A stretch of DNA of 64,000 bases, from positions 2,667,501 to 2,731,500 of the forward strand of contig NZ_JACHIV010000001.1 of the NCBI RefSeq assembly GCF_014203325.1, in the 5' to 3' direction. The translations under genes were made by a program, and so were the position numbers. This document shows, piece after piece, positions 1 through 64,000 of the stretch. Numbering within the stretch: position 1 is the stretch's first letter; every line of letters starts with the position of its first letter. Below the pieces are notes generated by a model. That model ran no database searches, was not told the origin of the DNA, and worked only from the letters and a program-made list of their open reading frames with translations. The DNA comes from Saccharopolyspora gloriosae. GTDB lineage: Bacteria > Actinomycetota > Actinomycetes > Mycobacteriales > Pseudonocardiaceae.

Positions 1-2
1 TG

Positions 3-362
3 GCCCGCGCGCTGGTGCGCGAGCCGAGACTGCTGCTGCTCGACGAACCGTTCGCGGCACTGGACGCGCTGACCCGCATCCGGATGCACTCGCTGGTGCG
101 CCGCCTGATCGCCGCGCACCGGCCCGCCGTGCTGCTGGTGACCCACGACGTGGACGAAGCGGTGCTGCTGGCCGACCGCGTCGTCGTGCTGCGCGACGGG
201 CACCTCGCCGCCGACCACCGCGTCGAACTCGCCGCCGGCGGTGATCGCACGGACCCGGAGTTCACCCGGCTGCGGGCCCTGCTGCTGGCCGAGCTCGGCG
301 TCACCGATGGCGGCGAGGACGCCGTCCCGGCGGCATCCACGTCACCAGGAGCGGCCTCATGA
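3..362 (+). CDS. ABC transporter ATP-binding protein, SsuB/TauB type (3' part only)
   Basis: Only the last ~119 codons are inside the window; the frame is open to the left edge, so the true start is upstream. Seen directly: Walker B LLLLDEPF followed by the D-loop ALD, then the switch histidine in LVTHDVDEAV, which is the usual order after the signature motif. The THDVDEA wording and a short C-terminal tail without an extra domain are typical of the nitrate/sulfonate/taurine (SsuB/TauB) ATPase group. The enzyme would sit on the cytoplasmic face of an importer and hydrolyse ATP. The following molybdoenzyme and DszC/SfnB-like flavoprotein support organosulfur uptake, but the substrate is an inference; the permease and binding protein lie outside the window. 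Confidence 0.85.
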   Translation, partial: ARALVREPRLLLLDEPFAALDALTRIRMHSLVRRLIAAHRPAVLLVTHDVDEAVLLADRVVVLRDGHLAADHRVELAAGGDRTDPEFTRLRALLLAELGVTDGGEDAVPAASTSPGAAS

Positions 363-674
363 TCTCGTTTCCAGCACGAGCGGCCACGGCGTGAGCACCC
401 TTCGCGAGCACGGCGCCCGAGCGAATGCCGCCCATCGCCCGACGTGTCCCCGGCAGCCCCGAACCGACCGGGGAGAATACCCGTGCGACCCGGATCTCGG
501 TGACCCGCCGAGGGCGTGGATCAGCGCCTCGTGGGCCACACGCCACCGGGGGTGTGCGCTGTCGCGAGAAATCGGCCGGTTCGTCCACAGCGCACTGATC
601 CTTCCGCGGGCATCGGGCTCGGTCCCCGCACCGGGACGGCCGGAGCAACGCCGCACATGGTTGGGTCGGGCCGC
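363..674. other. 312-bp gap without a convincing gene
   Basis: The gap lies between the ABC ATPase stop and the chosen start of the molybdoenzyme. Open frames cross it on both strands, but they lack a ribosome site and recognisable protein features and look like high-GC shadows. The final ~100 bases are rich in short GC inverted repeats, as expected of a leader. I could not assign a riboswitch or promoter. Confidence 0.4.
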
Positions 675-2987
675 ATGAACGGCTGGCTGAGCACGACCTC
701 GCACTGGGGTGCCTACCGAGCCCGGGTCGGACCTGACGGCGAACTGGACGTGGCCCCGCACCCGGCGGACCGTGCCCCATCGGAACTGCTCGGCAACGTG
801 GCGAGCTCGGTCCGGCACGAGACGCGCGTCGCCCGCCCGGCGATCCGGCGCGGCTGGCTGGAGAACGGTCCCGGGCCGTCCGACCTGCGCGGGCGGGAGG
901 AGTTCGTCGAAGTCGGCTGGGACACCGCGCTCGACCTCGTCGCCGCCGAACTGCGCCGCGTCCGCGAGCAGCACGGCAATCAGGCGATCTTCGGCGGTTC
1001 CTACGGTTGGGCCAGCGCGGGCCGGTTCCACCACGCGCAGAGCCAGCTGCACCGGTTCCTCAACACCATCGGCGGCTACACGTCCTCGCGGAACTCCTAC
1101 AGCCTCGGCACTTCGCTGGTGCTGCTGCCGCACCTCGTCGGCGACGCCGACACCTACCTCCGCCGCGCCGACGGCTGGGACACCATCCGGCGCCACACCG
1201 ACCTGGTCGTCGCGTTCGGCGGCCTGCCGCCGAAGAACGTCTCCGTCACGCCCGGTGGAGTCACCCGGCACACCAGCTCCGAAGTCCTCGCCGACTGGGA
1301 CCGCTCGGGCGTGGACCTCGACGTGGTCAGCCCGCTCGCCACGGACCTGCCCGATTCCCGGCGAGCGCGGTGGACCCGGGTGCGGCCCGCGACCGACGTC
1401 GCGCTGATACTGGGGCTCGCGCACGTGGTGCTCACCGAAGGGCTGCACGACCAGGAATTCCTGGACCGGTGCACCACCGGCTTCGACGAGTTCGCCGGAT
1501 ACCTGCTCGGCGAGGGCGGCCCGGTGCGGGACGCGGAGTGGGCGAGCGCGGTGTGCGGCGTGCCCGCCGACGACATCCGCGACCTCGCCCGCCGGATGGC
1601 CGCCGGGCGCACGCTGATCACCGTCAGCTGGTCGCTCCAGCGCATCGAGCACGGCGAGCAGCCGGTGTGGGCGGCGCTGGCGCTGGCGGCGATGCTCGGC
1701 GGCATCGGCTTGCCCGGCGGGGGATTCGGGCACGGCTACGGGTCCATCGGCGACGTCGGGGACACCGGGCCGCTGCTGCCGCTGCCGACCCTGCCGCAAG
1801 GCGCCAACCCGGTCTCGGAGTTCATCCCCGTGGCCCGGATCTCCGACCTGCTGCTGCACCCCGGCGAGGAGTTCGACTACGACGGGCGGCGGCTCACCTA
1901 CCCGGACATCCGCGCGGTGTACTGGGCGGGCGGCAACCCGTTCCACCACCACCAGGACCTCAACCGGTTGCGCCGCGCCTTCGGCAGGCCCGACACGGTG
2001 ATCGTGCACGAACCGCACTGGACGGCCACCGCCCGGCACGCGGACGTGGTGCTGCCCGTGACGACCACCCTGGAACGCGAGGACATCGGCGGCGGCCGGC
2101 GCGACACGCACCTGATCGCGATGCGCCGGATCCTGGACCCCGTCGGGCAGGCCCGCGACGATCACGACGTGTTCCGCGGGCTCGCCGAACGGCTCGGGGC
2201 CGGCTCCGCGTTCACCGCCGACCGCACCCCGCGCGAGTGGCTCGCGCACCTCTACGGGCAGTGGCGCGCGGCGCTCGCGGGCGAAGGCCACGAGGTGCCC
2301 GCGTTCGAGGAGTTCTGGCGCGCCGGTGAGCTGGCACTGCCCGCGCGCCCGCAATCCACGCCGCTCGCCGAGTTCCGCGCCGACCCGCGCTCCCGCCCGC
2401 TGGCCACCCCCAGCGGGCGCATCGAACTGTTCTCCGCGCGCATCGCCGGATTCGGGTTGCCCGGCCTGCCGGGGTACCCGGTGTGGCGGGAACCCGTCGA
2501 AGGGCTCGACCACGACCGGTTCCCGCTGCGGCTGATCGCGCACCAGCCCCGCACCCGGCTGCACGGGCAGGGCGACGTCGGCGACGTCAGCCGAGCCGAC
2601 AAGGTCCACGGCCGCGAACCGATCCGGCTGCACCCCGACGACGCCGCCGCCCGCGGCATCGCCGACGGAACCGTGGTGCGCGTGTTCAACGACCGCGGCG
2701 CCTGCCTCGCCGGCGCCCGGCTCACCACCGACGTGCTGCCCGGAGTGGCCGTGCTCGCCACCGGCGCCTGGTACGACCCCGTGGACGACCCGGCGCAGCC
2801 CGGCGGCTCGCTGTGCGTGCACGGCAATCCGAACGTGCTCACCGCCGACCGGCCGACCTCGCCGCTCTCGCAGGGCTGCTCCGGGCAGCAGGCCAGGGTC
2901 GAGGTCGAACCCGGGCCGAGCGAACCGCCACCGCTGAGCTGCCTGCACCCGCCGCGGCTCGTCCCCGAACAGGAAGGCATCCGATGA
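675..2987 (+). CDS. Molybdopterin oxidoreductase, BisC/TorA/DMSO-reductase family
   Basis: A 770-residue protein close in length to E. coli biotin sulfoxide reductase. ATG 675 starts MNGWLSTTSHWGAYRA, the typical family N-terminus; an in-frame start at 516 would only add unconserved residues. There is no N-terminal cysteine cluster for an iron-sulfur centre, and the block RNSYSLGTSLVLLPHLVG (residues ~139-156) matches the region that supplies the serine ligand to molybdenum in type-III enzymes. The C-terminal third is the dinucleotide-binding domain (RLHGQGDVGDVSRADKVHGREP region). No Tat signal is visible, so a cytoplasmic S-oxide reductase such as a biotin or methionine sulfoxide reductase is more likely than a periplasmic respiratory one. 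The stop overlaps the next ATG by four bases, so the two are co-translated. The substrate is unproven. Confidence 0.85.
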   Translation: MNGWLSTTSHWGAYRARVGPDGELDVAPHPADRAPSELLGNVASSVRHETRVARPAIRRGWLENGPGPSDLRGREEFVEVGWDTALDLVAAELRRVREQHGNQAIFGGSYGWASAGRFHHAQSQLHRFLNTIGGYTSSRNSYSLGTSLVLLPHLVGDADTYLRRADGWDTIRRHTDLVVAFGGLPPKNVSVTPGGVTRHTSSEVLADWDRSGVDLDVVSPLATDLPDSRRARWTRVRPATDVALILGLAHVVLTEGLHDQEFLDRCTTGFDEFAGYLLGEGGPVRDAEWASAVCGVPADDIRDLARRMAAGRTLITVSWSLQRIEHGEQPVWAALALAAMLGGIGLPGGGFGHGYGSIGDVGDTGPLLPLPTLPQGANPVSEFIPVARISDLLLHPGEEFDYDGRRLTYPDIRAVYWAGGNPFHHHQDLNRLRRAFGRPDTVIVHEPHWTATARHADVVLPVTTTLEREDIGGGRRDTHLIAMRRILDPVGQARDDHDVFRGLAERLGAGSAFTADRTPREWLAHLYGQWRAALAGEGHEVPAFEEFWRAGELALPARPQSTPLAEFRADPRSRPLATPSGRIELFSARIAGFGLPGLPGYPVWREPVEGLDHDRFPLRLIAHQPRTRLHGQGDVGDVSRADKVHGREPIRLHPDDAAARGIADGTVVRVFNDRGACLAGARLTTDVLPGVAVLATGAWYDPVDDPAQPGGSLCVHGNPNVLTADRPTSPLSQGCSGQQARVEVEPGPSEPPPLSCLHPPRLVPEQEGIR

Positions 2988-4159
2988 CCAGCGCCACCGA
3001 CGACGCCCCGGCGGCCCGGCTCGCCCGGTCCGCGGGAACACCCGAGTTCACGGCGGCACTGGGACGCATCGCCGAACGGGCCGCCGAGCACGACCGCGAC
3101 GGCACCTTCCCGCACGAGGCGTTCGCGGACCTGCACGCCACGGGCGCGCTGAACCTCACCCTGCCCACCGGAGCCGGTGGCGGGGGAGCGGGGCTCGCCC
3201 AGGTCGTGCCGGTGGTGCGGGCGGTCGGCGCCGCCGACCCGTCGGTGGCGTTGGTGCTCGCGATGCACCTGCTCAACCACGTCGACCTTCGCGCCCCCGG
3301 CAATCCCTGGCCCGAGCACGTGCGCCGCGAGGTGCAGCGCAGCTCCGCGGACGGGGTGGCGCTGATCAACGCGCTGCGGGTCGAACCGGACCTGGGCACC
3401 CCGGCGCGCGGCGGCTTGCCCGCCACCACCGCCGAGCGCACCGCCGACGGCTGGGTGCTGCGCGGGCACAAGACCTACTCCACCGGCATCCCCGGCCTGC
3501 GCTGGCTGCTGGTGTGGGCGCGCACCGACGAACCCGAACCCCGGGTCGGCGCGTTCCTGGTGCCGCGCGAAGCCGGCAACCACCGGATCGAGCGGACCTG
3601 GAACCACCTCGGCATGCGCGCCACCCGCAGCGACGACGTGCTGTTCGAAGGAACCCCGATCCCCGCCGACCACGCCGTGGACCTGCACCGGCCGGACGCG
3701 CCGGGACGCAACGCGGGCGTGCTCGGCGCCTGGAACCCCGTGGTGCTCAGCGCTCTCTACGACGGGGTGGCGCGCGCAGCCCGCGACTGGCTCGTCGGCT
3801 ACCTCAACGAGCGGACCCCGGCGAACCTGGGCAAGCCGCTGGCGAGCCTGCCGCGCTTCCAGCAGGAGGTCGGCCGGATCGAGACCCTGTTGCTGAGCAA
3901 CGCTTCCCTGTTGGACTCCGCCGCGCGGGCCGTCGACGAAGGCGAACAATCCGCCGGGCAGGCCGGACTCACCAAACACGCCGTCACCACGAATGCGATT
4001 CGGGCCGTGGAACTCGGTATCGAACTCATCGGGAATCCGGGCCTTTCCCGGAACAACCCGATCGAGCGACACTACCGGAACGTGTTGTGCAGCCGGATTC
4101 ACACCCCGCAGGACGACACCGCGCTCACTGCTGCCGGTACCGCCGCGCTGACCGTCTGA
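2984..4159 (+). CDS. Acyl-CoA dehydrogenase-fold flavoprotein, SfnB/DszC-like
   Basis: 391 residues with the acyl-CoA dehydrogenase fold: an N-terminal helical domain, a central beta domain (GHKTYSTGIPGLRWLLVWA around residue 160) and a C-terminal helical domain. The usual catalytic glutamate context of true dehydrogenases is not obvious. The central motif and the ending RHYRNVLCSRIHTPQDD resemble the flavin-dependent monooxygenase branch (SfnB, DszC, sulfur-acquisition oxidoreductases). Translation is coupled to the upstream molybdoenzyme through ATGA. With the SsuB-like ATPase upstream, a role in liberating sulfur from organosulfur compounds is plausible. An ordinary acyl-CoA dehydrogenase remains possible. 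The fold is certain; the reaction is inferred. Confidence 0.75.
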   Translation: MTSATDDAPAARLARSAGTPEFTAALGRIAERAAEHDRDGTFPHEAFADLHATGALNLTLPTGAGGGGAGLAQVVPVVRAVGAADPSVALVLAMHLLNHVDLRAPGNPWPEHVRREVQRSSADGVALINALRVEPDLGTPARGGLPATTAERTADGWVLRGHKTYSTGIPGLRWLLVWARTDEPEPRVGAFLVPREAGNHRIERTWNHLGMRATRSDDVLFEGTPIPADHAVDLHRPDAPGRNAGVLGAWNPVVLSALYDGVARAARDWLVGYLNERTPANLGKPLASLPRFQQEVGRIETLLLSNASLLDSAARAVDEGEQSAGQAGLTKHAVTTNAIRAVELGIELIGNPGLSRNNPIERHYRNVLCSRIHTPQDDTALTAAGTAALTV

Positions 4160-4312
4160 ACTGGACGTTCGACTTCTTTTTGATAACCGCTCGATCACGG
4201 GTCGCTGAGAGGAAGCTGAGTTCTCCGGCTGATTCCCTCAGCCGTGTCGTTAACCGGTGTGGCGACCCCAACACGGAGGTTGATGCTGCGTCGTTGCGGT
4301 AAGGCCGCCCGC

Positions 4313-4326
4313 TATTCTCCGGGGCG
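4313..4326 (+). promoter_or_regulatory. Possible -10 box for a leaderless emb transcript
   Basis: TATTCT at 4313-4318 fits the actinobacterial TANNNT -10 consensus and ends seven bases before GTG 4326. Transcription would therefore begin at or next to the start codon. No Shine-Dalgarno stretch is seen. No good -35 was found, which is common for this promoter class. Confidence 0.45.
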
Positions 4327-7300
4327 TGCTCAATGCGGAGAAAGACGACACCGATCACGCGGAGGCGGAATCCGCGCCGTCCTCGGAGGCCGATCGGCCC
4401 CGGACGGACCGACGGCTCCTGCGGTTGCGGCTGATCGCGACCGTCCTCGGCGTCCTCGGCACGGTGCTGTCGCTCTCCGTCCCGTTCCTGCCGGTCCACC
4501 ACGACATCACGACCTTGCGCTGGCCCACCGCCAGCGGCACCACCTCGGTGTCGGCGCCGCTGACGACGTTCTCGCCGGTGTGGCTGGAAGCGGACGTGCC
4601 GTGCGCGAGCGCCCGCAGCCTCGACGCCCGCAGCGACCGCCCGGCGAACCTGCTGAGCACGAACCCGCCGAACTCCGACAACGGCAGGCTCACCGGGATG
4701 AGCCTGACGGTCGACCGCGGGCAGCTGACGCTGCTGTCGCAGGGCCGCCAGGTCAACACCATGGCGATCCCCGAGGACGACTGCACGCTGGAGATGCGCA
4801 ACGACGCGGTCGGCTTCAAAGCCGGCTTCGGCGAGGACCGCTGGCTGACCAACATCGCCGGTGACCACCGGCCGCAGGTCACCGGGATCTACTCGGACCT
4901 CAACGCCCGCGCCGACGACGTCTCCGGGCTGCGCTTCGAGGCGCGGGTCGACAACCGCTTCGAGAGCTCCCCGACGGTGCTGAAGCTGGCGGTGATCGCG
5001 CTGGCGGTGCTCGCGTTCATCGGCTCCGTGATCTGCCTGCGCCGCCTCGACAAGCGCGCCGGACGCCGCCCGCCCCGGTGGGTGCAGCCCGGCTGGTGGA
5101 AGCCGACCGCCCGGGACGTCGCGGTGCTCGGCTCGCTCGCGGTGTGGTGGCTGATCGGCGCCATGAGCTCCGACGACGGCTACACGATGGCCATCGCGCG
5201 GGCGCGGGAGTCCGCCGGGTACGTCAGCAACTACTACCGCTGGTTCGCCAACCCCGAGGCGCCGTGGGGCTGGTTCTACGAGATCTACGCGCTGTGGGTG
5301 CAGGTGTCCACGGCGGTGCCGTGGGTGCGGCTGCCGTCGCTGCTGATGGCCTGCGCGAGCTGGCTGCTGATCAGCCGCGAAGTGCTGCCGAGGCTGGGCC
5401 AGCAGGTCCGCCGCAGCAACGCCGCGGGCTGGGCCGCCGCGGCCGTGTTCCTCGCGTTCTGGCTGCCCTACAACAACGGCCTGCGCTCCGAGCCCGTCAT
5501 CGTGGTGTTCTCGCTGCTCGCGCTGTGCGCGGTGGAGCGCGCCGTCGCGACCAGCCGCCTGATGCCCGCCGCGCTCGGCCTGGTGGTGGCCGCGCTCGCC
5601 GTCGGAGCGGGACCGCACGGGATCGTGGCGGTGCTGCCGTTCGTCGCGGCGCTCAAACCGCTGATCAAGCTCGTGTCGCGGCGGGCCAAGGAGTTCGGCT
5701 GGTTGCCGGTGCTGGCGCCGATCTCCGCGTCCGGCTTCGTGATCCTGACCTGGCTGATGTGGGACCAGACCTGGCAGTCGATCATGGACGCCACCGCGTT
5801 GAAGATCGACCTGGGACCGAGCGAGAAGTGGTACCAGGAGCTCAACCGCTACAACATGCTGTTCAGCCAGATCCCGGACGGCTCGCTGACGCGGCGGTTC
5901 CCGGTGCTGCTGGTGATGCTGTGCCTGGCGACCTGCGCGGTCGTCCTGCTGCGCCGCAACCGCATCCGCGGCGCCGCGCTGGGCCCGAGCCGCAGGCTGC
6001 TGGCGGTGGCGGCGATGTCGTTCGTCGCGCTCGCGCTCACCCAGACCAAGCACACCCACCACTTCGGCATCTTCGCCGCGGTGGGCGGGGCCGTCGCCGC
6101 GCTCACCGCGCTGGCCACCAGCACCACGGTGCTGCGTTCCCGGCGCAACCGGGCCGCGTTCTTCTCCGGGCTCATGGTGATCTCGGCGTTCTCCGCGACC
6201 GGGCCGAACGCCTGGTGGTACGTGTCGGGCTGGGGCGTGCCCTGGTACGACATGCCGCCCCGGATCGACGGGCGCAACGCCAGCAGCATCCTGCTCGGCA
6301 TCGCCGCCATCGCCGCCATCGTCGCGCTGGTGGAACACCTGCGCGGTGACCGCAGCCTGGCTCCGCCCAACGGGGTCGAGCACCGCAGCCGGGCGCTGCG
6401 CCTCGGGACCGCTCCGCTGTCACTGATCTGCGCGCTGCTGATCCTCGGTGAGCTCGCCGCGTTCGGGAAGGCCATCCAGGAGCGCGAAGGCGGCTACAGC
6501 ATGGGCGCCGACAACATCAAGCAGCTCACCGGCGGCAGCTGCGGGCTCTCCGACTACATCTACGTGGAGACGAACCCGCAGGCCGGGATGCTCAAGGTCG
6601 CCCAGGAGCAGCCCACCGAACCGGCGCCCGCGTTCTCCCCGGACGTCCCGGTGCCCTCGAAGCGCCTCGAAGGCGAGGAGACCCCCGAGGAGTACCTGAA
6701 GGCGAAGCTGACCGGCTTCAACCGCGGCGGCACCCCGCCCGGACCGAGCGGCGTCGCCGACGAGTGGCGCCCGCCCTACCAGTTCGGCGGCGACAACGCC
6801 CCCGTGTGGGGCAGCTTCACCCCGGAAGGCACCGGCGAACTGCGCACCCAGTGGTACGACGTGCCCGAGCGCGCCTCGAACGGCGAGGTCCCGATCGTGC
6901 TGGCGATGGCGGGGATCGAAGGCGGCGCGAACTCGCTGGCGGTGGAGTTCGGCAAGGACACCGACCAGGGCTTCCAGATCACCGCCCGCCGCTACCTGCT
7001 GCAGGCCGGCGGCCCGTCCTGGCGGGACCACCGCCTCGTCGTGGACGGCGATGCCAAGGACACCACCAAGATGCGCATCGTGGCCGTCGACCAGTCCGTG
7101 TCGGCGCGCGGCTGGCAGGCGGTCAGCGCCCCGCGCGCGCCGCAGCTGACGAACATGACCGACGTCGTCGGCGACAGCCCCACCTACGTGGAGTGGCCGG
7201 CCACGCTGGTGCACCCGTGCCTGCAGATCTCCGGCCTGCACCACGGCATCGCCGAGATGCCGAGGTTCCGGGTGGCGGGCGGCGAGTCGGTCCGCGCCCC

Positions 7301-7616
7301 CGGCCAGGGCTGGTCCTCCCCGGACGCGGGCGGGCCGTTCGGCTGGCTCAACGTGGCGACCAGCATGCGGGAGCTGCCGACGTACCTGAAGAACGACCTC
7401 TACCGGGACTGGGGCTCGCTCTACGCCGTCGACCCGTACGACCGGGGTGCGCTGCCCGCCGAGTCCGCGATGCGGGTGCACGAGGAGACGCACTGGGGCG
7501 ACTGGACGCCCGGCGTGCTCCCGCGGACGGTCTCGTTGCCCGGTGACGTGCCGAGCTCCGACGACCGCAACGACATCCGGCCGTTGGAGCCCGACACCGA
7601 GGACGACGACGAGTAG
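4326..7616 (+). CDS. emb: Arabinosyltransferase, Emb family (arabinogalactan synthesis)
   Basis: 1096 residues, the normal size of EmbA/B/C. These GT-C membrane enzymes transfer arabinofuranose from decaprenyl-phosphoryl-arabinose to the wall arabinan. Seen: a first membrane segment at residues ~36-55, an extracytoplasmic lectin-like segment, then many membrane helices from ~220. The conserved acidic pair in MSSDDGYTM (Asp283-Asp284) matches the catalytic Asp region of mycobacterial Emb proteins. The last ~400 residues form the extracellular carbohydrate-binding part (DVPERASNGEVPIVLAMAGIEGG...). A single Emb gene stands alone here, without embA/embB neighbours, so assignment to EmbC rather than EmbB is not possible. 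A strong GC hairpin follows the stop. Members are the target of ethambutol. Confidence 0.93.
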   Translation: MLNAEKDDTDHAEAESAPSSEADRPRTDRRLLRLRLIATVLGVLGTVLSLSVPFLPVHHDITTLRWPTASGTTSVSAPLTTFSPVWLEADVPCASARSLDARSDRPANLLSTNPPNSDNGRLTGMSLTVDRGQLTLLSQGRQVNTMAIPEDDCTLEMRNDAVGFKAGFGEDRWLTNIAGDHRPQVTGIYSDLNARADDVSGLRFEARVDNRFESSPTVLKLAVIALAVLAFIGSVICLRRLDKRAGRRPPRWVQPGWWKPTARDVAVLGSLAVWWLIGAMSSDDGYTMAIARARESAGYVSNYYRWFANPEAPWGWFYEIYALWVQVSTAVPWVRLPSLLMACASWLLISREVLPRLGQQVRRSNAAGWAAAAVFLAFWLPYNNGLRSEPVIVVFSLLALCAVERAVATSRLMPAALGLVVAALAVGAGPHGIVAVLPFVAALKPLIKLVSRRAKEFGWLPVLAPISASGFVILTWLMWDQTWQSIMDATALKIDLGPSEKWYQELNRYNMLFSQIPDGSLTRRFPVLLVMLCLATCAVVLLRRNRIRGAALGPSRRLLAVAAMSFVALALTQTKHTHHFGIFAAVGGAVAALTALATSTTVLRSRRNRAAFFSGLMVISAFSATGPNAWWYVSGWGVPWYDMPPRIDGRNASSILLGIAAIAAIVALVEHLRGDRSLAPPNGVEHRSRALRLGTAPLSLICALLILGELAAFGKAIQEREGGYSMGADNIKQLTGGSCGLSDYIYVETNPQAGMLKVAQEQPTEPAPAFSPDVPVPSKRLEGEETPEEYLKAKLTGFNRGGTPPGPSGVADEWRPPYQFGGDNAPVWGSFTPEGTGELRTQWYDVPERASNGEVPIVLAMAGIEGGANSLAVEFGKDTDQGFQITARRYLLQAGGPSWRDHRLVVDGDAKDTTKMRIVAVDQSVSARGWQAVSAPRAPQLTNMTDVVGDSPTYVEWPATLVHPCLQISGLHHGIAEMPRFRVAGGESVRAPGQGWSSPDAGGPFGWLNVATSMRELPTYLKNDLYRDWGSLYAVDPYDRGALPAESAMRVHEETHWGDWTPGVLPRTVSLPGDVPSSDDRNDIRPLEPDTEDDDE

Positions 7617-7635
7617 CCGGGTTCTCCGAACGGAG

Positions 7636-7677
7636 GAGCGGCCCACCTGCCCGGAGGTTCGGGGAGGTGGGCCGCTC
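7636..7677 (+). terminator. GC hairpin after emb
   Basis: A perfect 13-bp inverted repeat: GAGCGGCCCACCT at 7636-7648 pairs with AGGTGGGCCGCTC at 7665-7677, leaving a 16-base loop. It lies 20 bases past the emb stop and has no T-run, like many actinobacterial terminators. It sits between convergent genes. Confidence 0.7.
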
Positions 7678-7795
7678 GTCGTTCGCGCACCGGACGATCT
7701 CGCCCGCCAGGCGCGGCGTGTCCGCACGTGCGCGGGGCCCCTCGGCCGGTGCGGCGCGTCCGCTCACCCCGGCGTCGGCCGGTGCGCTCGGGTGA

Positions 7796-8938
7796 TCACT
7801 GCACCGGGGGCTGCTGGGCCGGGGCCTGCGGAGCGGGGGCCTGGGCCGGGATCTGCTGCCCGGCGGCGAGGCGGTTGGCGATCGCCTGCACCACGGCCTC
7901 GGTGCGGGCCGGGTCGTCGGCGCCGAACACCTCGGTGACCGACTCGCGGATCGCCGGACCGGCGGCCTCGGCGATCACCGGGCGCAGCGCCTCGGCGACC
8001 GCCTGCGGGTCGCCCGTCGCACCCGCGTTGATCATCGCGGGCAGCTGGTACACCACGCCGTTGGTGTCCCGGATCGCCTCGACCGCGGGCACCAGCACGT
8101 GTCCGGCGCCCGGCACCCGCGATGGTCGCGGTCCGAGCAGGGCGTTGAACATGTGCACCAGCAGGCCGATCGCGGTGTGGTTGCCCGCTTCGGTGCCCCA
8201 GCCCACGATCTGGCCCTGCGGTCCGCGCGGGCCGAACAGCTCGTGGTGGATCTCGTTGAGCTTCTGCGCCTGATCGGGAGTCAAGTCGTCCTCCGGAGTA
8301 GATGAGCCGAGCAGCCCCGCGAGCTCCTCGCGGGTGCCGCGGAACGCGTTCGCGTCGACCGGGGCGTGCCCGGCGACGGTGGCGGAACTGGTGAACTGCA
8401 GGATCGCGACGCCGAGACCGCCGTAGCCGCCCCACTGGGCGTCGTAGAAGTCCCGGTAGCGCTCGTAGATCTCGCTGGCGTAGCCGCCTTCGTTGCTGGC
8501 GTAACGCGAGTACCACAACGGTGGTAGTCCGGCCAGCGAGGGCGAGCCGATCTGCTCCCAGTACCAGCGCGGCAGGTACAGCAGCGGCGACCGGTACCCG
8601 GCCGCCAGCAGGCGTCCGATGATGTCGCGGGACAGGTCGGGGCCGCCGCCGTTGGCCTCCACGTCGAGGATCACCGGTACGTCGGCGGGCACGGTGTTGA
8701 TGATGTGCCCGGCCTGCGCCGCGGCGCTCGAATCGCCGCGTTGGTAGTGGTAAGCGGCGACGAGCAGTCCGGCGGCGCGGGCGTTGCCGAGGTTCGCGCC
8801 GAACCTGCTGTCGACGAAGGAGCTTCCTTCGGTCGCCTTGAGGAAGGCGTACTCGAACCCCTCGGCCCGAGTGCGGCCGAGGTCGAACGCGCCTTGGTGG
8901 TGGGAGATGTCGATGCCGTAGAGCACGACCGGCCTCAC
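7796..8938 (-). CDS. GH25 family muramidase (lysozyme-like)
   Basis: 380 residues. The N-terminal ~210 residues are a GH25 domain: YGIDISHHQGAFD at the start, then LKATEGSSFVDSRF, AAYHYQ, the catalytic acidic pair in VILDVEANGG and LWYSRYAS. GH25 enzymes cleave beta-1,4 bonds between N-acetylmuramic acid and N-acetylglucosamine. No signal peptide is visible: the domain begins directly after GTG 8938, as in phage endolysins and several actinobacterial homologues. The C-terminal ~150 residues are a linker and helical region ending in a Pro/Gln/Ala tail, perhaps a wall- or partner-binding part. No phage genes surround it. How it would reach the wall is unclear. Confidence 0.85.
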   Translation of the reverse strand: MRPVVLYGIDISHHQGAFDLGRTRAEGFEYAFLKATEGSSFVDSRFGANLGNARAAGLLVAAYHYQRGDSSAAAQAGHIINTVPADVPVILDVEANGGGPDLSRDIIGRLLAAGYRSPLLYLPRWYWEQIGSPSLAGLPPLWYSRYASNEGGYASEIYERYRDFYDAQWGGYGGLGVAILQFTSSATVAGHAPVDANAFRGTREELAGLLGSSTPEDDLTPDQAQKLNEIHHELFGPRGPQGQIVGWGTEAGNHTAIGLLVHMFNALLGPRPSRVPGAGHVLVPAVEAIRDTNGVVYQLPAMINAGATGDPQAVAEALRPVIAEAAGPAIRESVTEVFGADDPARTEAVVQAIANRLAAGQQIPAQAPAPQAPAQQPPVQ

Positions 8939-9118
8939 CTCGCGATGGTCGGACGGCGGTGGCTGCGCCGTGGATGATCAGGGCACTACCGACGGTAGCC
9001 AACATCGCGGGCGGAGTTGTGCGTTTGGGAGAAATCGGACCGGAAAAGCCCCATGTTGAGACCGTTCGGCCCGTTTTCTAGGGTTGCCGTGGAGATCGGC
9101 TTGAGCAGGGGAGTTCTT

Positions 9119-9868
9119 GTGACGCAGACCGCCGTGGTGACCGGAGCGAGCAGTGGGATCGGCGCGGCCACCGCCCGTCGACTGGCCGGGGACGGCTTCC
9201 GCGTGGTCGTGGCCGCGCGCAGGCAGGACCGGCTCGCCGAGCTCGCCGAGGAGATCGGCGGGCGGGCGTTGCCGCTCGACGTGACCGATCAGGACTCCGT
9301 CGCCGCGTTCGCCGCCGAGCTCGACGCCTGCGACGTGCTGGTGAACAACGCGGGCGGCGCGTGGGGATCGGACCCGGTCTCGGCCGGCAAGCCCGAGGAG
9401 TGGCAGCGCATGTTCTCGGTGAACGTGCTCGGCACCCTGCACGTCACCCAGGCGCTGCTGCCGCTGCTGCGCGCCGGGGGCGGCGGCACGATCGTCAACA
9501 TGACCTCGACGGCCGCGTTCGTCAACTACGAGGGCGGCGGGGGCTACAGCGCGTCGAAGCACGGCGCCCACGCGCTGACCGAGACGCTGCGCCTGGAGCT
9601 GGCCGGGCAGCCGGTCCGGGTCATCGAGATCCAGCCGGGCATGGTGCACACCGACGAGTTCTCCCGGAACCGCTTCCACGGCGACCAGGCCAAGGCCGAC
9701 GCCGTCTACGCGGACGTCGACCGGCCGCTGACCGCCGACGACGTGGCCGGGGTCGTGGCGATGGCGGTGGCCCAGCCGCTGCACGTCAACATCGACAGCC
9801 TCGTCCTGCGCCCCCTGGCCCAGGCCGCCCAGCACAAGGTCCACCGCGGACCGCTGTTCGACGGCTGA
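9119..9868 (+). CDS. Short-chain dehydrogenase/reductase
   Basis: 249 residues, the classical SDR size. Seen: cofactor motif TGASSGIG at residues 8-15, VLVNNAGG near 80, and the catalytic YSASK (Tyr143, Lys147). It resembles the YdfG/serine-dehydrogenase-like branch of NADP-dependent SDRs (RVIEIQPGMVHTDEFSRNRF). GTG 9119 was chosen because AGGGGAG stands six bases upstream; the longer frame from 9017 adds residues without homology. The gene stands alone and converges on the TetR gene at 9972. The substrate cannot be told from sequence. Confidence 0.88.
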   Translation: MTQTAVVTGASSGIGAATARRLAGDGFRVVVAARRQDRLAELAEEIGGRALPLDVTDQDSVAAFAAELDACDVLVNNAGGAWGSDPVSAGKPEEWQRMFSVNVLGTLHVTQALLPLLRAGGGGTIVNMTSTAAFVNYEGGGGYSASKHGAHALTETLRLELAGQPVRVIEIQPGMVHTDEFSRNRFHGDQAKADAVYADVDRPLTADDVAGVVAMAVAQPLHVNIDSLVLRPLAQAAQHKVHRGPLFDG

Positions 9869-9971
9869 CGCGTTCCCGGCGGTGCTGCCGGGGGAGCCGC
9901 AGCCGTCCCGATGTGGCCGTCATCACTGGTGAGGCACTGTGCGGTCGACGTGATCACCACGGGTGGGGTGC

Positions 9972-10577
9972 TCAGCGCCCGGGTGCCGCTCCGAGGTAGC
10001 GGCAGAGGATGAGCCGGAGCGTCGGGACCTGGTCGAGGGCATCGAAGTCCGGGTCCACGCCGCTGCGGGAGAACAGTGCGTCGGTCAGGCCCAGGACCCA
10101 GTGCGCGGCCCGTTCGGCGTCGACGCCGGGGTCGATCCTGCCCTGCGCGGCGGCTTTGCCGAGCAGGGCCGCGATGCCCTCGCGCAGGTCGCCGTCGTTG
10201 CGCGCGACCAGCGCGGCGAGTTCCTCGTCCCGCCCCGCCTGCGCGATCAGCTCGACGACCAGGCCGGAGTTGCGGCGGTCGGTGAGCGGCCGGACCAGGT
10301 GGTCGATCAGCTCCAGCAGCGCGTCCCACGGGTCCGCCGCGCTCGCCGCACGGGTGAGCCGTTCGGCGTTGTCGCGGCCGTCCTGCTCGAAGATCGCGGT
10401 GAACACGGCGCGCTTGTTCGGGAAGTAGTGGAACAGGCTGCCGGAGCTGATCCCCGCGGTGGAGCAGATGTCGGCGGTGGTCGTGCGGTCGAACCCCTTG
10501 CGCGCGAAGCACCCGGCGGCGGCGTCGAGGATGTTCCGGCGCCGCGCGGCGTAGCGGTCGGGGTCGACGGTGCGCAT
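9972..10577 (-). CDS. TetR/AcrR family transcriptional regulator
   Basis: 201 residues. The N-terminal helix-turn-helix runs RRNILDAAAGCFARKGFDRTTTADICSTAGISSGSLFHYFPNKRAVF (written here only as landmarks: ILDAAAGCFA and GISSGSLFHYFPNK). The C-terminal ligand-binding half begins around residue 70. ATG 10577 overlaps the stop of the upstream YqeB-like gene (TGATG), so the two form an operon. A near-perfect palindrome upstream of the partner gene (11307-11318) could be its own operator. Likely a self-regulating repressor of the pair; ligand unknown. Confidence 0.88.
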   Translation of the reverse strand: MRTVDPDRYAARRRNILDAAAGCFARKGFDRTTTADICSTAGISSGSLFHYFPNKRAVFTAIFEQDGRDNAERLTRAASAADPWDALLELIDHLVRPLTDRRNSGLVVELIAQAGRDEELAALVARNDGDLREGIAALLGKAAAQGRIDPGVDAERAAHWVLGLTDALFSRSGVDPDFDALDQVPTLRLILCRYLGAAPGR

Positions 10578-11293
10578 CAGTCCTCGTTCCGCTGCGGACG
10601 GGGCCGGAAGTACTGCTGCTTCTTCTCGTCGCGGACCAGGAATCCGGCGCGCTTGATCGCCTCGCGCAGCTGCGCGGCGTCGGTGTCGTTGCGCTTCTTC
10701 AGCGCGTGCGCGCGGGTCCGCAGCAGCGAGTCGACTCGCACACCGACCGCCGGGGTTTCCGGGACCCACAGCTCGAACTCGCCGCCGTACGGATCGGACT
10801 TCAACCAGCGGTAGCCGTGCTCGTGGAACGCCGCGCGCAGGGTTGCGGCGGGGATGCCGGTCCGCTCCCTGGCGAGCTCGTCGCCCGCCGAGTCCTGCAG
10901 CACCAGCGCCCCCCGGTCGAGGAACACCACGTCCACGTCGGTGCCCGCCACCTCGGCGGGGGCGCGTCGCCCGCGGCGGAACTCGACGCGCTCCGGGGCC
11001 ACGGCAACGCTCAGGCGTTCGGCGGCCATCAGCGAGGAGAAGCCGATGCCGGCGAGCACGCCGAACCCGGCGATGCCGAGCGTGCCCGCGGGCTGCGGCA
11101 ACGAGGCGATCAGCTCGAACGGCCCTTGGAACGGGGCCCAGCGCAGCCCGGCCACCCACCCCGCGGCGAGCGCGACCAGCCAGCCGATCAGCCCGCCCAG
11201 CACGGGTAAGCCGAGCACGGAGCCGTAGCGGAGCCAGCCGGGTTCGACCGCGAGCGTGGCGTTCCCGGTGACCGGGGAGGAGTCCTGCGTCAT
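10577..11293 (-). CDS. YqeB-like membrane protein with PH-like domain
   Basis: 238 residues. Two hydrophobic segments lie in the first third (GLPVLGGLIGWLVALAAGWV and TLGIAGFGVLAGIGFSSLM). A beta-rich stretch follows (VAVAPERVEFRRG...VDVVFLDRGALVLQDSAG) and then a helical C-terminus with WLKSDPYGGEFELWVP. This layout matches proteins annotated as YqeB family, whose function is unknown. ATG 11293 is the natural start. It is the first gene of a two-gene operon with the TetR regulator, so the regulator may sense something that affects the membrane. No enzymatic motif is visible. Confidence 0.6.
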   Translation of the reverse strand: MTQDSSPVTGNATLAVEPGWLRYGSVLGLPVLGGLIGWLVALAAGWVAGLRWAPFQGPFELIASLPQPAGTLGIAGFGVLAGIGFSSLMAAERLSVAVAPERVEFRRGRRAPAEVAGTDVDVVFLDRGALVLQDSAGDELARERTGIPAATLRAAFHEHGYRWLKSDPYGGEFELWVPETPAVGVRVDSLLRTRAHALKKRNDTDAAQLREAIKRAGFLVRDEKKQQYFRPRPQRNED

Positions 11294-11306
11294 GGGTCCA
11301 TTATTA

Positions 11307-11318
11307 GAGCGCGTGCTC
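11307..11318 (-). promoter_or_regulatory. Candidate TetR operator before the YqeB-TetR operon
   Basis: On the + strand GAGCGCGTGCTC reads almost the same on the other strand (10 of 12 positions symmetrical). It lies 14 bases upstream of the first ATG of the operon in a locally AT-rich patch, where a self-regulating TetR would bind. Confidence 0.45.
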
Positions 11319-11371
11319 GGTTTAATTTCATCGGGGTCTTCGAGTGGCGATCGCCGGGAGTTCCTTGTGCA

Positions 11372-11695
11372 ATGGGCGCCATGACGAGGTCGCGGTGGGT
11401 GACGGTGGGAGCGCTGCTCGTGTCGGTGCTGGGCACGGCAGGCGCGACCACCCCTGCGCTCGCCGCTCCGGCGGAGCGGGAGATCACGGTGGTCGGCACG
11501 GTCCAGGCGGGGGTGGAGCCGCGGTGCTCCCTGCTGCCCGGCCAGGGCCGGACGCCGTACCTGCTGGTCGGCGGCGACCCGTCCGTGGTGAAACCCGGCG
11601 CGCACCTGGTGGTGCGTGGCCGGCCGGACCCCGGCGCGCTCACCACGTGCATGCAGGGAACCCCGCTGCACGTGAGCGAGGCGCACCCCGCTTAG
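11372..11695 (+). CDS. Small exported protein of unknown function
   Basis: 107 residues with a clear Sec signal peptide: a basic start (TRSRW), hydrophobic core VTVGALLVSVLGTAGATTPA and a likely cleavage after ALA (AxA motif) near residue 32. The mature part of about 75 residues has two cysteines (in EPRCSLL and LTTCMQG), probably a disulfide, with beta-like strands (REITVVGTVQAGVEPRC, AHLVVRGRPDP) suggesting a small OB-like or barrel fold. ATG 11372 or ATG 11381 could start it; neither has a strong ribosome site. A strong intrinsic terminator follows. No family recognised. Confidence 0.7.
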   Translation: MGAMTRSRWVTVGALLVSVLGTAGATTPALAAPAEREITVVGTVQAGVEPRCSLLPGQGRTPYLLVGGDPSVVKPGAHLVVRGRPDPGALTTCMQGTPLHVSEAHPA

Positions 11696-12123
11696 GGCCG
11701 GACGAGGCGGTACTTCAGCGGGGAACGCCGGCGGGGCCGGTCTGCCGTGGTCGGGGCGGCAGACCGGCCCCTTTTCCCGTCCGGACCCGGCAGCGCTTGC
11801 GGCGAGCGCGGTTCCGAGCGCCAGGGCGAACGGCTCACTTCCGGCCATGGCTTGTGGTGGTGCCGTCCGGGACGGGTTGGAGAGGGTGCTTGCCGAGGCG
11901 GGCGTGCGGGTGTGAGCCGGGTGCTCACGTCGGGTTGTTGCGGTGGCCGCGAGTGGTGGGAGTGGTGCGCGGTGTCACCTGTCCGGATGCGCTGCGGACC
12001 CGGGCCATCACCCGGTGTGCGGGAGGCCACGGCCGGTTAGGGACGAAGGGCCCGGTCGTACGGCCCCGAACCGGGGTCACAGTGGGAAACGCACGAACTG
12101 ACCGGTCCGCGCAAGGGAGAACC
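11696..12123. other. 428-bp gap: terminator then leader of the FHA gene
   Basis: Apart from the intrinsic terminator at 11733-11775, the stretch holds only overlapping shadow frames with no start signal. The last bases contain AAGGGAGA, the ribosome site of the FHA gene. Nothing else recognised. Confidence 0.5.
11733..11775 (+). terminator. Strong intrinsic terminator
   Basis: A perfect 14-bp stem: GGGGCCGGTCTGCC at 11733-11746 pairs with GGCAGACCGGCCCC at 11758-11771. The loop is 11 bases and TTTT follows directly at 11772-11775. It lies 37 bases after the small exported protein gene, a textbook Rho-independent terminator that is rare in such GC-rich DNA. Confidence 0.9.
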
Positions 12124-12564
12124 ATGATGATCCGATCCCCGTTCGGAACGTTCCGCCCCGGGTCCCAGGACGCGGCCGGGTCGCGGGAGGAGAGCACCGT
12201 CGGAGTTCCCGCCCCGCGGGCCGACGAAGCCGCCACCGCGCCACCGCACTCGATGGTGCAGCCGCGCACGGGCACGGCGGCGCTGGTGGTGTCCCGCGGC
12301 CCGGAGCAGGGCGCGGTGTTCCCGCTGGAGCAGAACTGCACGGTGCTCGGCAGGCACCGCGACTGCGACATCGTGCTCGGTGACGTGACCGTGTCGCGCT
12401 ACCACACCGAGATCCGGCGGGAAGGCGACGGTTTCGTCATCCAGGACGCCGGTTCGCTCAACGGCACCTACCTGAACCGGCAGGTGGTGGACCGGGCCGC
12501 CCTCGCCGAAGGCGACGAGATCTGGGTCGGGAAGGTCCGCTTCACGTTCTACGCGGGGAGCTGA
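12124..12564 (+). CDS. FHA-domain protein
   Basis: 146 residues. The C-terminal ~95 residues are a forkhead-associated domain: VLGRHRDCDIVLGDVTVSRYH carries the Gly-Arg, Ser-Arg and His that contact phosphothreonine, followed by IQDAGSLNGTYLNR. FHA domains bind pThr peptides, so this protein should act downstream of Ser/Thr kinases. The N-terminal ~50 residues are disordered (Pro/Ala/Glu rich). I do not see the TTSVFR-like phosphorylation motif of GarA/OdhI, although the size is similar. ATG 12124 has AAGGGAGA upstream; ATG 12127 is an equal alternative. Monocistronic, bounded by terminators. Partner unknown. Confidence 0.9.
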   Translation: MMIRSPFGTFRPGSQDAAGSREESTVGVPAPRADEAATAPPHSMVQPRTGTAALVVSRGPEQGAVFPLEQNCTVLGRHRDCDIVLGDVTVSRYHTEIRREGDGFVIQDAGSLNGTYLNRQVVDRAALAEGDEIWVGKVRFTFYAGS

Positions 12565-12587
12565 GACCGCGGCACGAACGAACGCAT

Positions 12588-12640
12588 CGGGGCCCGGCGC
12601 GGTGGTGATCGCAGGATCACCCGGCCGGAGCCCCGTTTTC
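12588..12640. terminator. Bidirectional hairpin between FHA and TetR genes
   Basis: CGGGGC at the left pairs with GCCCCG at the right. Inside is a perfect GTGATC/GATCAC stem around GCAG (12605-12620). The right arm is followed by TTTTC. It separates the convergent FHA and TetR genes. Confidence 0.65.
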
Positions 12641-12656
12641 GTGCGCCCGGTCCGGT

Positions 12657-13253
12657 TCAGGCCGCCGAGCGCTGCCCGGCCAGCCGGGCGAAGTGCTCGT
12701 TGAAGGTGCGGCGGGCCCGCCTGCGCAGCTGATCGCGGGTGGACATGTCGGAGCCCGCGAGCAGCCCGGTGCCGACCACGAGCGTGGCCAGCACGCCGAT
12801 CTCGTGCGGCAGGTCGAGCCCGTCGGGCAGCTCGCCGTCCGCCACGGCCTCGTTGAGGTGCTTGCGCAGCACTGAGCGCCACACCTGGTAGCCCTCGGCG
12901 AAGCCGCCCGAGGAGTCGGCCGACCACGACGCCAGCCACACCCGCCAGCAGGTGAGCCGTTCCTCGTCGACCGGCAGCAGTCCCTGCGTGGCGCGCTGCG
13001 CCGCGTCGAGCCCGCGGCGTTCGCCCACGGCCTCCGCGACGCGCTGGGCGGCGACCTTCCCGTTGTGCAGCAGCACCGCGTTGATCAGTTCGGCCTTGTC
13101 CTCGAAGTAGTGCGTGACCGACCCGGTGGACACCCCGGCTTCGGCCGCGACGGCGCGCATGGTGGTGGCGCCGAGCCCCCGGTCGGCGAGCAGCCGCCAC
13201 GCCGCCTCCACGATGTGCTGGCGCGAGCGCGGGTCGCGGATCTTCTTGACCAC
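12657..13253 (-). CDS. TetR family regulator, probable mce repressor
   Basis: 198 residues. N-terminal HTH: HIVEAAWRLLADRGLGATTM and then AAEAGVSTGSVTHYFEDKAEL. It is divergent from the yrbE-mce operon with 94 bases between the two starts, and that gap holds a 24-bp imperfect palindrome (13283-13306) suited to a TetR dimer. By position it should repress the mce operon and itself. It differs from KstR in context, and no KstR-type box occurs in this gap. Mycobacterial mce operons are also often controlled by adjacent regulators (Mce1R is GntR/FadR-type, Mce3R is TetR-type). Confidence 0.85.
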   Translation of the reverse strand: MVKKIRDPRSRQHIVEAAWRLLADRGLGATTMRAVAAEAGVSTGSVTHYFEDKAELINAVLLHNGKVAAQRVAEAVGERRGLDAAQRATQGLLPVDEERLTCWRVWLASWSADSSGGFAEGYQVWRSVLRKHLNEAVADGELPDGLDLPHEIGVLATLVVGTGLLAGSDMSTRDQLRRRARRTFNEHFARLAGQRSAA

Positions 13254-13282
13254 GTCGTTCCCCCCGAAAAGTCAAAACGATT

Positions 13283-13306
13283 GTTCCGTAACGCATGCTA
13301 CGTAAC
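13283..13306. promoter_or_regulatory. 24-bp palindromic TetR operator in the mce promoter
   Basis: The left half starts GTTCCGTAAC and the right half ends TACGTAAC, with GCATGC at the centre. Nine of twelve symmetric pairs match (GTT-CGTA-C....G-TACG-AAC). It lies 30 bases upstream of the TetR start and 41 upstream of yrbEA, so a bound repressor would block both promoters. Confidence 0.6.
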
Positions 13307-13347
13307 ACTCGTTCTAGAGGTGCGCCGCACTTCGGAGGGAGCCGACG

Positions 13348-14154
13348 ATGGCCCTGGAGACACCGCCCGCCCGCGGCCCGTTCGCGGATGCGGCGGCGCA
13401 GGCGGGGCTGCTGCTGGTGTTCTCCTTGCGGACCGTGCGCGCCGGGGGACGGGCGCTGCTCGGGCGGCGGTTGTCGTGGCGGGAATGCCTGGAGCAGTCC
13501 TGGTTCCTGGCGTCGGTGAGCACGGTGCCCGCGGTGCTGATGACGATCCCGCTGGGCGTGCTGGTCGCGGTGAACATCGGTTCGCTCGCCGGGCAGCTCG
13601 GCGCGGAGAGCTACGCCGGGGCGGTGGTGGCGTTCGTGGTGGTGGGCCAGGCCGCGCCGCTGGTGTGCGCGCTGATGATCTCCGGGGTGGGCGGTTCGGC
13701 GATCTGCGCGGACCTCGGCGCGCGCAAGCTGCGCGAGGAGACCGACGCCATGGAGGTCATGGGGCTCTCCACGATGGAGCGCCTGGTGGTGCCCAGGGTG
13801 CTGGCGGCGGTCGTGGTCACGGTGCTGCTCAACGGCGTGGTGATGGCCCTCGGCATCACCGCCACGCTGCTCGTGCACGTGCTGCTGGGAGGGTCTTCCG
13901 GCGGGTTCCTCGCGACGCTGACCGCGTACTCGGATCCCGGCGGGTTCCTGATGGCCGAGGTCAAGGCGGGCACGTTCGCGGTCCTGGCGGCGCTGGTGTC
14001 GGCGTTCAAAGGCCTCACCGCCAAGGGCGGCCCGAGCGGGCTGGGCGACGCGGTCAACGAGGCCGTGGTGATGGCGTTCGTGCTGGTGTTCGTGGCGAAC
14101 ACCGTGCTCACCGAACTGCACCCGCTGCTGCTGCCGCCGAAGGGGGAGTTCTGA
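13348..14154 (+). CDS. yrbEA: YrbEA/MlaE-type permease of the Mce transporter
   Basis: 268 residues. Integral membrane permease of the MlaE/YrbE family, with about five to six hydrophobic segments and the family block RKLREETDAMEVMGLSTMERLVVPRVLA, the cytoplasmic coupling-helix region that contacts the ATPase (MceG). ATG 13348 is preceded by GGAGGGAGCCGACG. First gene of a nine-gene operon; the next gene starts inside its stop (TGATG). Two YrbE subunits form the transmembrane core of the lipid importer. The ATPase gene is not in the window, as in mycobacteria, where MceG is encoded elsewhere. Confidence 0.93.
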   Translation: MALETPPARGPFADAAAQAGLLLVFSLRTVRAGGRALLGRRLSWRECLEQSWFLASVSTVPAVLMTIPLGVLVAVNIGSLAGQLGAESYAGAVVAFVVVGQAAPLVCALMISGVGGSAICADLGARKLREETDAMEVMGLSTMERLVVPRVLAAVVVTVLLNGVVMALGITATLLVHVLLGGSSGGFLATLTAYSDPGGFLMAEVKAGTFAVLAALVSAFKGLTAKGGPSGLGDAVNEAVVMAFVLVFVANTVLTELHPLLLPPKGEF

Positions 14155-15014
14155 TGGCGGACCTCCTCGTCCGGGCGGCGCGGCGTGGTGCGGTGCGGCG
14201 CACCCGAGGGCTGATCGACCTGCTGGTGTCGTTCGGGGTGCAGGCCACCTTCTACTTCCGGTCGATCGCGTCGGTGCCGTTCGCGCTGGTGCACTACGGC
14301 AGGCACGTGGCGCGGCTCGTCGCGGAGATCAGCTTCGGCGCGGCCTCGTTGTTCGCCGGGGGCGGCACCATCGGCGTCATCTTCGCGATGTCGTTCGTGG
14401 CCAGCACCCAGGTCGGGCTGGAGGGGTACCGGGGGCTGGACCTGATCGGGCTGACCCCGATGTCCGGGTTGATGTCGGCGATGGTCAACACCCGCGAGCT
14501 GGCGCCGCTGGTGGCGAGCATCGCGCTGGCGGCGAAGGTCGGCACCGGTTTCACCGCGCAGCTGGGCGCGATGCGGATCTCCGACGAGATCGACGCGCTG
14601 GAGTCGATGGCGGTGCGCTCGTTGCCGTTCCTGGTCAGCACCCGGATGGCGGCGGCGTTCATCTCGGTGGTGCCGCTGTACCTGGTGGGCCTGTTCGCGT
14701 CCTACATCGCGACGCGGGTCGCGGTCGTGACCCTGCAAGGCCAGTCCGGCGGCACCTACGACTTCTACTTCCAGCTGCTGCTGACCCCGTCGGACATCGG
14801 GTTCTCGCTGCTGAAGGCCGTGGTGTTCGCGATGGTGGTGACGCTGGTGCACTGCTTCTACGGCTACTACGCCACCGGCGGTCCCGAAGGGGTGGGGCGT
14901 GCCGCGGGGCGGGCGCTGCGCACCAGCATCGTCGCGATCACGTTCACGGACATGGTGCTGACGCTGCTGTTCTGGGGCTTGAGCCCCAGCCTGCCCGCGT
15001 TGGGGGTGCAGTGA
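14154..15014 (+). CDS. yrbEB: YrbEB/MlaE-type permease of the Mce transporter
   Basis: 286 residues, second MlaE-fold permease. Family landmarks are AGGGTIGVIFAMSFVASTQVG and the coupling-helix region MRISDEIDALESMAVRSLPFLVSTRMAA. Several membrane helices run to FTDMVLTLLFWGL near the end. The ATG overlaps the yrbEA stop. It should pair with YrbEA in the cytoplasmic membrane. The following mceA overlaps its stop, so subunits are made in equal coupled amounts. Confidence 0.93.
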   Translation: MADLLVRAARRGAVRRTRGLIDLLVSFGVQATFYFRSIASVPFALVHYGRHVARLVAEISFGAASLFAGGGTIGVIFAMSFVASTQVGLEGYRGLDLIGLTPMSGLMSAMVNTRELAPLVASIALAAKVGTGFTAQLGAMRISDEIDALESMAVRSLPFLVSTRMAAAFISVVPLYLVGLFASYIATRVAVVTLQGQSGGTYDFYFQLLLTPSDIGFSLLKAVVFAMVVTLVHCFYGYYATGGPEGVGRAAGRALRTSIVAITFTDMVLTLLFWGLSPSLPALGVQ

Positions 15015-16246
15015 TGGTGGACCTGACGCGCGGCGGCGTGAGCCGGACTTCGCTGGCGCTGCGCGGGATCGGCGGTGTCGTGGTGGTCCTGGGCGCGGCG
15101 GTGTTCGCGGTGCTGGGCGGCGGCGAGGCGTTCGAGTCCGATCCGACGGTGAGCGCGGAGGTGCCCGCGGCGGCGGGACCGGTGCGGGTGAACTCGGCCG
15201 TGCGGTACCGGGGCGTGGTGGTCGGTGAGCTCGCCGAGGTGGACGAGGGAACGGCGGGTTCCCGGCTGACGCTGCGAATGGATCGGTCCACGTTGGACTC
15301 GATCCCGGCGGGGGTGCGGCTGCGGATCCTGCCGAAGACGTTGTTCGGGGACCAGTACGTCGAGCTCGCCGGGTCCGCGGCCGGTGGCCGGTTGGAACCG
15401 GGGGCCGAGATCGCGGCGGACACCGATGCGGCCACGGTGCGGATCTACCACGCCTACACCCGGATGTTCGCCCTGCTGCAGAGCTTGCGGCCCGCGGAGT
15501 TGCAGGTGGCGCTGGGCACGATGGCCGACGTGCTGCGCGGGCGCGGCGCCGAGCTCGGCGAGACCGTCGACGTGCTGCACGACCTGTCGGGCCGGTTCGA
15601 CCCGGCGGAGACGGTGGGCGAGCTCGGGGAGGTCGCCGGGCTCACCGAGCAGCTGGCCACCGCGGCCCCGGACCTGCTGGCGACCCTGGACGACGCGGTG
15701 GTGCTCTCGCGCGCGGTGGTCGAGGAACGGGAGAACCTCGCGGACCTGCTGGGCGCCGGGACCGAGCTCACCGAGCGGTCCCAGCGGTTCCTGGACGAGA
15801 ACGCGGCCCGCGCCATCGAGGTCGTGCACGTCGCGCGACCCGCCTCGGAGGTGCTCGGCGGCGGCGCGGACCGGATTCCGGAGACGCTGCGCAACCTGCG
15901 CGAGTTCACCTCGAACGCGAGCCGCACCTTCGTCGACGACCGCTTCCGGATCCGGGCGCCGGTGACGCTGGAGGACCCGCACCCGTACACGCCCGCCGAT
16001 TGCCCGCGCTACCCGGGCTTGGACGGGCCGCACTGCTCGGACGCGACGACGTACGGCGGCGCCGTCGGCAGCGTCGGGACGGATCGCGAGAAGGGGGAGT
16101 TGGAGCGCATGTTCGCCGACCCGGTCCGCGCGCCCGCGGCGGACGAGAGCGCAGCGGCGCCGTCCGCAGGGTCCGCGCCGGACGCCGACCTGCTGGGCCT
16201 GCTGTTCGGCCCGGTGGTGCGCGGAACGCAGGTGGTGGCGCCATGA
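15014..16246 (+). CDS. mceA: MceA, Mce-family lipid-import protein
   Basis: 410 residues from ATG 15014; GTG 15011 is also in frame, but the TGATG overlap matches the gene before it. One N-terminal membrane helix (GIGGVVVVLGAAVFAVLGGG), then the MCE domain at ~40-120 (VNSAVRYRGVVVGELAEVDEG..., RLRILPKTLFGDQYVELAGS), then a long helical region that in Mce complexes builds the lipid-conducting tube across the periplasm. The tail from about 330 holds a Cys pair (ADCPRYPGL, GPHCSDATTYGG). The C-terminus is Ala/Ser rich. Confidence 0.92.
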   Translation: MVDLTRGGVSRTSLALRGIGGVVVVLGAAVFAVLGGGEAFESDPTVSAEVPAAAGPVRVNSAVRYRGVVVGELAEVDEGTAGSRLTLRMDRSTLDSIPAGVRLRILPKTLFGDQYVELAGSAAGGRLEPGAEIAADTDAATVRIYHAYTRMFALLQSLRPAELQVALGTMADVLRGRGAELGETVDVLHDLSGRFDPAETVGELGEVAGLTEQLATAAPDLLATLDDAVVLSRAVVEERENLADLLGAGTELTERSQRFLDENAARAIEVVHVARPASEVLGGGADRIPETLRNLREFTSNASRTFVDDRFRIRAPVTLEDPHPYTPADCPRYPGLDGPHCSDATTYGGAVGSVGTDREKGELERMFADPVRAPAADESAAAPSAGSAPDADLLGLLFGPVVRGTQVVAP

Positions 16247-17241
16247 GCCTCACCGCGACCGCCGCCAAGTTCACCGCGTTCGTCACCGTTTCGGTGCTCT
16301 CCGCCGTGCTCGTGGTGAACACGCTCGACCACCCGCTCGACGGTGGCACGCGCACTTACCGCGCGGAGTTCACCGACGCGCAAGGCGTCAAGCAGGGCAG
16401 CGAAGTGCGCATCGCGGGAGTGCGCGTCGGGGCCGTCGAGGACGTGCGGCTGCGCGACGGCACCGCCGTGGTGAGCTTCGAGGTGCTCGACGACCAGCCG
16501 CTGCCCGGCGGTACTCGCGCCGCGGTCCGCTACGCCGACCTGCTCGGCAGCAGGTTCATCGCGCTCGACGCCGGCGACGGCGGTGCGACGCTGCCCGCGG
16601 GCGCGACGATCCCGCTGGAGCGCACGCGGCCGGCGTTGGAGCTCACCGCGCTGATGAACGGCTTCAAGCCGCTGTTCGACTCGCTGGATCCGCAGGCGGC
16701 CAACCGGCTCGCCCACGAGCTGATCGCCGTGTTCCAAGGGGAGTCGGGCACGTTGACGAGCCTGCTGGAGCGCGTGGTGTCGGTGACCTCCGGGCTCGCC
16801 GAACGCGACCAGGTCATCGGCGAGGTCCTGGTGAACCTCAACGCCGTGCTGGCCACCACGAGCGAGCATCGCGAGGAGGTGCGCGCGCTGATCGGCGGGC
16901 TGGGCGACCTGACCTCCGCGGTCGCCGAGGACCGGGGACGCATCGCCGAAGCGCTCGACGCGGGCGGCACGCTGGCGAACTCGGTGCGGGGGTCGATGGA
17001 GCGGATCACCCCGAACCTGACCCGCGCCGTGGACGCGCTCGGCGCGATGTCGCAGGGCTGGGTGGACAACCAGCAGCGCTTCGACACCGCGGTGCAGGGA
17101 CTTCCGGAGCTGGTCACGAAGCTGAACCGGACGCTGGACTACGGCAGCTGGGTCAACATCTACGTCTGCAACCTGCGGGTGTCGGTCGGCGGGGCGCAGG
17201 TCGACCTCGGTGGCGGCCCGCACTCGGAGGTGTGCCGATGA
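16243..17241 (+). CDS. mceB: MceB, Mce-family protein
   Basis: 332 residues. N-terminal helix FTAFVTVSVLSAVLVVNTL; MCE domain TYRAEFTDAQGVKQGSEVRIAGVRVGAVEDV through RYADLLGSRFIALDAG; then a helical tail. It ends with YVCNLRVSVGG...HSEVCR, the two cysteines typical of MceB C-termini. The start overlaps the mceA stop (ATGA). It is a subunit of the hetero-hexameric MceA-F tube. Confidence 0.92.
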   Translation: MSLTATAAKFTAFVTVSVLSAVLVVNTLDHPLDGGTRTYRAEFTDAQGVKQGSEVRIAGVRVGAVEDVRLRDGTAVVSFEVLDDQPLPGGTRAAVRYADLLGSRFIALDAGDGGATLPAGATIPLERTRPALELTALMNGFKPLFDSLDPQAANRLAHELIAVFQGESGTLTSLLERVVSVTSGLAERDQVIGEVLVNLNAVLATTSEHREEVRALIGGLGDLTSAVAEDRGRIAEALDAGGTLANSVRGSMERITPNLTRAVDALGAMSQGWVDNQQRFDTAVQGLPELVTKLNRTLDYGSWVNIYVCNLRVSVGGAQVDLGGGPHSEVCR

Positions 17242-18224
17242 GCCGCCGTCGCGAGCGCGACCCCATCGTCGTCGGCGCCGTGGGCCTGGTGGTGGCGCTG
17301 CTGGTGCTCGGCGCCGTCGTGGCCGTGCCGCAGCTGTCGTTCCTGTGGCGAACCCGGGAGTACACCGCGGAATTCGCCAACGCGGGCGGCTTGACCGCCG
17401 ACGCGCAGGTGCACGTCGCCGGAGTCCCCGCCGGGCGCGTCACCGGCATGGACATCGCGGGGGACCGGGTGCGGGTGACGTTCCGGCTGGACCGCGAGCA
17501 GCGCCTCGGCACCGCCACTTCCGCCTCGGTGCGCCTGGCGACCATCATGGGTTCCCGCTACCTCGCGGTGGAACCGGCCGGTCTCGGCGAACTCGACTCG
17601 GTGATCCCGCGCGAGCGCACCCGCATCCCCTACAGCCTCGACGAGCTCGGCGCCGACGCCACGGGCACCGCCGAGCAGCTCGACCTCGAAGCGATGCGCC
17701 GGATGATGTCCACCGCCCGCGAAGCGGCCCCGCAGGACCCGGAGCTGCTGGGGCGGGCGCTGACCGGGATCGCCGGGGCCGCCGAGCTGATCGACCGCCA
17801 CGACGCGCAGCTCGACGAGCTGCTCGACGGCGCGCGCTCGACGACGGCGACGCTGGTGGAGCAGCAGGACGCGCTGGTGGAACTGCTCGGCGACGCGGAC
17901 CTGATTTTGCGCACCCTCACCGAACGCCGGGAGGCGGTGCTGCGGCTCATCGACGACGTGGACGCGCTAAGCGCGCAGCTCGACGGCTTCCTCGCGGAGA
18001 ACTCCGCGAAGCTCGGGCCGCTGCTGAGCGACCTGCGCGAGATCACCGCCGCGCTGCGCCGCGACGAGCAGGCCATCGCGCAGACCATCGCCACCCTCGG
18101 TCCGGCGGGGCGCTCGCTGGCCAACGCCACCGGCAACGGCAGCTGGGGCGACGTGTCCGGCCCGGCGGGCCCGCTGCCGGACAACCTGCTGTGCCTCGCG
18201 GGGCTCGTCGAGGGGTGCCGATGA
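17238..18224 (+). CDS. mceC: MceC, Mce-family protein
   Basis: 328 residues from ATG 17238, which overlaps the mceB stop by ATGA; an in-frame ATG six bases earlier is possible. N-terminal helix VVGAVGLVVALLVLGAVVAV; MCE domain YTAEFANAGGLTADAQVHVAGVPAGRVTGM to VRLATIMGSRYLAVEPAG; coiled helical C-terminal half rich in Leu, Asp and Arg; terminal Cys pair in LLCLAGLVEGCR. Same role in the tube as its neighbours. Confidence 0.92.
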   Translation: MSRRRERDPIVVGAVGLVVALLVLGAVVAVPQLSFLWRTREYTAEFANAGGLTADAQVHVAGVPAGRVTGMDIAGDRVRVTFRLDREQRLGTATSASVRLATIMGSRYLAVEPAGLGELDSVIPRERTRIPYSLDELGADATGTAEQLDLEAMRRMMSTAREAAPQDPELLGRALTGIAGAAELIDRHDAQLDELLDGARSTTATLVEQQDALVELLGDADLILRTLTERREAVLRLIDDVDALSAQLDGFLAENSAKLGPLLSDLREITAALRRDEQAIAQTIATLGPAGRSLANATGNGSWGDVSGPAGPLPDNLLCLAGLVEGCR

Positions 18225-19303
18225 ACCGACGACCCTCCAGGCTGATCGCCCTCGGCTGCGCGGCGGCGCTGCTCATCGCGGGCGGCTGGTACGTGCTGCT
18301 GCGGCCCGCGCCCGCGCACGTGGTCTCGGCGGACTTCGCCACCGTCGACGGGATCTACCCCGGCAACAAGGTGCACGTGCTGGGCGTTCCGGTCGGCGTC
18401 GTTGAGCAGGTGAACCCGCGCGGACCGGTGGTGCGGGTGGTGATGCGGATCCGTCCGGACATCGCGCTGCCCGCCGACGCGCACGCCTACATCATGAGCC
18501 CGCAGCTGATCAGCGACCGGTTCGTGGAACTCGGCCCGGCCTACGCGGGCGGTCCCGCGCTGGCCGACGGCGGGGTGATCCCGGCGGAGCGCGCGCACTC
18601 GCCGATCCGCTGGGACGAGCTGATGTCGTCGCTGGACACGGTGGTCTCCGCGCTCGGTCCGGACGGGGCGGGCGGGGGCGACGACCTCGGCGCGCTGCTG
18701 CACTCGGCGGCGAGCTCCGCGGACGGCACCGGGCCGCGGCTGCGCACCGCGATCACCCGGCTCGCGGGCGCCACCGACGTGCTGGCGGGCGACCGGGAAC
18801 AGCTCGGCGCGCTGATCGGGAACCTCGACGTGCTGGTCCGCGCGCTGGCCGAACACCGCTCCACTGTGGACTCGTTGGCGGCGGGGGTGCGGCGGGCGAG
18901 CGAGGACTACGGCGGGCAGCGGCTGCACCTCGACCAGACCATCGGACGGCTCTCCCGGACGCTCGCGCAGGCGGACATGTTGATCCGGGAGCACGGTGGC
19001 GAGCTCACCGGCAGCGTGCACGACCTCGCGGGCACCACGGCGCAGGTCGCGGCGCAGCGCGAGCAGCTCTCCGAAGTGCTGACCACGTTGCCGCTGGTGT
19101 TCGGCAACTTCAGCCGGGCCGTCACCGAGGACGAACGGCTGCGGATCCGGCTGAACATCTCCTCGAACCTCGCCCAGTTCCCGGCGACCGCGCGGCTGTG
19201 CGAGCGGTTCCCGGTGCCGCTGTGCTCCGGGCCGGGGCTGGTGAACCCGATCCCGTTCCCGCCGAACCTCGATCCGCTGCACACCATGGCGGGAGGCGGA
19301 TGA
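18221..19303 (+). CDS. mceD: MceD, Mce-family protein
   Basis: 360 residues, start overlapping the mceC stop (ATGA). N-terminal helix LIALGCAAALLIAGGWYVLL; MCE domain VVSADFATVDGIYPGNKVHVLGVPVGVVEQV to AYIMSPQLISDRFVELGPAY; long helical segment; C-terminal Cys pair in ARLCERFPVPLCSGPG and a Pro-rich end NPIPFPPNLDPLH. The ending FPPNLDPLHTM is typical of MceD subunits. Confidence 0.92.
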   Translation: MNRRPSRLIALGCAAALLIAGGWYVLLRPAPAHVVSADFATVDGIYPGNKVHVLGVPVGVVEQVNPRGPVVRVVMRIRPDIALPADAHAYIMSPQLISDRFVELGPAYAGGPALADGGVIPAERAHSPIRWDELMSSLDTVVSALGPDGAGGGDDLGALLHSAASSADGTGPRLRTAITRLAGATDVLAGDREQLGALIGNLDVLVRALAEHRSTVDSLAAGVRRASEDYGGQRLHLDQTIGRLSRTLAQADMLIREHGGELTGSVHDLAGTTAQVAAQREQLSEVLTTLPLVFGNFSRAVTEDERLRIRLNISSNLAQFPATARLCERFPVPLCSGPGLVNPIPFPPNLDPLHTMAGGG

Positions 19304-20406
19304 TGCGCGACGACGAGCCCGTTCCGGTCACCGGCGCGGCACCGGCCGGACGCCGCCGCGCGCTGGTCCCGCTGGTCTTGGCCACCGCGCTGCTGACGAG
19401 CTCCTGCGGGCTGAGCCTGCACGAGCTGCCGCTGGGCGGGGAGGGCGACGGCCCGCGGGTCACCGCCGTGTTCAGCGACGTCTCCAACCTGCCCGTCGGC
19501 GGGGTGGTGCGCATCGGGCAGGCCACCGTCGGCCGGGTGCACGACCTGTCAACGAAGGACTTCAAGGCCTTCGTCCGACTCGACCTGGCCCCCGGCCTGC
19601 GGCTGCCGGAGGACACCGCCGCGCGGCTGGAACTGACCGCGGCGCTCGGCGAGCAGTTCGTGGTGCTGGAGCCGCCCGTCGCCCCTGCCTCGCCGGACCT
19701 GCTCGCCGACGGCGACACGATTCCGCTGGCGCGCACCGCGCGCGGACCGGACCTGGAGAACACCCTCGCCGCGCTCGGGACCGTGCTCGGCGGCAGCGGC
19801 CTCGACCAGGCGCGCACCGTCGTCACCGAGCTCAACACCGCGCTGGGCGGGCGGGAGCAGAAGGTGCGCGACCTGTTGCACCGGCTCGACGCGCTGCTGT
19901 CCGAAGTGGACTCGAACCGGGCGGAGTTCGACGCCGCCATCGACTCGCTGCACCGGTTGTCGGCCGCGACCGCCGCGGACACGCCGCTGCTGGAGCGGTC
20001 GCTGCGCGAGATCACCCCGGCGATCGACGTGCTGCTGAGCCAGCGCGAGCAGTTCGAGCGGCTGCTGACCGGCGTGACCGCGCTCGGGCGCTCCGCCGAC
20101 GGCGTCGTGCGGGAGGCGGGGCCCGCGTTCACCGCGCAGCTCGACGAGCTGCGCCCGGTGCTGGACTCGCTGGCCGGCTTCAACGGCGACCTCGCGAGCA
20201 CGTTGACGGAGCTGCGCACGTTCCAGGTGAAGCTCGGCGGGGCCATTCCGGGCGATTACCTGAACCTGGACGGCACGCTCGACGTGTCCGGAACGCTGCT
20301 GCCGCTGCTGACCGGGCAGAACCCGCCGCTGCCGACCGGGGCGCCCGAGCAGCCCGTCACGCCGCCCGGGTCCGCCGCCGAGCTGCTGACCGGAGGAACC
20401 CGATGA
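19300..20406 (+). CDS. mceE: MceE, Mce-family lipoprotein
   Basis: 368 residues from ATG 19300 (ATG 19303 equally possible). Unlike the other five Mce proteins it has a lipoprotein signal: hydrophobic LVPLVLATALLTSSC, with the Cys of LTSSC as lipidation site. This is the known mark of MceE (LprK-like). MCE domain: VTAVFSDVSNLPVGGVVRIGQATVGRVHDL to LTAALGEQFVVLEPP. Helical part to ~330, then a Pro/Thr tail. Anchored outside by lipid and part of the tube. Confidence 0.93.
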   Translation: MMRDDEPVPVTGAAPAGRRRALVPLVLATALLTSSCGLSLHELPLGGEGDGPRVTAVFSDVSNLPVGGVVRIGQATVGRVHDLSTKDFKAFVRLDLAPGLRLPEDTAARLELTAALGEQFVVLEPPVAPASPDLLADGDTIPLARTARGPDLENTLAALGTVLGGSGLDQARTVVTELNTALGGREQKVRDLLHRLDALLSEVDSNRAEFDAAIDSLHRLSAATAADTPLLERSLREITPAIDVLLSQREQFERLLTGVTALGRSADGVVREAGPAFTAQLDELRPVLDSLAGFNGDLASTLTELRTFQVKLGGAIPGDYLNLDGTLDVSGTLLPLLTGQNPPLPTGAPEQPVTPPGSAAELLTGGTR

Positions 20407-21638
20407 GCCGCGCCGTGCTGATCCAACTGGCCCTGTTCCTGGTGATCGCCCTCGGATGCGGGGCGTTCGTGGTCGACACCGTGATGGGCGCCGAACCCGC
20501 GCGTGCGCCGATCCGCGTGGCGGTGCGGCTGCCCGACGCCGCCGGGCTCGCCGAGACCTCCCAGGTCACCTACCGCGGCGTGCGGACCGGCACCGTCGGT
20601 GCCGTCGACCTGGACCCGAGCGGCGAAGGCGTGACGCTGCGGCTGCGGCTCGATCCCGGCAGCCGGGTTCCGGCCGACGCGGTCGCCAGGATCAGCATGG
20701 ACACCCCGATGGCCGTGCAGCACCTGGACCTGCAGCCCGCCACCGACGCGCCGCCGTACCTGCGCGACGGCGACGTGATCCGGGCCGAGGACACCAGCGC
20801 GCCCATGCCGCTGGACACCTTGCTGGTGCACGTCACCGACCTGGCCGAGAGCATCGATCCGCACGACGTCCGGGTGCTGTCGGAAGCCGCCGCCACCGGG
20901 CTCAACGGGGCGGGTCCCGAGCTGCGCCGGATCATGGACAACACCCGCGACCTCACCCGGCTCGCGGCCGAGCGGGAGCCGCAGCTCACCAACCTGATCG
21001 AGCAGGGTCCGCAGGTGCTGGGCTCCGTCGACGAGGCGGGCGGGCTGCCGCGGCTCGCGTCCTCGATGCGAGAACTCGCCGACGAGGCGCGGACGCAGGA
21101 ACCGGCGATCCGCGACCTCGCCGGGAGGGTGCCGGGCACCACGCGAGCGGTGTCGGACCTGCTCGCGCGCAACGAGGGCGCCGCATCCGCACTGCTGGGC
21201 AACCTGCTGATCACCGGCGAGGTGCTCGGCGATCACGTCCCCGCGCTGCGGGAGACGATGACGGCGCTGCCGCAGGGGCTCTCCGACCTCGCGAGCATCG
21301 TGCACGGCGACGTCGCCGACTTCTACCTGGTCGCCGCCCAAGGGCCCGCCTGCTACTACGGCACCGAGCGGCGCACCCCGACCGAGACGGCCCCGCGCGA
21401 GCCGCAGCTCGGCTGGAGCTGCGCGCCGGGGCCGGGCCTCTCGCAGCGGGGAGCCGACAGCGCCCCGCGCCCCGGCTCGCCGGTGTCCGCCGCATCGGAG
21501 GCGGCCGGTCCGGCGCGGTACCCGGCGGCGCCGCCGGGTGCGCAGTCCGCCTCCCCGGACGCCGGCGCGGCGAGCGGGGTCGGCGGGGTCCTGGGGCCAC
21601 GGCCGTGGTCCTCGATCATGTTCCAAGGAGTGCGATGA
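20403..21638 (+). CDS. mceF: MceF, Mce-family protein
   Basis: 411 residues, ATGA overlap with mceE. N-terminal helix VLIQLALFLVIALGCGAFVV; MCE domain VRLPDAAGLAETSQVTYRGVRTGTVGAVDL to RISMDTPMAVQHLDLQP; helical part; Cys pair in GPACYYGTERR and LGWSCAPGPG; then a ~70-residue low-complexity Ala/Pro/Gly/Ser tail ending PWSSIMFQGVR. Last of the six Mce subunits. Confidence 0.92.
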   Translation: MSRAVLIQLALFLVIALGCGAFVVDTVMGAEPARAPIRVAVRLPDAAGLAETSQVTYRGVRTGTVGAVDLDPSGEGVTLRLRLDPGSRVPADAVARISMDTPMAVQHLDLQPATDAPPYLRDGDVIRAEDTSAPMPLDTLLVHVTDLAESIDPHDVRVLSEAAATGLNGAGPELRRIMDNTRDLTRLAAEREPQLTNLIEQGPQVLGSVDEAGGLPRLASSMRELADEARTQEPAIRDLAGRVPGTTRAVSDLLARNEGAASALLGNLLITGEVLGDHVPALRETMTALPQGLSDLASIVHGDVADFYLVAAQGPACYYGTERRTPTETAPREPQLGWSCAPGPGLSQRGADSAPRPGSPVSAASEAAGPARYPAAPPGAQSASPDAGAASGVGGVLGPRPWSSIMFQGVR

Positions 21639-22282
21639 CCAGCGACCGAGCCGAAGCCGACCGCGATGCCGGGACGACCACCACCCACCGCCCGGAGGCG
21701 GACGGTCCCGCCGCGGGGCCGGAGGATTCCCCGGCCGTCGGAGGCGAACCCGTCGAACCGCCGAGCACATTCGAGTCCACAGTGGATGGACGGGGGCGGC
21801 TGCGCGCACTGCGCAGGCCGTCCGTCCTCGCCGCCGCGCTGGTGATCCTGCTGCTGCTCGGCGGCCTCACCTACACCGGCGTGCGGCTGCGGGAGGCCGC
21901 GGCGAACGAGGCCGCCCGCACGGAGGCGCTCGCGGCGGGCGAGCGGTACGCGTTGGCCCTCACCACCTACGACCACCAGAACCTCCCGGACAACTTCGGG
22001 TCGGTGTCGGAGAACGCCTCACCCGCGTTCGCCGGCCAGTACAGGGAGGTCAGCGACGGGCTGACTCAGCTCATCCAGCAGTACCGGGCGACCTCGAAGG
22101 GCGAGGTGCGGGGCGCGGGGGCGGTCCAGGTCGACCAAGACCGGGCCGTGCTCGTCCTGTTCGTCGACCAGACCATCACCAACACCAACAGTCCGGAACC
22201 GAGGGTGGACCGGACCCGGATGCAGCTCACCCTCGTGCGTCCCGACGGCCGGTGGCTCATCGACGACGTGAAGCTGATCTGA
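21635..22282 (+). CDS. Mce-associated membrane protein (Mam/Mas)
   Basis: 215 residues, start overlapping the mceF stop (ATGA). A disordered acidic N-terminus of ~65 residues, one membrane helix (RPSVLAAALVILLLLGGLTYTG), then an extracytoplasmic SnoaL/NTF2-like domain with the pattern ERYALALTTYDHQNLPDNF...TSKGEVRGAGAVQVDQDRAVLVLFVDQTI...RMQLTLVRPDGRWLIDDVKLI. This matches mycobacterial Mam proteins such as those of mce1 and mce4, which stabilise the Mce complex. Only one Mam gene is present here, whereas mycobacterial operons usually have two or more. Confidence 0.88.
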   Translation: MTSDRAEADRDAGTTTTHRPEADGPAAGPEDSPAVGGEPVEPPSTFESTVDGRGRLRALRRPSVLAAALVILLLLGGLTYTGVRLREAAANEAARTEALAAGERYALALTTYDHQNLPDNFGSVSENASPAFAGQYREVSDGLTQLIQQYRATSKGEVRGAGAVQVDQDRAVLVLFVDQTITNTNSPEPRVDRTRMQLTLVRPDGRWLIDDVKLI

Positions 22283-22341
22283 GCGCCCGCGGCCCGATTC
22301 CCCTTGACCCGGCAGGTTTTTCGCAGTGAGGAGCGAGTGAC

Positions 22342-24159
22342 GTGACCATCGCAGCAGAGTGCGCCGCGGCCGCCGACGGACTGACCATCCCCGGCCTGCT
22401 CGCCCGCAACGCGCGCGAGCAGCCGCAGCGCCCGGCGCTGAGCGGCAACGACACCACGTTGACCTGGTCGCGGCTGCGCGACGAGGTGGCGGCCGTGGCG
22501 CGCGGCCTGGCCGGGCGCGGGCTCGGCGCCGGAGACCGCATGATGATCATGATGTCCAGTCGCCCGGAGCACTGGATCGTCGACCTCGCCGCCACCCACC
22601 TGGCGGCGCTGCCCTGCACCGCTTACGCGACGCTGAGCACCGAGCAGATCGGGTTCGTCGCCGCGCACAGCAAGGCCGCCGTGGTCGTCCTGGAAGGCGC
22701 CGCCGAACTGGACCGGTGGACTCCCGTGCTGGCCGGGAACACCGAGGTCCGCGCCGTGGTGGTCCTCGACCCGGAGGTCGCCACCCCGCCGGGCGACGAC
22801 CGGTTCGTGCGCTGGCACGAACTGCACGCCGAAGGCACCGCGCTGCACCGGGCCGATCCGGCGGTGTTCGAGCGGTGCTGGGCGCACATCACCTCCGACG
22901 ACCCGCTGGCGATGATGTACACCTCCGGCACCACCGGCGACCCCAAGGGCGTCGTGCTCAGCCACCGCAACGCCGTCTACGAAGCCGTTGCCGTGGACCG
23001 CATCGCGCCCACCCCGGACGGTGCGCCCTCGGTGTCGTACCTGCCGCTGGCGCACGTCGCCGAACGGGAGCTGGGCATCTACCGCGCGCTCTACAAGGCG
23101 CTGCACGTCTCGGTGTGCCCCGACGCGGCGCAGGTGGTGCAGACGCTGGCGTTCGTCCGCCCGCCCGCGTTCTTCGGCGTCCCCCGGGTGTGGGAGAAGA
23201 TCACCACAGGATTGCAGGCCGTTCTCGCCCGCCAGGCCGAGCCGCAGCGCGAACTGCTCGCCCGCGCCCAAGAACTCGCCCTGCACGCGTTCCGGCTGCG
23301 CGGCCGGGGCGAGCCCGTGCCCGCCGAGCACGCGGACCGGCTCGCCGAAGCCGATGCCCAGGTGCTGCGCCCCGTGCGGGCGATGCTCGGCCTCGACGAA
23401 CTGCGCTGGGCCAGCAGCGGCGCCGCCCCGCTGCCGCCGCACGTGCTCGAATTCCTCGCGAGCCTCGGCATCGAGGTGCTGGAGGTGTGGGGGATGACCG
23501 AGACCACCGGCTGCGCCACCGCCAACACCGCCGACGCCTACCGGCCCGGTTCGGTCGGCAGACCGGTGCCGGGCGTGGAGCTGCGCCTCGGCGAGGACGG
23601 CGAGGTCTTCGTGCGCGGGCCGGTCGTCTTCCTCGGTTACCTCGACGAGTCCGGCGAGATCGCCCGCGCCACCGATGACGAGGGCTGGCTGGCCACCGGC
23701 GACATCGGGTGGATCGACGACGACGGCTACCTGACCATCACCGACCGCAAGAAGGAACTCATCATCACCGCCAGCGGCAAGAACATCGCCCCGGCGAAGG
23801 TGGAGGGCCTGCTGCGGGCGCACCAGCTGGTCGGGCACGCGGTGGTGATCGGGGACCGCAAGCCCTACCTGACGGCGCTGATCGTGCTCGACGAGGAGAC
23901 CGCGCCCGGCTGGGCGGCGGCGCACGGCATCACCGGCGATCTCGGGGAGCTGGCGGCGCATCCGAAGGTGCGCGCGGAGCTCGACGTGCTGCTGACCGAG
24001 GTGAACGGCCGGCTCGCCCGCGCCGAGCAGATCAAGCGCTACGAAGTGCTGGCGCAGCCATGGAGCGCGGAGAGCGGCGAGCTCACCCCGACCCTGAAGC
24101 TCAAGCGCAAGGCCGTCCAGGAGCGCTACGCCACCGACATCGACTCCCTCTACACCTGA
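22342..24159 (+). CDS. fadD: Long-chain acyl-CoA synthetase (FadD, FAA1/FadD15-like)
   Basis: 605 residues. Adenylate-forming enzyme: AMP/ATP loop MMYTSGTTGDPKGVVLSHRN at ~193-212, WGMTETTGCA, ATGDIGWIDDDGYLTITDRKKELIITASGKNI and the C-terminal Lys in LKLKRKAVQERY. The NIAPAKVEGLLRAH wording and ~600-residue length match the FAA1/FadD15 group acting on long-chain fatty acids. It makes acyl-CoA from acid, ATP and CoA. It sits 59 bases after the mam gene in the same direction, so it may activate the imported lipid; a short independent promoter is possible. GTG 22342 follows a GAGGAG-rich leader. Confidence 0.92.
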   Translation: MTIAAECAAAADGLTIPGLLARNAREQPQRPALSGNDTTLTWSRLRDEVAAVARGLAGRGLGAGDRMMIMMSSRPEHWIVDLAATHLAALPCTAYATLSTEQIGFVAAHSKAAVVVLEGAAELDRWTPVLAGNTEVRAVVVLDPEVATPPGDDRFVRWHELHAEGTALHRADPAVFERCWAHITSDDPLAMMYTSGTTGDPKGVVLSHRNAVYEAVAVDRIAPTPDGAPSVSYLPLAHVAERELGIYRALYKALHVSVCPDAAQVVQTLAFVRPPAFFGVPRVWEKITTGLQAVLARQAEPQRELLARAQELALHAFRLRGRGEPVPAEHADRLAEADAQVLRPVRAMLGLDELRWASSGAAPLPPHVLEFLASLGIEVLEVWGMTETTGCATANTADAYRPGSVGRPVPGVELRLGEDGEVFVRGPVVFLGYLDESGEIARATDDEGWLATGDIGWIDDDGYLTITDRKKELIITASGKNIAPAKVEGLLRAHQLVGHAVVIGDRKPYLTALIVLDEETAPGWAAAHGITGDLGELAAHPKVRAELDVLLTEVNGRLARAEQIKRYEVLAQPWSAESGELTPTLKLKRKAVQERYATDIDSLYT

Positions 24160-24181
24160 CGCCGCCGCACTGGCGAAGCGA

Positions 24182-24228
24182 GTGAACGGACCGTTCGTCC
24201 AAGGGGATTGGGCGAACGGTCCGTTCAC
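24182..24228. repeat. 47-bp intergenic palindrome, copy 1
   Basis: Arms GTGAACGGACCGTTCGTCCAA and TTGGGCGAACGGTCCGTTCAC would be too long to write as a unit; in short, 21-base arms pair with a single T/G wobble around loop GGGGA. Each arm contains its own palindrome GAACGG-A-CCGTTC. It lies 22 bases after fadD, between convergent genes, where the RNA hairpin could end transcription from both sides. It belongs to the dispersed family described in the findings. Confidence 0.9.
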
Positions 24229-24305
24229 TCCGAAAGTCGTGCGAGCCATGCCGACGGTTGCTGCGCGGTGCGCTTCGCGCTGCATCGTTGCGGCATGTGG
24301 AGCGG

Positions 24306-24352
24306 GTGAACGGACCGTCTGCCCAAGGGGATTGGGCGAACGGTCCGTTCAC
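24306..24352. repeat. 47-bp intergenic palindrome, copy 2
   Basis: Same 47-base length, same loop GGGGA and same right arm as copy 1. The left arm differs only at GTCTGCCC in place of GTTCGTCC. It ends 16 bases from the stop of the convergent MpaB-like gene. Copies 1 and 2 are 77 bases apart in the same gap. Confidence 0.9.
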
Positions 24353-24368
24353 CGCGAAAAGCTCCGGG

Positions 24369-25253
24369 TCAGCTGGAGCGGCGGAGCCACTTGGGGTCGA
24401 TGTCGGCGGGGGCCGGGGCGCCCAGGTCCTCGGGGGTGTAGCCGCGCGGGTAGTTCGGGTAGGTGCGGTTGCCCGGGTCCTGCGCCAGCTTCGATTCGGT
24501 GCGCTCCGGCATCCAGCGCACCACGGCCGCCCGCAGCTTCAGCGCGCCGCGCGCGCCCTTGCCCACCCACGCCGGCGCCGCGCGGAAGCCGAAGGCGGTG
24601 AGCATCGGCTCGTCCAGTAGTCCGCGCACGGCCAGCGATACCGGCGGGTGCAGCGGCTTGGGGAACCAGGAGCAGAACAGGTCCAGCGTGTAGCGGCCGA
24701 TCAGGTGGTTGGTCTCGCTGTACTGGAAGTGCTCGCGCTCGTAGTCCGCCTTGAACCGGCGGAAGTCCGCGAACGTCGGCGGGATGTCCTTGATGCCCAT
24801 CCGCTTGCCGACGGCCTGGAAGTAGTAGAACGCCGCATCGCGTTCGTGGGAGTGCAGGGGCCGCCAGCCGAACTCGTCGATCCAGTCGATCGGGTCGTAG
24901 ACGAAGGTCGACAGCACGTACAGCATGTCGTCGTTGGAGATGGTGTAGCGGCCGTGCGCCCGGTTGACCACGCGCAGCGCCTGCTTGCCGCGTTCGGAGT
25001 CGTAGCCGTGCTCGGCGATCTCGGCCATCAGCAGCGCGGTGTCGTCGTAGCGCTGCTGCGGACGTTTCTCGAACTCGCCGGTCGCGGCCAGCAGCGCCGA
25101 GATGCTCGGCACGCAGTAGGTCCGGAACAGGGCGAATTCCAGCGCGCGCTGGTAGTCGAACGGGAACTCGTACCCGATGGAGATCTTGTAGATCTCGTGG
25201 TGATCGGTGACCGGGTCCAGTTCCGCGATGCGCCGCAACCAGGTGCGTGCCAT
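24369..25253 (-). CDS. Oxygenase MpaB family protein (DUF2236)
   Basis: 294 residues. Landmarks of the DUF2236/MpaB family: YEFPFDYQRALEFALFRTYCVPSISALLAATGEF, YDDTALLMAEIAEHG, RAHGRYTISNDDMLYVLSTFVYDPIDWIDEFGWRPL and SETNHLIGRYTLDLFCSW. Family members include rubber oxygenase Lcp and the mycophenolic-acid enzyme MpaB; the conserved Arg/His residues in the middle are associated with b-type heme in Lcp. ATG 25253 has AAGGGAGG seven bases before it. The gene converges on fadD across two 47-bp palindromes. Substrate unknown; a lipid or isoprenoid oxygenase is a guess from family and neighbours. Confidence 0.8.
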   Translation of the reverse strand: MARTWLRRIAELDPVTDHHEIYKISIGYEFPFDYQRALEFALFRTYCVPSISALLAATGEFEKRPQQRYDDTALLMAEIAEHGYDSERGKQALRVVNRAHGRYTISNDDMLYVLSTFVYDPIDWIDEFGWRPLHSHERDAAFYYFQAVGKRMGIKDIPPTFADFRRFKADYEREHFQYSETNHLIGRYTLDLFCSWFPKPLHPPVSLAVRGLLDEPMLTAFGFRAAPAWVGKGARGALKLRAAVVRWMPERTESKLAQDPGNRTYPNYPRGYTPEDLGAPAPADIDPKWLRRSS

Positions 25254-25500
25254 GTCCAACCTCCCTTGCGGCCCGGTGGGTCGAGCCCTCGAAGTGCAAC
25301 GAAACACGAACGCCGAGCGTGACGCGAGCGGCTCGCGCGGGACGGCGGGGCGCGGGGTGCGTCGAACCTCCTGCGATGAGCACGGCAGGGCAGGTCCCCT
25401 TGCGCTTCCGGGCAGCGGAGTGGGGCCGGGGCGACCTTGTGGCGGTATGCGCGGGCTGCCGAGACTGGGCAGAGAGGTCCGGGCGGTGGGGAGAGGTGCT

Positions 25501-26880
25501 GTGCGACACCACGAATCCGGGCGATCGCCGGAGCGCGAACGAGGTTCGATCTCCCGCAGGCCGGTCGCTCCGGCGCCGGGCGACCGTCCGGCGCCGGACG
25601 GCCTGATCGCGCTCCAACGCACGCTCGGCAACGCCGCGACGGCCGAGTGGGTGCGACGTTCCCGCGAGCGCAGACGGGTCGAGGGGGAGAGCGGCGGCGG
25701 GTCGTGGGCACCGGGCGGGCACGAGCGGGCGGCCGTGCAGCGAGTCGAAACCGGCGCCGAACCGGGAGCGGACGGGAAGCCGGTCAGGCGGGGCGACGTC
25801 CACGAGCGGGAACGGGCGCTGAGCGAGAAGTACGGCATCAGGATCGGGCCGCCGGAGGGCGCCGACGGGCACTTCGGCCCCGCGGTGCTGGACAGGATCG
25901 ACGCGGCGCTGGCAAGCCTGCCGCAGGGGGACCTGGGGCCGAACGAGCAGCTGATCGCCATCGAACCGGACCCGAGCGGCAACTACACCAGCTCCTACGA
26001 CACCGAAGATCAGACGATCAGCATCGTGCACCCGATCATCGCCGGTGGCGTCCGGGCACCGGACTGGCTGTACGCGAGGCTCAACCGAGGCTCCAGGTGG
26101 CAGCGCAAGCTGATGGACCGCGCGGCGATGAGCGGCATGGAGGGCATCGGTTCGAAGAGCGACCGCGCACTCGGCATCGGCAGGGGCGAGCGGCACGTCA
26201 TGGCGGGCGTCTCGGACGAACTGGCCCACGGGAACCTGGTGGAGTGGACCGTCCGCCACGAGGTCGGCCACGCGGTCGACGAGATGGTCGAGTGGAACCT
26301 GGGCTTGGCCGAACAGGAGCGCTTCGGGGGATGGCGGGTCCACCTCGATGCGGACATGGAGGACGTGGCGAGGGCGGTCTTCCGGCAGGCGGGGCTTCTC
26401 GCGGTGCTCCCCGCGACGAACGAGAGGATCGCCATCGGCACCCTCGCCCTGCGACTGGGTGCGGAGAGCGTGCGCGAGGACGCGGTAGGGAAGGCGGGGT
26501 GGTTGCACAAGTACTTCGACCGCTTCGCGCGCTACCTGGAGCCACCGGAGCTCGACAGGCGCCGTGACCTGGCGCTGCGGTTCATCCGGTTCGCCCTCGC
26601 ACAACCCTGGTCCCTCGACGACGGTGGCGCGTCCGTCCTGGACGTGGGCGGGCGCACCTACCACGTGGACCAGCACGGGAAGTGGGTCAGCTACTCGACG
26701 GAGCAACGCAGCAGCCACGCGCTGTCCAACTACCAGTTCTCGAACCCCCAGGAATGGTTCGCGGAGGCCTATGCGGCCTACTACGACCCGAAATCCGGGG
26801 TCGGCGATCGGCTCTCGCCCGAGGTGCGCGCCTGGTTCGCGGCTCGCGGCGCAGCCGCCGGAGGGGCGCGATCCGGGTGA
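25501..26880 (+). CDS. Probable zinc metallopeptidase with LQRxxGNAA leader (eCIS-type cargo)
   Basis: 459 residues from GTG 25501, which has GGGGAG seven bases upstream and gives the start VRHHESGRSPERERG. The frame stays open upstream past 25253, where it only mirrors the opposite gene. Residues ~34-52 read GLIALQRTLGNAATAEWVRR, the LxALQRxxGNAAV pattern at the N-terminus of many actinobacterial proteins linked to extracellular contractile injection systems (often with DUF4157). Next comes VQRVE near 80. The catalytic region has HEVGH at 253-257 (zinc His253/His257, general base Glu254) and, 165 residues later, EWFAEAYAAYY with Glu422, resembling the third zinc ligand of lethal-factor-like gluzincins. 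No signal peptide. A toxin or effector is an inference; no immunity gene is evident. Confidence 0.7.
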   Translation: MRHHESGRSPERERGSISRRPVAPAPGDRPAPDGLIALQRTLGNAATAEWVRRSRERRRVEGESGGGSWAPGGHERAAVQRVETGAEPGADGKPVRRGDVHERERALSEKYGIRIGPPEGADGHFGPAVLDRIDAALASLPQGDLGPNEQLIAIEPDPSGNYTSSYDTEDQTISIVHPIIAGGVRAPDWLYARLNRGSRWQRKLMDRAAMSGMEGIGSKSDRALGIGRGERHVMAGVSDELAHGNLVEWTVRHEVGHAVDEMVEWNLGLAEQERFGGWRVHLDADMEDVARAVFRQAGLLAVLPATNERIAIGTLALRLGAESVREDAVGKAGWLHKYFDRFARYLEPPELDRRRDLALRFIRFALAQPWSLDDGGASVLDVGGRTYHVDQHGKWVSYSTEQRSSHALSNYQFSNPQEWFAEAYAAYYDPKSGVGDRLSPEVRAWFAARGAAAGGARSG

Positions 26881-26916
26881 TCCGCGGTGGCCGCCTGCAG
26901 CCACCGCTCACGCCGA

Positions 26917-27711
26917 TCAGTTCGGGGGCAGCGGGGGGAACTCCACCGGGCCGCGCTGCCCGAGCGCGCGCACGGCTGCTCGGAAGTCCGGCGCTGCGAG
27001 GGATTCGCCCATCAGCCGCACCGATTCGGCGACGGCCTGCGGACCGTCGAGGTCCATGCCGCGCCACACCTGCTGCTTGATCACGGCCATCGAGCGCGGG
27101 GAGCAGTTCTGCGCCAGCAGCCGGGCGTACTCCTGGGCCGCGGGCAGCACTTCGCGCCGGGGCAGCACGTGCTGGACGAGGCCGAGTTCCTTCGCTTCGG
27201 CCGCCTCCACCTTGCGGGCGGACAGCAGCAGGTCCATCGCCGAGGCGACGCCGATGAGCCTGGGCAGCAGCCACGCGGTGCCGTACTCGCCGATGAGGCC
27301 GAGCTTGCTGAACGCGGTGGACAGCCGCGCTCCTTCGGCGAGGAACCGCACGTCGGCGAACAGCGCCTGCGCCAGCCCGAGCCCGGCGGCGCCGCCGTTG
27401 ATCGCGGCGATCAGTGGTGTGCGCAGGGTCATCGGCAGGTGCGGCGGGTGGCCGAGCGAGTCCTCCAGGTCGGGGGCGTCGTCCCCGGCGAGCTGGTGCA
27501 GCGCGTCGGGGGACGCTCCGCTGCAGAACCAGTCGCCGTCGCCGGTGACGACGACGGCCCGGACCTCCGGGTCGGCGTCGGCTTCGGCGAGCGCGTCGTA
27601 GTAGGCGGCGAACATCGCGCCGTCCATGGCGTTGCGCTGTTCGGGCCGGGCGAGGTGGACGGTGCGCACGCCCCGGGCGGTGGTGCTGCGGATCCCGGTG
27701 GAGGTCGTCAT
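26917..27711 (-). CDS. Enoyl-CoA hydratase/isomerase family protein
   Basis: 264 residues of the crotonase fold: ARPEQRNAMDGAMFAAYYDAL, oxyanion-hole regions GDWFCSGASPDALHQL and AAINGGAAGLGLAQALFADVRFLAEGARLSTAFSKLGLIGEYGTAWLLPRLIG. The classical hydratase glutamates are replaced: the second catalytic position reads GLIGEYG, seen in many EchA-type paralogues of unclear activity. ATG 27711 has AAGGAGAA eight bases before it. It is divergent from a double-TetR gene, the likely regulator. Acts on an acyl-CoA; substrate unknown. Confidence 0.87.
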   Translation of the reverse strand: MTTSTGIRSTTARGVRTVHLARPEQRNAMDGAMFAAYYDALAEADADPEVRAVVVTGDGDWFCSGASPDALHQLAGDDAPDLEDSLGHPPHLPMTLRTPLIAAINGGAAGLGLAQALFADVRFLAEGARLSTAFSKLGLIGEYGTAWLLPRLIGVASAMDLLLSARKVEAAEAKELGLVQHVLPRREVLPAAQEYARLLAQNCSPRSMAVIKQQVWRGMDLDGPQAVAESVRLMGESLAAPDFRAAVRALGQRGPVEFPPLPPN

Positions 27712-27984
27712 GACCGGTTCTCCTTGCGGTTCGGGCGGGGCTGTCCGTGGGGCGCGCACGCCTCGGTTCGCGGTCAGGGCTGACTGTAACCGACCGGGCG
27801 GCGCGTGCGGGAGAAGTCGATCGAGGGCGCATCCCGGCTCGCGCACCCGGTTCGGCTCCGCGCTATGACGTGTGACCGGGGTTGCACCGCGCGTGACCTG
27901 TTCGTCCCGTACCGCGGCCTATCCTGTGCCCGAACCGCCGGGGCGAGCGCCGCGGTGGCCGGGACGTGCCGGGAGGTCGTGGCA

Positions 27985-29157
27985 GTGGCGGAGACGAGGC
28001 CGGGCGGAATCCGCCCGCGCAACCGGCGGGAACTCATCCTCGAGGCCGCCTCGCGCCTGTTCTACGAGCGGGGCTACGCGCGGGTCGGCGTCAGCGACAT
28101 CGCCGAGGCCGTCGGCGTCGGCCCCTCGGCGCTGTACCGCCACTTCAAGGGCAAGCAGCTGCTGCTGCGGCGGGTCGTGCTCACCCACCTGCAACCCTTC
28201 GAGCGGGTGCTCGACGACCGGTCCGACGACCTCGACGCCGTGGTGCGCGAACTCGCGGCGGCGGCGCTCGACCACCGGGAGCTCGGCGTGCTCTGGCAGC
28301 GGGAGGCCCGGCACCTGCCCGACGAGGACCGCGACGAGCTCAAGGACCAGCTGCGGGTGGTCGCGGGCGGCCTCGCCGACCTCGCGCGGGCCTGGCGCCC
28401 TGAGCTGACCGAGGACGACGCCCGGTTCCGCGGCTGGTGCCTGTTCAGCGCGCTGACCAGCCCGTCGTACCACCGCGTCGAGCTGCCGCGCGCCCAGTTC
28501 GAGGCGCTGCTGCGGGACGTGATCGTCACGATCACCGCGCTGCCGCCGCTGGTCTCCGGTCGCGGGACGGCGAACTCCGACGCCGACGCGCTGCTGCTGC
28601 AACGCGGCGGCGCGTCCCGGCGGCGGCAGCTGCTGTCGGCGGCGACCCGGCTGTTCGCCGAACGCGGCTACGCGGCCGTGACCACCGAGGAGATCGGGGC
28701 CGAGGTCGGCATCGCCGGCCCCAGCGTCTACAACCACTTCGCCAGCAAGCAGGAACTGCTCGACGCCGTGATCACCCGCGGTTCGGCGTGGCTGGAGATC
28801 GACCTCGGCCGCACGCTGGTCCGCTCCTCGGACGCGGCGGAGACGTTGCGGGCGCTGCTGTGGTCCTACATCACCTTCGCGCTCGACCACGGCGGGTTCA
28901 TCGACATCCTCGTCGGCGAGGTGGGGCACCTGCCCGACCACGAGCGGCACCGGGCGCGCCAGACCCAGCACGAGTACGTCACCGAGTGGGTCTCGCTGCT
29001 GCGGGAGGTCCGGCCCGAGCTCGACGCGGCGACCGCGCGGGTGCTGGTGCAGGCGACGTTGACGTTGGCCAACGACATGGCCCGGACCGGCACGGTGCGC
29101 GCTCCCGAGGCGGTGCGGCGGGTCGGCGCGGCACTCATGTTCACCAGCGGTCCATGA
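27985..29157 (+). CDS. Tandem TetR protein (two TetR units in one chain)
   Basis: 390 residues holding two complete TetR-type modules. First HTH: RRELILEAASRLFYERGYARVGVSDIAEAVGVGPSALYRHFKGKQ near residues 12-60. Second HTH: RRQLLSAATRLFAERGYAAVTTEEIGAEVGIAGPSVYNHFASKQ near 210-255. Each is followed by its own helical ligand half. GTG 27985 has GGGAGG eight bases upstream; GTG 27979 would be too close. A two-headed monomer could bind a palindrome alone or bridge two operators. It is divergent from the enoyl-CoA hydratase gene and upstream of accD, either of which may be its target. Confidence 0.85.
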   Translation: MAETRPGGIRPRNRRELILEAASRLFYERGYARVGVSDIAEAVGVGPSALYRHFKGKQLLLRRVVLTHLQPFERVLDDRSDDLDAVVRELAAAALDHRELGVLWQREARHLPDEDRDELKDQLRVVAGGLADLARAWRPELTEDDARFRGWCLFSALTSPSYHRVELPRAQFEALLRDVIVTITALPPLVSGRGTANSDADALLLQRGGASRRRQLLSAATRLFAERGYAAVTTEEIGAEVGIAGPSVYNHFASKQELLDAVITRGSAWLEIDLGRTLVRSSDAAETLRALLWSYITFALDHGGFIDILVGEVGHLPDHERHRARQTQHEYVTEWVSLLREVRPELDAATARVLVQATLTLANDMARTGTVRAPEAVRRVGAALMFTSGP

Positions 29158-29470
29158 CTTCTTCTTGTGAGGTGCGTGCTAGCCGCTGTTCACTTCTCGC
29201 GACCCGCAGGGTGGTTTTCTAGGTATTTCGACGTTCATCGCAGGGTAGGGCGTGCTCACTTCTCGGTTGACTGACCGGGTGGGCTCGAACTAGCCTCCGA
29301 ACGGGGGACCCGAGCGTCGAGGACGTGCGGGTTCCGGTCGTGCGGACGTGCGCAGGACGCGGTCCGCGGTGGTGCGGCCCGATCGCGGGCTCGCCGCCGA
29401 AGGGGCGCGACGGGCGCGTCCACGACCACGGAAGTCGTCCACGAGCGAGGAATGGCGGGTCGCAGGAGCG
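29158..29470. other. 313-bp leader of the acyl-CoA carboxylase genes
   Basis: No gene recognised. It carries a possible promoter (29267-29296) and, just before accD, CAGGAGCG as ribosome site. The first ~60 bases after the TetR stop are relatively AT-rich. Confidence 0.45.
29267..29296 (+). promoter_or_regulatory. Possible sigma-70-type promoter for accD
   Basis: TTGACT at 29267-29272 and TAGCCT at 29291-29296 with an 18-base spacer fit housekeeping actinobacterial promoters (TTGACN / TANNNT). It would give a leader of about 165 bases before ATG 29471. Confidence 0.4.
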
Positions 29471-31108
29471 ATGAGCAGCGCGACGGAACCGGTGGGCGTG
29501 CCGCCGGCGGAGGAGCCGGACATCCACACGACGGCCGGTCGGCTGGCGGATCTGTACCGGCGCAACCACGAGGCGGTGCACGCGGGTTCCGACCGCGCGA
29601 TCGAGCGCCAGCACGCCAAGGGCAAGCTGACCGCCCGCGAGCGCATCGACCTGCTGCTCGACGAGGGCTCGTTCGTGGAGCTCGACGAGCACGCCCGGCA
29701 CCGCTCGACGAACTTCGGCCTCGACGCCGACCGCCCCTACGGCGACGGCGTGGTGACCGGGTACGGCACGGTCGACGGCCGCAAGATCTGCGTGTTCTCG
29801 CAGGACTTCACCGTGTTCGGCGGCTCGCTGGGCGAGGTCTTCGGCGAGAAGATCGTCAAGGTCATGGACCTGGCGCTCAAGATCGGCTGCCCGCTGGTCG
29901 GCATCAACGACTCCGGCGGCGCCCGCATCCAGGAGGGCGTGGCCGCGCTCGGCCTGTACGCGGAGATCTTCAAGCGCAACACCCACGCCTCCGGCGTGAT
30001 CCCGCAGATCTCGCTGGTCGTCGGACCGTGCGCGGGCGGCGCGGTGTACTCGCCCGCGATCACCGACTTCACGGTGATGGTCGACCAGACCTCGCACATG
30101 TTCATCACCGGCCCGGACGTGATCAAGACGGTGACCGGCGAGGAGGTGACGTTCGAGGACCTCGGCGGTGCCCGCACGCACAACTCCCGCTCCGGCAACG
30201 CGCACTACCTGGCCTCCGACGAGCAGGACGCGGTCGACTACGTCAAGGAACTGCTCTCGTTCCTGCCGTCGAACAACCTCTCCGAGCCGCCCGCGTTCGA
30301 CGCGGAGGCCGAGGCCGGTTCCATCGCCGACAACGTCGGGGAGTCCGACCTCGAACTCGACACCCTGGTGCCGGACTCGCCGAACCAGCCCTACGACGTG
30401 AAGGAAGTCCTCGCCAAGGTCCTCGACGAAGGCGAGTTCCTGGAGGTCTCCGCGCTGTTCGCGCCGAACATCGTCGTCGGCTACGGCCGGGTCGAGGGCC
30501 GCAGCGTCGGCGTGGTCGCCAACCAGCCGACCCAGATGGCGGGCACCCTCGACATCGACGCCAGCGAGAAGGCCGCGCGGTTCGTGCGCACCTGCGACGC
30601 GTTCAACATCCCGGTGCTGACCTTCGTGGACGTCCCCGGCTTCCTGCCCGGCACCGACCAGGAGTGGAACGGCATCATCCGGCGCGGCGCGAAGCTGCTC
30701 TACGCCTACGCGGAGGCGACCGTCCCGCTGGTGACGGTGATCATCCGGAAGGCCTACGGCGGCGCCTACGACGTGATGGGCTCCAAGCACCTGGGTGCCG
30801 ACATCAACCTGGCGTGGCCGACCGCGCAGATCGCGGTGATGGGCGCGCAGGGCGCCGCGAACATCCTCTACCGGCGCAGGCTCGCCGAAGCCGCCGAGAA
30901 CGGCGAGGACGTCGAGGCGCTGCGCGCGCAGCTGCAGCAGGAGTACGAGGACACCCTCTGCAACCCCTACGTCGCCGCCGAGCGCGGTTACGTCGACTCG
31001 GTCATCCCGCCGTCGCACACGCGCGGCTACCTGGCCCGTTCGCTGCGGATGCTGGCGGACAAGCGCGAGTCCCTGCCCGCCAAGAAGCACGGCAACATCC
31101 CGCTGTGA
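29471..31108 (+). CDS. accD: Acyl-CoA (propionyl-CoA) carboxylase beta subunit
   Basis: 545 residues, usual AccD5/PccB length. Carboxyltransferase landmarks: [26 protein letters not shown], oxyanion-hole Gly pairs in [12 protein letters not shown] and [18 protein letters not shown], the [16 protein letters not shown] block, and [32 protein letters not shown]. The Asp in the DVMGSKH region is the residue that favours propionyl- over longer acyl-CoA in AccD5/PccB. Together with AccE and AccA it forms methylmalonyl-CoA (and perhaps malonyl-CoA) from propionyl-CoA, which links to sterol and odd-chain degradation. ATG 29471 follows CAGGAGCG. Confidence 0.93.
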
Positions 31109-31123
31109 GGAGCTCTTCCAGTT

Positions 31124-31140
31124 CAGCGGCTCCGCCGCTG
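31124..31140 (+). terminator. Small hairpin between accD and accE
   Basis: CAGCGGC at 31124-31130 pairs perfectly with GCCGCTG at 31134-31140 around TCC. No T-run follows. It more likely tunes RNA stability or partial termination than ends the operon, since accE follows 50 bases later. Confidence 0.4.
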
Positions 31141-31189
31141 GCAGGACGAGGATCGAGGGTCGTTCTTCGAGGACTTTTGAGGAGCCGCA

Positions 31190-31486
31190 ATGAGCAGTTC
31201 GGACGAGGACGCGGCACCGGAGCTCAGCGTGGTGCCCGGCGAGGACGACGGCACCGGCTCGGACCGGCGCCCCGTGCTGCGCGTCGTGCACGGCAAGCCC
31301 ACCGACACCGAGATCGCCGCGCTGACCGCGACGCTCACCGCGCTCAGCGGGAGCGGCGGGGCGGCCGAACCGGAGGCCCCGGTGTCGTACTGGGCCTCCC
31401 GCGGGGACCGGCTGCGGCACGGCCCGGCGCACGCGTCGCCGCGTCCCGGCAGGGGCGCGTGGCGCTACTCCACCCGGCCGCGCTGA
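31190..31486 (+). CDS. accE: Acyl-CoA carboxylase epsilon subunit
   Basis: 98 residues. The central part [25 protein letters not shown] followed by a short linker and [13 protein letters not shown] is the pattern of actinobacterial AccE/PccE, the small subunit that stimulates the AccA-AccD complex. The acidic N-terminus (~25 residues) is variable in the family. GAGGAGCCGCA precedes ATG 31190. It is placed between accD and accA, which supports the call. Confidence 0.85.
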
Positions 31487-31598
31487 TGCGGGCCGACCAG
31501 GACGCCGCCGGGCGCGGCGTCCGCCTACCGACCCGGCGATCCCCCGCAGCGGGATCCGCCGAGACAAGACCACTGCGGACAGGGATGGTGTGAACACC

Positions 31599-33371
31599 AT
31601 GGGGTTGAAGAAGGTTCTGGTGGCCAACCGCGGCGAGATCGCGGTCCGAGTGGTGCGGGCGTGCCGTGACGCCGGCATCGCCTCGGTGGCCGTCTACGCG
31701 GAACCGGACGCGGACGCGGTGTTCGTGCGGCTCGCGGACGAGGCGTTCGCGCTGGGCGGCGCCACCGCGGGCGAGTCCTACCTGGACTTCGAGAAGGTGA
31801 TCTCGGCCGCGAAGCGGGCCGGGGCCGACGCGGTGCACCCGGGGTACGGGTTCCTGTCCGAGAACGCCGACTTCGCGCAGGCCGTGCTGGACGCCGGCCT
31901 GGTGTGGATCGGCCCGACGCCGCAGGCGATCCGCGACCTCGGCGACAAGGTCACCGCCCGGCGCATCGCGCTGGCGGCGGGTGCCCCGCTGGTGCCCGGC
32001 ACCAAGGACCCGGTCGCCGACGCCGACGAGATCGTCGCGTTCGCGCAGGAGCACGGGCTGCCGGTGGCCATCAAGGCCGCGTTCGGCGGCGGTGGCCGCG
32101 GCCTCAAGGTCGCCCGCACGATCGAGGAGATCCCGGAGCTGTTCGACTCCGCGGTGCGCGAGGCCGTGTCGGCCTTCGGCCGCGGCGAGTGCTTCGTGGA
32201 GCGCTACCTGGACCGGCCCCGCCACGTCGAGGCCCAGGTGCTGGCCGACCAGCACGGCAAGGTGATCGTGGTCGGCACCCGCGACTGCTCCTTGCAGCGC
32301 AGGCACCAGAAGCTGGTGGAGGAGGCGCCCGCGCCGTTCCTCAGCGAGGCGCAGCGCGCGCAGATCCACTCGGCCGCCCGCGACATCTGCTCGCAGGCCG
32401 GCTACCACGGCGCGGGGACGGTGGAGTTCCTCGTCGGAGTCGACGGCACGATCTCGTTCCTGGAGGTCAACACCCGGCTGCAGGTCGAGCACCCCGTTTC
32501 CGAGGAGACCACCGGCCTGGACCTGGTCGCCGAGCAGTTCCGCATCGCCGCCGGTGAGCACCTGCGCCTCGACGAGGACCCGACCCCGGTCGGGCACTCC
32601 ATCGAGTTCCGCATCAACGGCGAGGACCCGGGCCGCAACTTCCTGCCCGCGCCGGGCACGGTGACGAAGTTCGTCGCCCCGGCCGGCCCCGGCGTGCGCG
32701 TCGATGCCGGCGTGGAGTCGGGCAGCGTCATCGGCGGGCAGTTCGACTCGCTGCTGGCGAAGGTCGTCGTGACCGGCGCCGACCGCGCTCAGGCCATCGC
32801 CCGGTCCCGCCGGGTGCTGGAGGAGATGCAGGTCGAGGGCATCGCCACCGTGCTGCCGTTCCACCGCGCCGTGCTGCGGGACCCGGCCTACGTCGCCGAC
32901 TCCGGCGCGGAGTCGTTCACCGTGCACACGCGGTGGATCGAGACCGAGTTCGACAACCAGCTGACCCCGTTCACCGACTCCGTCCCGCCGGAGGAGGAGG
33001 TCGCTCAGCGGCGGACGGTCGTCGTGGAGGTCGACGGCCGCCGAGTGGAGGTCTCGCTGCCCGCGGAGCTGGGAGCGGGCGCCGCCCCGGCCGCCGGCGC
33101 GGGGAAGAAGAAGCCGCGCAAGCGCGCGTCCGGCGGCGCGGGCGCGACCGTCTCCGGTGACGCCGTGACGGCGCCGATGCAGGGCATCCTGATCAAGCTC
33201 GCCGTGGAGGAGGGCCAGCAGGTCGCCAGCGGCGACCTCATCGGGGTGCTGGAGGCGATGAAGATGGAGAACCCCGTGACCGCGCACAAGGCGGGCACGG
33301 TCACCGGTCTCACCGCGGCACCGGGCGACTCCGTGTCGCAGGGCGCCGCGCTGTGCACGATCAAGGATTGA
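31599..33371 (+). CDS. accA: Biotin carboxylase / biotin carrier alpha subunit of acyl-CoA carboxylase
   Basis: 590 residues. Biotin carboxylase domain from the start ([22 protein letters not shown]), ATP-grasp motifs [14 protein letters not shown] and [22 protein letters not shown], then a Lys/Ala linker ([10 protein letters not shown]) and the C-terminal carrier domain with LEAMKMEN, where Lys555 is biotinylated. ATG 31599 follows GGTG eight bases upstream; the in-frame GTG 31590 is an alternative. A 112-base gap separates it from accE, so it may have its own promoter. No birA ligase gene is nearby. A strong hairpin follows the stop. Confidence 0.94.
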
Positions 33372-33406
33372 GGCGCCGTTCCCGGACCCGGTGAGCGACC
33401 GGGCGG

Positions 33407-33451
33407 GAGCGCGGGCGGGCGCGGCGGAATCCGCGCTCGCCCGCGGCGCTC
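33407..33451 (+). terminator. GC hairpin after accA
   Basis: GAGCGCGGGCG on the left pairs with CGCCCGCGGCGCTC on the right, allowing a small bulge, with an inner GCGCGG/CCGCGC stem. It begins 35 bases past the accA stop. No T-run. Confidence 0.55.
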
Positions 33452-33572
33452 GCTCTCGTCGGCGGGACGGCGCGCGGCGCTCCTCCCGCGGCGCGGGTGG
33501 ATGTCCACTGTGGACCATCGTGTGGACGTCGCGGCGCGGGATCAGGGAACCGAACTCCCCGTTGGAGGAATG

Positions 33573-33767
33573 ATGGACGCGTTGTGCACCTGCCTGTGCC
33601 GCCAAGCCGGGCACCACGGGATCTGCCAGGAGTCGCCGGAGCACGGCCTGCGGCTGCTGAGCCCGCAGCTCACGATGACCTCGACCGGCGAAGTCTGCCG
33701 GGCCTGCTACCAGGCCACCTCGGCCAGGTTCGCCGCCACCGGAAGGCGGCTGCCGCAACCCGCCTGA
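33573..33767 (+). CDS. Small Cys/His-rich protein (DUF6372-like)
   Basis: 64 residues: MDALCTCLCRQAGHHGICQE at the start and VCRACYQAT near 45. Five or six cysteines with two histidines in such a short chain suggest a zinc-binding knuckle. Similar short proteins with the CTCLC...CRACY pattern occur widely in actinomycetes without known function. GGAGG stands four bases before ATG 33573; ATG 33570 is also possible. It is a single gene after the carboxylase terminator, with no obvious partner. Confidence 0.65.
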   Translation: MDALCTCLCRQAGHHGICQESPEHGLRLLSPQLTMTSTGEVCRACYQATSARFAATGRRLPQPA

Positions 33768-33799
33768 CCCCCGCGTCCCTTCCCCGGCGACACGCCCGA

Positions 33800-33819
33800 T
33801 GCGGGACTTTGGCCCATGT
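33800..33819 (+). promoter_or_regulatory. DosR/DevR-like box upstream of the Acg-like gene
   Basis: GCGGGACTTTGGCCCATG lies 80-98 bases before ATG 33898. The core GGGACTTTGGCCC follows the DosR consensus GGGACTWWAGTCCC with two changes, and the flanking C of the S position is kept. The M. tuberculosis homologue of the downstream gene, acg (Rv2032), is a DosR target, so the combination is meaningful. Confidence 0.55.
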
Positions 33820-33897
33820 CAGCCGCCCCGCCCCGCCCTGCATCGTGGATCGACGGGGCTGGTCGGCAGCTGCGCCAGGCCACGAAGGGACGAGATC

Positions 33898-34941
33898 ATG
33901 GAGGGCGTGTCGGGTTTCCCGGCGGCGCTGGGGCTGGCGCCGGAGCAGGTCGAGCAGGTGGTGCGGCTGGCGGGGCGCGCGCCGTCGTTGCACAACCGGC
34001 AACCCTGGCGGTTCCGGTTGACCCCCGACGTGATCGAACTGCACGCCGACCCGCTGCGGCGGATGCCCGGCACCGACCCGCAGGACCGGGAGCTGCGCAT
34101 CGGCTGCGGAGCGGCGCTGTTCAACCTGCGGCTGGCGCTGGAGCACGTCGGGCTGCGACCGCTGGTGACCTTGCTGCCGCGCGGGCACGAGCCGACGCTG
34201 CTGGCCGAGGTGCGCCGCGGCGGATCGCTGCGGGTGGGCACCGAGCAGTCCGAGCTGCTGCGCGCCATCACCACCCGCCGCACCAACCGGCGGCCCTTCC
34301 TGCCCACCCCGGTCCCGAAGGTGCACCGCAACGCGCTGTGCGGCTCGGTGTCCGTGGAGCACGCCTGGCTGCACGTCATCGAACGCGCGCAACGCGCGGA
34401 GCTGCTCGGCATGGTCCGCAGGGCGCACGACGAGCAGCTGCGCAGCGAGGCGTTCCGCGCGGAGATGGCGGCCTGGACCGGGCTGCGCGAAGGCGCCCCG
34501 GAAGGCGTGCAGGCCTCCTCGGCGGGACCGACGCGCGAAGCGCAGGACGAATGGGTGCTGCGGGACTTCTCCGGTGGCCGGGAACGTCCGCGGGTGCCGG
34601 GCAAGGACTTCGAGGACGACCCGCTGACCTTCGTGCTCTGCACCTACAGCCAGGGCAAGCAGGCCGACCTGGAGGCGGGGGAGGCGTTGCAGCGGCTGCT
34701 GCTCACCGCGACCTCGCTCGGGCTGTCCACCTCGATGCTCTCGCAGGTGATCGAGGTGCGGGAGACGCGCGCGGAACTCCGCGCGATGCTCGGCGGCACG
34801 CTTGAACCGCAGGCGGTGCTGCGCATCGGCTACGGCACGCCGGTGCCTGCGACGCCGCGGCGCGCGCCGGAGGAACTGCTCATCACCGGGGCCGAGCGGG
34901 AGCGTGCGCCGTCCACTGCGGTGGCGCCGGGCTCCCGGTGA
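33898..34941 (+). CDS. acg: Acg-like nitroreductase-family protein
   Basis: 347 residues, matching Rv2032 (Acg) in length and order. Seen: LAGRAPSLHNRQPWRFRL at the N-terminus, RELRIGCGAALFNLRLALEHVG, TRRTNRRPF in the middle, and a second half with LTFVLCTYSQGKQADLEAGEALQRLLLTATSLGLSTSMLSQVIE. Acg proteins have two fused nitroreductase units, sequester FMN and lack normal turnover; they appear in the dormancy (DosR) response. AAGGGACG precedes ATG 33898. The DosR-like box upstream supports induction by hypoxia or nitric oxide. Confidence 0.82.
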   Translation: MEGVSGFPAALGLAPEQVEQVVRLAGRAPSLHNRQPWRFRLTPDVIELHADPLRRMPGTDPQDRELRIGCGAALFNLRLALEHVGLRPLVTLLPRGHEPTLLAEVRRGGSLRVGTEQSELLRAITTRRTNRRPFLPTPVPKVHRNALCGSVSVEHAWLHVIERAQRAELLGMVRRAHDEQLRSEAFRAEMAAWTGLREGAPEGVQASSAGPTREAQDEWVLRDFSGGRERPRVPGKDFEDDPLTFVLCTYSQGKQADLEAGEALQRLLLTATSLGLSTSMLSQVIEVRETRAELRAMLGGTLEPQAVLRIGYGTPVPATPRRAPEELLITGAERERAPSTAVAPGSR

Positions 34942-35051
34942 GCTCCTGAGCCGGCGGTGCGCCGGTCCCGCGCCGGGAAAAAGCGCGCCGGAATCGAATT
35001 CCGCGCATTGTGCGCAGCCTAACCTTCTTTGCGGGTCCACTGCGCGCGAAC

Positions 35052-35064
35052 TATTTTGTCCGCA
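35052..35064 (+). promoter_or_regulatory. -10 box for leaderless vit1-type gene
   Basis: TATTTT at 35052-35057 is followed by six bases and then ATG 35064, so the transcript would start at the A of the start codon. No ribosome site is present. The preceding ~60 bases are unusually AT-rich for this genome, and contain CCTAACCTT at 35018-35026, half of an IdeR/DtxR iron box. Confidence 0.55.
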
Positions 35065-35786
35065 TGGTCGCCACGAATGAACACGACGGAACCGATGAAA
35101 TCGGGCACACCCACGCGGATGTGTCCGGCGGCTGGTTGCGACCCGCGGTTTTCGGCGCGATGGACGGGCTCGTGACGAACATCGCTCTGGTCGCGGGCGT
35201 GGGCGGTGCCGGGGCGAACGGCCACTTCATGGTGCTCTCCGGCACGGCCGGACTGGTGGCCGGGGCGTTCTCAATGGCGCTGGGCGAGTACAGCTCGGTG
35301 GAGACGCAGAACAATTCCGTGCGATCCGAGTCGGTGAAGGAACGCGCGGAATTGGTGCGCGACCCGGTCGGGGAAAGAGCGGAACTCGCCGACATGTTCG
35401 TCGAGGACGGGATGAGCCGGGAGACCGCCGAGCGCGCCGCCGCGGAAATCCACGAGAACACCGACCAGGCGGTGCGCACGCACCTGGTGCACGAACTCGG
35501 CGTGGACCCGCAGGAACAGCCGTCGCCGCTGGTCGCGGCAGGCTCGTCGTTCCTGTGCTTCGCGATGGGAGCGTTGATCCCGCTGCTGCCGTTCCTGGCG
35601 GGCGCGGACTCGCTGCCGCTGGGCTTGCTGGCCGGGGCGATCGGCCTGTTCATCTCCGGTGCGCTGGTCGCGCGCTTCACCACCCGGCCTTGGTGGTGGA
35701 ACGGCACCCGCCAGCTGCTGTTCGGTGCGCTCGCGGCGGGCGCGACCTTCCTGGTGGGGCAGCTCATCGGGGTCTCGGCGGCCTGA
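35064..35786 (+). CDS. VIT1/CCC1-family iron/manganese transporter
   Basis: 240 residues. Membrane protein with the VIT1/CCC1 signature: GGWLRPAVFGAMDGLVTNIALVAGVGGAGA, MALGEYSSVETQNNSV, then an amphipathic acidic cytoplasmic part (LADMFVEDGMSRETAERAAAEI) and HLVHELGVDP, followed by three helices (SFLCFAMGALIPLLPFL, LGLLAGAIGLFISGALVAR, QLLFGALAAGATFLVGQLIG). Family members move Fe2+/Mn2+ out of the cytoplasm in exchange for protons. Start ATG 35064 sits right after a -10 box. A half-site of an iron box upstream hints at iron control, but this is weak. Confidence 0.88.
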   Translation: MVATNEHDGTDEIGHTHADVSGGWLRPAVFGAMDGLVTNIALVAGVGGAGANGHFMVLSGTAGLVAGAFSMALGEYSSVETQNNSVRSESVKERAELVRDPVGERAELADMFVEDGMSRETAERAAAEIHENTDQAVRTHLVHELGVDPQEQPSPLVAAGSSFLCFAMGALIPLLPFLAGADSLPLGLLAGAIGLFISGALVARFTTRPWWWNGTRQLLFGALAAGATFLVGQLIGVSAA

Positions 35787-35916
35787 TCGCGATTGGCGGA
35801 GGGAACCCCTGGGGTGTCGGCCGGTCGTGGATCTGGGCGCGCCGATGTGGTTCCCTCCTGGTGGGACGTCCCGTCTCACAACGGCGTGGACGGGCGTCTC
35901 TTCACCGCACCGCCGT

Positions 35917-36669
35917 TCAGCGCGCGTCGCGGGAGCGGATGAGGACGTCGATCCCGTCGAGTACCCGCGCCAGCCCGAACTCGAAGTGGTGCTCCGCACT
36001 GCTGGCGGCGCCGTGCGCCGAGCCCGCGGCGCTGCCGACCTTCGCCGCGGTGGGGAAGTGCTCCGGATCGAGCAGCCGGTCCAGCAGCGGGGCGTGCGCC
36101 TGCCACCACTGCTCATCGGTGAGCCCGGTGCGGCGTTCCGCGTCGGCCGCCTCCAGCGCGCCGCGCGCGGCCGTGCGGGCGTGGCCGAGGACGAGGCTCA
36201 GCACCGAATCCATTTCGACCTCGCTGAGGCCGATGCCGTCGACGGTCCGCAGCTCGCGTTCGTACTTGGCGGTCTCCTGCGGTCCGAGCACCGGCCGGGC
36301 GGTCGCGATCTCCAGCGTCCACGGGTGCCTGCGGTGCAGGTCCCAGTTCTGCCGCGCCACGTGTTCGAGCCGGGCCCGCCAGCCGGTGACCTCGGGGCCG
36401 GGCGCCTCGGTCTCGCCGTAGACGGTGTCGAGCATGACGTCGATCAGGTCGTCCTTGCCGGGCACGTAGGTGTAGAGCGACATCGTCCCGGCGCCGAGGC
36501 GTTCGGCGACGCCGCGCATGGACAGCGCGGCGAGCCCTTCCGCGTCGGCGAGCGCGATGCCGGCCCGCACGATCTCGTCCGCGCCGAGGCCCGGTTTGCG
36601 GGAACGGTGCTCCGGGGCCCGCCACAGCAGTGCCAGCGTCCGCGCCGGGTCCCGTTTCCTGATCACCAT
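35917..36669 (-). CDS. TetR family regulator with TetR_C_1-type ligand domain
   Basis: 250 residues. HTH: IVRAGIALADAEGLAALSMRGVAERLGAGTMSLYTYVPGKDDLIDVM. The C-terminal half (GWRARLEHVARQNWDLHRRHPWTLEI..., LGPQETAKYERELRTVDGIGLSEVEMD) matches the domain found in TetR/TetR-like antibiotic-efflux regulators. ATG 36669 has AGGAG five bases before it. The gene converges on the VIT1-type gene and is divergent, across three 47-bp palindromes, from the 2H phosphoesterase. Target unclear. Confidence 0.85.
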   Translation of the reverse strand: MVIRKRDPARTLALLWRAPEHRSRKPGLGADEIVRAGIALADAEGLAALSMRGVAERLGAGTMSLYTYVPGKDDLIDVMLDTVYGETEAPGPEVTGWRARLEHVARQNWDLHRRHPWTLEIATARPVLGPQETAKYERELRTVDGIGLSEVEMDSVLSLVLGHARTAARGALEAADAERRTGLTDEQWWQAHAPLLDRLLDPEHFPTAAKVGSAAGSAHGAASSAEHHFEFGLARVLDGIDVLIRSRDAR

Positions 36670-36815
36670 GCACGCTCCTGTTCGCCGTCCGATGTTCCGG
36701 ACGCCGCGTGCCGGGGCCGGATTCGGCCACCTAGCCTAGCCAACCCGCCGCGCCGCTTCACCGATCCCGATCATCAAACCCCGCCACCCCGACCACTCGG
36801 CACCCAGCGACCCGG

Positions 36816-36862
36816 ATGAACGGCCCGTTCGCCCAATCCTGTTCGACGAACGGTCCGTTGAC
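36816..36862. repeat. 47-bp intergenic palindrome, copy 3
   Basis: Left arm begins ATGAACGGCCCGTTCG, right arm ends CGAACGGTCCGTTGAC; loop region ATCCTGTTC. Same 47-base length as the others but with several mismatches in the stem. It lies upstream of both flanking genes, so a terminator role is unlikely here. Confidence 0.85.
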
Positions 36863-36903
36863 TCCGAAGCACCACGCGCAGGTCGCCGAGGTGGCGGGAG
36901 TGG

Positions 36904-36950
36904 GTGAGCGGCCCGTTCGCCCAATTCCGTTGGACGAACGGTCCGTTGAC
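36904..36950. repeat. 47-bp intergenic palindrome, copy 4
   Basis: Left arm begins GTGAGCGGCCCGTTCG, right arm ends CGAACGGTCCGTTGAC. It shares the unusual TTGAC end with copy 3, suggesting the two arose from each other by local duplication. Confidence 0.85.
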
Positions 36951-36987
36951 TCGAAACCACATGTCCGCGTCGGCGGGGCCGGAGTGG

Positions 36988-37034
36988 GTGAGCGGCCCGT
37001 TCGTCCAATGTCGTTGGTCGAACGGGCCGTTCAC
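36988..37034. repeat. 47-bp intergenic palindrome, copy 5
   Basis: Left arm begins GTGAGCGGCCCGTTCG, right arm ends CGAACGGGCCGTTCAC. Compared with copy 1 the central A of the left arm is C and the paired T of the right arm is G: a compensatory change that keeps the stem. Confidence 0.85.
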
Positions 37035-37082
37035 TTCGTTCGGTGGGGGCGCGGCGGGGTGGTGCGGCGGTATAAGGGGCGT

Positions 37083-37622
37083 ATGCCTGCTGCTGGTACC
37101 ACCGCTGTGGTGTTTCCCGTGCCCGGAGCCGATGCGTTGCTGCGCGCCGTCGGCGAGCGGTTCCCCGGTGCGGTGCGCGCCGGGTTCCCCGCGCACATCA
37201 CGGTCCTCCACCCGTTCCTGCCGCTGTCCGATGTGGACGATGAGGTGGTGGCGGAGCTGGCCGCGATGTTCGCCCGCCGCGGCCCGCTGCGGGTGGAGTT
37301 CGCCGTGTCCGAGCAGCGGCGCCACTTCGACGAGGGCTTCGTGGCGCTGCTCCTCGAACCGGACGGCCCGCTGCGCGAGCTCACCGCCGAGCTCGGCGCT
37401 CGGTGGGACCTGCGCCCGTACGGCGGCGCCTACGGCGAGCCGGATCCGCACGTGACGGTCGCGCTCGACGTGGCGCCGGAGCAGGCCGGGCTCATCGCCG
37501 AGCAGGCGGCGGGCGCGCTCCCGCCGCCCGCCGACCTCGACGAGGCGTGGCTGGTGGCCTTCGACGGAACCTGGTCGCTGCGAGCGCGCCTACCGCTGGC
37601 TCCCGGAGGGGGCGGTCAGTAG
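37083..37622 (+). CDS. 2H phosphoesterase / 2'-5' RNA ligase family protein
   Basis: 179 residues with the two His-x-Thr motifs of the 2H superfamily: HITVLHPF near residue 38 and PHVTVALD near 123. The size and the pattern around GRWDLRPYGG fit the LigT/ThpR group, whose members act on 2',3'-cyclic or 2'-5' RNA phosphates. Start ATG 37083 is six bases after TATAAG, so the mRNA is probably leaderless. The stop overlaps the end of the convergent marR gene by seven bases. Confidence 0.83.
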   Translation: MPAAGTTAVVFPVPGADALLRAVGERFPGAVRAGFPAHITVLHPFLPLSDVDDEVVAELAAMFARRGPLRVEFAVSEQRRHFDEGFVALLLEPDGPLRELTAELGARWDLRPYGGAYGEPDPHVTVALDVAPEQAGLIAEQAAGALPPPADLDEAWLVAFDGTWSLRARLPLAPGGGGQ

Positions 37623-38173
37623 ACGCCGTCTTCGCCGTTGGCGGCGCGCAAGGTGCGCATGGCCTCGGCGAGCGCCTCCGAACGGTCCAGCCCCAGTGGT
37701 GCGAGCACGCGGCGGCGCAGGATCTCCGCGCAGGCTTCGCGCGCCCGCTCGGCGACGTCGCGGCCGTGGTCGGTGAGCACCGCGTAGGTGACCCGCCGGT
37801 CGGTGTCGCAGGGTTCGCGCACGATGAGGTCCGCCGCGGCGAGCCGGTCGGCGACCTTGGTGAAGCCGCCGCTGCTGAGCGCTGCTTCGCGGGCGAGCCG
37901 GGTCATCGGCATCTTGTGCTCGGGGGAGCGCACCAGCCGCAGCAGGATGTCGAAGGAGCCCGGGGCGAGGCCGAAGCGTTCGGCGATCTCGCTCATCAGG
38001 CGGTCCTGGGTGAGGTGGTAGCCCTCGATGACCAGTCCCCACCAGGTGACGATCTCGTCGTCGTCGGTGTTGGGGTCGGGGCGGGTGCCGGGTATCGCCG
38101 CGCCGTTGCCGCCCGCTCCGTTGTCTGCGGTTCCGGTCGCCCGGACCGCGTTCGTGGCGCTGCCGCCGCTCAC
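37616..38173 (-). CDS. MarR family regulator, likely of the quinone-stress genes
   Basis: 185 residues from GTG 38173, chosen because GAGGGGAG stands five bases upstream; an ATG at 38224 would extend it over the promoter region. A ~45-residue Gly/Ala/Asp-rich lead is followed by the winged HTH: ERFGLAPGSFDILLRLVRSPEHKMPMTRLAREAALSSGGFTKVADRLAAADLIVREPCDTDRRVTYAVLT. It is divergent from the WrbA gene. The set MarR, flavodoxin/quinone reductase, ring-cleaving dioxygenase and hydrolase mirrors Bacillus MhqR control of mhqD/mhqO/azoR, so it likely senses quinones or electrophiles. Confidence 0.85.
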   Translation of the reverse strand: MSGGSATNAVRATGTADNGAGGNGAAIPGTRPDPNTDDDEIVTWWGLVIEGYHLTQDRLMSEIAERFGLAPGSFDILLRLVRSPEHKMPMTRLAREAALSSGGFTKVADRLAAADLIVREPCDTDRRVTYAVLTDHGRDVAERAREACAEILRRRVLAPLGLDRSEALAEAMRTLRAANGEDGVY

Positions 38174-38346
38174 CTGGTCTCCCCTCGCCTCGTCCGTTCG
38201 CGGTAGCCAGTCTACCTCTCTCATGTCTCGTGCAGAAATATCTTGCGTGGAAGACAAAACTCTCCTAAGCTTCGTGTCGCGGAGCCGCGAGGCTCCGAAG
38301 GTGGAAATCGGCCGGGCCAGTGTCCGGCATCAAGAAGGAGTTGATC
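38174..38346. promoter_or_regulatory. Divergent marR / wrbA promoter region
   Basis: 173 bases, with an AT-rich block at about 38220-38275 in otherwise GC-rich DNA. It contains TCTTGCGTGGAAGA, a short inverted repeat (TCTT/AAGA) that may be part of a MarR operator. AAGGAGTTGATC before ATG 38347 is the wrbA ribosome site. The operator is only tentative. Confidence 0.4.
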
Positions 38347-38958
38347 ATGGCCGACCCAGTCAAGCTCAGCGTCATCTACTACTCGTCGACGGGAACGATC
38401 AGCGAGATCGCGAACGCCCTGGTCGCCGAGGCGGAGAAGGCCGGTGCCGAGGTGCGCCTGCGCAAGGCGCCCGAGCTTGCTCCCGACGCGGCGATCGACT
38501 CGAACCCGGCGTGGCGCGCGAACATCGACGCCACGGCCTCGGTGCAGGAGGTCGCCGCCGACGACGTCGTCTGGGCCGACGCGGTGATCTTCGGTTCGCC
38601 GACGCGCTACGGCAACATCGCCGCGCAGCTCAAGCAGTTCATCGACACCCTCGGCGGGGAGTGGCAGCAGGGCCTGCTGGCCGACAAGGTCTACAGCGGC
38701 TTCACCTCCAGCGCCACCAAGCACGGCGGCCAGGAGTCCACGCTGCTGGCGCTGTACAACACGTTCCACCACTTCGGCGGGATCATCGTGAGTCCCGGGT
38801 ACACCGACGGTTCCAAGTTCGTCGACGGCAACCCGTACGGCACCAGCCACGTCGACGCCCAGGGTCAGCTCAAGGTGGACGACGAGACCCGCACCGCCGC
38901 CTCCGTGCAGGCGCGCCGCGTGGTCGCGATCGCCCAGCGGTTGAAGAACGGCGCGTGA
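38347..38958 (+). CDS. wrbA: WrbA-like flavodoxin-fold NAD(P)H:quinone oxidoreductase
   Basis: 203 residues. Flavodoxin fold with the FMN phosphate loop YYSSTGTISEIA at ~11-22, the isoalloxazine-binding GSPTRYGNIAAQLKQFID near 86, and the WrbA C-terminal blocks TKHGGQESTLLALYNTFHHFGGIIVSPGY and NPYGTSHVD. WrbA enzymes reduce quinones by two electrons, avoiding semiquinone radicals. ATG 38347 has AAGGAG eight bases upstream. Divergent from the MarR regulator and followed by the dioxygenase-hydrolase pair. Confidence 0.92.
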   Translation: MADPVKLSVIYYSSTGTISEIANALVAEAEKAGAEVRLRKAPELAPDAAIDSNPAWRANIDATASVQEVAADDVVWADAVIFGSPTRYGNIAAQLKQFIDTLGGEWQQGLLADKVYSGFTSSATKHGGQESTLLALYNTFHHFGGIIVSPGYTDGSKFVDGNPYGTSHVDAQGQLKVDDETRTAASVQARRVVAIAQRLKNGA

Positions 38959-39060
38959 GCGTCCGCTGATCGCCGGTGCGGCGCGGGCCGCATCCCGCGC
39001 CGCACCGGTTCTTTCCGCCTGCCCGCTTCGGTGGCCGTGCGGGCGGCGGAAACGTCAACG

Positions 39061-39120
39061 GCCCTCCCGCCGGGAGGTCGCCTTCGGGGGGTCGGCGGTG
39101 GAGCCTCCCGGCGGGAGGGC
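39061..39120. terminator. Nested palindromic hairpin after wrbA
   Basis: A perfect 17-bp inverted repeat: the arm at 39061-39077 starts GCCCTCCCGCCGGGAGG and pairs with the arm at 39104-39120. Each arm is itself a palindrome (CTCCCG-C-CGGGAG), so alternative folds exist. The loop is 26 bases. It lies 102 bases after wrbA and 97 before the dioxygenase gene. Confidence 0.65.
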
Positions 39121-39216
39121 CGCGGCGAGCCCGTGATATCGCTCCCATGTCCGAGCCGTCGCGCCCGGTCCAGGTCCCTCCGTGGACGAATTCCCTTCCA
39201 GGCATGGAGTTTTTCG

Positions 39217-40182
39217 ATGAGCATCGCTACGAGCGGGCTGCACCACGTCACTGCGATCGCGGGCGACCCGCAGCGCAACGCGGACTTCTACCTGCGGACG
39301 CTCGGCCTACGCCTGGTCAAGACGACGGTGAACTTCGACGACCCGGGCACCTACCACCTCTACTACGGCGACGAGGCCGGACGGCCGGGATCGCTGATGA
39401 CGTTCTTCCCCTGGAAGGGCGCCCCGAGCGGGCGGCACGGCACCGGCCAGGCGACCACCACGGCGCTGTCGGTGCCGGAGGCGTCGATCGGCTGGTGGAA
39501 GCAGCACCTCGCCGCGCAAGGCGTCGAAGTCGGCCAGGTGCACAACCGCGACGGCGAGGACGCGCTGACCTTCCAGGACCCGGACGGCCTGGGGCTCGCG
39601 CTGGTCGCGCACCCGCAGGGCGATCCGCGCGCGCCGTGGGACGACGGCATCGTGCCCGCCGAGCACGGGATTCGCGGGCTGCACTCGGTCACGCTGTCGG
39701 TCACCGACGAGACGGCGACGGCCGCCATGTTCGACGGCCTCGGCTTGTCCTTCGCCGCCCAGGACGGCAACCGGTTCCGGTTCACCGCGGGCGAGGGCGG
39801 CCCCGGCGCGTTCGTCGACGTGCTGGTCACCCCGGACGTTCCGCAAGGGCTGGTGGCCGCGGGCGCGGTGCACCACGTGGCGTGGCGCGCCCCGGACGAG
39901 GCGACGCAGGCGACGTGGCGGGAGGAGCTGCTCGGCTCCGGAGTCGACGTGACGTCCATCTTGGACCGCCAGTACTTCCGGTCGATCTACTTCCGGGAGC
40001 CGGGCGGTACGCTGTTGGAGATCGCCACCGACGAGCCCGGTTTCACCGCGGACGAGCCGCTGCTGGAACTCGGCCGCGCGCTGAAGCTGCCGCCGTGGCT
40101 GGAACCGAAACGCGACGAGATCGACCGGATGCTGCCGAAGCTGAACCTGCCCGCGGAGAACAACCCGGGGGCCACCGCATGA
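39217..40182 (+). CDS. Ring-cleaving dioxygenase (MhqO/MhqA-like glyoxalase-fold)
   Basis: 321 residues made of two vicinal-oxygen-chelate units. Unit one: GLHHVTAIAGDPQRNADFYLRTLGLRLVKTTVNFDDPGTYHLYYGDE. Unit two: GLHSVTLSVTDETATAAMFDGLGL, then VHHVAWRAPDEATQ and YFREPGGTLLEIATDEPGF. The His/Glu metal ligands (HH near residue 9, H near 208, E near 257) are in place. Homologues MhqA/E/O open hydroquinone rings. ATG 39217 follows TGGAG. The stop overlaps the hydrolase start (ATGA), so the two are co-expressed. Confidence 0.85.
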   Translation: MSIATSGLHHVTAIAGDPQRNADFYLRTLGLRLVKTTVNFDDPGTYHLYYGDEAGRPGSLMTFFPWKGAPSGRHGTGQATTTALSVPEASIGWWKQHLAAQGVEVGQVHNRDGEDALTFQDPDGLGLALVAHPQGDPRAPWDDGIVPAEHGIRGLHSVTLSVTDETATAAMFDGLGLSFAAQDGNRFRFTAGEGGPGAFVDVLVTPDVPQGLVAAGAVHHVAWRAPDEATQATWREELLGSGVDVTSILDRQYFRSIYFREPGGTLLEIATDEPGFTADEPLLELGRALKLPPWLEPKRDEIDRMLPKLNLPAENNPGATA

Positions 40183-40793
40183 GCGAGCTGTCGCTGACCC
40201 ACGACCACGTCGACGGCGACGCGGACGCGCCGGTGCTGGTGCTGCTGCACGGAACCGGTGGCTCGCCGGCGGATCTGCGTGGGGTCGCCGACGAGCTCAG
40301 CCCGCGATCCCCGGTGCTGGCACCGGCGGGCCCGGTCTCGGAGGGCGGCGCGGCGCGCTGGTTCCGCCGGTTGGCGGAGGGCGTGTTCGACACCGAGGAC
40401 GTGGTGGCCCGCACGCACCAGCTCGCGGACTTCCTCGCCGAGGCCACCGACGCCTACGGCTGGCACGGCAGACGGCTCGTCGCGGTCGGTTTCTCCAACG
40501 GTGCCAACATCGCCGCGGCGTTGACGCTGCTGCGCCCGGACGCGTTGCGGGAGGCGGTGCTGTTCGCCTCGATGCTGCCCGTGCCGGAGCCGCCGGAGCT
40601 GGACCTGTCCGGTTCGCGGGTGTTCCTCGGCAACGGCGAGGCCGATCCGATGGCTCCGACGGCCGCGGCGAACGCCTTGGTCTCGGCACTGCGCGCCCGC
40701 GGAGCGGACGTCACCGAGCAGTGGCATCCCGGCGGGCACCAGATCACCTCGCCCGGCGTGCGCGCAGCCGCCGAGTGGATCTCCCGACGCTGA
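40179..40793 (+). CDS. Phospholipase/carboxylesterase-like alpha/beta hydrolase (MhqD-like)
   Basis: 204 residues of the alpha/beta hydrolase fold: oxyanion LLHGTGGSPADL, nucleophile elbow GFSNGA with Ser near residue 103, an acid in FLGNGEADPMAP and a final His in WHPGGHQIT. This matches the YfhR/MhqD carboxylesterase group that partners with MhqO/MhqE in Bacillus. It should hydrolyse an ester or ring-cleavage product. ATGA coupling with the dioxygenase. Confidence 0.87.
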   Translation: MSELSLTHDHVDGDADAPVLVLLHGTGGSPADLRGVADELSPRSPVLAPAGPVSEGGAARWFRRLAEGVFDTEDVVARTHQLADFLAEATDAYGWHGRRLVAVGFSNGANIAAALTLLRPDALREAVLFASMLPVPEPPELDLSGSRVFLGNGEADPMAPTAAANALVSALRARGADVTEQWHPGGHQITSPGVRAAAEWISRR

Positions 40794-40810
40794 CACGGGT
40801 CGGGGAGGGA

Positions 40811-40850
40811 GGAGCGGGCCGTTCGCCGGGTGGGGTGAACGGCCCGTTCC
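40811..40850. repeat. Degenerate short relative of the 47-bp palindrome
   Basis: 40 bases with arms GGAGCGGGCCGTTCGCC and GGTGAACGGCCCGTTCC around a short GGGTGG centre. Core GGGCCGTTC/GAACGGCCC matches the family, but the ends and length differ. It lies 18 bases after the hydrolase gene between convergent genes, where it may serve as terminator. Confidence 0.6.
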
Positions 40851-40895
40851 GCATCGCGGGTCGCCGGCGCGTCCGCGACGGTTCCCGGGCGCGGA

Positions 40896-41723
40896 TCACT
40901 GCGGGCCGCACACCGATGCGGCCTTCCGCGCCGCGTCGGTGATCCACGGTTCAGCGGAGTTCAGGCTCGTGTACACCGCGGTCGCAGCGATCAGGTACCG
41001 CTCGTCGACCCGGATGCGCTGGGCGTTGCGCGCCGACTCGTAGCCGTCGGAGCACGCGTTCTGCCCGAGCCCGGACCGCGGGCACCAGATCCCGAACTCC
41101 CACGGGCCGCCGTCGCGGAAGGCGTCGTAGGCGCCGCGCGCCTGTGCCGCGCTGCCGAACGAGATGACCTGCACCGAGGCGAGCACCTGGTTGTCGGCCG
41201 TGATGGTGTCGCTGTCCACGAGATACGTCCCGACCATGGTCCCCGTGCACCCGTATCCGGTGAGCACGTCGGTGACGCCGTCGTCCATCCCGTAGGCCTG
41301 GCCGCAGGGTTTGCTGCCCGCGGATTCCAGCGCGTAGTAGGTGTTCCCGGCGGTGGTGAAGCCCGCCGGGAGCAACGCGTCCCGGGTGAACGGAGTTTCG
41401 GCGTCCCCGGTGTCCAGGTCGGCTTCGCCGGCCGACGGCTCGGCTTCCTCCGAGGTCGGTTCCGCACTGGTCGAGGGTTCCTCGGACTCCTCGGGTTCCT
41501 CGGTGGTCGACGGGTATTCCGAAGGCGCGTCCTGGTCGTGGATCCGAGAGGGGGACGGCGGCTGATCGGCGGCGACGAAGCGCCACAGCTGTTCGGCGTT
41601 GGAGATGCCGAGGAAACCGAACACGGCGATCACACCGGCCACCACCGTGGCGATCGCCGTCCAGGACGGCCCGGAGGAGTTCTCCGGCTGCTTCCCGGCT
41701 CGTTCTGCCTCGTCCTCGGTCAA
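40896..41723 (-). CDS. Membrane-anchored protein with Ser/Glu/Pro stalk, unknown
   Basis: 275 residues. A charged cytoplasmic start of ~20 residues (TEDEAERAGKQPENSS), one membrane helix (WTAIATVVAGVIAVFGFLGI), a ~65-residue acidic stalk of repeated Ser/Glu/Pro/Thr (EEPEESEEPSTSAEPTSEE), and a C-terminal globular domain of ~165 residues. That domain has four or five cysteines (KPCGQAYG, GYGCTGTM, IWCPRSG, NACSDGY, SVCGPQ), consistent with disulfides outside the cell. The only in-frame start is TTG 41723 behind GGGGGG. Family not recognised; a ligand-binding or sensor role would suit the layout. The next minus-strand gene upstream has a similar single-pass build. Confidence 0.7.
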   Translation of the reverse strand: MTEDEAERAGKQPENSSGPSWTAIATVVAGVIAVFGFLGISNAEQLWRFVAADQPPSPSRIHDQDAPSEYPSTTEEPEESEEPSTSAEPTSEEAEPSAGEADLDTGDAETPFTRDALLPAGFTTAGNTYYALESAGSKPCGQAYGMDDGVTDVLTGYGCTGTMVGTYLVDSDTITADNQVLASVQVISFGSAAQARGAYDAFRDGGPWEFGIWCPRSGLGQNACSDGYESARNAQRIRVDERYLIAATAVYTSLNSAEPWITDAARKAASVCGPQ

Positions 41724-41820
41724 GCGCGCCCCCCGGTTCAGCGGCCGTCCTTCGCGATCACGGCCGTGAACCAGGCAGCGTAGCGAATGCGCCGAGCCGG
41801 AAAGGCGCGTTCCGGTGCGC

Positions 41821-42252
41821 TCACGGTTTCGGGTCGGTGGGCGTGAAGGTCAGCGAGGAGGAGACCTCGCAGTGCGTGTTCTCCCCGGTTCCCTCGCACT
41901 GCGCCCCGCTCGACGGCCCTTCGGGCGCGTCGGAGCGTGCGGAGATCTTCGTGTCCCCGTGGCCGGTTCCGGAGGAGCCGACCTCCTTCTTCTCCGGCGG
42001 TGGCGGCGCCGGAGCCTGCGGGGCGGTAGCGGGTGCGACGTGCGGGCGCTGATCCGGCGCTGGCGCATCGAACAGGCACAGCGCGAGCACCGCGGCGACG
42101 ATCGGTGCGCCGAGCACGGCCGCGCGACGAGCGGGGGAGGGTTTCCCGGCCCGCCCGATCGTCACGTCCCCGTGCACCGAGCCGACCTGCACGGTGTGCT
42201 CGCTGGTTCCCGAGACGACGTTGCGCGCGCCGCCCGGCTTTCCTTCGTTCAC
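41821..42252 (-). CDS. Small single-pass protein with RHIM/BASS-like VQVG motif
   Basis: 143 residues from GTG 42252, preceded by AGGAGG four bases upstream. Residues 11-33 read NVVSGTSEHTVQVGSVHGD and then VTIG: an N..SG....VQVG..HGDV pattern. Its core V-Q-V-G equals the RHIM amyloid core of RIPK3, and the whole looks like bacterial amyloid signalling motifs (BASS, group 3) that actinomycete NLR-type immune proteins use to recruit effectors. A membrane helix follows (AAVLGAPIVAAVLALCLF, ~44-61), then a Pro/Ala stalk and a short Ser/Thr-rich end with a Cys pair (AQCEGTGENTHCEVSSS). The motif would face the cytoplasm. Function inferred only from the motif. Confidence 0.6.
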   Translation of the reverse strand: MNEGKPGGARNVVSGTSEHTVQVGSVHGDVTIGRAGKPSPARRAAVLGAPIVAAVLALCLFDAPAPDQRPHVAPATAPQAPAPPPPEKKEVGSSGTGHGDTKISARSDAPEGPSSGAQCEGTGENTHCEVSSSLTFTPTDPKP

Positions 42253-42485
42253 GATCCCTCCTATCGGAATCACCTGAGCGCAAGATTAGCCCTCCTATCG
42301 GTGAAGCGGGGCGGATCGGATCGGATCGGCGGATCACGCGAATTCGCGAACGGGTTCCCGTGAGCGCGGAGAATTGTGCCGAGGTGAACACCGGTTACCT
42401 CCCGTACGCCGTTCGGCGCATGATTCCGCGCGCTGAGCGATGCGCAGTCCGAAATCGGGATCCGCAATTCGCGCCGGGCGGCTGC

Positions 42486-42525
42486 GGGAAAATCCCGCAC
42501 CTTAGCGGGCAGGTGCGGGATTCCC
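42486..42525. terminator. Strong hairpin in the gap before the regulator remnant
   Basis: ATCCCGCACCT at 42492-42502 pairs perfectly with AGGTGCGGGAT at 42511-42521, extended by GGGAA/TTCCC across one bulged A. The loop is eight bases. It stands alone between the VQVG-motif gene and the pseudogene, with no T-run. Confidence 0.5.
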
Positions 42526-42638
42526 GTTCCTCCCTCGCGCGACCAGGGAATGCCGCAGCGTTCAGGAGGTGGGCAGCTCGATCGACTTCAGGAGTCGGCC
42601 AGGCTCACGCCGGTATCCAAGGCCGATCTTGCTGCTGA

Positions 42639-42848
42639 GGTTCGCGGCCGGAGCACGGTGATGTGGTGTGCGGCGATACTCCGCTCGGCGGCCACGTCAT
42701 CGAAGACGGTCGGGATGTGACGGAACCGGCGAGGATGTTCGCGTCGTTGCAGGTTGCTGCACTCGGCGAGGCCGAATCCCTCGACTTGCCGCGGATCATC
42801 TCCGAGGAACCCGCCGCACGCATCGAGGAGTGGGAACGTGCTTGCTGA
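42639..42848 (+). pseudogene. C-terminal remnant of an Scr1/DUF5753-type XRE regulator
   Basis: The open frame after a stop at 42636 reads ...VVCGDTPLGGHVIEDGRDV, then TEPARMFASLQVAALGEAES and LDLPRIISEEPAARIEEWER. This resembles the end of Scr1-family helix-turn-helix proteins, where an ED-x-DV block is followed by F..L...AL...ES..LI. The whole N-terminal HTH and most of the DUF5753 domain are missing, and no frame upstream supplies them. Its stop overlaps the start of the DUF397 gene, the normal arrangement for Scr1-DUF397 pairs, which supports decay in place. Confidence 0.55.
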
Positions 42849-43029
42849 GCCCGACCGGACGAAATCAGATCGATCGGGGCGGGCCAACGCTTGCGTCGAA
42901 GTCGCGGTGAACCTCCCCGGGCGGGCGCTCTGGCTGGACACCGAGCTCGGGGTGGTTTCGCCCGTGTCGATTTCGGATGCTTTCGCGTCGTTCCTCGGTG
43001 CGGTGAAAGCCGGGCGCTTCGACTGCTGA
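42838..43029 (+). CDS. DUF397 domain protein
   Basis: 63 residues from GTG 42838, with GAGGAG seven bases upstream. Pattern: RTKSDRSG...NACVEVAVNLPGRALWLDTELG...FASFLGAVKAGRFD, close to the DUF397 consensus (W..S..S....CVEVA....V.VRDSK......F..FL..VK.G..D), though the usual first Trp and the RDSK part are altered (LWLDTELG). DUF397 proteins accompany Scr1/WhiJ-type XRE regulators in actinomycetes and act in antitoxin-like or developmental switches. Here the partner is only a remnant, so the gene may be an orphan. Confidence 0.75.
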   Translation: MLAEPDRTKSDRSGRANACVEVAVNLPGRALWLDTELGVVSPVSISDAFASFLGAVKAGRFDC

Positions 43030-43120
43030 CGGCGTCGGGGGCGGGCAGCGCCGAGGAGGCCGTGTGTAGGGTTCCCGCAGGACGGTGCCGTGTTCGCCCC
43101 GGAAAGCGAGGAGTGTCCTG

Positions 43121-43306
43121 ATGAGTACCCGGAGCATGACGTTGTTCCTGATCAGGACCCTCGTGTGCCTCGTCGTGGTGGTGGGCGCGGCCTTCTACCT
43201 CGGCTGGTCCTGGCCCGTCGGGATCGCGGTGGGTCTCATCGCCCTCGCCGCGGTCGCGCAGGGCGGCGTCATCCTGTGGCAACGCGGGAAGAACCGCGCC
43301 CAGTAG
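43121..43306 (+). CDS. Small two-helix membrane protein
   Basis: 61 residues: MSTRSMTL, then two hydrophobic segments (FLIRTLVCLVVVVGAAFYLG and WPVGIAVGLIALAAVAQGGVILW) split by a short turn, and a basic end QRGKNRAQ. GAGGAG lies about six bases before ATG 43121. Positive-inside suggests both ends are cytoplasmic. No family recognised. Its stop is one base from the stop of the convergent Hsp70-like gene. Confidence 0.6.
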   Translation: MSTRSMTLFLIRTLVCLVVVVGAAFYLGWSWPVGIAVGLIALAAVAQGGVILWQRGKNRAQ

Positions 43307-43307
43307 G

Positions 43308-45131
43308 TCAGCTCATCGCGTCGCAGCCGGTGGCCAACGGGTCGTTCGCTGCGGTGGGCTCCCACCGGATGTTCGAGAACGTGACGTCCATGCTCTTCTG
43401 GGAGAACACCACGAACGGGGTGTTGACCTTGCCGGGTTCCAGCGTCGACGTCAGTTCGTGGGACGGGACGCCGGTCGGGCGCTCCTTGCCTTCGGTGAAG
43501 CACTCCAGCGGGATCTCGACGGTGGTCCGCTTCCCCAGCGGCAGGTCGCGGAACAGCTCGGTGGCGGGGAGTTCGACTCCGCACGGGTAGTCGCAGTGGA
43601 CGGCGATCCCGGCGTAGCCGGTCGGCGGCGCGTGCAGGACCGCGTCGAACACGAGCGCGCCCTCCGCCAGGTAGGGCGAGAGGTCGACCGGAGGCACGTC
43701 CCCCTTGGTCTGCACGTAGACCTGAGCGGGGAGCGCGTCGTCCCAGGTGGCGCGGAGACCGTCGGAGGTCGACCTGATCCGCGGCCCTTGGGCCAGTCCG
43801 TCCGTGAAGGACTCGCCGCGCCAGTCGTTGAGCTCGGAAGCGCCGAAACCGGAGAACTCAGCGGCGATCTGCCCGTCGTAGACGACGCGCGGCGCCGGTG
43901 GCGGTGCGGCCGTGGTGCCACCGGTGGTCGTGACGAACGAGGTGACCGCGATACCGACGAGCACGACGGCCGCCGCGGCGATTCCCGGCACCAGCCACTT
44001 CCGCCGCGGCCTCGACGGCCTGCCCGCCGGAGTTCCGGCGGACGCGCCTCCCGCTACCGAGGTCGACGCCGCCGAGCGAGGCGGCGCGGACACCTGGGCG
44101 GCGCCGAGCGCGACGGTGTGCTTCGGGTGCAGCGATCCGCGAACGGGCTTGTCGAATTCCTCGGCGATCAGCTGCCCCACCAGCGGGACGCGGGAGGAAC
44201 CTCCGGCCAGCAGCACCGCGGAGAGGTCGTCGGCGGTGAGCCCGGCGGAGGCGGTGGTGCGGTGCAGCGCGTCGATGGTCTGCCGCACCGCGGGCGTGAT
44301 CATCTCGTTGAACTCGAGGCGCGTGATGGTGACCTCGCGCGGTCCGCCCGGCAGCGGAACGGACAGCAGCACGTCCGGTTCGGACGACAGCTCTTCCTTG
44401 GCGCGCAAGCACATCGCCTGGATCGCCGCGCGCGCCTGCGCACCCTCCGGATCGGACTGGTCGAGCTCGCTGATGGCCCCGTCCAACCGCTCGTCGAGGT
44501 GAGCGCAGATCGCGTCGTCGAAGTCGGTGCCGCCGAGGTACTCGATGCCTTCGGGCGTGCCGAGGATCTCCATCCGGCCGTCGCGCATCCGCAGGATGGT
44601 GGTGTCAAAGGTGCCGCCGCCGAGGTCGTAGACGGCGATGACCTCGCCGTCGCCGAGGCGGCGTTCGGTGGAGTAGTGGGTGGCGGCGGCCTCGGGTTCG
44701 GTGAGCAACCGGAAATCGGGGACGTCGGCGAGCCGCGGCACCTCCGCGAAGTGCTCGCGCCGGTACGGCCCCCACATCGCCGGGTAGGTGAGCACCACGG
44801 AATCCGGCGGCCCGCCGACGAGGCGGGCGGTGGTGGCGAGCACGTCGCTCAGCTGCGCGGCCATCAGCTCGGCGGGGGAGTAGCCGGTGCCGCCGAGCAG
44901 CAGCGGGGTGGGATCGCCCAAGCGGCGCTTGAAGTGGCGGGCCACGTTCCTCGGATCGGCGTCCGGGTGCAGGGCGGCGTCCCCGGTCAGCAACGGGCCG
45001 TCCGGGGCGCGGTAGGCCACTGAGGGCACGATCACCGCAGGGGACATCGACACCATGCGAGTGCCGCCCGGCATGCTGAACGCAGCGGAGGTGAACGAGG
45101 TCCCGAGATCGATTCCGACGCCGTAACGCAC
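43308..45131 (-). CDS. Membrane-anchored Hsp70 ATPase fused to ExoP_C-like domain
   Basis: 607 residues from GTG 45131, with AAGGGAG eight bases upstream. Residues 1-~350 are an Hsp70/actin-fold ATPase: GVGIDLGTSFTSAAF, TYPAMWGPYRREHF, LTEPEAAATHY, VYDLGGGTFDTTI and LLAGGSSRVPLV. The substrate-binding domain of DnaK is absent. A linker and membrane helix follow (WLVPGIAAAAVVLVGIAVTSFV, ~379-400). The last ~190 residues, outside the membrane, resemble the ExoP galactose-binding-like C-terminal domain of GH3 glucosidases: CDYPCGVELPATELFRDL, TTVEIPLECF, VNTPFVVFSQKSMDVTFSNI. Divergent from an unknown gene. A wall-glycan sensor coupled to an ATPase is one reading; function unknown. Confidence 0.78.
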   Translation of the reverse strand: MRYGVGIDLGTSFTSAAFSMPGGTRMVSMSPAVIVPSVAYRAPDGPLLTGDAALHPDADPRNVARHFKRRLGDPTPLLLGGTGYSPAELMAAQLSDVLATTARLVGGPPDSVVLTYPAMWGPYRREHFAEVPRLADVPDFRLLTEPEAAATHYSTERRLGDGEVIAVYDLGGGTFDTTILRMRDGRMEILGTPEGIEYLGGTDFDDAICAHLDERLDGAISELDQSDPEGAQARAAIQAMCLRAKEELSSEPDVLLSVPLPGGPREVTITRLEFNEMITPAVRQTIDALHRTTASAGLTADDLSAVLLAGGSSRVPLVGQLIAEEFDKPVRGSLHPKHTVALGAAQVSAPPRSAASTSVAGGASAGTPAGRPSRPRRKWLVPGIAAAAVVLVGIAVTSFVTTTGGTTAAPPPAPRVVYDGQIAAEFSGFGASELNDWRGESFTDGLAQGPRIRSTSDGLRATWDDALPAQVYVQTKGDVPPVDLSPYLAEGALVFDAVLHAPPTGYAGIAVHCDYPCGVELPATELFRDLPLGKRTTVEIPLECFTEGKERPTGVPSHELTSTLEPGKVNTPFVVFSQKSMDVTFSNIRWEPTAANDPLATGCDAMS

Positions 45132-45408
45132 TGCGCGTGCTCCCTTGAGGTCTCCGAAACCGCGGACATCGTGAGCGGTGTGATCAACAATAGCCCTCGG
45201 GGGATGCGCGCAAAATGCCTTTCTTCCGGAGTTTCGGCGCATCTCCGCCCGCTCGCGGTGACGCCGGAACGCGGTCGACGACCCCGGCTCGGAAGGTGGT
45301 GCGCGGTCCTCGGAGCTCGGCCTTCCACGCGGTCGAGCGGTGCACTACTGTCGCGTTCGCCCGATGCCGACCTGCTCGCGGGTCGGCTGGATCGAGGGTT
45401 AGGACGGC

Positions 45409-46650
45409 ATGCCGAGACCTCGCCGCGCGCACGAGCTCATCGAGCCCGTCCCAGCCGAACGGTCCCTCGGACCTCGCGCGGCCCTGGAAGAGCTGGCGGC
45501 GACGTTGCCCCGCCCCGTCCGGTTCGGAGGCGACCTCGGTGCCCGCGCCGGGCAGGAAGTCGAATCCGCCTTCTGCGACGCGGTCGCCGCCGTGCTGAAA
45601 CTGCTGGCGGCAGCGGGATCGGCCGCCGAACCCGCGATCGCGGTGGAGTTCGGGCGCGACGACGCGCTGCGCGCCCGCGTGACGTGCCCGGCCGGGACGC
45701 GATCGGCGAGCTACCTGCGCGTCGCGCTCGGCCGCGACGCCGAGCGGATCGCCGCGGCAGGCGGCGCGCTGGACTGCGCGGTGGCCGACGGCACCGCGAT
45801 CATCACCGCGTCGCTCGTGGACGCGACGGCGTCCCCGGGCCGAGGACGGGACGGCGCGTTCGACCAGCGGGTGCTCGACCTCGTCCGAAGGGGACGGCTC
45901 GCGGTCGGCGACGGACCGGACCGGGACCGGTGGGACGCCGTCGAAGCGAGGGCGGGGACGCCGCCGCGCCTGGCGGTCGTGACCGACGATCCGGTGGACC
46001 CCGAGGTGCTGTCCGAGGCGACGGCGCTCGGGATCGACGTGGTCGTCGTGGACGGTCCCGCCGACGCGGCGCTGGCGGAGCGCTTCCTCGACGAGGACGG
46101 TCCGCACGGATCGATCGACGCGGTGTTCGCCTCCCCGGCGCCGACCCCCGCGTTCCTCGCCGCGCTGCGCCGGAGCAGGCAGCGGGTGGCGGTGAGCCGG
46201 CTCGACGGCCTCGGCGAGGCGGCGCGCGAACTGGCCGAGCGGGCACCGGTGATCGCCGCGCGCCGCGCGCTCGTGTCGGTGCGCGGCTTGATGTCCGGAC
46301 TGCCGCAGGAACACCCGCTGCGGTGGGACGTGGACCAGCTGGCCGCCGAGGCGCACGAGATCACCGAGCTGGACCTGCTCGACGAACTCCTGGCCGGGGG
46401 CATCCGGTTGCCCCGCGGCGTCGGCGAGGACGCCGCGCGGCTGCTCGGCGCGCGCGGCACCGACCCGCGCACCCGGCTCGCGCTGGGCGCCGCCGCGGAC
46501 GAGGAGCAGGTGTGCGCCGCCGCGCAGCGGGAGGTGCTGCGGTGGCGGGCGCAGGCCGGGGCGGTGGGCTTCGGCGGGCGCAACGCGGTGCTGTGCGAGG
46601 TGCTGGTGCGCACCGCGGAAGGACTGCTCAACTCCGCGCGCACTTCCTGA
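45409..46650 (+). CDS. Unknown 413-residue protein divergent from the Hsp70 fusion
   Basis: Soluble, Ala/Arg/Asp-rich protein starting at ATG 45409 with AGGA five bases upstream. The N-terminal ~130 residues look alpha/beta (RFGGDLGARAGQEVESAFCDAVAAVLKLL, AIAVEFGRDDALRARVTCPA). A middle Rossmann-like part follows (PRLAVVTDDPVDPEVLSEATALGIDVVVVDGPADAAL, then GSIDAVFASPAPTPAFLAAL). A helical C-terminus resembles the tails of proteins encoded next to dynamin-like or Hsp70 genes (ITELDLLDELLAGGIRLP..., LCEVLVRTAEGLL). No catalytic motif, signal or membrane helix. The 277-base divergent gap suggests shared control with the Hsp70 gene. No family named. Confidence 0.65.
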   Translation: MPRPRRAHELIEPVPAERSLGPRAALEELAATLPRPVRFGGDLGARAGQEVESAFCDAVAAVLKLLAAAGSAAEPAIAVEFGRDDALRARVTCPAGTRSASYLRVALGRDAERIAAAGGALDCAVADGTAIITASLVDATASPGRGRDGAFDQRVLDLVRRGRLAVGDGPDRDRWDAVEARAGTPPRLAVVTDDPVDPEVLSEATALGIDVVVVDGPADAALAERFLDEDGPHGSIDAVFASPAPTPAFLAALRRSRQRVAVSRLDGLGEAARELAERAPVIAARRALVSVRGLMSGLPQEHPLRWDVDQLAAEAHEITELDLLDELLAGGIRLPRGVGEDAARLLGARGTDPRTRLALGAAADEEQVCAAAQREVLRWRAQAGAVGFGGRNAVLCEVLVRTAEGLLNSARTS

Positions 46651-46723
46651 CGGGTTCCGGGCTCCGCCCGGCGCCGCGATCCACGTCCGCTGCGGCCGAA
46701 TCGGCCCGGCCCGATCGGTTCGA

Positions 46724-46770
46724 GTGAACGGACCGTTCGTCCGACGGGATTGGACGAACGGTCCGTTCAC
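46724..46770. repeat. 47-bp intergenic palindrome, copy 6
   Basis: The best stem of the set: 19 perfect pairs (arms begin GTGAACGGACCGTTCG and end CGAACGGTCCGTTCAC) around a nine-base loop GACGGGATT. It lies 73 bases after the unknown gene at 45409 and well upstream of the MFS gene. Confidence 0.9.
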
Positions 46771-47077
46771 TCCGAACTCCCCGCCGATGTCGCGGTGGGA
46801 GCGAGGGTCGCGGACGAGGTTATAGCCTCGGCGTCCCGCCGAGTCGGGATTGCGCCCCGTTGCAGCCCTGAATGCTCTCCGTCACGCCTCGAATCGAGTG
46901 TCGTCAACGTCACGAACAGTGCCTATGGATCTGCCGGTGAAGTCGGCGGTAGTGATGTGCGAGGCTATAAATGATCGGAAGGCGGGGCATGGGCGAAGCA
47001 GTGGATGGTGCACGACCACGTCGGCCTCGTGATCCGGATCGACCGCCCGTCGCGGCGGCCCCGGGAGTGATCGCGTC
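46771..47077. other. 307-bp leader of the MFS gene
   Basis: No convincing gene. It contains an 11-bp inverted repeat, TTATAGCCTCG at 46820-46830 and CGAGGCTATAA at 46960-46970, 129 bases apart. A 36-codon frame from ATG 46971 (MIGRRGMGEAVDGARPRRP...) ends in a GTGA overlap with the MFS start and might be a leader peptide; it has no ribosome site. Confidence 0.45.
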
Positions 47078-48259
47078 GTGAAGTTCGACCGGCGGATCTC
47101 CGTCCTGCTGGCGCACGCGGTGCTGACGCAGGTCGTCACGTTCGTGCTCCGCCCCGCGACGACCTACCGCGCGCTGGAGCTCGACGTGCCCGCCTCCTGG
47201 CTGGGCGTGCTCTCCGGCAGCTTCGCGCTGGTGCCGCTGGTGCTGGCGCTCCCGGCCGGGCACATCGTGGACCGGTTGGGGGAGCGGCGGGTCATGATCG
47301 CCGGTGGTGTGCTGCTGTGCGCGTCGGGAGCGTGCTTCCTGCTGCTGGGCGGATCGGTGCTGGGGCTGGTCGCGGGCAACGTGCTGCTGGGGACCGGGCA
47401 CCTGTGCTCCGTGATCGGCCAGCAGGCGTTGGTCGCTAACAAGACGTCCTCGGCCCGGCTGGACGCGGCGTTCGGGTACTACACGTTCGCCGCCTCGCTG
47501 GGGCAGGCGGCGGGGCCGCTGCTGATCGTCGTGTTCGGCGGGGCGCGGGCCATCCCGGACACCACGCCGATCTTCTGGGGCGCGACCGCGCTCGCCGCCG
47601 CGCTGCTGGTGTGCTCGTTCGGCATCAGCGGCGGCACCCCGTCGGCCGGGACCGCGCCGGAAGGCTCGCCGGGCGTGCGCGAACTGCTGCGGCTGCCCGG
47701 TCTCGTCCCGGCGCTGAGCACGAGTTGCGTGGTGCTGGCGGCGGTGGACCTGTCGCTGGTCTACCTGCCCGCTCTCGGGGCCGAGCGCGGCATCGCCTCC
47801 GGTGTGGTCGGCGGGCTGCTGGGGCTGCGGGCCGTCGCCTCGATGGTGTCGCGGTTCTTCCTGGGACGGAGCACGCGGCTGCTCGGTCGCCGCCGCCTGC
47901 TGGCCCTGAGCCTCACCGCCTCCGCGGTGGGCCTCGGGCTCACGGCGGCCCCGGTGCCGATCTGGGTGCTCGCGGTCGCGGTGCTCGTCGCGGGCCTCGG
48001 ACTCGGCGTGGGGCAACCGCTGACGATGTCGTGGCTGGCGGAGTCGACGCCACCGGGGTTGCGCGGGCGCGCGATGTCGTTGCGCCTCACCGGGAATCGC
48101 GCGGGCCAGGTCGTGCTGCCCGGCGCGGTGGGCCTGGTGGCCAGCGGCGTCGGCGCCGCCGGAGTCCTGCTCGCCACCGCGCTCGGCCTCGCGGGCACCA
48201 CCTTCCTCGCCCGCCGCCTCCCGCTGGACGGCGGGACCGGCGAGAACCGGTCGGAGTGA
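47078..48259 (+). CDS. Major facilitator superfamily transporter
   Basis: 393 residues, about twelve membrane helices. Landmarks: LGVLSGSFALVPLVLALPAGHIVDRLGERRVM (MFS motif A, DRLGERR), the second-half equivalent SRFFLGRSTRLLGRRR and a final LRLTGNRAGQVVLPGAVG. Drug-efflux-like MFS, probably drug/H+ antiport, but substrate unknown. GTG 47078 lies ten bases after GGGAG and overlaps a possible leader-peptide stop. Its own TGA stop lies inside the next 47-bp palindrome. Position next to the ars genes could be coincidental. Confidence 0.87.
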   Translation: MKFDRRISVLLAHAVLTQVVTFVLRPATTYRALELDVPASWLGVLSGSFALVPLVLALPAGHIVDRLGERRVMIAGGVLLCASGACFLLLGGSVLGLVAGNVLLGTGHLCSVIGQQALVANKTSSARLDAAFGYYTFAASLGQAAGPLLIVVFGGARAIPDTTPIFWGATALAAALLVCSFGISGGTPSAGTAPEGSPGVRELLRLPGLVPALSTSCVVLAAVDLSLVYLPALGAERGIASGVVGGLLGLRAVASMVSRFFLGRSTRLLGRRRLLALSLTASAVGLGLTAAPVPIWVLAVAVLVAGLGLGVGQPLTMSWLAESTPPGLRGRAMSLRLTGNRAGQVVLPGAVGLVASGVGAAGVLLATALGLAGTTFLARRLPLDGGTGENRSE

Positions 48260-48302
48260 ACGGACCGTTCGTCCGATCTCATTGGGCGAACGGTCCGTTC
48301 AC
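48256..48302. repeat. 47-bp intergenic palindrome, copy 7
   Basis: Arms begin GTGAACGGACCGTTCG and end CGAACGGTCCGTTCAC; the centre is CGATCTCATT. The MFS stop codon TGA (48257-48259) is part of the left arm. It ends 16 bases from the stop of the convergent arsI gene, so a bidirectional terminator role fits this copy. Confidence 0.9.
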
Positions 48303-48317
48303 CCGACTCCGGACGCG

Positions 48318-48731
48318 TCACGTCGTGGTGCGGCAGGCCCCGGTTTCGGCCGGGCCGAAGGTGGGGGAGTCCTCCTTCACGACGTAGACCTCCCACGGTT
48401 CGCGGCCGGGGCCGTGCACCCACACCTTGTCCTGGCGGGCGTAGCAGCAGGTCGTGTCCTGCTCCGGTTCCGCGAACAGGCCGAGTTCGGTGAGGCGCGC
48501 GGTGGCGTCGGAGACTTCGTCAGTGCTGTCGACTTCGACGCCGAGGTGGTCGAGGGCGGTGTCCTGGCCGGTTTCTCCTTGCAGCAGGACCAGCTTGACC
48601 GGTGGTTCGCTGATGGCGAAGTTCGCGTAGCCGGGGCGGATCTTGGCGGGTTCCGCGCCGAGCAGCTTGCAGTAGAAGGCGATCGATCCCTCCAGGTCGC
48701 CGACGCGGAGGGCCATTTGCACGCGAGACAT
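48318..48731 (-). CDS. arsI: ArsI/CadI-type glyoxalase-fold protein (C-As lyase)
   Basis: 137 residues of the vicinal-oxygen-chelate fold: SRVQMALRVGDLEGSIAFYCKLLGAEPAKIRPGYANFAI, then LDHLGVEVDS and DTTCCYARQDKVWVHGPGREPWEVYVV. The adjacent Cys pair in TTCCYA is the organoarsenical-binding site of ArsI; the two His and the Glu of WEVY are metal ligands. ArsI cleaves the carbon-arsenic bond of trivalent methyl- and aromatic arsenicals using Fe2+ and O2. ATG 48731 has AGGGG six bases upstream. Divergent from arsR over a shared operator. A CadI-like cadmium-induced protein is the alternative name. Confidence 0.87.
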   Translation of the reverse strand: MSRVQMALRVGDLEGSIAFYCKLLGAEPAKIRPGYANFAISEPPVKLVLLQGETGQDTALDHLGVEVDSTDEVSDATARLTELGLFAEPEQDTTCCYARQDKVWVHGPGREPWEVYVVKEDSPTFGPAETGACRTTT

Positions 48732-48783
48732 CACGAACCCCTGTCTGGACGGTCATCGAAGCAGCCACCGCGAGCTTGCGCCG

Positions 48784-48823
48784 TTGTTTCGACATATGTC
48801 AAGTTAGAAGCATGTCGAAACAA
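48784..48823. promoter_or_regulatory. ArsR operator with 12-bp inverted repeat
   Basis: TTGTTTCGACAT at 48784-48795 is perfectly inverted as ATGTCGAAACAA at 48812-48823, the latter being the first four codons of arsR. Inside lies GACATATGTC (48791-48800), a perfect 10-bp palindrome typical of ArsR/SmtB operators. It sits between arsR and arsI and should control both. Confidence 0.7.
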
Positions 48824-49156
48824 GAGCGGTGCTGCTCGCCGATGCTGCGGGAGCCGCTGAGCGCGGACCGGTCCGTGGAGCTGGCCCGCGTCTTCAAAGC
48901 CATCGGCGAACCGGTCCGGCTCCGGCTGCTGTCGCTGATCGCCTCGCACGCGGGCGGCGAAGCGTGCGTGTGCGATCTGACCGGCGCGTTCGAGCTGTCC
49001 GGGCCGACGATCTCGCACCACCTCAAGGTGCTGCGGGAGGCCGGGGTGATCGAAGGCGAACGGCGTGGCACCTGGATCTACTACCGGGTGTGCGCCGAGG
49101 CGCTCGCCGCTGTGTCGGATCTGCTCGCCCCCACCGCCTCGGGTGTCTCCGCATGA
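48812..49156 (+). CDS. arsR: ArsR/SmtB family arsenic-responsive repressor
   Basis: 114 residues. Winged helix: LARVFKAIGEPVRLRLLSLIASHAGGEACVCDLTGAFELSGPTISHHLKVLREAGVIEGERRGTWIYYRV. Cysteines at the N-terminus (ERCCSP) and in EACVCDL are placed to bind arsenite in three-coordinate form, as in actinobacterial ArsR. ATG 48812 is inside the operator's right arm. Overlaps acr3 by ATGA. Represses the acr3-arsC genes and probably arsI. Confidence 0.9.
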   Translation: MSKQERCCSPMLREPLSADRSVELARVFKAIGEPVRLRLLSLIASHAGGEACVCDLTGAFELSGPTISHHLKVLREAGVIEGERRGTWIYYRVCAEALAAVSDLLAPTASGVSA

Positions 49157-50214
49157 CCACCACGACTCCCGAGACCGCGGTGAGGGCGAGGCTGTCCGCG
49201 CTGGACCGGCTGCTGCCGCTGTGGATCGGGGCCGCCATGGTCGCGGGGCTGCTCGCCGGACGCTGGATACCCGGTCTCGGTCCGGCGCTCGACGCCGTGC
49301 GGATCGACGGCATCTCGCTGCCGATCGCCCTCGGACTGCTGGTGATGATGTACCCGGTGCTGGCGAAGGTGCGTTACGACCGGCTCGACGCCGTCACCGG
49401 AGACAAGCGGCTGCTGCTGAGCTCGCTGCTGCTGAACTGGGTGCTCGGCCCGGCATTGATGTTCGCGCTGGCCTGGACGTTCCTGCCGGACCTGCCGGAG
49501 TACCGCACCGGGCTGATCATCGTCGGGCTGGCGCGCTGCATCGCGATGGTGGTCATCTGGAACGACCTGGCCCGCGGTGACCGCGAAGCCGCGGCGGTGC
49601 TGGTCGCGCTGAACTCCGTGTTCCAGGTGCTCGCGTTCGCCGGGCTCGGCTGGTTCTACCTGTCCGTGCTCCCCGGCCTGCTGGGGCTGGCGCAGGCGGA
49701 ACTCGCGGTCTCGCCGTGGGACATCGCCGGATCCGTGCTCGTCTTTCTCGGAGTGCCGCTGGTGGCGGGCTATCTCAGCCGCACGTTCGGAGAACGGATC
49801 AAGGGACGTACATGGTACGAGGGGACGTTCCTGCCCAGGGTCGGGCCGCTGGCGCTGTGCGGGCTGCTGTTCACCATCGTCGTGCTGTTCGCGCTGCAAG
49901 GGCAGCAGATCACGACCAGGCCGTGGGACGTCGCGCGCATCGCGGTGCCGCTGCTGGCTTACTTCGCGTTGATGTGGGCGGGCTCGCTGCTGCTCGGGCG
50001 GGTGCTGGGGATGGGCTACGCGCGGTCGGCGACGCTGGCGTTCACCGCCGCGGGCAACAACTTCGAACTCGCCATCGCCGTCGCCATCGCCACGTTCGGC
50101 GTCACCTCCGGGCAGGCGCTGGCCGGAGTGGTCGGGCCGCTGATCGAGGTTCCGGTGCTCGTCGGACTGGTCTCCGTGTCGTTGTGGTGCAGGCGCTACT
50201 TCACCCGATCCTGA
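49153..50214 (+). CDS. acr3: Acr3-type arsenite efflux pump
   Basis: 353 residues, ten membrane helices expected. Landmarks: LDRLLPLWIGAAMVAGLLAGRWIPG, LGLLVMMYPVLAKVRYD, the conserved Cys in GLARCIAMVVIWNDLARGD, and FTAAGNNFELAIAVAIATFGVTSGQALAGVVGPLIEVPVL with the conserved Glu. Acr3 exports arsenite across the cytoplasmic membrane. The start overlaps the arsR stop. arsC follows after 34 bases. Confidence 0.93.
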   Translation: MTTTTPETAVRARLSALDRLLPLWIGAAMVAGLLAGRWIPGLGPALDAVRIDGISLPIALGLLVMMYPVLAKVRYDRLDAVTGDKRLLLSSLLLNWVLGPALMFALAWTFLPDLPEYRTGLIIVGLARCIAMVVIWNDLARGDREAAAVLVALNSVFQVLAFAGLGWFYLSVLPGLLGLAQAELAVSPWDIAGSVLVFLGVPLVAGYLSRTFGERIKGRTWYEGTFLPRVGPLALCGLLFTIVVLFALQGQQITTRPWDVARIAVPLLAYFALMWAGSLLLGRVLGMGYARSATLAFTAAGNNFELAIAVAIATFGVTSGQALAGVVGPLIEVPVLVGLVSVSLWCRRYFTRS

Positions 50215-50248
50215 CCACCCCGAATCCGACCGCACGACGAGGAGAAGC

Positions 50249-50656
50249 ATGTCAGTGCCCGAAGTGCTGTTCGTCTGCGTGCACAACGCCGGCCGCTCGC
50301 AGCTGGCCGCCGCACTGCTCGACCACCACGCGGCCGGCCGCGTGACCGTGCGCTCCGCCGGTTCCGCGCCGGCTGCCGAGATCAACCCCGCCGCGCGCGA
50401 GGTGCTGGCCGAATGGGGCCTCGACCTCTCCCGCGAGTTCCCGAAACCGCTGCGCGCCGAGGCGGTCGAAGCGGCGGACGTCGTGATCACCATGGGCTGC
50501 GGGGACGCCTGCCCGGTGTTCCCCGGCAAGCGCTACTTGGACTGGGCGCTGGACGATCCGGCCGGGCAGCCGATCGCGGCGGTCCGCCGCATCCGCGACG
50601 AGATCGACGCCCGGGTGCGCGGCCTGCTCGCCGAACTCACCTCCGAACAGGGCTGA
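50249..50656 (+). CDS. arsC: Arsenate reductase, LMW phosphatase type
   Basis: 135 residues. Active-site loop VCVHNAGRSQ with Cys10 and Arg16 (CX5R), Asp in YLDWALDDP, and a Cys pair in GCGDACPVFPGKRY that would form the redox relay. This is the thioredoxin- or mycothiol-coupled ArsC class that reduces arsenate to arsenite for export by Acr3. ACGAGGAGAAGC precedes ATG 50249. Last gene of the arsR-acr3-arsC operon. Confidence 0.92.
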   Translation: MSVPEVLFVCVHNAGRSQLAAALLDHHAAGRVTVRSAGSAPAAEINPAAREVLAEWGLDLSREFPKPLRAEAVEAADVVITMGCGDACPVFPGKRYLDWALDDPAGQPIAAVRRIRDEIDARVRGLLAELTSEQG

Positions 50657-50734
50657 GAAGTCTTCCCCGACCCGAGCCGCGCGCTCGGCGGTGCTCCCGC
50701 CGCGTCGGATTCCGGTCGGGCGCGCGCACGCGGA

Positions 50735-51580
50735 TCAGCCGTCGCGGGCGGCTCGGAGGTAGTCGGTCACCAGGGATTCCAGTTCCGGCGCGCGGCCCTC
50801 CCAACCCGGTGGGAGCGCGCCGGAATCGCGGACGAGCAGCCGCCGCTGCCGTCCGGTGCCGCGGCCGTGGATCACCGTGCCCACGATGTCGGCTTCGCCG
50901 TCGGCGGGGCCGACGAGGTCGCGGTGGTCCGCCAGGAGCTCGTCGACGTCGCCGTCGAGGTGGACGCGTCCGTCGTGCAGCAGCAGCACGTGGTCGCACA
51001 CCTCGCGCAGCTCGCCGAGCAGGTGCGAGGACAGCACCACGGTCGTCCCGCGCTCCGCCACGTCGGCCATGATCGAGCGCAGCACCTCGTCCCTGGCGAG
51101 CGGATCCAGATCGGACAGCGGCTCGTCGAGCAGCAGCAGGTCGGGCATCCGCCCGAGGCCGAGCGCCAGCGCGAGCCGCGTGCGCACGCCCGGCGACAGC
51201 GAACCGACCTTGGCTCCGCGGTCCAACGCGGTGTGCGCGGCCAGCGCCTCCTCCACGCGCTCGCGCGACCAGCGCCGGTTCATCGCCCCTACCGCGCGGA
51301 TCATCTCGTCCACGGTGAAGTCCGGGTACAGGGCGCGGCGCTGCGGCAGGTAGGAGGCGCGCGGGTGCAGCCCGCCGCGCACCTCCTCGCCGAAGATCCG
51401 CACCGAGCCGGAGGTCGGGGCCACCAGGCCCGCGGCCAGCGCGAGGAAGGTGCTCTTGCCGGCGCCGTTCGCGCCGACCAGCCCGATCACCTTGCCCTCG
51501 GGGAGGTCGACCGTGCAGTCCGCGACGGCGGTCCGGGTGCCGTAGCTCTTGGACAGTGCGGTGGTGTGCAACGCGGTCAT
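50735..51580 (-). CDS. ABC transporter ATP-binding protein (second of the GntR-linked system)
   Basis: 281 residues. Walker A GANGAGKST, signature LSPGVRTRLALALGLGR (the usual LSGGQ is altered to LSPGV), Walker B LLLLDEPLSDLD and switch SSHLLGE. The ~75-residue tail is typical of bacterial efflux/antibiotic-type ATPases (DrrA/YtrB-like). ATG 51580 overlaps the gntR stop (ATGA), so it is translated with the regulator. With the ATPase at 53097 and permease at 52123 it makes an exporter of unknown substrate; such GntR-ABC sets respond to cell-wall antibiotics in Firmicutes (YtrA type). Confidence 0.88.
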   Translation of the reverse strand: MTALHTTALSKSYGTRTAVADCTVDLPEGKVIGLVGANGAGKSTFLALAAGLVAPTSGSVRIFGEEVRGGLHPRASYLPQRRALYPDFTVDEMIRAVGAMNRRWSRERVEEALAAHTALDRGAKVGSLSPGVRTRLALALGLGRMPDLLLLDEPLSDLDPLARDEVLRSIMADVAERGTTVVLSSHLLGELREVCDHVLLLHDGRVHLDGDVDELLADHRDLVGPADGEADIVGTVIHGRGTGRQRRLLVRDSGALPPGWEGRAPELESLVTDYLRAARDG

Positions 51581-51993
51581 GATGCTCGTCCCGGTCCTCG
51601 TGCGTGGAAGTGCTCGTCGCGGACGGCCGCGTAGAGGGCGTCCACTTCTTCGATGGCGAGTCCGCTGCTCTTGGCCCGGCCCACCCACTCCGCCAGGTCG
51701 CGCCGCAGCGGTGCCTCGACGGACGTGAGGTCGCTGGCCAAGGAGCGGGTCACGAAGGTGCCGACGCCGCGGCGGGCCTCGACCAGGCCGTCGCGCTCCA
51801 GCTCGCGGTACGCCTTGAGCACCGTGTTCGGGTTGACCGCCGTCGCCTCCACGACTTCGCGGGCCGTGGGCAGGCGGTCACCGGGGCCCAGCAATCCCAG
51901 CCGCATCGCCTGCGTGACCTGCTGCACGATTTGCACGTAGGTGGAGACCCCGGAGCGACGGTCGATCCGGAACTCGATCATACCGACCAGCAT
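51577..51993 (-). CDS. GntR family regulator, YtrA type
   Basis: 138 residues from ATG 51993 (AAGGA six bases upstream; ATG 51981 is possible). N-terminal winged helix: RRSGVSTYVQIVQQVTQAMRLGLLGPGDRLPTAREVVEATAVNPNTVLKAYRELERDGLVEARRGVGTFV. The short C-terminal helical part, without a large effector domain, marks the YtrA subfamily. It is encoded between two ABC genes. The palindrome CACTAG-TTAG-CTAGTG at the head of the cluster (54018) is the probable operator. Confidence 0.88.
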   Translation of the reverse strand: MLVGMIEFRIDRRSGVSTYVQIVQQVTQAMRLGLLGPGDRLPTAREVVEATAVNPNTVLKAYRELERDGLVEARRGVGTFVTRSLASDLTSVEAPLRRDLAEWVGRAKSSGLAIEEVDALYAAVRDEHFHARGPGRAS

Positions 51994-52122
51994 AAAGGGT
52001 CCTTGCAGGGTGATCTTTCGATCGTTGTCGTGTCCGGGGCGGAGCCGCTGAGCAGCGACCGGATCGAGCACGGCGACCACCGGCGGGCGCCCGGTTCGCG
52101 GGCGCCCGCCGGTGGTCGGGGG

Positions 52123-53100
52123 TCAGTGCTGCTTGCGCAGCAGCCAGGCGGTGGCCACCAGGAGCAGCACGCCGGCCGCGCCGAACAGCGCGAACTCCGC
52201 CCACTGCAGCACCGGCGCGTGCTCGGCGGGGATGACGTCGTGGAACCGCCCGGCGATGCCCTGCTCCCGCAGGCAGGCGTCCGGGTCCTGGTACGCCTCC
52301 GTCGCGGAGCCGCGCGTCCCGCAGGCGTTCAAGCGGACCTGCGCGTCGGGCAGCGGATTCCCGGCGGCGTCGAGGTAGCCGCTGTCCACGAGGGAGTCTC
52401 CGGTGTCCGGAGTGGACGCCGACGGTCCCGAGACCTCGCGCCGCACCGGGGACAGGTGCGGGTGCACGTTGGTGGCCACCGCGCGCACCACCACCAGCGC
52501 GCCGAGCGTGCTGATCATCGCCGGTAACGGGCGTTTCAGCGCGGTGCCCAGCAGCGCCCCGAGGCCGAAGGAGAACAGCAGGTGCGCCACCGGCAGCGGA
52601 CCGGAGGTGTCGAGGTTGAGGAAGGTGAACGGGCCGCTGGTCAACGGCCCCAGCTCCCCGGCCGCCGAAACCCAGCGCTGCACCGCGAACTGCAGGACGA
52701 CGACGGTGATCAGCGCAGGCACCAGCACCATCGCCACCTTCGCGGCCATCCAGCGCACCCGGCTGACCGACTGGGTGAACACGAGGACGTGCGTGCCGTT
52801 CTCGATCTCCCTGGCGAACAGCGGTGCCGCGCTGAACACCCCGAGCAGCACGGGGAGCGCCAGGATTCCCGCTTGGCCCGCCTTGAGCGGATCCAGCCAC
52901 CGCGGCTGGAACTCCATCGCGAACCGGAGGCACTCCGCGGACCGCTCGGCGGCCGGGGCGACGCAGCCCCGCATGCCCTGCTCGGCGATGTAGCCCGCCA
53001 TGCTCGCGTGCAGCGCGGACACCGCGATCACGCCCGTCACGAGCACCGCGGCGAGCGCGATGAGCTGCGCCCGGTGCTGCCGCCACGCCACCCAGATCAT
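52123..53100 (-). CDS. ABC-2-type permease of the GntR-linked transporter
   Basis: 325 residues. Starts MIWVAWRQHRAQLIALAAV, the usual WVAWRQHR opening of actinobacterial ABC-2 permeases. About six membrane segments (e.g. LIALAAVLVTGVIAVSAL, GILALPVLLGVFSAAPLFA, VAMVLVPALITVVVLQFAV, FALFGAAGVLLLVATAWLL). A large extracytoplasmic loop with Cys pairs (RGCVAP, AECLRF; NACGTRG, DACLREQG) lies outside. The start overlaps the end of the 53097 ATPase (ATGA). It is the only permease seen for two ATPases, so it may act as a homodimer or with one of each ATPase. Confidence 0.85.
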   Translation of the reverse strand: MIWVAWRQHRAQLIALAAVLVTGVIAVSALHASMAGYIAEQGMRGCVAPAAERSAECLRFAMEFQPRWLDPLKAGQAGILALPVLLGVFSAAPLFAREIENGTHVLVFTQSVSRVRWMAAKVAMVLVPALITVVVLQFAVQRWVSAAGELGPLTSGPFTFLNLDTSGPLPVAHLLFSFGLGALLGTALKRPLPAMISTLGALVVVRAVATNVHPHLSPVRREVSGPSASTPDTGDSLVDSGYLDAAGNPLPDAQVRLNACGTRGSATEAYQDPDACLREQGIAGRFHDVIPAEHAPVLQWAEFALFGAAGVLLLVATAWLLRKQH

Positions 53101-53990
53101 GCCGCCACCTCCGAGTTGTCGGCGCCGCGCATGTGCGCCAGCGCGATGTCCTCCAGGCGGGGGCGTTCTTGGCGCCAGCCGGGAGCGGTCACGGGGCCGC
53201 CCGCGCGGGCGAGCAGGAACCGCTCCCGCGGCGATCGGACCTCGTCGATGATCTCAGCTCGGCGCACCGGGTCGGGCGCGGCGCCCGGTCCGCGCAGCAC
53301 GCGGTGACCGGCGACCAGGTCGGCGACCGAGCCGTCGAGCCGCACCGCGCCCGCGCTCATCAGCAGCAGGTGGTCGCACACGTCGGTGAGGTCGCTGAGC
53401 ACGTGCGAGGACAACACGATCGTGATCGGGTGCCGCCGGGCCTCGTCCTGCAGGGTCCGCAGCGTCGCCTGCCGCGCCAGCGGATCCAGGTCGGCCATCG
53501 GCTCGTCGAGCAGCAGCAGCGCGGGGCGCTTGCCCAGCGCCAGCGCCAGCGCGACCCGGGTGCGCTGCCCGCCGGAGAGGGTGCCGATCTTGGCCTCGAA
53601 GGGCACGGCGGCCTCGCGCACGAGGCGTTCGGCGCGGTCCTGGTCCCAGGTGGTGTTCATCCGCGCTCCCAACCGGAGCGTCTCGCGCACGGTGAGGCCG
53701 GGGTAGAGCGGTTTCTGCTGGGCGAGGTAGGCCACGTCGGCGGGGGCGGCGGACCCGGAGGGGCGCCGGCCGAAGACCTCGGCGACGCCTTCGCTCGGGG
53801 CGAGCAGCCCGGTCAGCAGGCCCAGCAGCGTGCTCTTGCCCGCGCCGTTCGGCCCGACGAGGGCGACGATCCGGTTCGGCGGCAGCCGGAACGAGCACTC
53901 GCGCAGCGCCCAGCCGCGGCGGTAGCGCTTGCCCAGTCCCTCGGCGCGCACGGCTGCCGTTCCCGATCGCACTTGAGGTGGTGCGGACAT
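53097..53990 (-). CDS. ABC transporter ATP-binding protein (first of the GntR-linked system)
   Basis: 297 residues. Walker A GPNGAGKST, Q-loop YLAQQKPLYPGL, intact signature LSGGQRTRVALALALGK, Walker B LLLLDEPMADLD and switch SSHVLSD. C-terminal extension of ~80 residues (VTAPGWRQERPRLEDIALAHM). ATG 53990 follows a GAGGG stretch. First gene of the transporter operon, directly behind the palindromic operator and a TACTAT -10 box. It is similar in architecture to the 50735 gene, suggesting duplication. Confidence 0.9.
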   Translation of the reverse strand: MSAPPQVRSGTAAVRAEGLGKRYRRGWALRECSFRLPPNRIVALVGPNGAGKSTLLGLLTGLLAPSEGVAEVFGRRPSGSAAPADVAYLAQQKPLYPGLTVRETLRLGARMNTTWDQDRAERLVREAAVPFEAKIGTLSGGQRTRVALALALGKRPALLLLDEPMADLDPLARQATLRTLQDEARRHPITIVLSSHVLSDLTDVCDHLLLMSAGAVRLDGSVADLVAGHRVLRGPGAAPDPVRRAEIIDEVRSPRERFLLARAGGPVTAPGWRQERPRLEDIALAHMRGADNSEVAA

Positions 53991-54017
53991 CCCTCGCCCT
54001 CTCTCTCAGACGCATTT

Positions 54018-54041
54018 CACTAGTTAGCTAGTGGAATAGTA
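54018..54041 (-). promoter_or_regulatory. GntR operator and -10 box of the ABC operon
   Basis: CACTAG (54018-54023) and CTAGTG (54028-54033) form a perfect inverted repeat around TTAG. Two bases further upstream on the minus strand is TACTAT (54036-54041), a good -10. A bound GntR dimer would cover the transcription start. The palindrome resembles ACTAGT-type YtrA-family operators. Confidence 0.7.
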
Positions 54042-54272
54042 CATGTGGTGATCGCGGCGGTACGGGGACGCACTGCGCGAGCGGCGCGCGGATCAGGTGC
54101 GGGGCGCGGAGTCCACGAACGGCCCACCGTTGCCCGGTTCGCGCGCGTTCCGGAGCCGTGGCGTTGCGCCGAACGTCGCCAACCCGCGGAGTTCCGTTGA
54201 CACCGCGCCGGAAACGCGAAGATCGTGGAACTCGTCCCGCCCGATCGCGGGCGGCAGCCGAGGGGGCTTGCG

Positions 54273-55724
54273 ATGACCGGATACCGGGGCCGGGCGTTCG
54301 GTGCGCTGATCGGCGTGCTGCTGTGCGTCCCGCTCGCTCCGGCGGCGATCGCGGCACCGCGAGCGGAGATCTGCAACCGGCACTGCGACGGGCGCGATCC
54401 GCAGCTGGCCACCGGAGACCGGATCCCGGTCAGCGCCGACGCGTCCGGGCGCACCGTCGAGCTGCACGTCGACGACGGCGACGCGATGGGCTGGGCCTCG
54501 ATCAGCGGCGCGGCCGAAGGCGACCAGGTGTGGCTGGACCGCTCCTTCGACGGCGGGAAGACCTGGGATTCCGGCGGCAGGCTCGGCGAGACGACCGTCC
54601 CGGCCGGGCAGACCGGGTGGCGCACGCTCATGTTCAACGCCGACGACTGGAACGCGCGCGGAGTCGGCGCCCTGCGGGCCTGCGCCTCCCCGCCGGACGG
54701 GGCGGCCGCGTGCACCGGCTGGGCGCGGCCGGACTGGAACGCGGGCAGCCGCGACACCGCCGCCGCGACCGCGCTGATGATGCGCTACCGCCAGGACATC
54801 GGGCTGTTCGACACCGGGAACTGGTGGACCTCCGCGAACGCGCTCACCGCGCTGATCGACAACATCCGGATCAGCGGGCTGCGCGGCTACGAGTACGCCG
54901 TCGCGCACACCTACGACCTCAACGTCGACGCGCAGGGCGGGAACTTCACCAACGAGTACCTCGACGACACCGGGTGGTGGGGCTTGGCGTGGATCGCGGC
55001 CTACGACCTCACCGGCGACGGCCGCTACCTGGAGACCGCGCGCGCGGACGCCGACCACATGGCCGCGCACTGGACTCCCGAATGCGGCGGCGGAGTGCTG
55101 TGGAACCAGCACAAGACCTACAAGAACGCCATCACCAACGAGCTCTACCTGCACCTCAACGCCGCGCTGCACAACAGGATCCCGGGTGACGCGACCTATC
55201 TGCAGCGCGCCCGCGACGAGTGGGCGTGGTTCGAGGCCAGCGGCATGATCAACGACGACGGCCTGGTCAACGACGGGATCACCGAGGGCTGCGCGAACAA
55301 CGGTGACACCACCTGGACCTACAACCAGGGCGTGCTGCTCGGCGGGCTCGTCGAACTGCACCGGGCGACCGGGGAGCAGGCGCTGCTCGACCGGGCCCGC
55401 TCCCTGGCCGACGCCTCGACCGGATCGGAGTACCTGAACCCGGGTGGAGTGCTGCGCGAACCCGTCGAAGCCGACGACTGCTTCGGCGACGGCGCGTCGT
55501 TCAAGGGCCCCTACGCGCGCGGGCTCGGGGTGCTCAACGCGGCGCTCGACGACCGGCCCTACACCGATTACCTGGCGCGGCAGGCTTCGGCCGCGCACGC
55601 GAACGATCGCGACTCGCTCGACGCGTACGGGCCGCACTGGAACGGGCCGTTCGTCGCTCCTGGTGACGGCCACGGTTGCCAGCACAGCGCGCTGGACCTG
55701 CTCAACGCCGCTGCGCAGGGTTGA
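54273..55724 (+). CDS. Secreted GH76 family glycoside hydrolase (alpha-1,6-mannanase type)
   Basis: 483 residues. Signal peptide: TGYRGRAFGALIGVLLCVPLAPAAIAAP with cleavage after AIA. A ~120-residue N-terminal region with Cys pairs (ICNRHCDGR) precedes the GH76 (alpha/alpha)6 barrel: NWWTSANALTALIDNI, the catalytic Asp pair in EYLDDTGWWGLAWIAAYD (Asp231, Asp232), GGGVLWNQHKTYKNAITNELYLHL, and TTWTYNQGVLLGGLVELHRATG. GH76 enzymes cut alpha-1,6-mannan, as in yeast or mycobacterial-type glycans. GAGGGGG lies seven bases before ATG 54273. Single gene. Confidence 0.9.
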   Translation: MTGYRGRAFGALIGVLLCVPLAPAAIAAPRAEICNRHCDGRDPQLATGDRIPVSADASGRTVELHVDDGDAMGWASISGAAEGDQVWLDRSFDGGKTWDSGGRLGETTVPAGQTGWRTLMFNADDWNARGVGALRACASPPDGAAACTGWARPDWNAGSRDTAAATALMMRYRQDIGLFDTGNWWTSANALTALIDNIRISGLRGYEYAVAHTYDLNVDAQGGNFTNEYLDDTGWWGLAWIAAYDLTGDGRYLETARADADHMAAHWTPECGGGVLWNQHKTYKNAITNELYLHLNAALHNRIPGDATYLQRARDEWAWFEASGMINDDGLVNDGITEGCANNGDTTWTYNQGVLLGGLVELHRATGEQALLDRARSLADASTGSEYLNPGGVLREPVEADDCFGDGASFKGPYARGLGVLNAALDDRPYTDYLARQASAAHANDRDSLDAYGPHWNGPFVAPGDGHGCQHSALDLLNAAAQG

Positions 55725-55981
55725 CCAGTGCGTTTCGGCCGAACGGTGGTGCGGATGGGCGAGAAGACCGCGTGCAATCGATCAGGACTCGTGTCACGCC
55801 ACGTCACCACCCGCGACAATTCCACCGAATTGGTGCAGCACGTTTGCGGTGATCGGAGCACCGTCGTTCATTAGGGTGACGACGGGAGCCGGGGCCGCTC
55901 GTTCCGTCCTGGGTCCGAGCACAGGTCGGAGTGGGCGCTGAAGTCCGCACCGACATCGTGTCCCTTCGTGGAGGAGAGCCA

Positions 55982-57187
55982 ATGGCTGACGCCGGTGATT
56001 CGCCCGAGACCAGTGACGACGAGCCACCGCTGCCCGAGAGGGCCGCCGCCCTGGTGGAGCTGCTGAGCCGGAACGCGGCCACGGCCGAGCAGGACCGCGC
56101 GCTGCCGGACGAGAACGTGCGGGCGTTGCAGGAAGCGGGATTGTTCGGCCTGCTCGCCCCGGCGAGGTTCGGCGGACACCAGACCGATTTCCGCACGTTC
56201 GTGCGGGTCATCGCCGAACTCGGCAGGGGGTGCGGCTCGACGGCGTGGGTGGTCACCCTGATCAACACCTGCCAGTGGATGGTCGGACTCCTGCCCGAAC
56301 GGGCACAGCAGGAGGTCTTCGGGGTAGACCCCGACGCCCGCGTGTGCACCGTCATCGAACCGAACGCGTCCAGCACGGCGGCCGAAGGCGGCCAGGTCAT
56401 CACCGGGAGGTGGGCGTTCGCCTCCGGATGCGGCCACTGCCAGTGGGCGATGCTGGGAATCCCGATCGTCGACGACGCCGGTGAGCAGGTCGACCAAGGG
56501 CTGGCGCTGGTCCCGATGGAGGAGCTGGAGGTCGTCGACACCTGGTTCGTCAGCGGCATGCGCGGGACCGGGAGCAACACGCTGGTCGGCGAGGAGATCT
56601 TCGTTCCCGAGCACCGCATCCTGTCGGTGTCCCGCGCGCTGCGGGGCGACTACCCGACCGAGCACGACGACGAGGTGCTGTACCGGTCGGCGTTCGCGCC
56701 GGTGCTGATCATCATCCTGGCCGCGCCGCTGCTCGGTCTCGCCCGGGGCGGTCTCGACGCGGTGCTGGAGGGGCTCGGCAAGGACAAGAAGATCGCCTAC
56801 ACCTTCTACGCGGACTCCCGGCACGCCCCGTCCACCCAGATGCAGCTGGCCGAGGCCGCGCAGCTCATCGACACCGCGGAACTGCACCTCACCAGGGCGG
56901 CCACGGACATCGACACCTGGGCGGCCGGGCCGGAGTACATGCCGGAGTTCCACCGCGCGCGGGTGCGGATGGACACCGGCTCGATCGCCGTGCGCACGCG
57001 CGAAGCCCTCGACCTGCTGCTCAACATCGGCGGCGCGGGCAGCTTCGCCGAGGCCAACCCGCTGCAGCGGATCTGGCGCGACCAGGAGGTCGCCGGGCGG
57101 CACGCGGTGATCAACCCCGCGATCGCGACCGAGGTCTACGGCCGCGCCCTGCTGGGAATCGAAGACCAGGTCACGCCGATCATCTGA
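55982..57187 (+). CDS. HsaA-like flavin-dependent monooxygenase (acyl-CoA dehydrogenase fold)
   Basis: 401 residues. Acyl-CoA dehydrogenase-like monooxygenase: RALQEAGLFGLLAPARFGGHQ, GRGCGSTAWVVTLINTCQWMVGLLPE, SGCGHCQWAMLGIPI, TWFVSGMRGTGSNTLVGEEIFVPEHR and NIGGAGSFAEANPLQRIWRDQEVAGRHA. This is the type-D group that includes HsaA, which hydroxylates the phenolic ring A of the secosteroid, with FMNH2/FADH2 from a separate reductase. The steroid genes next door support a related role, but HsaB-D are not here, so another aromatic substrate is possible. GGAGGAGAGCC precedes ATG 55982. Confidence 0.72.
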   Translation: MADAGDSPETSDDEPPLPERAAALVELLSRNAATAEQDRALPDENVRALQEAGLFGLLAPARFGGHQTDFRTFVRVIAELGRGCGSTAWVVTLINTCQWMVGLLPERAQQEVFGVDPDARVCTVIEPNASSTAAEGGQVITGRWAFASGCGHCQWAMLGIPIVDDAGEQVDQGLALVPMEELEVVDTWFVSGMRGTGSNTLVGEEIFVPEHRILSVSRALRGDYPTEHDDEVLYRSAFAPVLIIILAAPLLGLARGGLDAVLEGLGKDKKIAYTFYADSRHAPSTQMQLAEAAQLIDTAELHLTRAATDIDTWAAGPEYMPEFHRARVRMDTGSIAVRTREALDLLLNIGGAGSFAEANPLQRIWRDQEVAGRHAVINPAIATEVYGRALLGIEDQVTPII

Positions 57188-57194
57188 CCGCCCG

Positions 57195-58058
57195 TCAGGT
57201 CGTCGTCGTGACGACGATGTCCCCGAGCACGGGGGCTTCGTCGCGTTCCAGGACCGACGACGTCGCCACCAGCCGCCCGCCGCCCTCCTCCCAGATCCGG
57301 GTGCGGATGGTCTCGCCGGGGAACACGACCCCGGTGAAGCGCGCCGCGTACGACGACATCCGGTGCACCTCGCCGCCGAGCGCGGTGTCCGCGATGGCCT
57401 TGCACGCCACGCCGTAGGTGCACAGCCCGTGCAGGATCGGGGCGGGGAACCCGGCCGCCTCGGCGAACGCGGGGTCGGCGTGCAGCGGGTTGCGGTCGCC
57501 GCAGAGCCGGTAGAGCAGCGCCTGCTGCGGCGAGGTGGGGAAGTCGGTGACGAGGTCCGGTTCCCGCTGCGGCGGTTCGGCCCGCTGCGACGAGCCGCGG
57601 TGCCCGCCGAAACCGCCTTCGCCGCGGGCGAAGATGGTCGAGCGGGCCGCGCACAGCGGGCCGTCCTCGTCGGTCATCGTGGTCTCCTGCACGATCACCG
57701 CCGCCTTGCCCTTGTCCTGCACGTCGACGATGCGGGTCGTCGCCCGCGCGCCGCCGGCGGCGGGGAACGGGCGGTGCACGGTGATCTCCTGGCCGCCGTG
57801 CAGCACCTTCGCCAGGTCGACCTCGACGCCGGGGAACGACAGCGTCGGCGGCTCGAACTGGCGCAGGTTCGGCGCCACCACCGCGAACGACGGCAGCACC
57901 TGCAGGTCCTGCTCGTAGGCGTAGCGCAGCTCACCGGGATCTGTCGGCGGGTTCCCGGCGCCGAGCGCGAGCTGGTAGAGCAGCACGTCGGACGAGCTCC
58001 ACTCGACGTCCTGGGCGGCCACGGTCGCGCCGATCGCGACCTCGGGATCGATGGGCAT
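57195..58058 (-). CDS. Hsd4B-type MaoC-like enoyl-CoA hydratase
   Basis: 287 residues with two hot-dog units. N-terminal: VALGAT-like opening PEVAIGATVAAQDVEWSSSDVLLYQLALGAG and VLPSFAVVAPN. C-terminal hydratase-2 motif: LLYRLCGDRNPLHADPAFAEAAGFPAPILHGLCTYG, with the catalytic Asp/His pair. The order and wording closely follow the M. tuberculosis protein Rv3538 (Hsd4B), a hydratase of the sterol side-chain beta-oxidation. It hydrates the C24 enoyl-CoA. Next gene upstream, kshB, ends ten bases away, so they form one operon. High confidence in family, moderate in the exact step. Confidence 0.87.
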   Translation of the reverse strand: MPIDPEVAIGATVAAQDVEWSSSDVLLYQLALGAGNPPTDPGELRYAYEQDLQVLPSFAVVAPNLRQFEPPTLSFPGVEVDLAKVLHGGQEITVHRPFPAAGGARATTRIVDVQDKGKAAVIVQETTMTDEDGPLCAARSTIFARGEGGFGGHRGSSQRAEPPQREPDLVTDFPTSPQQALLYRLCGDRNPLHADPAFAEAAGFPAPILHGLCTYGVACKAIADTALGGEVHRMSSYAARFTGVVFPGETIRTRIWEEGGGRLVATSSVLERDEAPVLGDIVVTTTT

Positions 58059-58067
58059 GCGGTTCCC

Positions 58068-59108
58068 TCACTCGTAGCTGACGTGGACTTCGTCGGTGAC
58101 CGGCAGCGACTGGCAGGCCAGCACGATGCCGTCGTCGAGGTCCTCCTGCTCCAGGATGTCGTTGCGCACCATGCTCACCTCACCACCGCTGATGCGGCAC
58201 GCGCAGGCGCTGCACGCACCCTGCCTGCACGAGTAGGGCGCGTCGATGCCGCGTTCCAGCAGCAGGTCCAGCAACCGCTGCCGACGCGGCCAGTCGAACC
58301 GGTGGCGGGCGCCGTCGATGTCGACCTCGACGGTCGCGTCGGGCTGCGCGGGCTCGGCGGGCTCCGGTTCGCCGCCGCGTTCGAACGGGTTCTCCGCCAG
58401 GGACAGGAAGCGTTCGACGTGCAGCCGGTCGCGGGCGAAGCCGAGCGGTTCGAGCGCACCGCACGCGACGTCCATGAACGCGCCCGGACCGCAGACGAAC
58501 GCCTCGTGGTCCGCGAACGGTTCCGCCAGCGCCCGCAGCGACGACTCGTCCGGCAGGCCCTGCACCGTTTCCAGCCAGTGCACGACGGTGAGCCGCCCCG
58601 GGTGCCGCGCGGCGAGCTCCCGCAGCGCCGCCGCGAAGATCACCGACTGCTCGTCGCGGTTCGCGTAGAGCAGCACGATCCGCCCGTCGCCGCCGGCCAG
58701 CACCGAGCGCACGATCGACATGATCGGGGTGATCCCGCTGCCACCGGCGAGCATCAGGAAGTTCCCGTCCAGCGACTTCGGCGTGAACCCGCCGTCCGGG
58801 GCCAGCACGTCCACTATGGACCCCGCGGTCGCGTTGTCGCACAACCAGTTCGACCCGTGGCCGCCGGGAACGCGCTTGACGGTGACCCGCGGCGCGGAGT
58901 CGGTGTGCGGCGAGCTCGACAGCGAGTAGCACCGGGCCACCGACCCGCCGTGCTCGCCGGGCACGCGCAGCGTCAGGAACTGGCCCGGCCGGTAGGCGAA
59001 CTCGCCGCCGTCCGGGACGGCGAAGACCAGGGAGATCGCATCCGGGGTCTCTTCGACGACTTCGTCGACCTTCAACCGGTGCACGCCGGATTCGGAAGGT
59101 TCGGACAT
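58068..59108 (-). CDS. kshB: KshB, reductase of 3-ketosteroid 9-alpha-hydroxylase
   Basis: 346 residues in the order FAD domain, NAD domain, plant-type 2Fe-2S. FAD: RPGQFLTLRVPGEHGGSVARCYSLSSSP. NAD: MLAGGSGITPIMSIVRSVL and CGPGAFMD. Ferredoxin: YSCRQGACSACACRISGG then IVLACQSLP, the four cysteines of the cluster. It passes electrons from NADH to KshA. Length matches KshB (Rv3571, ~358). Here it lies in one operon with kshA, while the two are separated in M. tuberculosis. Confidence 0.88.
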   Translation of the reverse strand: MSEPSESGVHRLKVDEVVEETPDAISLVFAVPDGGEFAYRPGQFLTLRVPGEHGGSVARCYSLSSSPHTDSAPRVTVKRVPGGHGSNWLCDNATAGSIVDVLAPDGGFTPKSLDGNFLMLAGGSGITPIMSIVRSVLAGGDGRIVLLYANRDEQSVIFAAALRELAARHPGRLTVVHWLETVQGLPDESSLRALAEPFADHEAFVCGPGAFMDVACGALEPLGFARDRLHVERFLSLAENPFERGGEPEPAEPAQPDATVEVDIDGARHRFDWPRRQRLLDLLLERGIDAPYSCRQGACSACACRISGGEVSMVRNDILEQEDLDDGIVLACQSLPVTDEVHVSYE

Positions 59109-59117
59109 GACGCCCTC

Positions 59118-59450
59118 CTACTCCTGCTCCTCGACCGCCCGGACCGACGCGGCGATGCTCTCGTGCAGGTCCGCGCAGCTCTCCACGTGGGCGGTGCTGC
59201 CGTCGCGGGCGCGCGCCGCCAGCTCGGGGCACTGCCGGGCCGCCGCCCCCGTCCACTGGATGCTGGTGTGCGACGGGCTGTTCTTCTTCGCCAGCACGCA
59301 CGCGCCGCACCGGGTGCACTCGACCGGGCGCAGGCCCCCTTCGAGCTGTTCTCGGCGGTCCTCGGCGGTGCGCTCCCGCAGCCGCGCCCGCATCCGCGGA
59401 TCGTCGGCGAACGAGGGCGCCTTGGCCCAGCCGCCGCCCGCCGTGCTCAC
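59118..59450 (-). CDS. Small Cys-containing protein of the steroid operon
   Basis: 110 residues from GTG 59450, overlapping the kshA stop (GTGA) and ending ten bases before kshB. Content: charged N-terminus ADDPRMRARLRERTAEDRREQL, VECTRCGACVLAKKNSPSH near 50, then ARQCPELAARA and VESCADLHESIAASV. A CxxCxxC group plus two later cysteines suggests a metal site, either a zinc knuckle or a ferredoxin-like cluster. A small unknown protein also follows kshA in M. tuberculosis (Rv3527); equivalence is a guess. Its place between KshA and KshB suggests an accessory role in electron transfer or assembly. Confidence 0.7.
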   Translation of the reverse strand: MSTAGGGWAKAPSFADDPRMRARLRERTAEDRREQLEGGLRPVECTRCGACVLAKKNSPSHTSIQWTGAAARQCPELAARARDGSTAHVESCADLHESIAASVRAVEEQE

Positions 59451-60598
59451 CGCCCGTCCGCTCGGCGCGCGAGGTTGTCGGCGACCTCCTGCTCCCACGC
59501 GACGTTCGCGCGGGTGGTGTCCACCTCGAACTCGAACCGCCCGGCCATGTCCTCGGTGACGTCGGCGGCGTCGACGTAGAACTGCTCGTACCAGCGCCGC
59601 AGCTGGTACACCGGCCCGTCCTCCTCGCACAGCAGCGGATTGTCGATGCGGGTCTTGTTCCGCCAGATCTCCACGTCCTGCAGGAAGCCGACGCTGGTGT
59701 TCTTGGCGATCTTGCCCGCCATCTTGTCCGCCTGCTCGTCGGTGAGGCCGGGCAGCTTCTTCGCCAGCACGCCCCACTGCAGGACGAACGAGTTCTCCGT
59801 GACCGGGTAGTGGCAGTTGATCAGGATGGTCTCGATGGTCATGCCCTTGTGCTCGTTCCACAGCCTGTCGATCATGTACGACGGCCCGTAGTACGACGCC
59901 TCCGAGCGGCCGAAGTTCTCCTCGCCCGCGTAGTTCGACTGCGAGCCGCCGACGTCCGGGCGCCCCTTGGTGTTGAGGTACTGGGTGGCGATGTGGCCTT
60001 CGAAGACGTTCTTGAAGTACGTCGGGAACGCGTAGTGCACGTAGAAGAAGTGCGCCATGTCGACGACGTTGTCGATGATCTCCCGGCAGTTCGACCCCTC
60101 GATCAGCTCCGAGTCCCAGGTCCAGTTGCTCCACTCCGGGGAGTGCGCCTCGGGCAGTTCCGGCACCACGATGTCCGGCGGTGGCGGGTTGCCCTCCGGG
60201 TCGTTCCACACGAACAGCTGCTTGTTGCGCTCCAGGCAGATCCACGCCTTGGTGCGCGCCCGCAGCGGAATCCGCTTGGCGTAGGGGATTCCGACGCAGC
60301 GGCCCTCGCCGGACCAGCGCCAGTCGTGGAACGGGCAGGCCACCGCGTCGCCCTTGACGGTGCCCTGGCTGAGGTCGCCGCCCATGTGCCTGCAGTAACC
60401 GTCCAGCACGTGCAGCTCGCCGTCGCCGGACTGGAAGACGACGAGCTTCGTGCCGAACGCCTCGACGGCGTGCGGTGATCCGTCCTTGAACGTCTCGGCG
60501 AGCCCCAGGCAGTGCCAGCCGCGGGCGAACCTGGTCGGCGGGGTTCCGACGTCGATGGTGCGCACTTCGCTGTCGCCGTTGTTCGACGCCTGCGTCAT
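59447..60598 (-). CDS. kshA: KshA, Rieske oxygenase of 3-ketosteroid 9-alpha-hydroxylase
   Basis: 383 residues. Rieske centre YCRHMGGDLSQG and CPFHDWRW (Cys-x-His, Cys-xx-His). Mononuclear iron site NVVDMAHFFYVHYAFPTYFKNVFEG with the two His and a later Asp. TRFARGWHCLGLAETFKDG opens the protein as in known KshA. It hydroxylates C9 of 4-androstene-3,17-dione-type steroids; with KstD this opens ring B. ATG 60598 overlaps the kstD stop (ATGA), with GAGGAG before it. Very well supported by neighbours kstD and kshB. Confidence 0.93.
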   Translation of the reverse strand: MTQASNNGDSEVRTIDVGTPPTRFARGWHCLGLAETFKDGSPHAVEAFGTKLVVFQSGDGELHVLDGYCRHMGGDLSQGTVKGDAVACPFHDWRWSGEGRCVGIPYAKRIPLRARTKAWICLERNKQLFVWNDPEGNPPPPDIVVPELPEAHSPEWSNWTWDSELIEGSNCREIIDNVVDMAHFFYVHYAFPTYFKNVFEGHIATQYLNTKGRPDVGGSQSNYAGEENFGRSEASYYGPSYMIDRLWNEHKGMTIETILINCHYPVTENSFVLQWGVLAKKLPGLTDEQADKMAGKIAKNTSVGFLQDVEIWRNKTRIDNPLLCEEDGPVYQLRRWYEQFYVDAADVTEDMAGRFEFEVDTTRANVAWEQEVADNLARRADGR

Positions 60599-62340
60599 CG
60601 CTGTCTCCTCCGTCCGCCCCTGCCGGGGCTCGAAGCGTGGTCCGTCTCGGCTCGGCCGGTCGCGTCCGCCATGTGCAGCGCGGCCAGGTATCCGAAGGTC
60701 ATGGCCGGTCCGAGGGTCGCGCCCGGTCCGGCGTAGGTGCGGCCCATGACGGCCGCGCTGGAGTTGCCCGCCGCGTACAGGCCGGGGATCGGGTCGCCGT
60801 CCTCGCGCAGCACGCGGGCGTGCACGTCGATGCGCAGCCCGCCCTTGGTGCCGAGGTCCCCCGGCACGATCTTCACCGCGTAGAAGGGTGCGGCGGCCAG
60901 CGTCGCCAGGCACGGGTTGGGGCGGTTGAACGGGTCGCCGTAGTAGCGGTCGTAGGCGCTGCGCCCGCGCTGGAAGTCGGTGTCCTCGCCGCCGCGCGCG
61001 TGCTCGTTGAACCGGTCGACGGTGCCGCGCAGCCGATCGCGCGGTACGCCGATCTTGTCCGCGAGCTCCTCCACGGTGCTCGCGCGCTGGATCACGCCGG
61101 CCGCGTACCAGCGCTTCGGGAACGGCTGGCGCGGTCCCAGGCCCGCGAACACGTAGCGGTCGCGGTAGCGCTGGTCGGCGATCAGCCAGGTCGGGAGGTT
61201 GCGCGCGGGCCCGTCGCCCGGCCCGTACATCGCGTGCACCGCGTCCACGTACGGAGCTGCCTCGTTGACGAACCGGCGGCCATCGCCGTTGACCATGATG
61301 CAGCCCGGCAGCGTGCGCTCGGCGAGGCAGAACCACGGGCCGCCGGTCAGCGGGATGGACGGGCCCCACCAGGCGTCGTCCATCAGGTCCACCGCGGCGC
61401 CGAGTTCCTGGCCTGCGCGGATGCCGTCGCCGATGTTGGCCGCCGCGCCGACGGTCCACGCCGTGCCGATCGGTTCCCGCTGGTGCTGCTTGCGCATCAC
61501 CTCGTTGCGCTCGAACCCGCCCGCGGCGAGCACGACGCCGCGCCGGGCGTGCAGCTCGACGCGTTGCCCGTCGCGGCGCACGACGACTCCGGTGACGCGT
61601 CCCGCGTCGTCCCGGACCAGGTCGAGCAGTTCGGTGCCGAGCCACAGCGGCACCCTGAGGTCGCGCAGCCCGGCCCGCAGCCCTGCCGCGAGCGCCTGGC
61701 CCCGCACCAGCAGCCGCTTGCGCAGCAGGTTGGCGAGCATCCAGCGCGCACCGACCCGCACGGCGCGCAGCGCACCGCGGGGGTGGCGGGCGACGAGGTT
61801 GAGCCAGCGGAAATCGGCCTGGGTGACGGCGAAGTTGCGCGGGGACTTGGTGAAGTCCGGTTCGAGGTGGGCGAGTTCGTCGCCGAGCAGGTGCCCGTCG
61901 AGCGGCTTCGGCTCGATGGAACGCCCGCCGGGGCGTCCGCCGGGCGCTTCGGGGTAGTAGTCGGAGTAGCCCGGCACCCACCGCATCCGCAGCGGGGTGG
62001 CGTCGAGCACGGTCGAGAGCATCGCGGGGCCGTGGGCGAGGAAGGCGCGCCGCAGCTCGGCGGGCGCGGTGTCGCCGACGATGTGGTCGAGGTAGGCGTC
62101 GGCGGCCTCGGCGGTGTCCGGGAGTCCCCGGCGCGCGAGCACCTCGTTGTTCGGCACCCACACGCCGCCGCCGGAGCGGGCCGTGGAGCCGCCGAAGCGG
62201 TCGGCCTTCTCCACCACCACGACGTGCAGGCCCGCCCGCGCGGCGGTGATCGCCGCGGTCATCCCCGCGGCTCCGCTGCCCACCACGACGACGTCGACCT
62301 GGGAGCCCGCCGGGTCCGGTGCCGGGACGGATGCGCTCAT
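60595..62340 (-). CDS. kstD: KstD, 3-ketosteroid delta-1-dehydrogenase
   Basis: 581 residues. FAD site VDVVVVGSGAAGMTAAITAARAG and VVEKADRFGGSTARSGGGVWVPNN at the N-terminus. The C-terminal block AAGNSSAAVMGRTYAGPGATLGPAMTFGYLAALH is almost the same as in known KstD enzymes, including the tyrosine and glycine of the active site. It introduces the C1-C2 double bond with FAD. Head of the operon kstD-kshA-(Cys protein)-kshB-hydratase. A perfect KstR box lies 24 bases upstream of the start. Confidence 0.94.
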   Translation of the reverse strand: MSASVPAPDPAGSQVDVVVVGSGAAGMTAAITAARAGLHVVVVEKADRFGGSTARSGGGVWVPNNEVLARRGLPDTAEAADAYLDHIVGDTAPAELRRAFLAHGPAMLSTVLDATPLRMRWVPGYSDYYPEAPGGRPGGRSIEPKPLDGHLLGDELAHLEPDFTKSPRNFAVTQADFRWLNLVARHPRGALRAVRVGARWMLANLLRKRLLVRGQALAAGLRAGLRDLRVPLWLGTELLDLVRDDAGRVTGVVVRRDGQRVELHARRGVVLAAGGFERNEVMRKQHQREPIGTAWTVGAAANIGDGIRAGQELGAAVDLMDDAWWGPSIPLTGGPWFCLAERTLPGCIMVNGDGRRFVNEAAPYVDAVHAMYGPGDGPARNLPTWLIADQRYRDRYVFAGLGPRQPFPKRWYAAGVIQRASTVEELADKIGVPRDRLRGTVDRFNEHARGGEDTDFQRGRSAYDRYYGDPFNRPNPCLATLAAAPFYAVKIVPGDLGTKGGLRIDVHARVLREDGDPIPGLYAAGNSSAAVMGRTYAGPGATLGPAMTFGYLAALHMADATGRAETDHASSPGRGGRRRQR

Positions 62341-62363
62341 GTCACCTCCATCGCTCTCAATAC

Positions 62364-62377
62364 TGAAACAGGTTATA
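62364..62377. promoter_or_regulatory. KstR-type operator between the two divergent flavoprotein genes
   Basis: TGAAACAGGTTATA fits TnnAACnnGTTnnA, the KstR motif of the actinobacterial sterol regulon, at every fixed position. It lies in the 128-base gap between kstD (minus) and the second flavoprotein gene (plus), in a locally AT-rich stretch, so one repressor could control both directions. Confidence 0.75.
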
Positions 62378-62468
62378 GTTTTATCCGCAGTGGCGCTACG
62401 GTGATGACCGGAAACATGGACTCGGGTCGGAGATCTCGATGGAGAACCGGTTTCAATCGGAGGACGTC

Positions 62469-64000
62469 GTGACGGAGGAGCTGTGGGCGGACGTGGTGGT
62501 CGTGGGCTTCGGCGTCGCGGGCGCGTGCGCCGCTATCGAAGCCGCCCGCGGCGGAGCCGAGGTCGTACTGCTGGACCGGTTCTCCGGAGGCGGCGCGAGC
62601 AGGCTCTCCGGCGGAGTCGTCTACGCGGGCGGCGGCACCCGCCTGCAGCGCGAAGCGGGCGTCGCCGACACGGTCGAGGACATGTACGAGTACCTGCGGC
62701 TGGAGACCGGCGACGCCGTGTCGGAGGGCACCCTGCGGCGGTTCTGCGAGCAGAGCCCCGAGATGATCACCTGGCTGGAGGAGTGCGGCGTGCCCTTCGG
62801 CAGCGGCCTGGCCCCCTACAAGACGTCCTACCCGAGCAACCGCCACTACCTCTACTACTCGGGCAGCGAGGCCTCCGGCGGATTCCGCGACGTCGCCCGC
62901 CCCGCGCCGCGCGGACACCGCGCCTACGGGCGCGGGACCTCCGGCAAGGTCCTGTTCGCCGCGCTTGCCGCCGCGGTGCGCGCCGCCGGCGTGCGGATCG
63001 TCGACCAGACCCGGTGCACCGACCTGATCACCGACCCCACCGGCCGAGTCCGCGGAGTGCAGTGCGAGTCGCTGACCACCGCCTCCCGCCGAGCGCGGCG
63101 CACGCACCGGGCGGCGGCGAAGTTCGCCGCGAAACCCGGCCTCTACGTGCCCGCGCTGGGCAAGCGCCTGCACGCGGTGGCCGAGCGGGTGGAGCGGCGC
63201 CACGCGCGCCCGCTGCGCGTGCGGGCCAGGCGCGGTGTCGTGCTCGCCGCGGGCGGCTTCGTCGCGAACCGGGAGATGCTGCGCCGCCACGCCCCGCTGT
63301 ACCGGGGCGGGCTGCCGCTGGGCACGCGCGGCGACGACGGCAGCGGCATCCGGCTCGGCACCGCGGCGGGCGGCGCGACGGACAAGATGGAGAAGGTCTC
63401 GGCGTGGCGGTTCATCACCCCGCCCAGCCCGTTCCTCGGCGCGGTCCTCGTCGACGAGCACGGCGACCGGGTCTGCGACGAATCCCGCTACGGCGCCGCG
63501 CTCGGCGACGCGCTGATCAACCACCACGGCGGTCGCGGCTGGCTGCTGATCGACGCCGAGCTGCGGCGGGAGGCGCTGCGCCGGTTGCGCGAGCAGACCG
63601 TGTGGTTCCAGCTGATGCAGGCGCTGCACCTGCTGGGCGGGCGGTCGGTGAGCGCGCCGACCCTCGCCGAGGTGGCGGTGCGCGCGGGCATCGACCCGGT
63701 GCGCTTGCGCAAGACCGCGGAGGCGCACGACGGCGCGGCGGACGGCGAAGACCCCGCGGGCAAACCGGCGGAGTTCGTGCGGCGGCTGCGCACCCCGCCG
63801 TTCACGCTGCTCGACATCTCCATCCGGCCCAGCGTCGCCTACCCGTGCCCGATGCTGACCCTCGGCGGGCTGGTCACCGACGAGACGACCGGCGCGGTGC
63901 TCGACGACGACCGCGCCCCGATCCCCGGCCTCTACGCGGCGGGCCGCACTGCCGCGGGCTTGTGCTCGAACTCCTACGTCAGCGGCCTCTCGCTCGCCGA
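62469..64000 (+). CDS. FAD-binding dehydrogenase, delta-4-(5-alpha)-KstD-like (3' end outside window)
   Basis: The frame is open to the window end (510 codons seen). GTG 62469 has GGAGG five bases before it; ATG 62439 in frame is an alternative. N-terminus: DVVVVGFGVAGACAAIEAARGGAEVVLLDRFSGGGASRLSGGVVYAGGGT. Later: KTSYPSNRHYLYYSGSE, APRGHRAYGRGTSG, AAGGFVANREMLRRHAPLY, YPCPMLTLGGLVTDE and GLYAAGRTAAGLCSNSYVSGLSLA. This is the fumarate-reductase/KstD superfamily, and the SGGVVYAGGGT block resembles the delta-4-(5-alpha) type. It shares the KstR box with kstD. Substrate specificity is inferred. Confidence 0.8.
   Translation, partial: MTEELWADVVVVGFGVAGACAAIEAARGGAEVVLLDRFSGGGASRLSGGVVYAGGGTRLQREAGVADTVEDMYEYLRLETGDAVSEGTLRRFCEQSPEMITWLEECGVPFGSGLAPYKTSYPSNRHYLYYSGSEASGGFRDVARPAPRGHRAYGRGTSGKVLFAALAAAVRAAGVRIVDQTRCTDLITDPTGRVRGVQCESLTTASRRARRTHRAAAKFAAKPGLYVPALGKRLHAVAERVERRHARPLRVRARRGVVLAAGGFVANREMLRRHAPLYRGGLPLGTRGDDGSGIRLGTAAGGATDKMEKVSAWRFITPPSPFLGAVLVDEHGDRVCDESRYGAALGDALINHHGGRGWLLIDAELRREALRRLREQTVWFQLMQALHLLGGRSVSAPTLAEVAVRAGIDPVRLRKTAEAHDGAADGEDPAGKPAEFVRRLRTPPFTLLDISIRPSVAYPCPMLTLGGLVTDETTGAVLDDDRAPIPGLYAAGRTAAGLCSNSYVSGLSLA

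What the first reader, a model, noticed from the sequence alone, without database searches (positions are those of the whole stretch)
24182..48302. A family of 47-bp nested intergenic palindromes, seven full copies in one window
Copies start at 24182, 24306, 36816, 36904, 36988, 46724 and 48256. All are exactly 47 bases, all intergenic, with arms beginning RTGARCGGMCCGTTCG and ending CGAACGGKCCGTTSAC. Each arm contains its own palindrome GAACGG-N-CCGTTC, so the element can fold as one long stem or two small ones. Copies 1 and 5 differ by a paired A/T to C/G change, which suggests the stem is selected. Some copies lie between convergent genes (terminator-like), others in a divergent promoter gap, so termination alone does not explain them. 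They look like REP or mini-element families, but no transposase is nearby.
Basis: seen in the sequence. Interest (0 to 1): 0.8.

Follow-up and report, generated by a model that had tools for sequence, protein, structure and literature searches.

The report
Hairpin repeats of one bacterial family
The window carries seven copies of a 47-letter DNA hairpin that is repeated over 200 times between the genes of this bacterium and recurs, spelled differently in each species, across one actinobacterial family; it resembles known bacterial hairpin repeats but the enzyme that usually spreads them was not found.

Summary
In detail: all seven 47-bp palindromes lie at the stated coordinates. The own genome holds at least 235 places, a reversed control 0. 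In 464 kb of own DNA, 141 of 141 copies are intergenic; 37 of 43 occupied gaps hold arrays of 2-6; the first copy sits a median 19 nt past the stop codon; convergent gaps are favoured. All six genomes of the genus searched carry 82-235. Other Pseudonocardiaceae carry versions with the same foot (GAACGG-31-CCGTTC) and a changed but compensated stem: 14 of 14 variable pairs changed on both sides. Outside the family counts are at background. Near relatives share sites and differ in array size; deeper lineages mostly do not share sites. No Y1/RAYT transposase was found in this genome and there is no GTAG/CGTC tag: REP/BIME-like in behaviour, not a RAYT-REP. G-T mismatches exceed A-C about 2:1 on the leading-strand sequence and flip with replichore, moderate evidence for a single strand folded at replication. 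Terminator function is untested; one indirect test failed. New variant of a known kind.

The parts
24182..24228 (.). 47-bp hairpin, site A copy 1, 22 nt after the stop of gene 22342-24159, convergent gap
24306..24352 (.). 47-bp hairpin, site A copy 2 (left arm two bases off)
36816..36862 (.). 47-bp hairpin, site B copy 1, divergent gap 36669-37137; weak fold (-17.4 kcal/mol)
36904..36950 (.). 47-bp hairpin, site B copy 2
36988..37034 (.). 47-bp hairpin, site B copy 3; carries the paired C/G variant
46724..46770 (.). 47-bp hairpin, site C, co-directional gap 46650-47078
48256..48302 (.). 47-bp hairpin, site D, supplies the stop codon of gene 47078-48259; convergent gap
40812..40849 (.). shorter relative: two arm palindromes (one with a mismatch) 12 bases apart instead of 17

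Best explanation
A REP/BIME-like repeat: a non-coding hairpin of fixed length (47 nt, usually 51 with two more paired bases at each foot) that has multiplied in intergenic DNA of Pseudonocardiaceae. SHOWN: about 80 to 235 copies in each of six genomes of the genus; none inside called genes in the sample; a place just past stop codons; local tandem arrays that gain and lose copies; species-specific spelling with the stem kept by paired changes; sites stable between near relatives but mostly not shared between deeper lineages; no Y1 transposase found in this genome. INFERRED: the folded single strand is what is kept. As RNA, a 21-bp stem (about -39 kcal/mol in intact copies) at a transcript's 3' end would hinder read-through or exonucleases from either side, so copies behind genes are tolerated or useful while copies in genes are purged. 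As DNA, the same hairpin exposed on the lagging-strand template is where replication slips or switches template, which would change array size and keep the arms complementary. How copies reach new gaps is unknown: a mobiliser other than a Y1 transposase, or recombination carrying flanking DNA, are both open.
For: Copy number and controls. All 141 of 141 copies intergenic in 464 kb that is 80.1% coding; 43 gaps occupied: 21 of 48 convergent, 15 of 124 co-directional, 7 of 68 divergent (convergent against the rest p 2e-6); first copy within 45 nt of the stop at 45 of 57 gene ends. Array spacers more alike within than between arrays, 0.418 against 0.278; copy number differs at 3 of 7 shared sites between G000 and G001 and at 1 of 8 between G004 and G005. 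Compensation across 12 genera. Replication-strand asymmetry of mismatches: 132:64 against 33:64 on the + strand of the two replichores; per array 147:90. REPs in the literature have the same gene context (PMC3733652 section 15).
Against: No expression data. The indirect test that occupied convergent gaps lack other hairpins failed once fragment lengths were matched (p 0.96). The strand asymmetry is not transcription-oriented (37:44), which does not favour an RNA role; against the intergenic mutation baseline its p is 0.064, and in G002 alone, per array, 22:12, p 0.12, with one of the two changes leaning the other way. Within the own genome pair counts do not exceed shuffles. Some g65 genomes carry copies whose arms do not pair, so a perfect stem is not always needed.
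Confidence: 0.6

Rival explanations
1. Neutral self-perfecting palindromes: polymerase template switching at imperfect inverted repeats copies one arm onto the other, so mutation and not selection keeps the stem, and slippage makes the arrays. The repeats do nothing for the cell.
For: Template switching is known to make quasipalindromes more perfect (PMC7202029, abstract and introduction). Arrays change by local duplication. Strand asymmetry follows replication, not transcription.
Against: Does not by itself explain the conserved foot and 47-nt length across genera, nor the strong preference for gene 3' ends, though purging from genes and promoters could give the latter. One-sided changes are common.
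Confidence: 0.2
2. A non-autonomous mobile element (MITE-like) moved by an unidentified transposase or recombinase that reads the foot GAACGG on both ends.
For: Fixed length and conserved ends in many genomes; patchy presence within genera, e.g. g26 0 to 175; sites gained and lost between lineages.
Against: No recurring gene between neighbouring copies apart from one weak pair (19 intervals); no new site between relatives at 93.2% and 98.7% identity (15 of 15 sites shared); no clean empty-site junction could be read. Only 25 of 247 families of flanking genes were shown.
Confidence: 0.13
3. Binding sites of a DNA-binding protein: each arm is a 13-bp dimer site and the array is a chromosomal landmark or operator.
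For: Arm palindrome exact in 9 of 14 window arms; copies also in divergent gaps (7 of 43); arms that do not pair with each other in some g65 genomes.
Against: The arm palindrome is lost in many genera while the long stem is compensated; preference for gene 3' ends.
Confidence: 0.05
4. A RAYT-mobilised REP family.
For: Abundance, hairpin and gene context resemble REPs.
Against: PF01797 gives 0 hits in G000-G003 although the same search rings in E. coli; G018, with 175 copies, also has 0. No GTAG or CGTC at the foot. Past loss of the gene cannot be excluded.
Confidence: 0.02

Closest known systems
CGTC-tagged REPs (Di Nocera et al. 2013, PMC3733652; abstract, passages, sections 6 and 15 seen)
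   Same: Repeated intergenic hairpins, downstream of genes and in convergent gaps, no dedicated transposase
   Different: There stems of 8-9 bp with an unpaired CGTC end and tail, mostly Proteobacteria; here a 21-bp or longer symmetric stem, no tag, Pseudonocardiaceae
GTAG REPs, REPINs and BIMEs with RAYTs (PMC3733652; PMC6006769 passages; PMC2817692 and PMC3116915 in listings only)
   Same: High copy number, hairpin, arrays, intergenic 3' position, species-specific families
   Different: No Y1 transposase found in this genome, no GTAG foot; each unit here is itself a full symmetric palindrome
Quasipalindrome template-switch sites (PMC7202029, abstract and introduction seen)
   Same: Arms kept complementary; linked to replication
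   Different: A mutational process at single sites, not a repeat family with a conserved foot and length
CRISPR arrays (recalled)
   Same: Palindromic repeats separated by spacers of similar length
   Different: Spacers within an array are related to each other, 1-6 copies at each of 70 sampled sites, dispersed over the genome; cas genes were not searched for

Membership tests
RAYT-associated GTAG REP | Y1 (RAYT) transposase gene in the genome | tested here: not met
   PF01797: 0 hits in G000-G003, 1 in G004, 2 in G005; control rings in E. coli
RAYT-associated GTAG REP | Unpaired GTAG at the hairpin foot | tested here: not met
   Flank composition of the 217-copy sample: paired G-R before and Y-C after, no GTAG
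CGTC REP | Unpaired CGTC end, stem 8-9 bp | tested here: not met
   No CGTC in the flank consensus; stem of 21 pairs or more in intact copies
REP-like repeat in the broad sense | Many intergenic palindromic copies, mostly downstream of genes | tested here: met
   235 places; 141 of 141 intergenic, 45 of 57 gene ends with a copy within 45 nt of the stop
REP-like repeat in the broad sense | Size of 20-40 bp (as given in PMC3733652) | tested here: not met
   47 nt
MITE | Clean empty site or target duplication | tested here: inconclusive
   No new site between near relatives; flanks of older sites too diverged
Intrinsic terminator | Hairpin followed by a T tract | tested here: not met
   Scan of 36000-49500 (5 of 7 copies): 3 sites, none at a copy, 4.0 expected
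Intrinsic terminator | Transcripts end at the hairpin | not testable with these tools
   No expression data; the indirect test was negative
Known Rfam family | Match at gathering score | tested here: not met
   0 matches in the window

The most novel reading that the evidence does not exclude
A transposase-free hairpin repeat that lives off replication: the strand folded on the lagging-strand template is the unit of maintenance, template switching keeps its arms complementary and slippage multiplies it in place, so that species across a whole bacterial family carry tens to hundreds of copies in their own dialects with only the foot GAACGG and the 47-nt length held constant, perhaps by one conserved host protein that reads the foot.
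Probability: 0.25. Interest if true: 0.75.

Novelty: new variant of a known kind. Interest (0 to 1): 0.5.

Why it matters
REP-type repeats are usually explained by RAYT transposases. Here is a family-wide set in many dialects with a very strong hairpin, and no such enzyme was found in the genome at hand; the hosts are actinomycetes. It offers natural experiments (genomes of one genus with 0 and 175 copies) in which the factor that spreads or keeps such repeats can be sought, and arrays whose copy number changes between close relatives. The replication-strand asymmetry makes it testable whether such hairpins are kept by selection or by self-correction.

Tried and rejected
RAYT mobilisation: rejected for this genome. 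Rfam: nothing in the window. T-tract terminators: none at the 5 copies scanned. Terminator replacement: one search suggested that occupied convergent gaps lack other hairpins (best MFE of -30 or lower in 20% of 40 against 50% of 171), but with empty gaps cut in the same way the difference vanished (36 of 39 occupied gaps used, p 0.96); dropped. A few empty orthologous gaps do hold another hairpin; anecdotal. Transcription-oriented wobble: not seen (37:44 in 57 copies). Orientation from the loop: little (75:61). Within-genome covariation on 42 copies: not above shuffles. Gene family bounded by copies: none recurring except one weak pair. Viral contigs (exact pattern), plasmids and phages (one 251-bp query): no match. 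Cassette movement: a four-gene arsenic-type block lies beside site D in G000 and G001 but between the two site-A copies in G002; one case, kept as an observation.

Limits and dropped rows: G005 (5 hits) was left out because its contig is rotated differently. The replichore border was 3.4 Mb and mid-contig; GC skew of single stretches follows it only roughly. One search left out G005 as a near copy of G004. Alignment A3 holds 30 rows from 12 genera chosen from fetched loci, one chance row (L247) included; six of its seven never-varying pairs are fixed by the search pattern. The own-genome stretches were chosen because they hold copies. Gene calls are from my own simple caller. The copy finder sees the main dialect only and missed a second-dialect copy in G002. 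In one search all 150 scored candidates matched, so that count is a cap; likewise 95. Several of the 22 gap rows could not be compared in every genome.
Full report
OBSERVATION. Six of the seven were folded as RNA: 24182, 46724 and 48256 form one unbroken stem of 21-22 pairs at about -39 kcal/mol, 36988 reaches -38.2 with one mismatch, 36904 gives -26.1 and 36816 -17.4. Two copies folded as DNA give about -25. The window is G000:C1:2667501-2731500 of a 6.83-Mb single-contig genome.

HOW MANY AND WHERE. Exact two-palindrome matches: 76 in the own genome, 0 for the reversed pattern. With three mismatches: 235 in the own genome and 82, 91, 99, 174 and 194 in the five congeners; 0 reversed matches in all 150 family genomes searched; only 3 of the 144 genomes of other genera have 1-2 hits. 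In 464 kb of own DNA my gene caller gives 80.1% coding; all 141 copies are intergenic, 8 of 6,627 element bases overlap a called gene, and 2 genes have their stop codon in a copy. The copies fill 43 gaps: 21 of 48 convergent, 15 of 124 co-directional, 7 of 68 divergent (gaps of at least 60 bp; convergent against the rest p 2e-6). The first copy lies at most 45 nt past the stop codon at 45 of 57 gene ends, median 19; the distance to gene starts exceeds 100 nt in 22 of 29 cases.

ARRAYS. 37 of 43 gaps hold 2-6 copies with start-to-start steps of 62-132 bp. Spacers within an array are more alike (0.418) than between arrays (0.278; shuffled 0.239), so arrays grow by tandem duplication of element plus spacer. 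In G004/G005 one array has 2 against 3 copies of a 108-bp unit. Copies are unevenly spread: 97 in 240 kb at 0.68-0.92 Mb but 18 in the 264 kb that start with the window.

HISTORY OF SITES. G000 and G001 (93.2% identical over 236 kb) share 7 of 7 sites and differ in copy number at 3; G004 and G005 (98.7%) share 8 of 8 and differ at 1. Across the four lineages G000/G001, G002, G003 and G004/G005, 22 gap rows were listed; only two gaps (30/31 and 154/155) hold copies in more than one lineage, not counting the rearranged surroundings of sites A and D, and 11 rows have an intact but empty gap in another lineage. Examples: gap 155/156 has 5 copies in G000, 4 in G001, none in G004 or G005; gap 80/81 has 2 in G002, none in G000 or G001. 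So sites are gained and lost over the age of the genus, but no gain was caught between near relatives and no clean junction could be read.

FAMILY-WIDE RELATIVES. The covariance model found related hairpins in other genera. They keep the foot GAACGG...CCGTTC with 31 bases between and change the rest of the stem on both sides. The exact pattern GAACGG-31-CCGTTC gives 101-182 in the six genomes of this genus, 175 in G018 and in G138, 81 in G215, 73 and 70 in two g16 genomes; 29 of the 194 genomes of other genera have 10 or more, the reversed control never more than 3. Presence is patchy within genera: g26 ranges from 0 to 175. In 296 genomes of the class none outside the family exceeds 6. The exact pattern search of genome contigs gave 37 of 38 stretches in NFXS83 and 1 in P. 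hydrocarbonoxydans, with near records possibly left out. On 30 rows from 12 genera, 14 of 14 variable pairs show changes on both sides, 123 such cells against 39.4 +/- 5.1 in shuffles, covariation 0.512 against 0.143. Within 42 own-genome copies there was no excess. Three g65 genomes print copies whose two arms do not pair, and G002 has a second dialect and a pair of copies whose outer arms match each other.

STRAND ASYMMETRY. On the + strand, G-T mismatches exceed A-C 132:64 at 0.68-3.06 Mb and fall short 33:64 at 3.8-6.7 Mb (217 copies). Oriented by transcription (57 copies in co-directional gaps) the excess vanishes, 37:44. Counting each change once per array: 147 G-T-type against 90 A-C-type; 39 arrays lean one way, 14 the other, 17 tie (p 0.0008). 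The ordinary mutational asymmetry in the window, polarised by G002, is 521:475 at all sites and 128:111 between genes; against these the excess has p 0.007 and 0.064. Two specific changes sought in G000, G002 and G003 give 56:20 raw and 43:18 per array (p 0.002); G002 alone gives 30:14 raw (p 0.02) and 22:12 per array (p 0.12), and its C15-to-T change leans the other way (4:7 raw). Reading: a hairpin on the lagging-strand template tolerates G-T but not A-C. This is an inference from a moderate signal.

MOBILISER. PF01797 has 0 hits in G000-G003, 1 in G004 and 2 in G005. Nineteen intervals between neighbouring copies hold no recurring gene family apart from one pair at 31% identity. Of 129 array-flanking genes 121 were scanned; 247 Pfam families matched and the 25 shown are ordinary metabolic, transport and regulatory ones; rarer families are not shown, so a single transposase could be hidden.

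LITERATURE. Searches listed no paper on this repeat or on REP-like repeats of Pseudonocardiaceae. These were listings, apart from PMC3733652 (abstract, passages, sections 6 and 15), PMC6006769 (passages) and PMC7202029 (abstract and introduction). The library holds open-licence papers only. PMC3733652 reports for REPs the same gene context (most convergent REPs under 20 bp from both gene ends) and, for CGTC REPs, no dedicated transposase.

VERDICT. A real, large family of REP-like hairpin repeats, not described in the searches made here; typical in placement, unusual in stem length, untagged symmetric form, family-wide dialects and the absence of a RAYT in this genome. What keeps and spreads it is open; I favour the folded single strand acting at gene 3' ends and at the replication fork.

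Noticed in passing
window 48318-50656: A glyoxalase / ArsR / SBF-type transporter / low-molecular-weight phosphatase block (arsenic-operon-like) lies right of element D here and in G001, but a 75%-identical block sits between the two site-A elements in G002.
   Followed up: partly
G000:C1:680001-920000 (L140-L151): Very dense zone: 97 copies in 240 kb against 18 in the 264 kb that start with the window; its cause was not studied.
   Followed up: no
G002 gap 80/81: Two neighbouring copies have arms of two dialects arranged so that the outer arms match each other and the inner arms match each other, as if one element had been split at its centre.
   Followed up: no
G212, G189, G201: Copies in this genus (g65) often have two arms of different spelling that do not pair, with a shared centre containing TAGAAGC.
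   Followed up: no
window 40812-40849 and 55640-55652: A shorter two-arm relative in the first place, and a lone exact arm palindrome inside called gene 54273-55724 in the second.
   Followed up: no
L106 and L111 (G005, G004): Y1 transposase genes present in two congeners only; not checked for nearby repeats.
   Followed up: no
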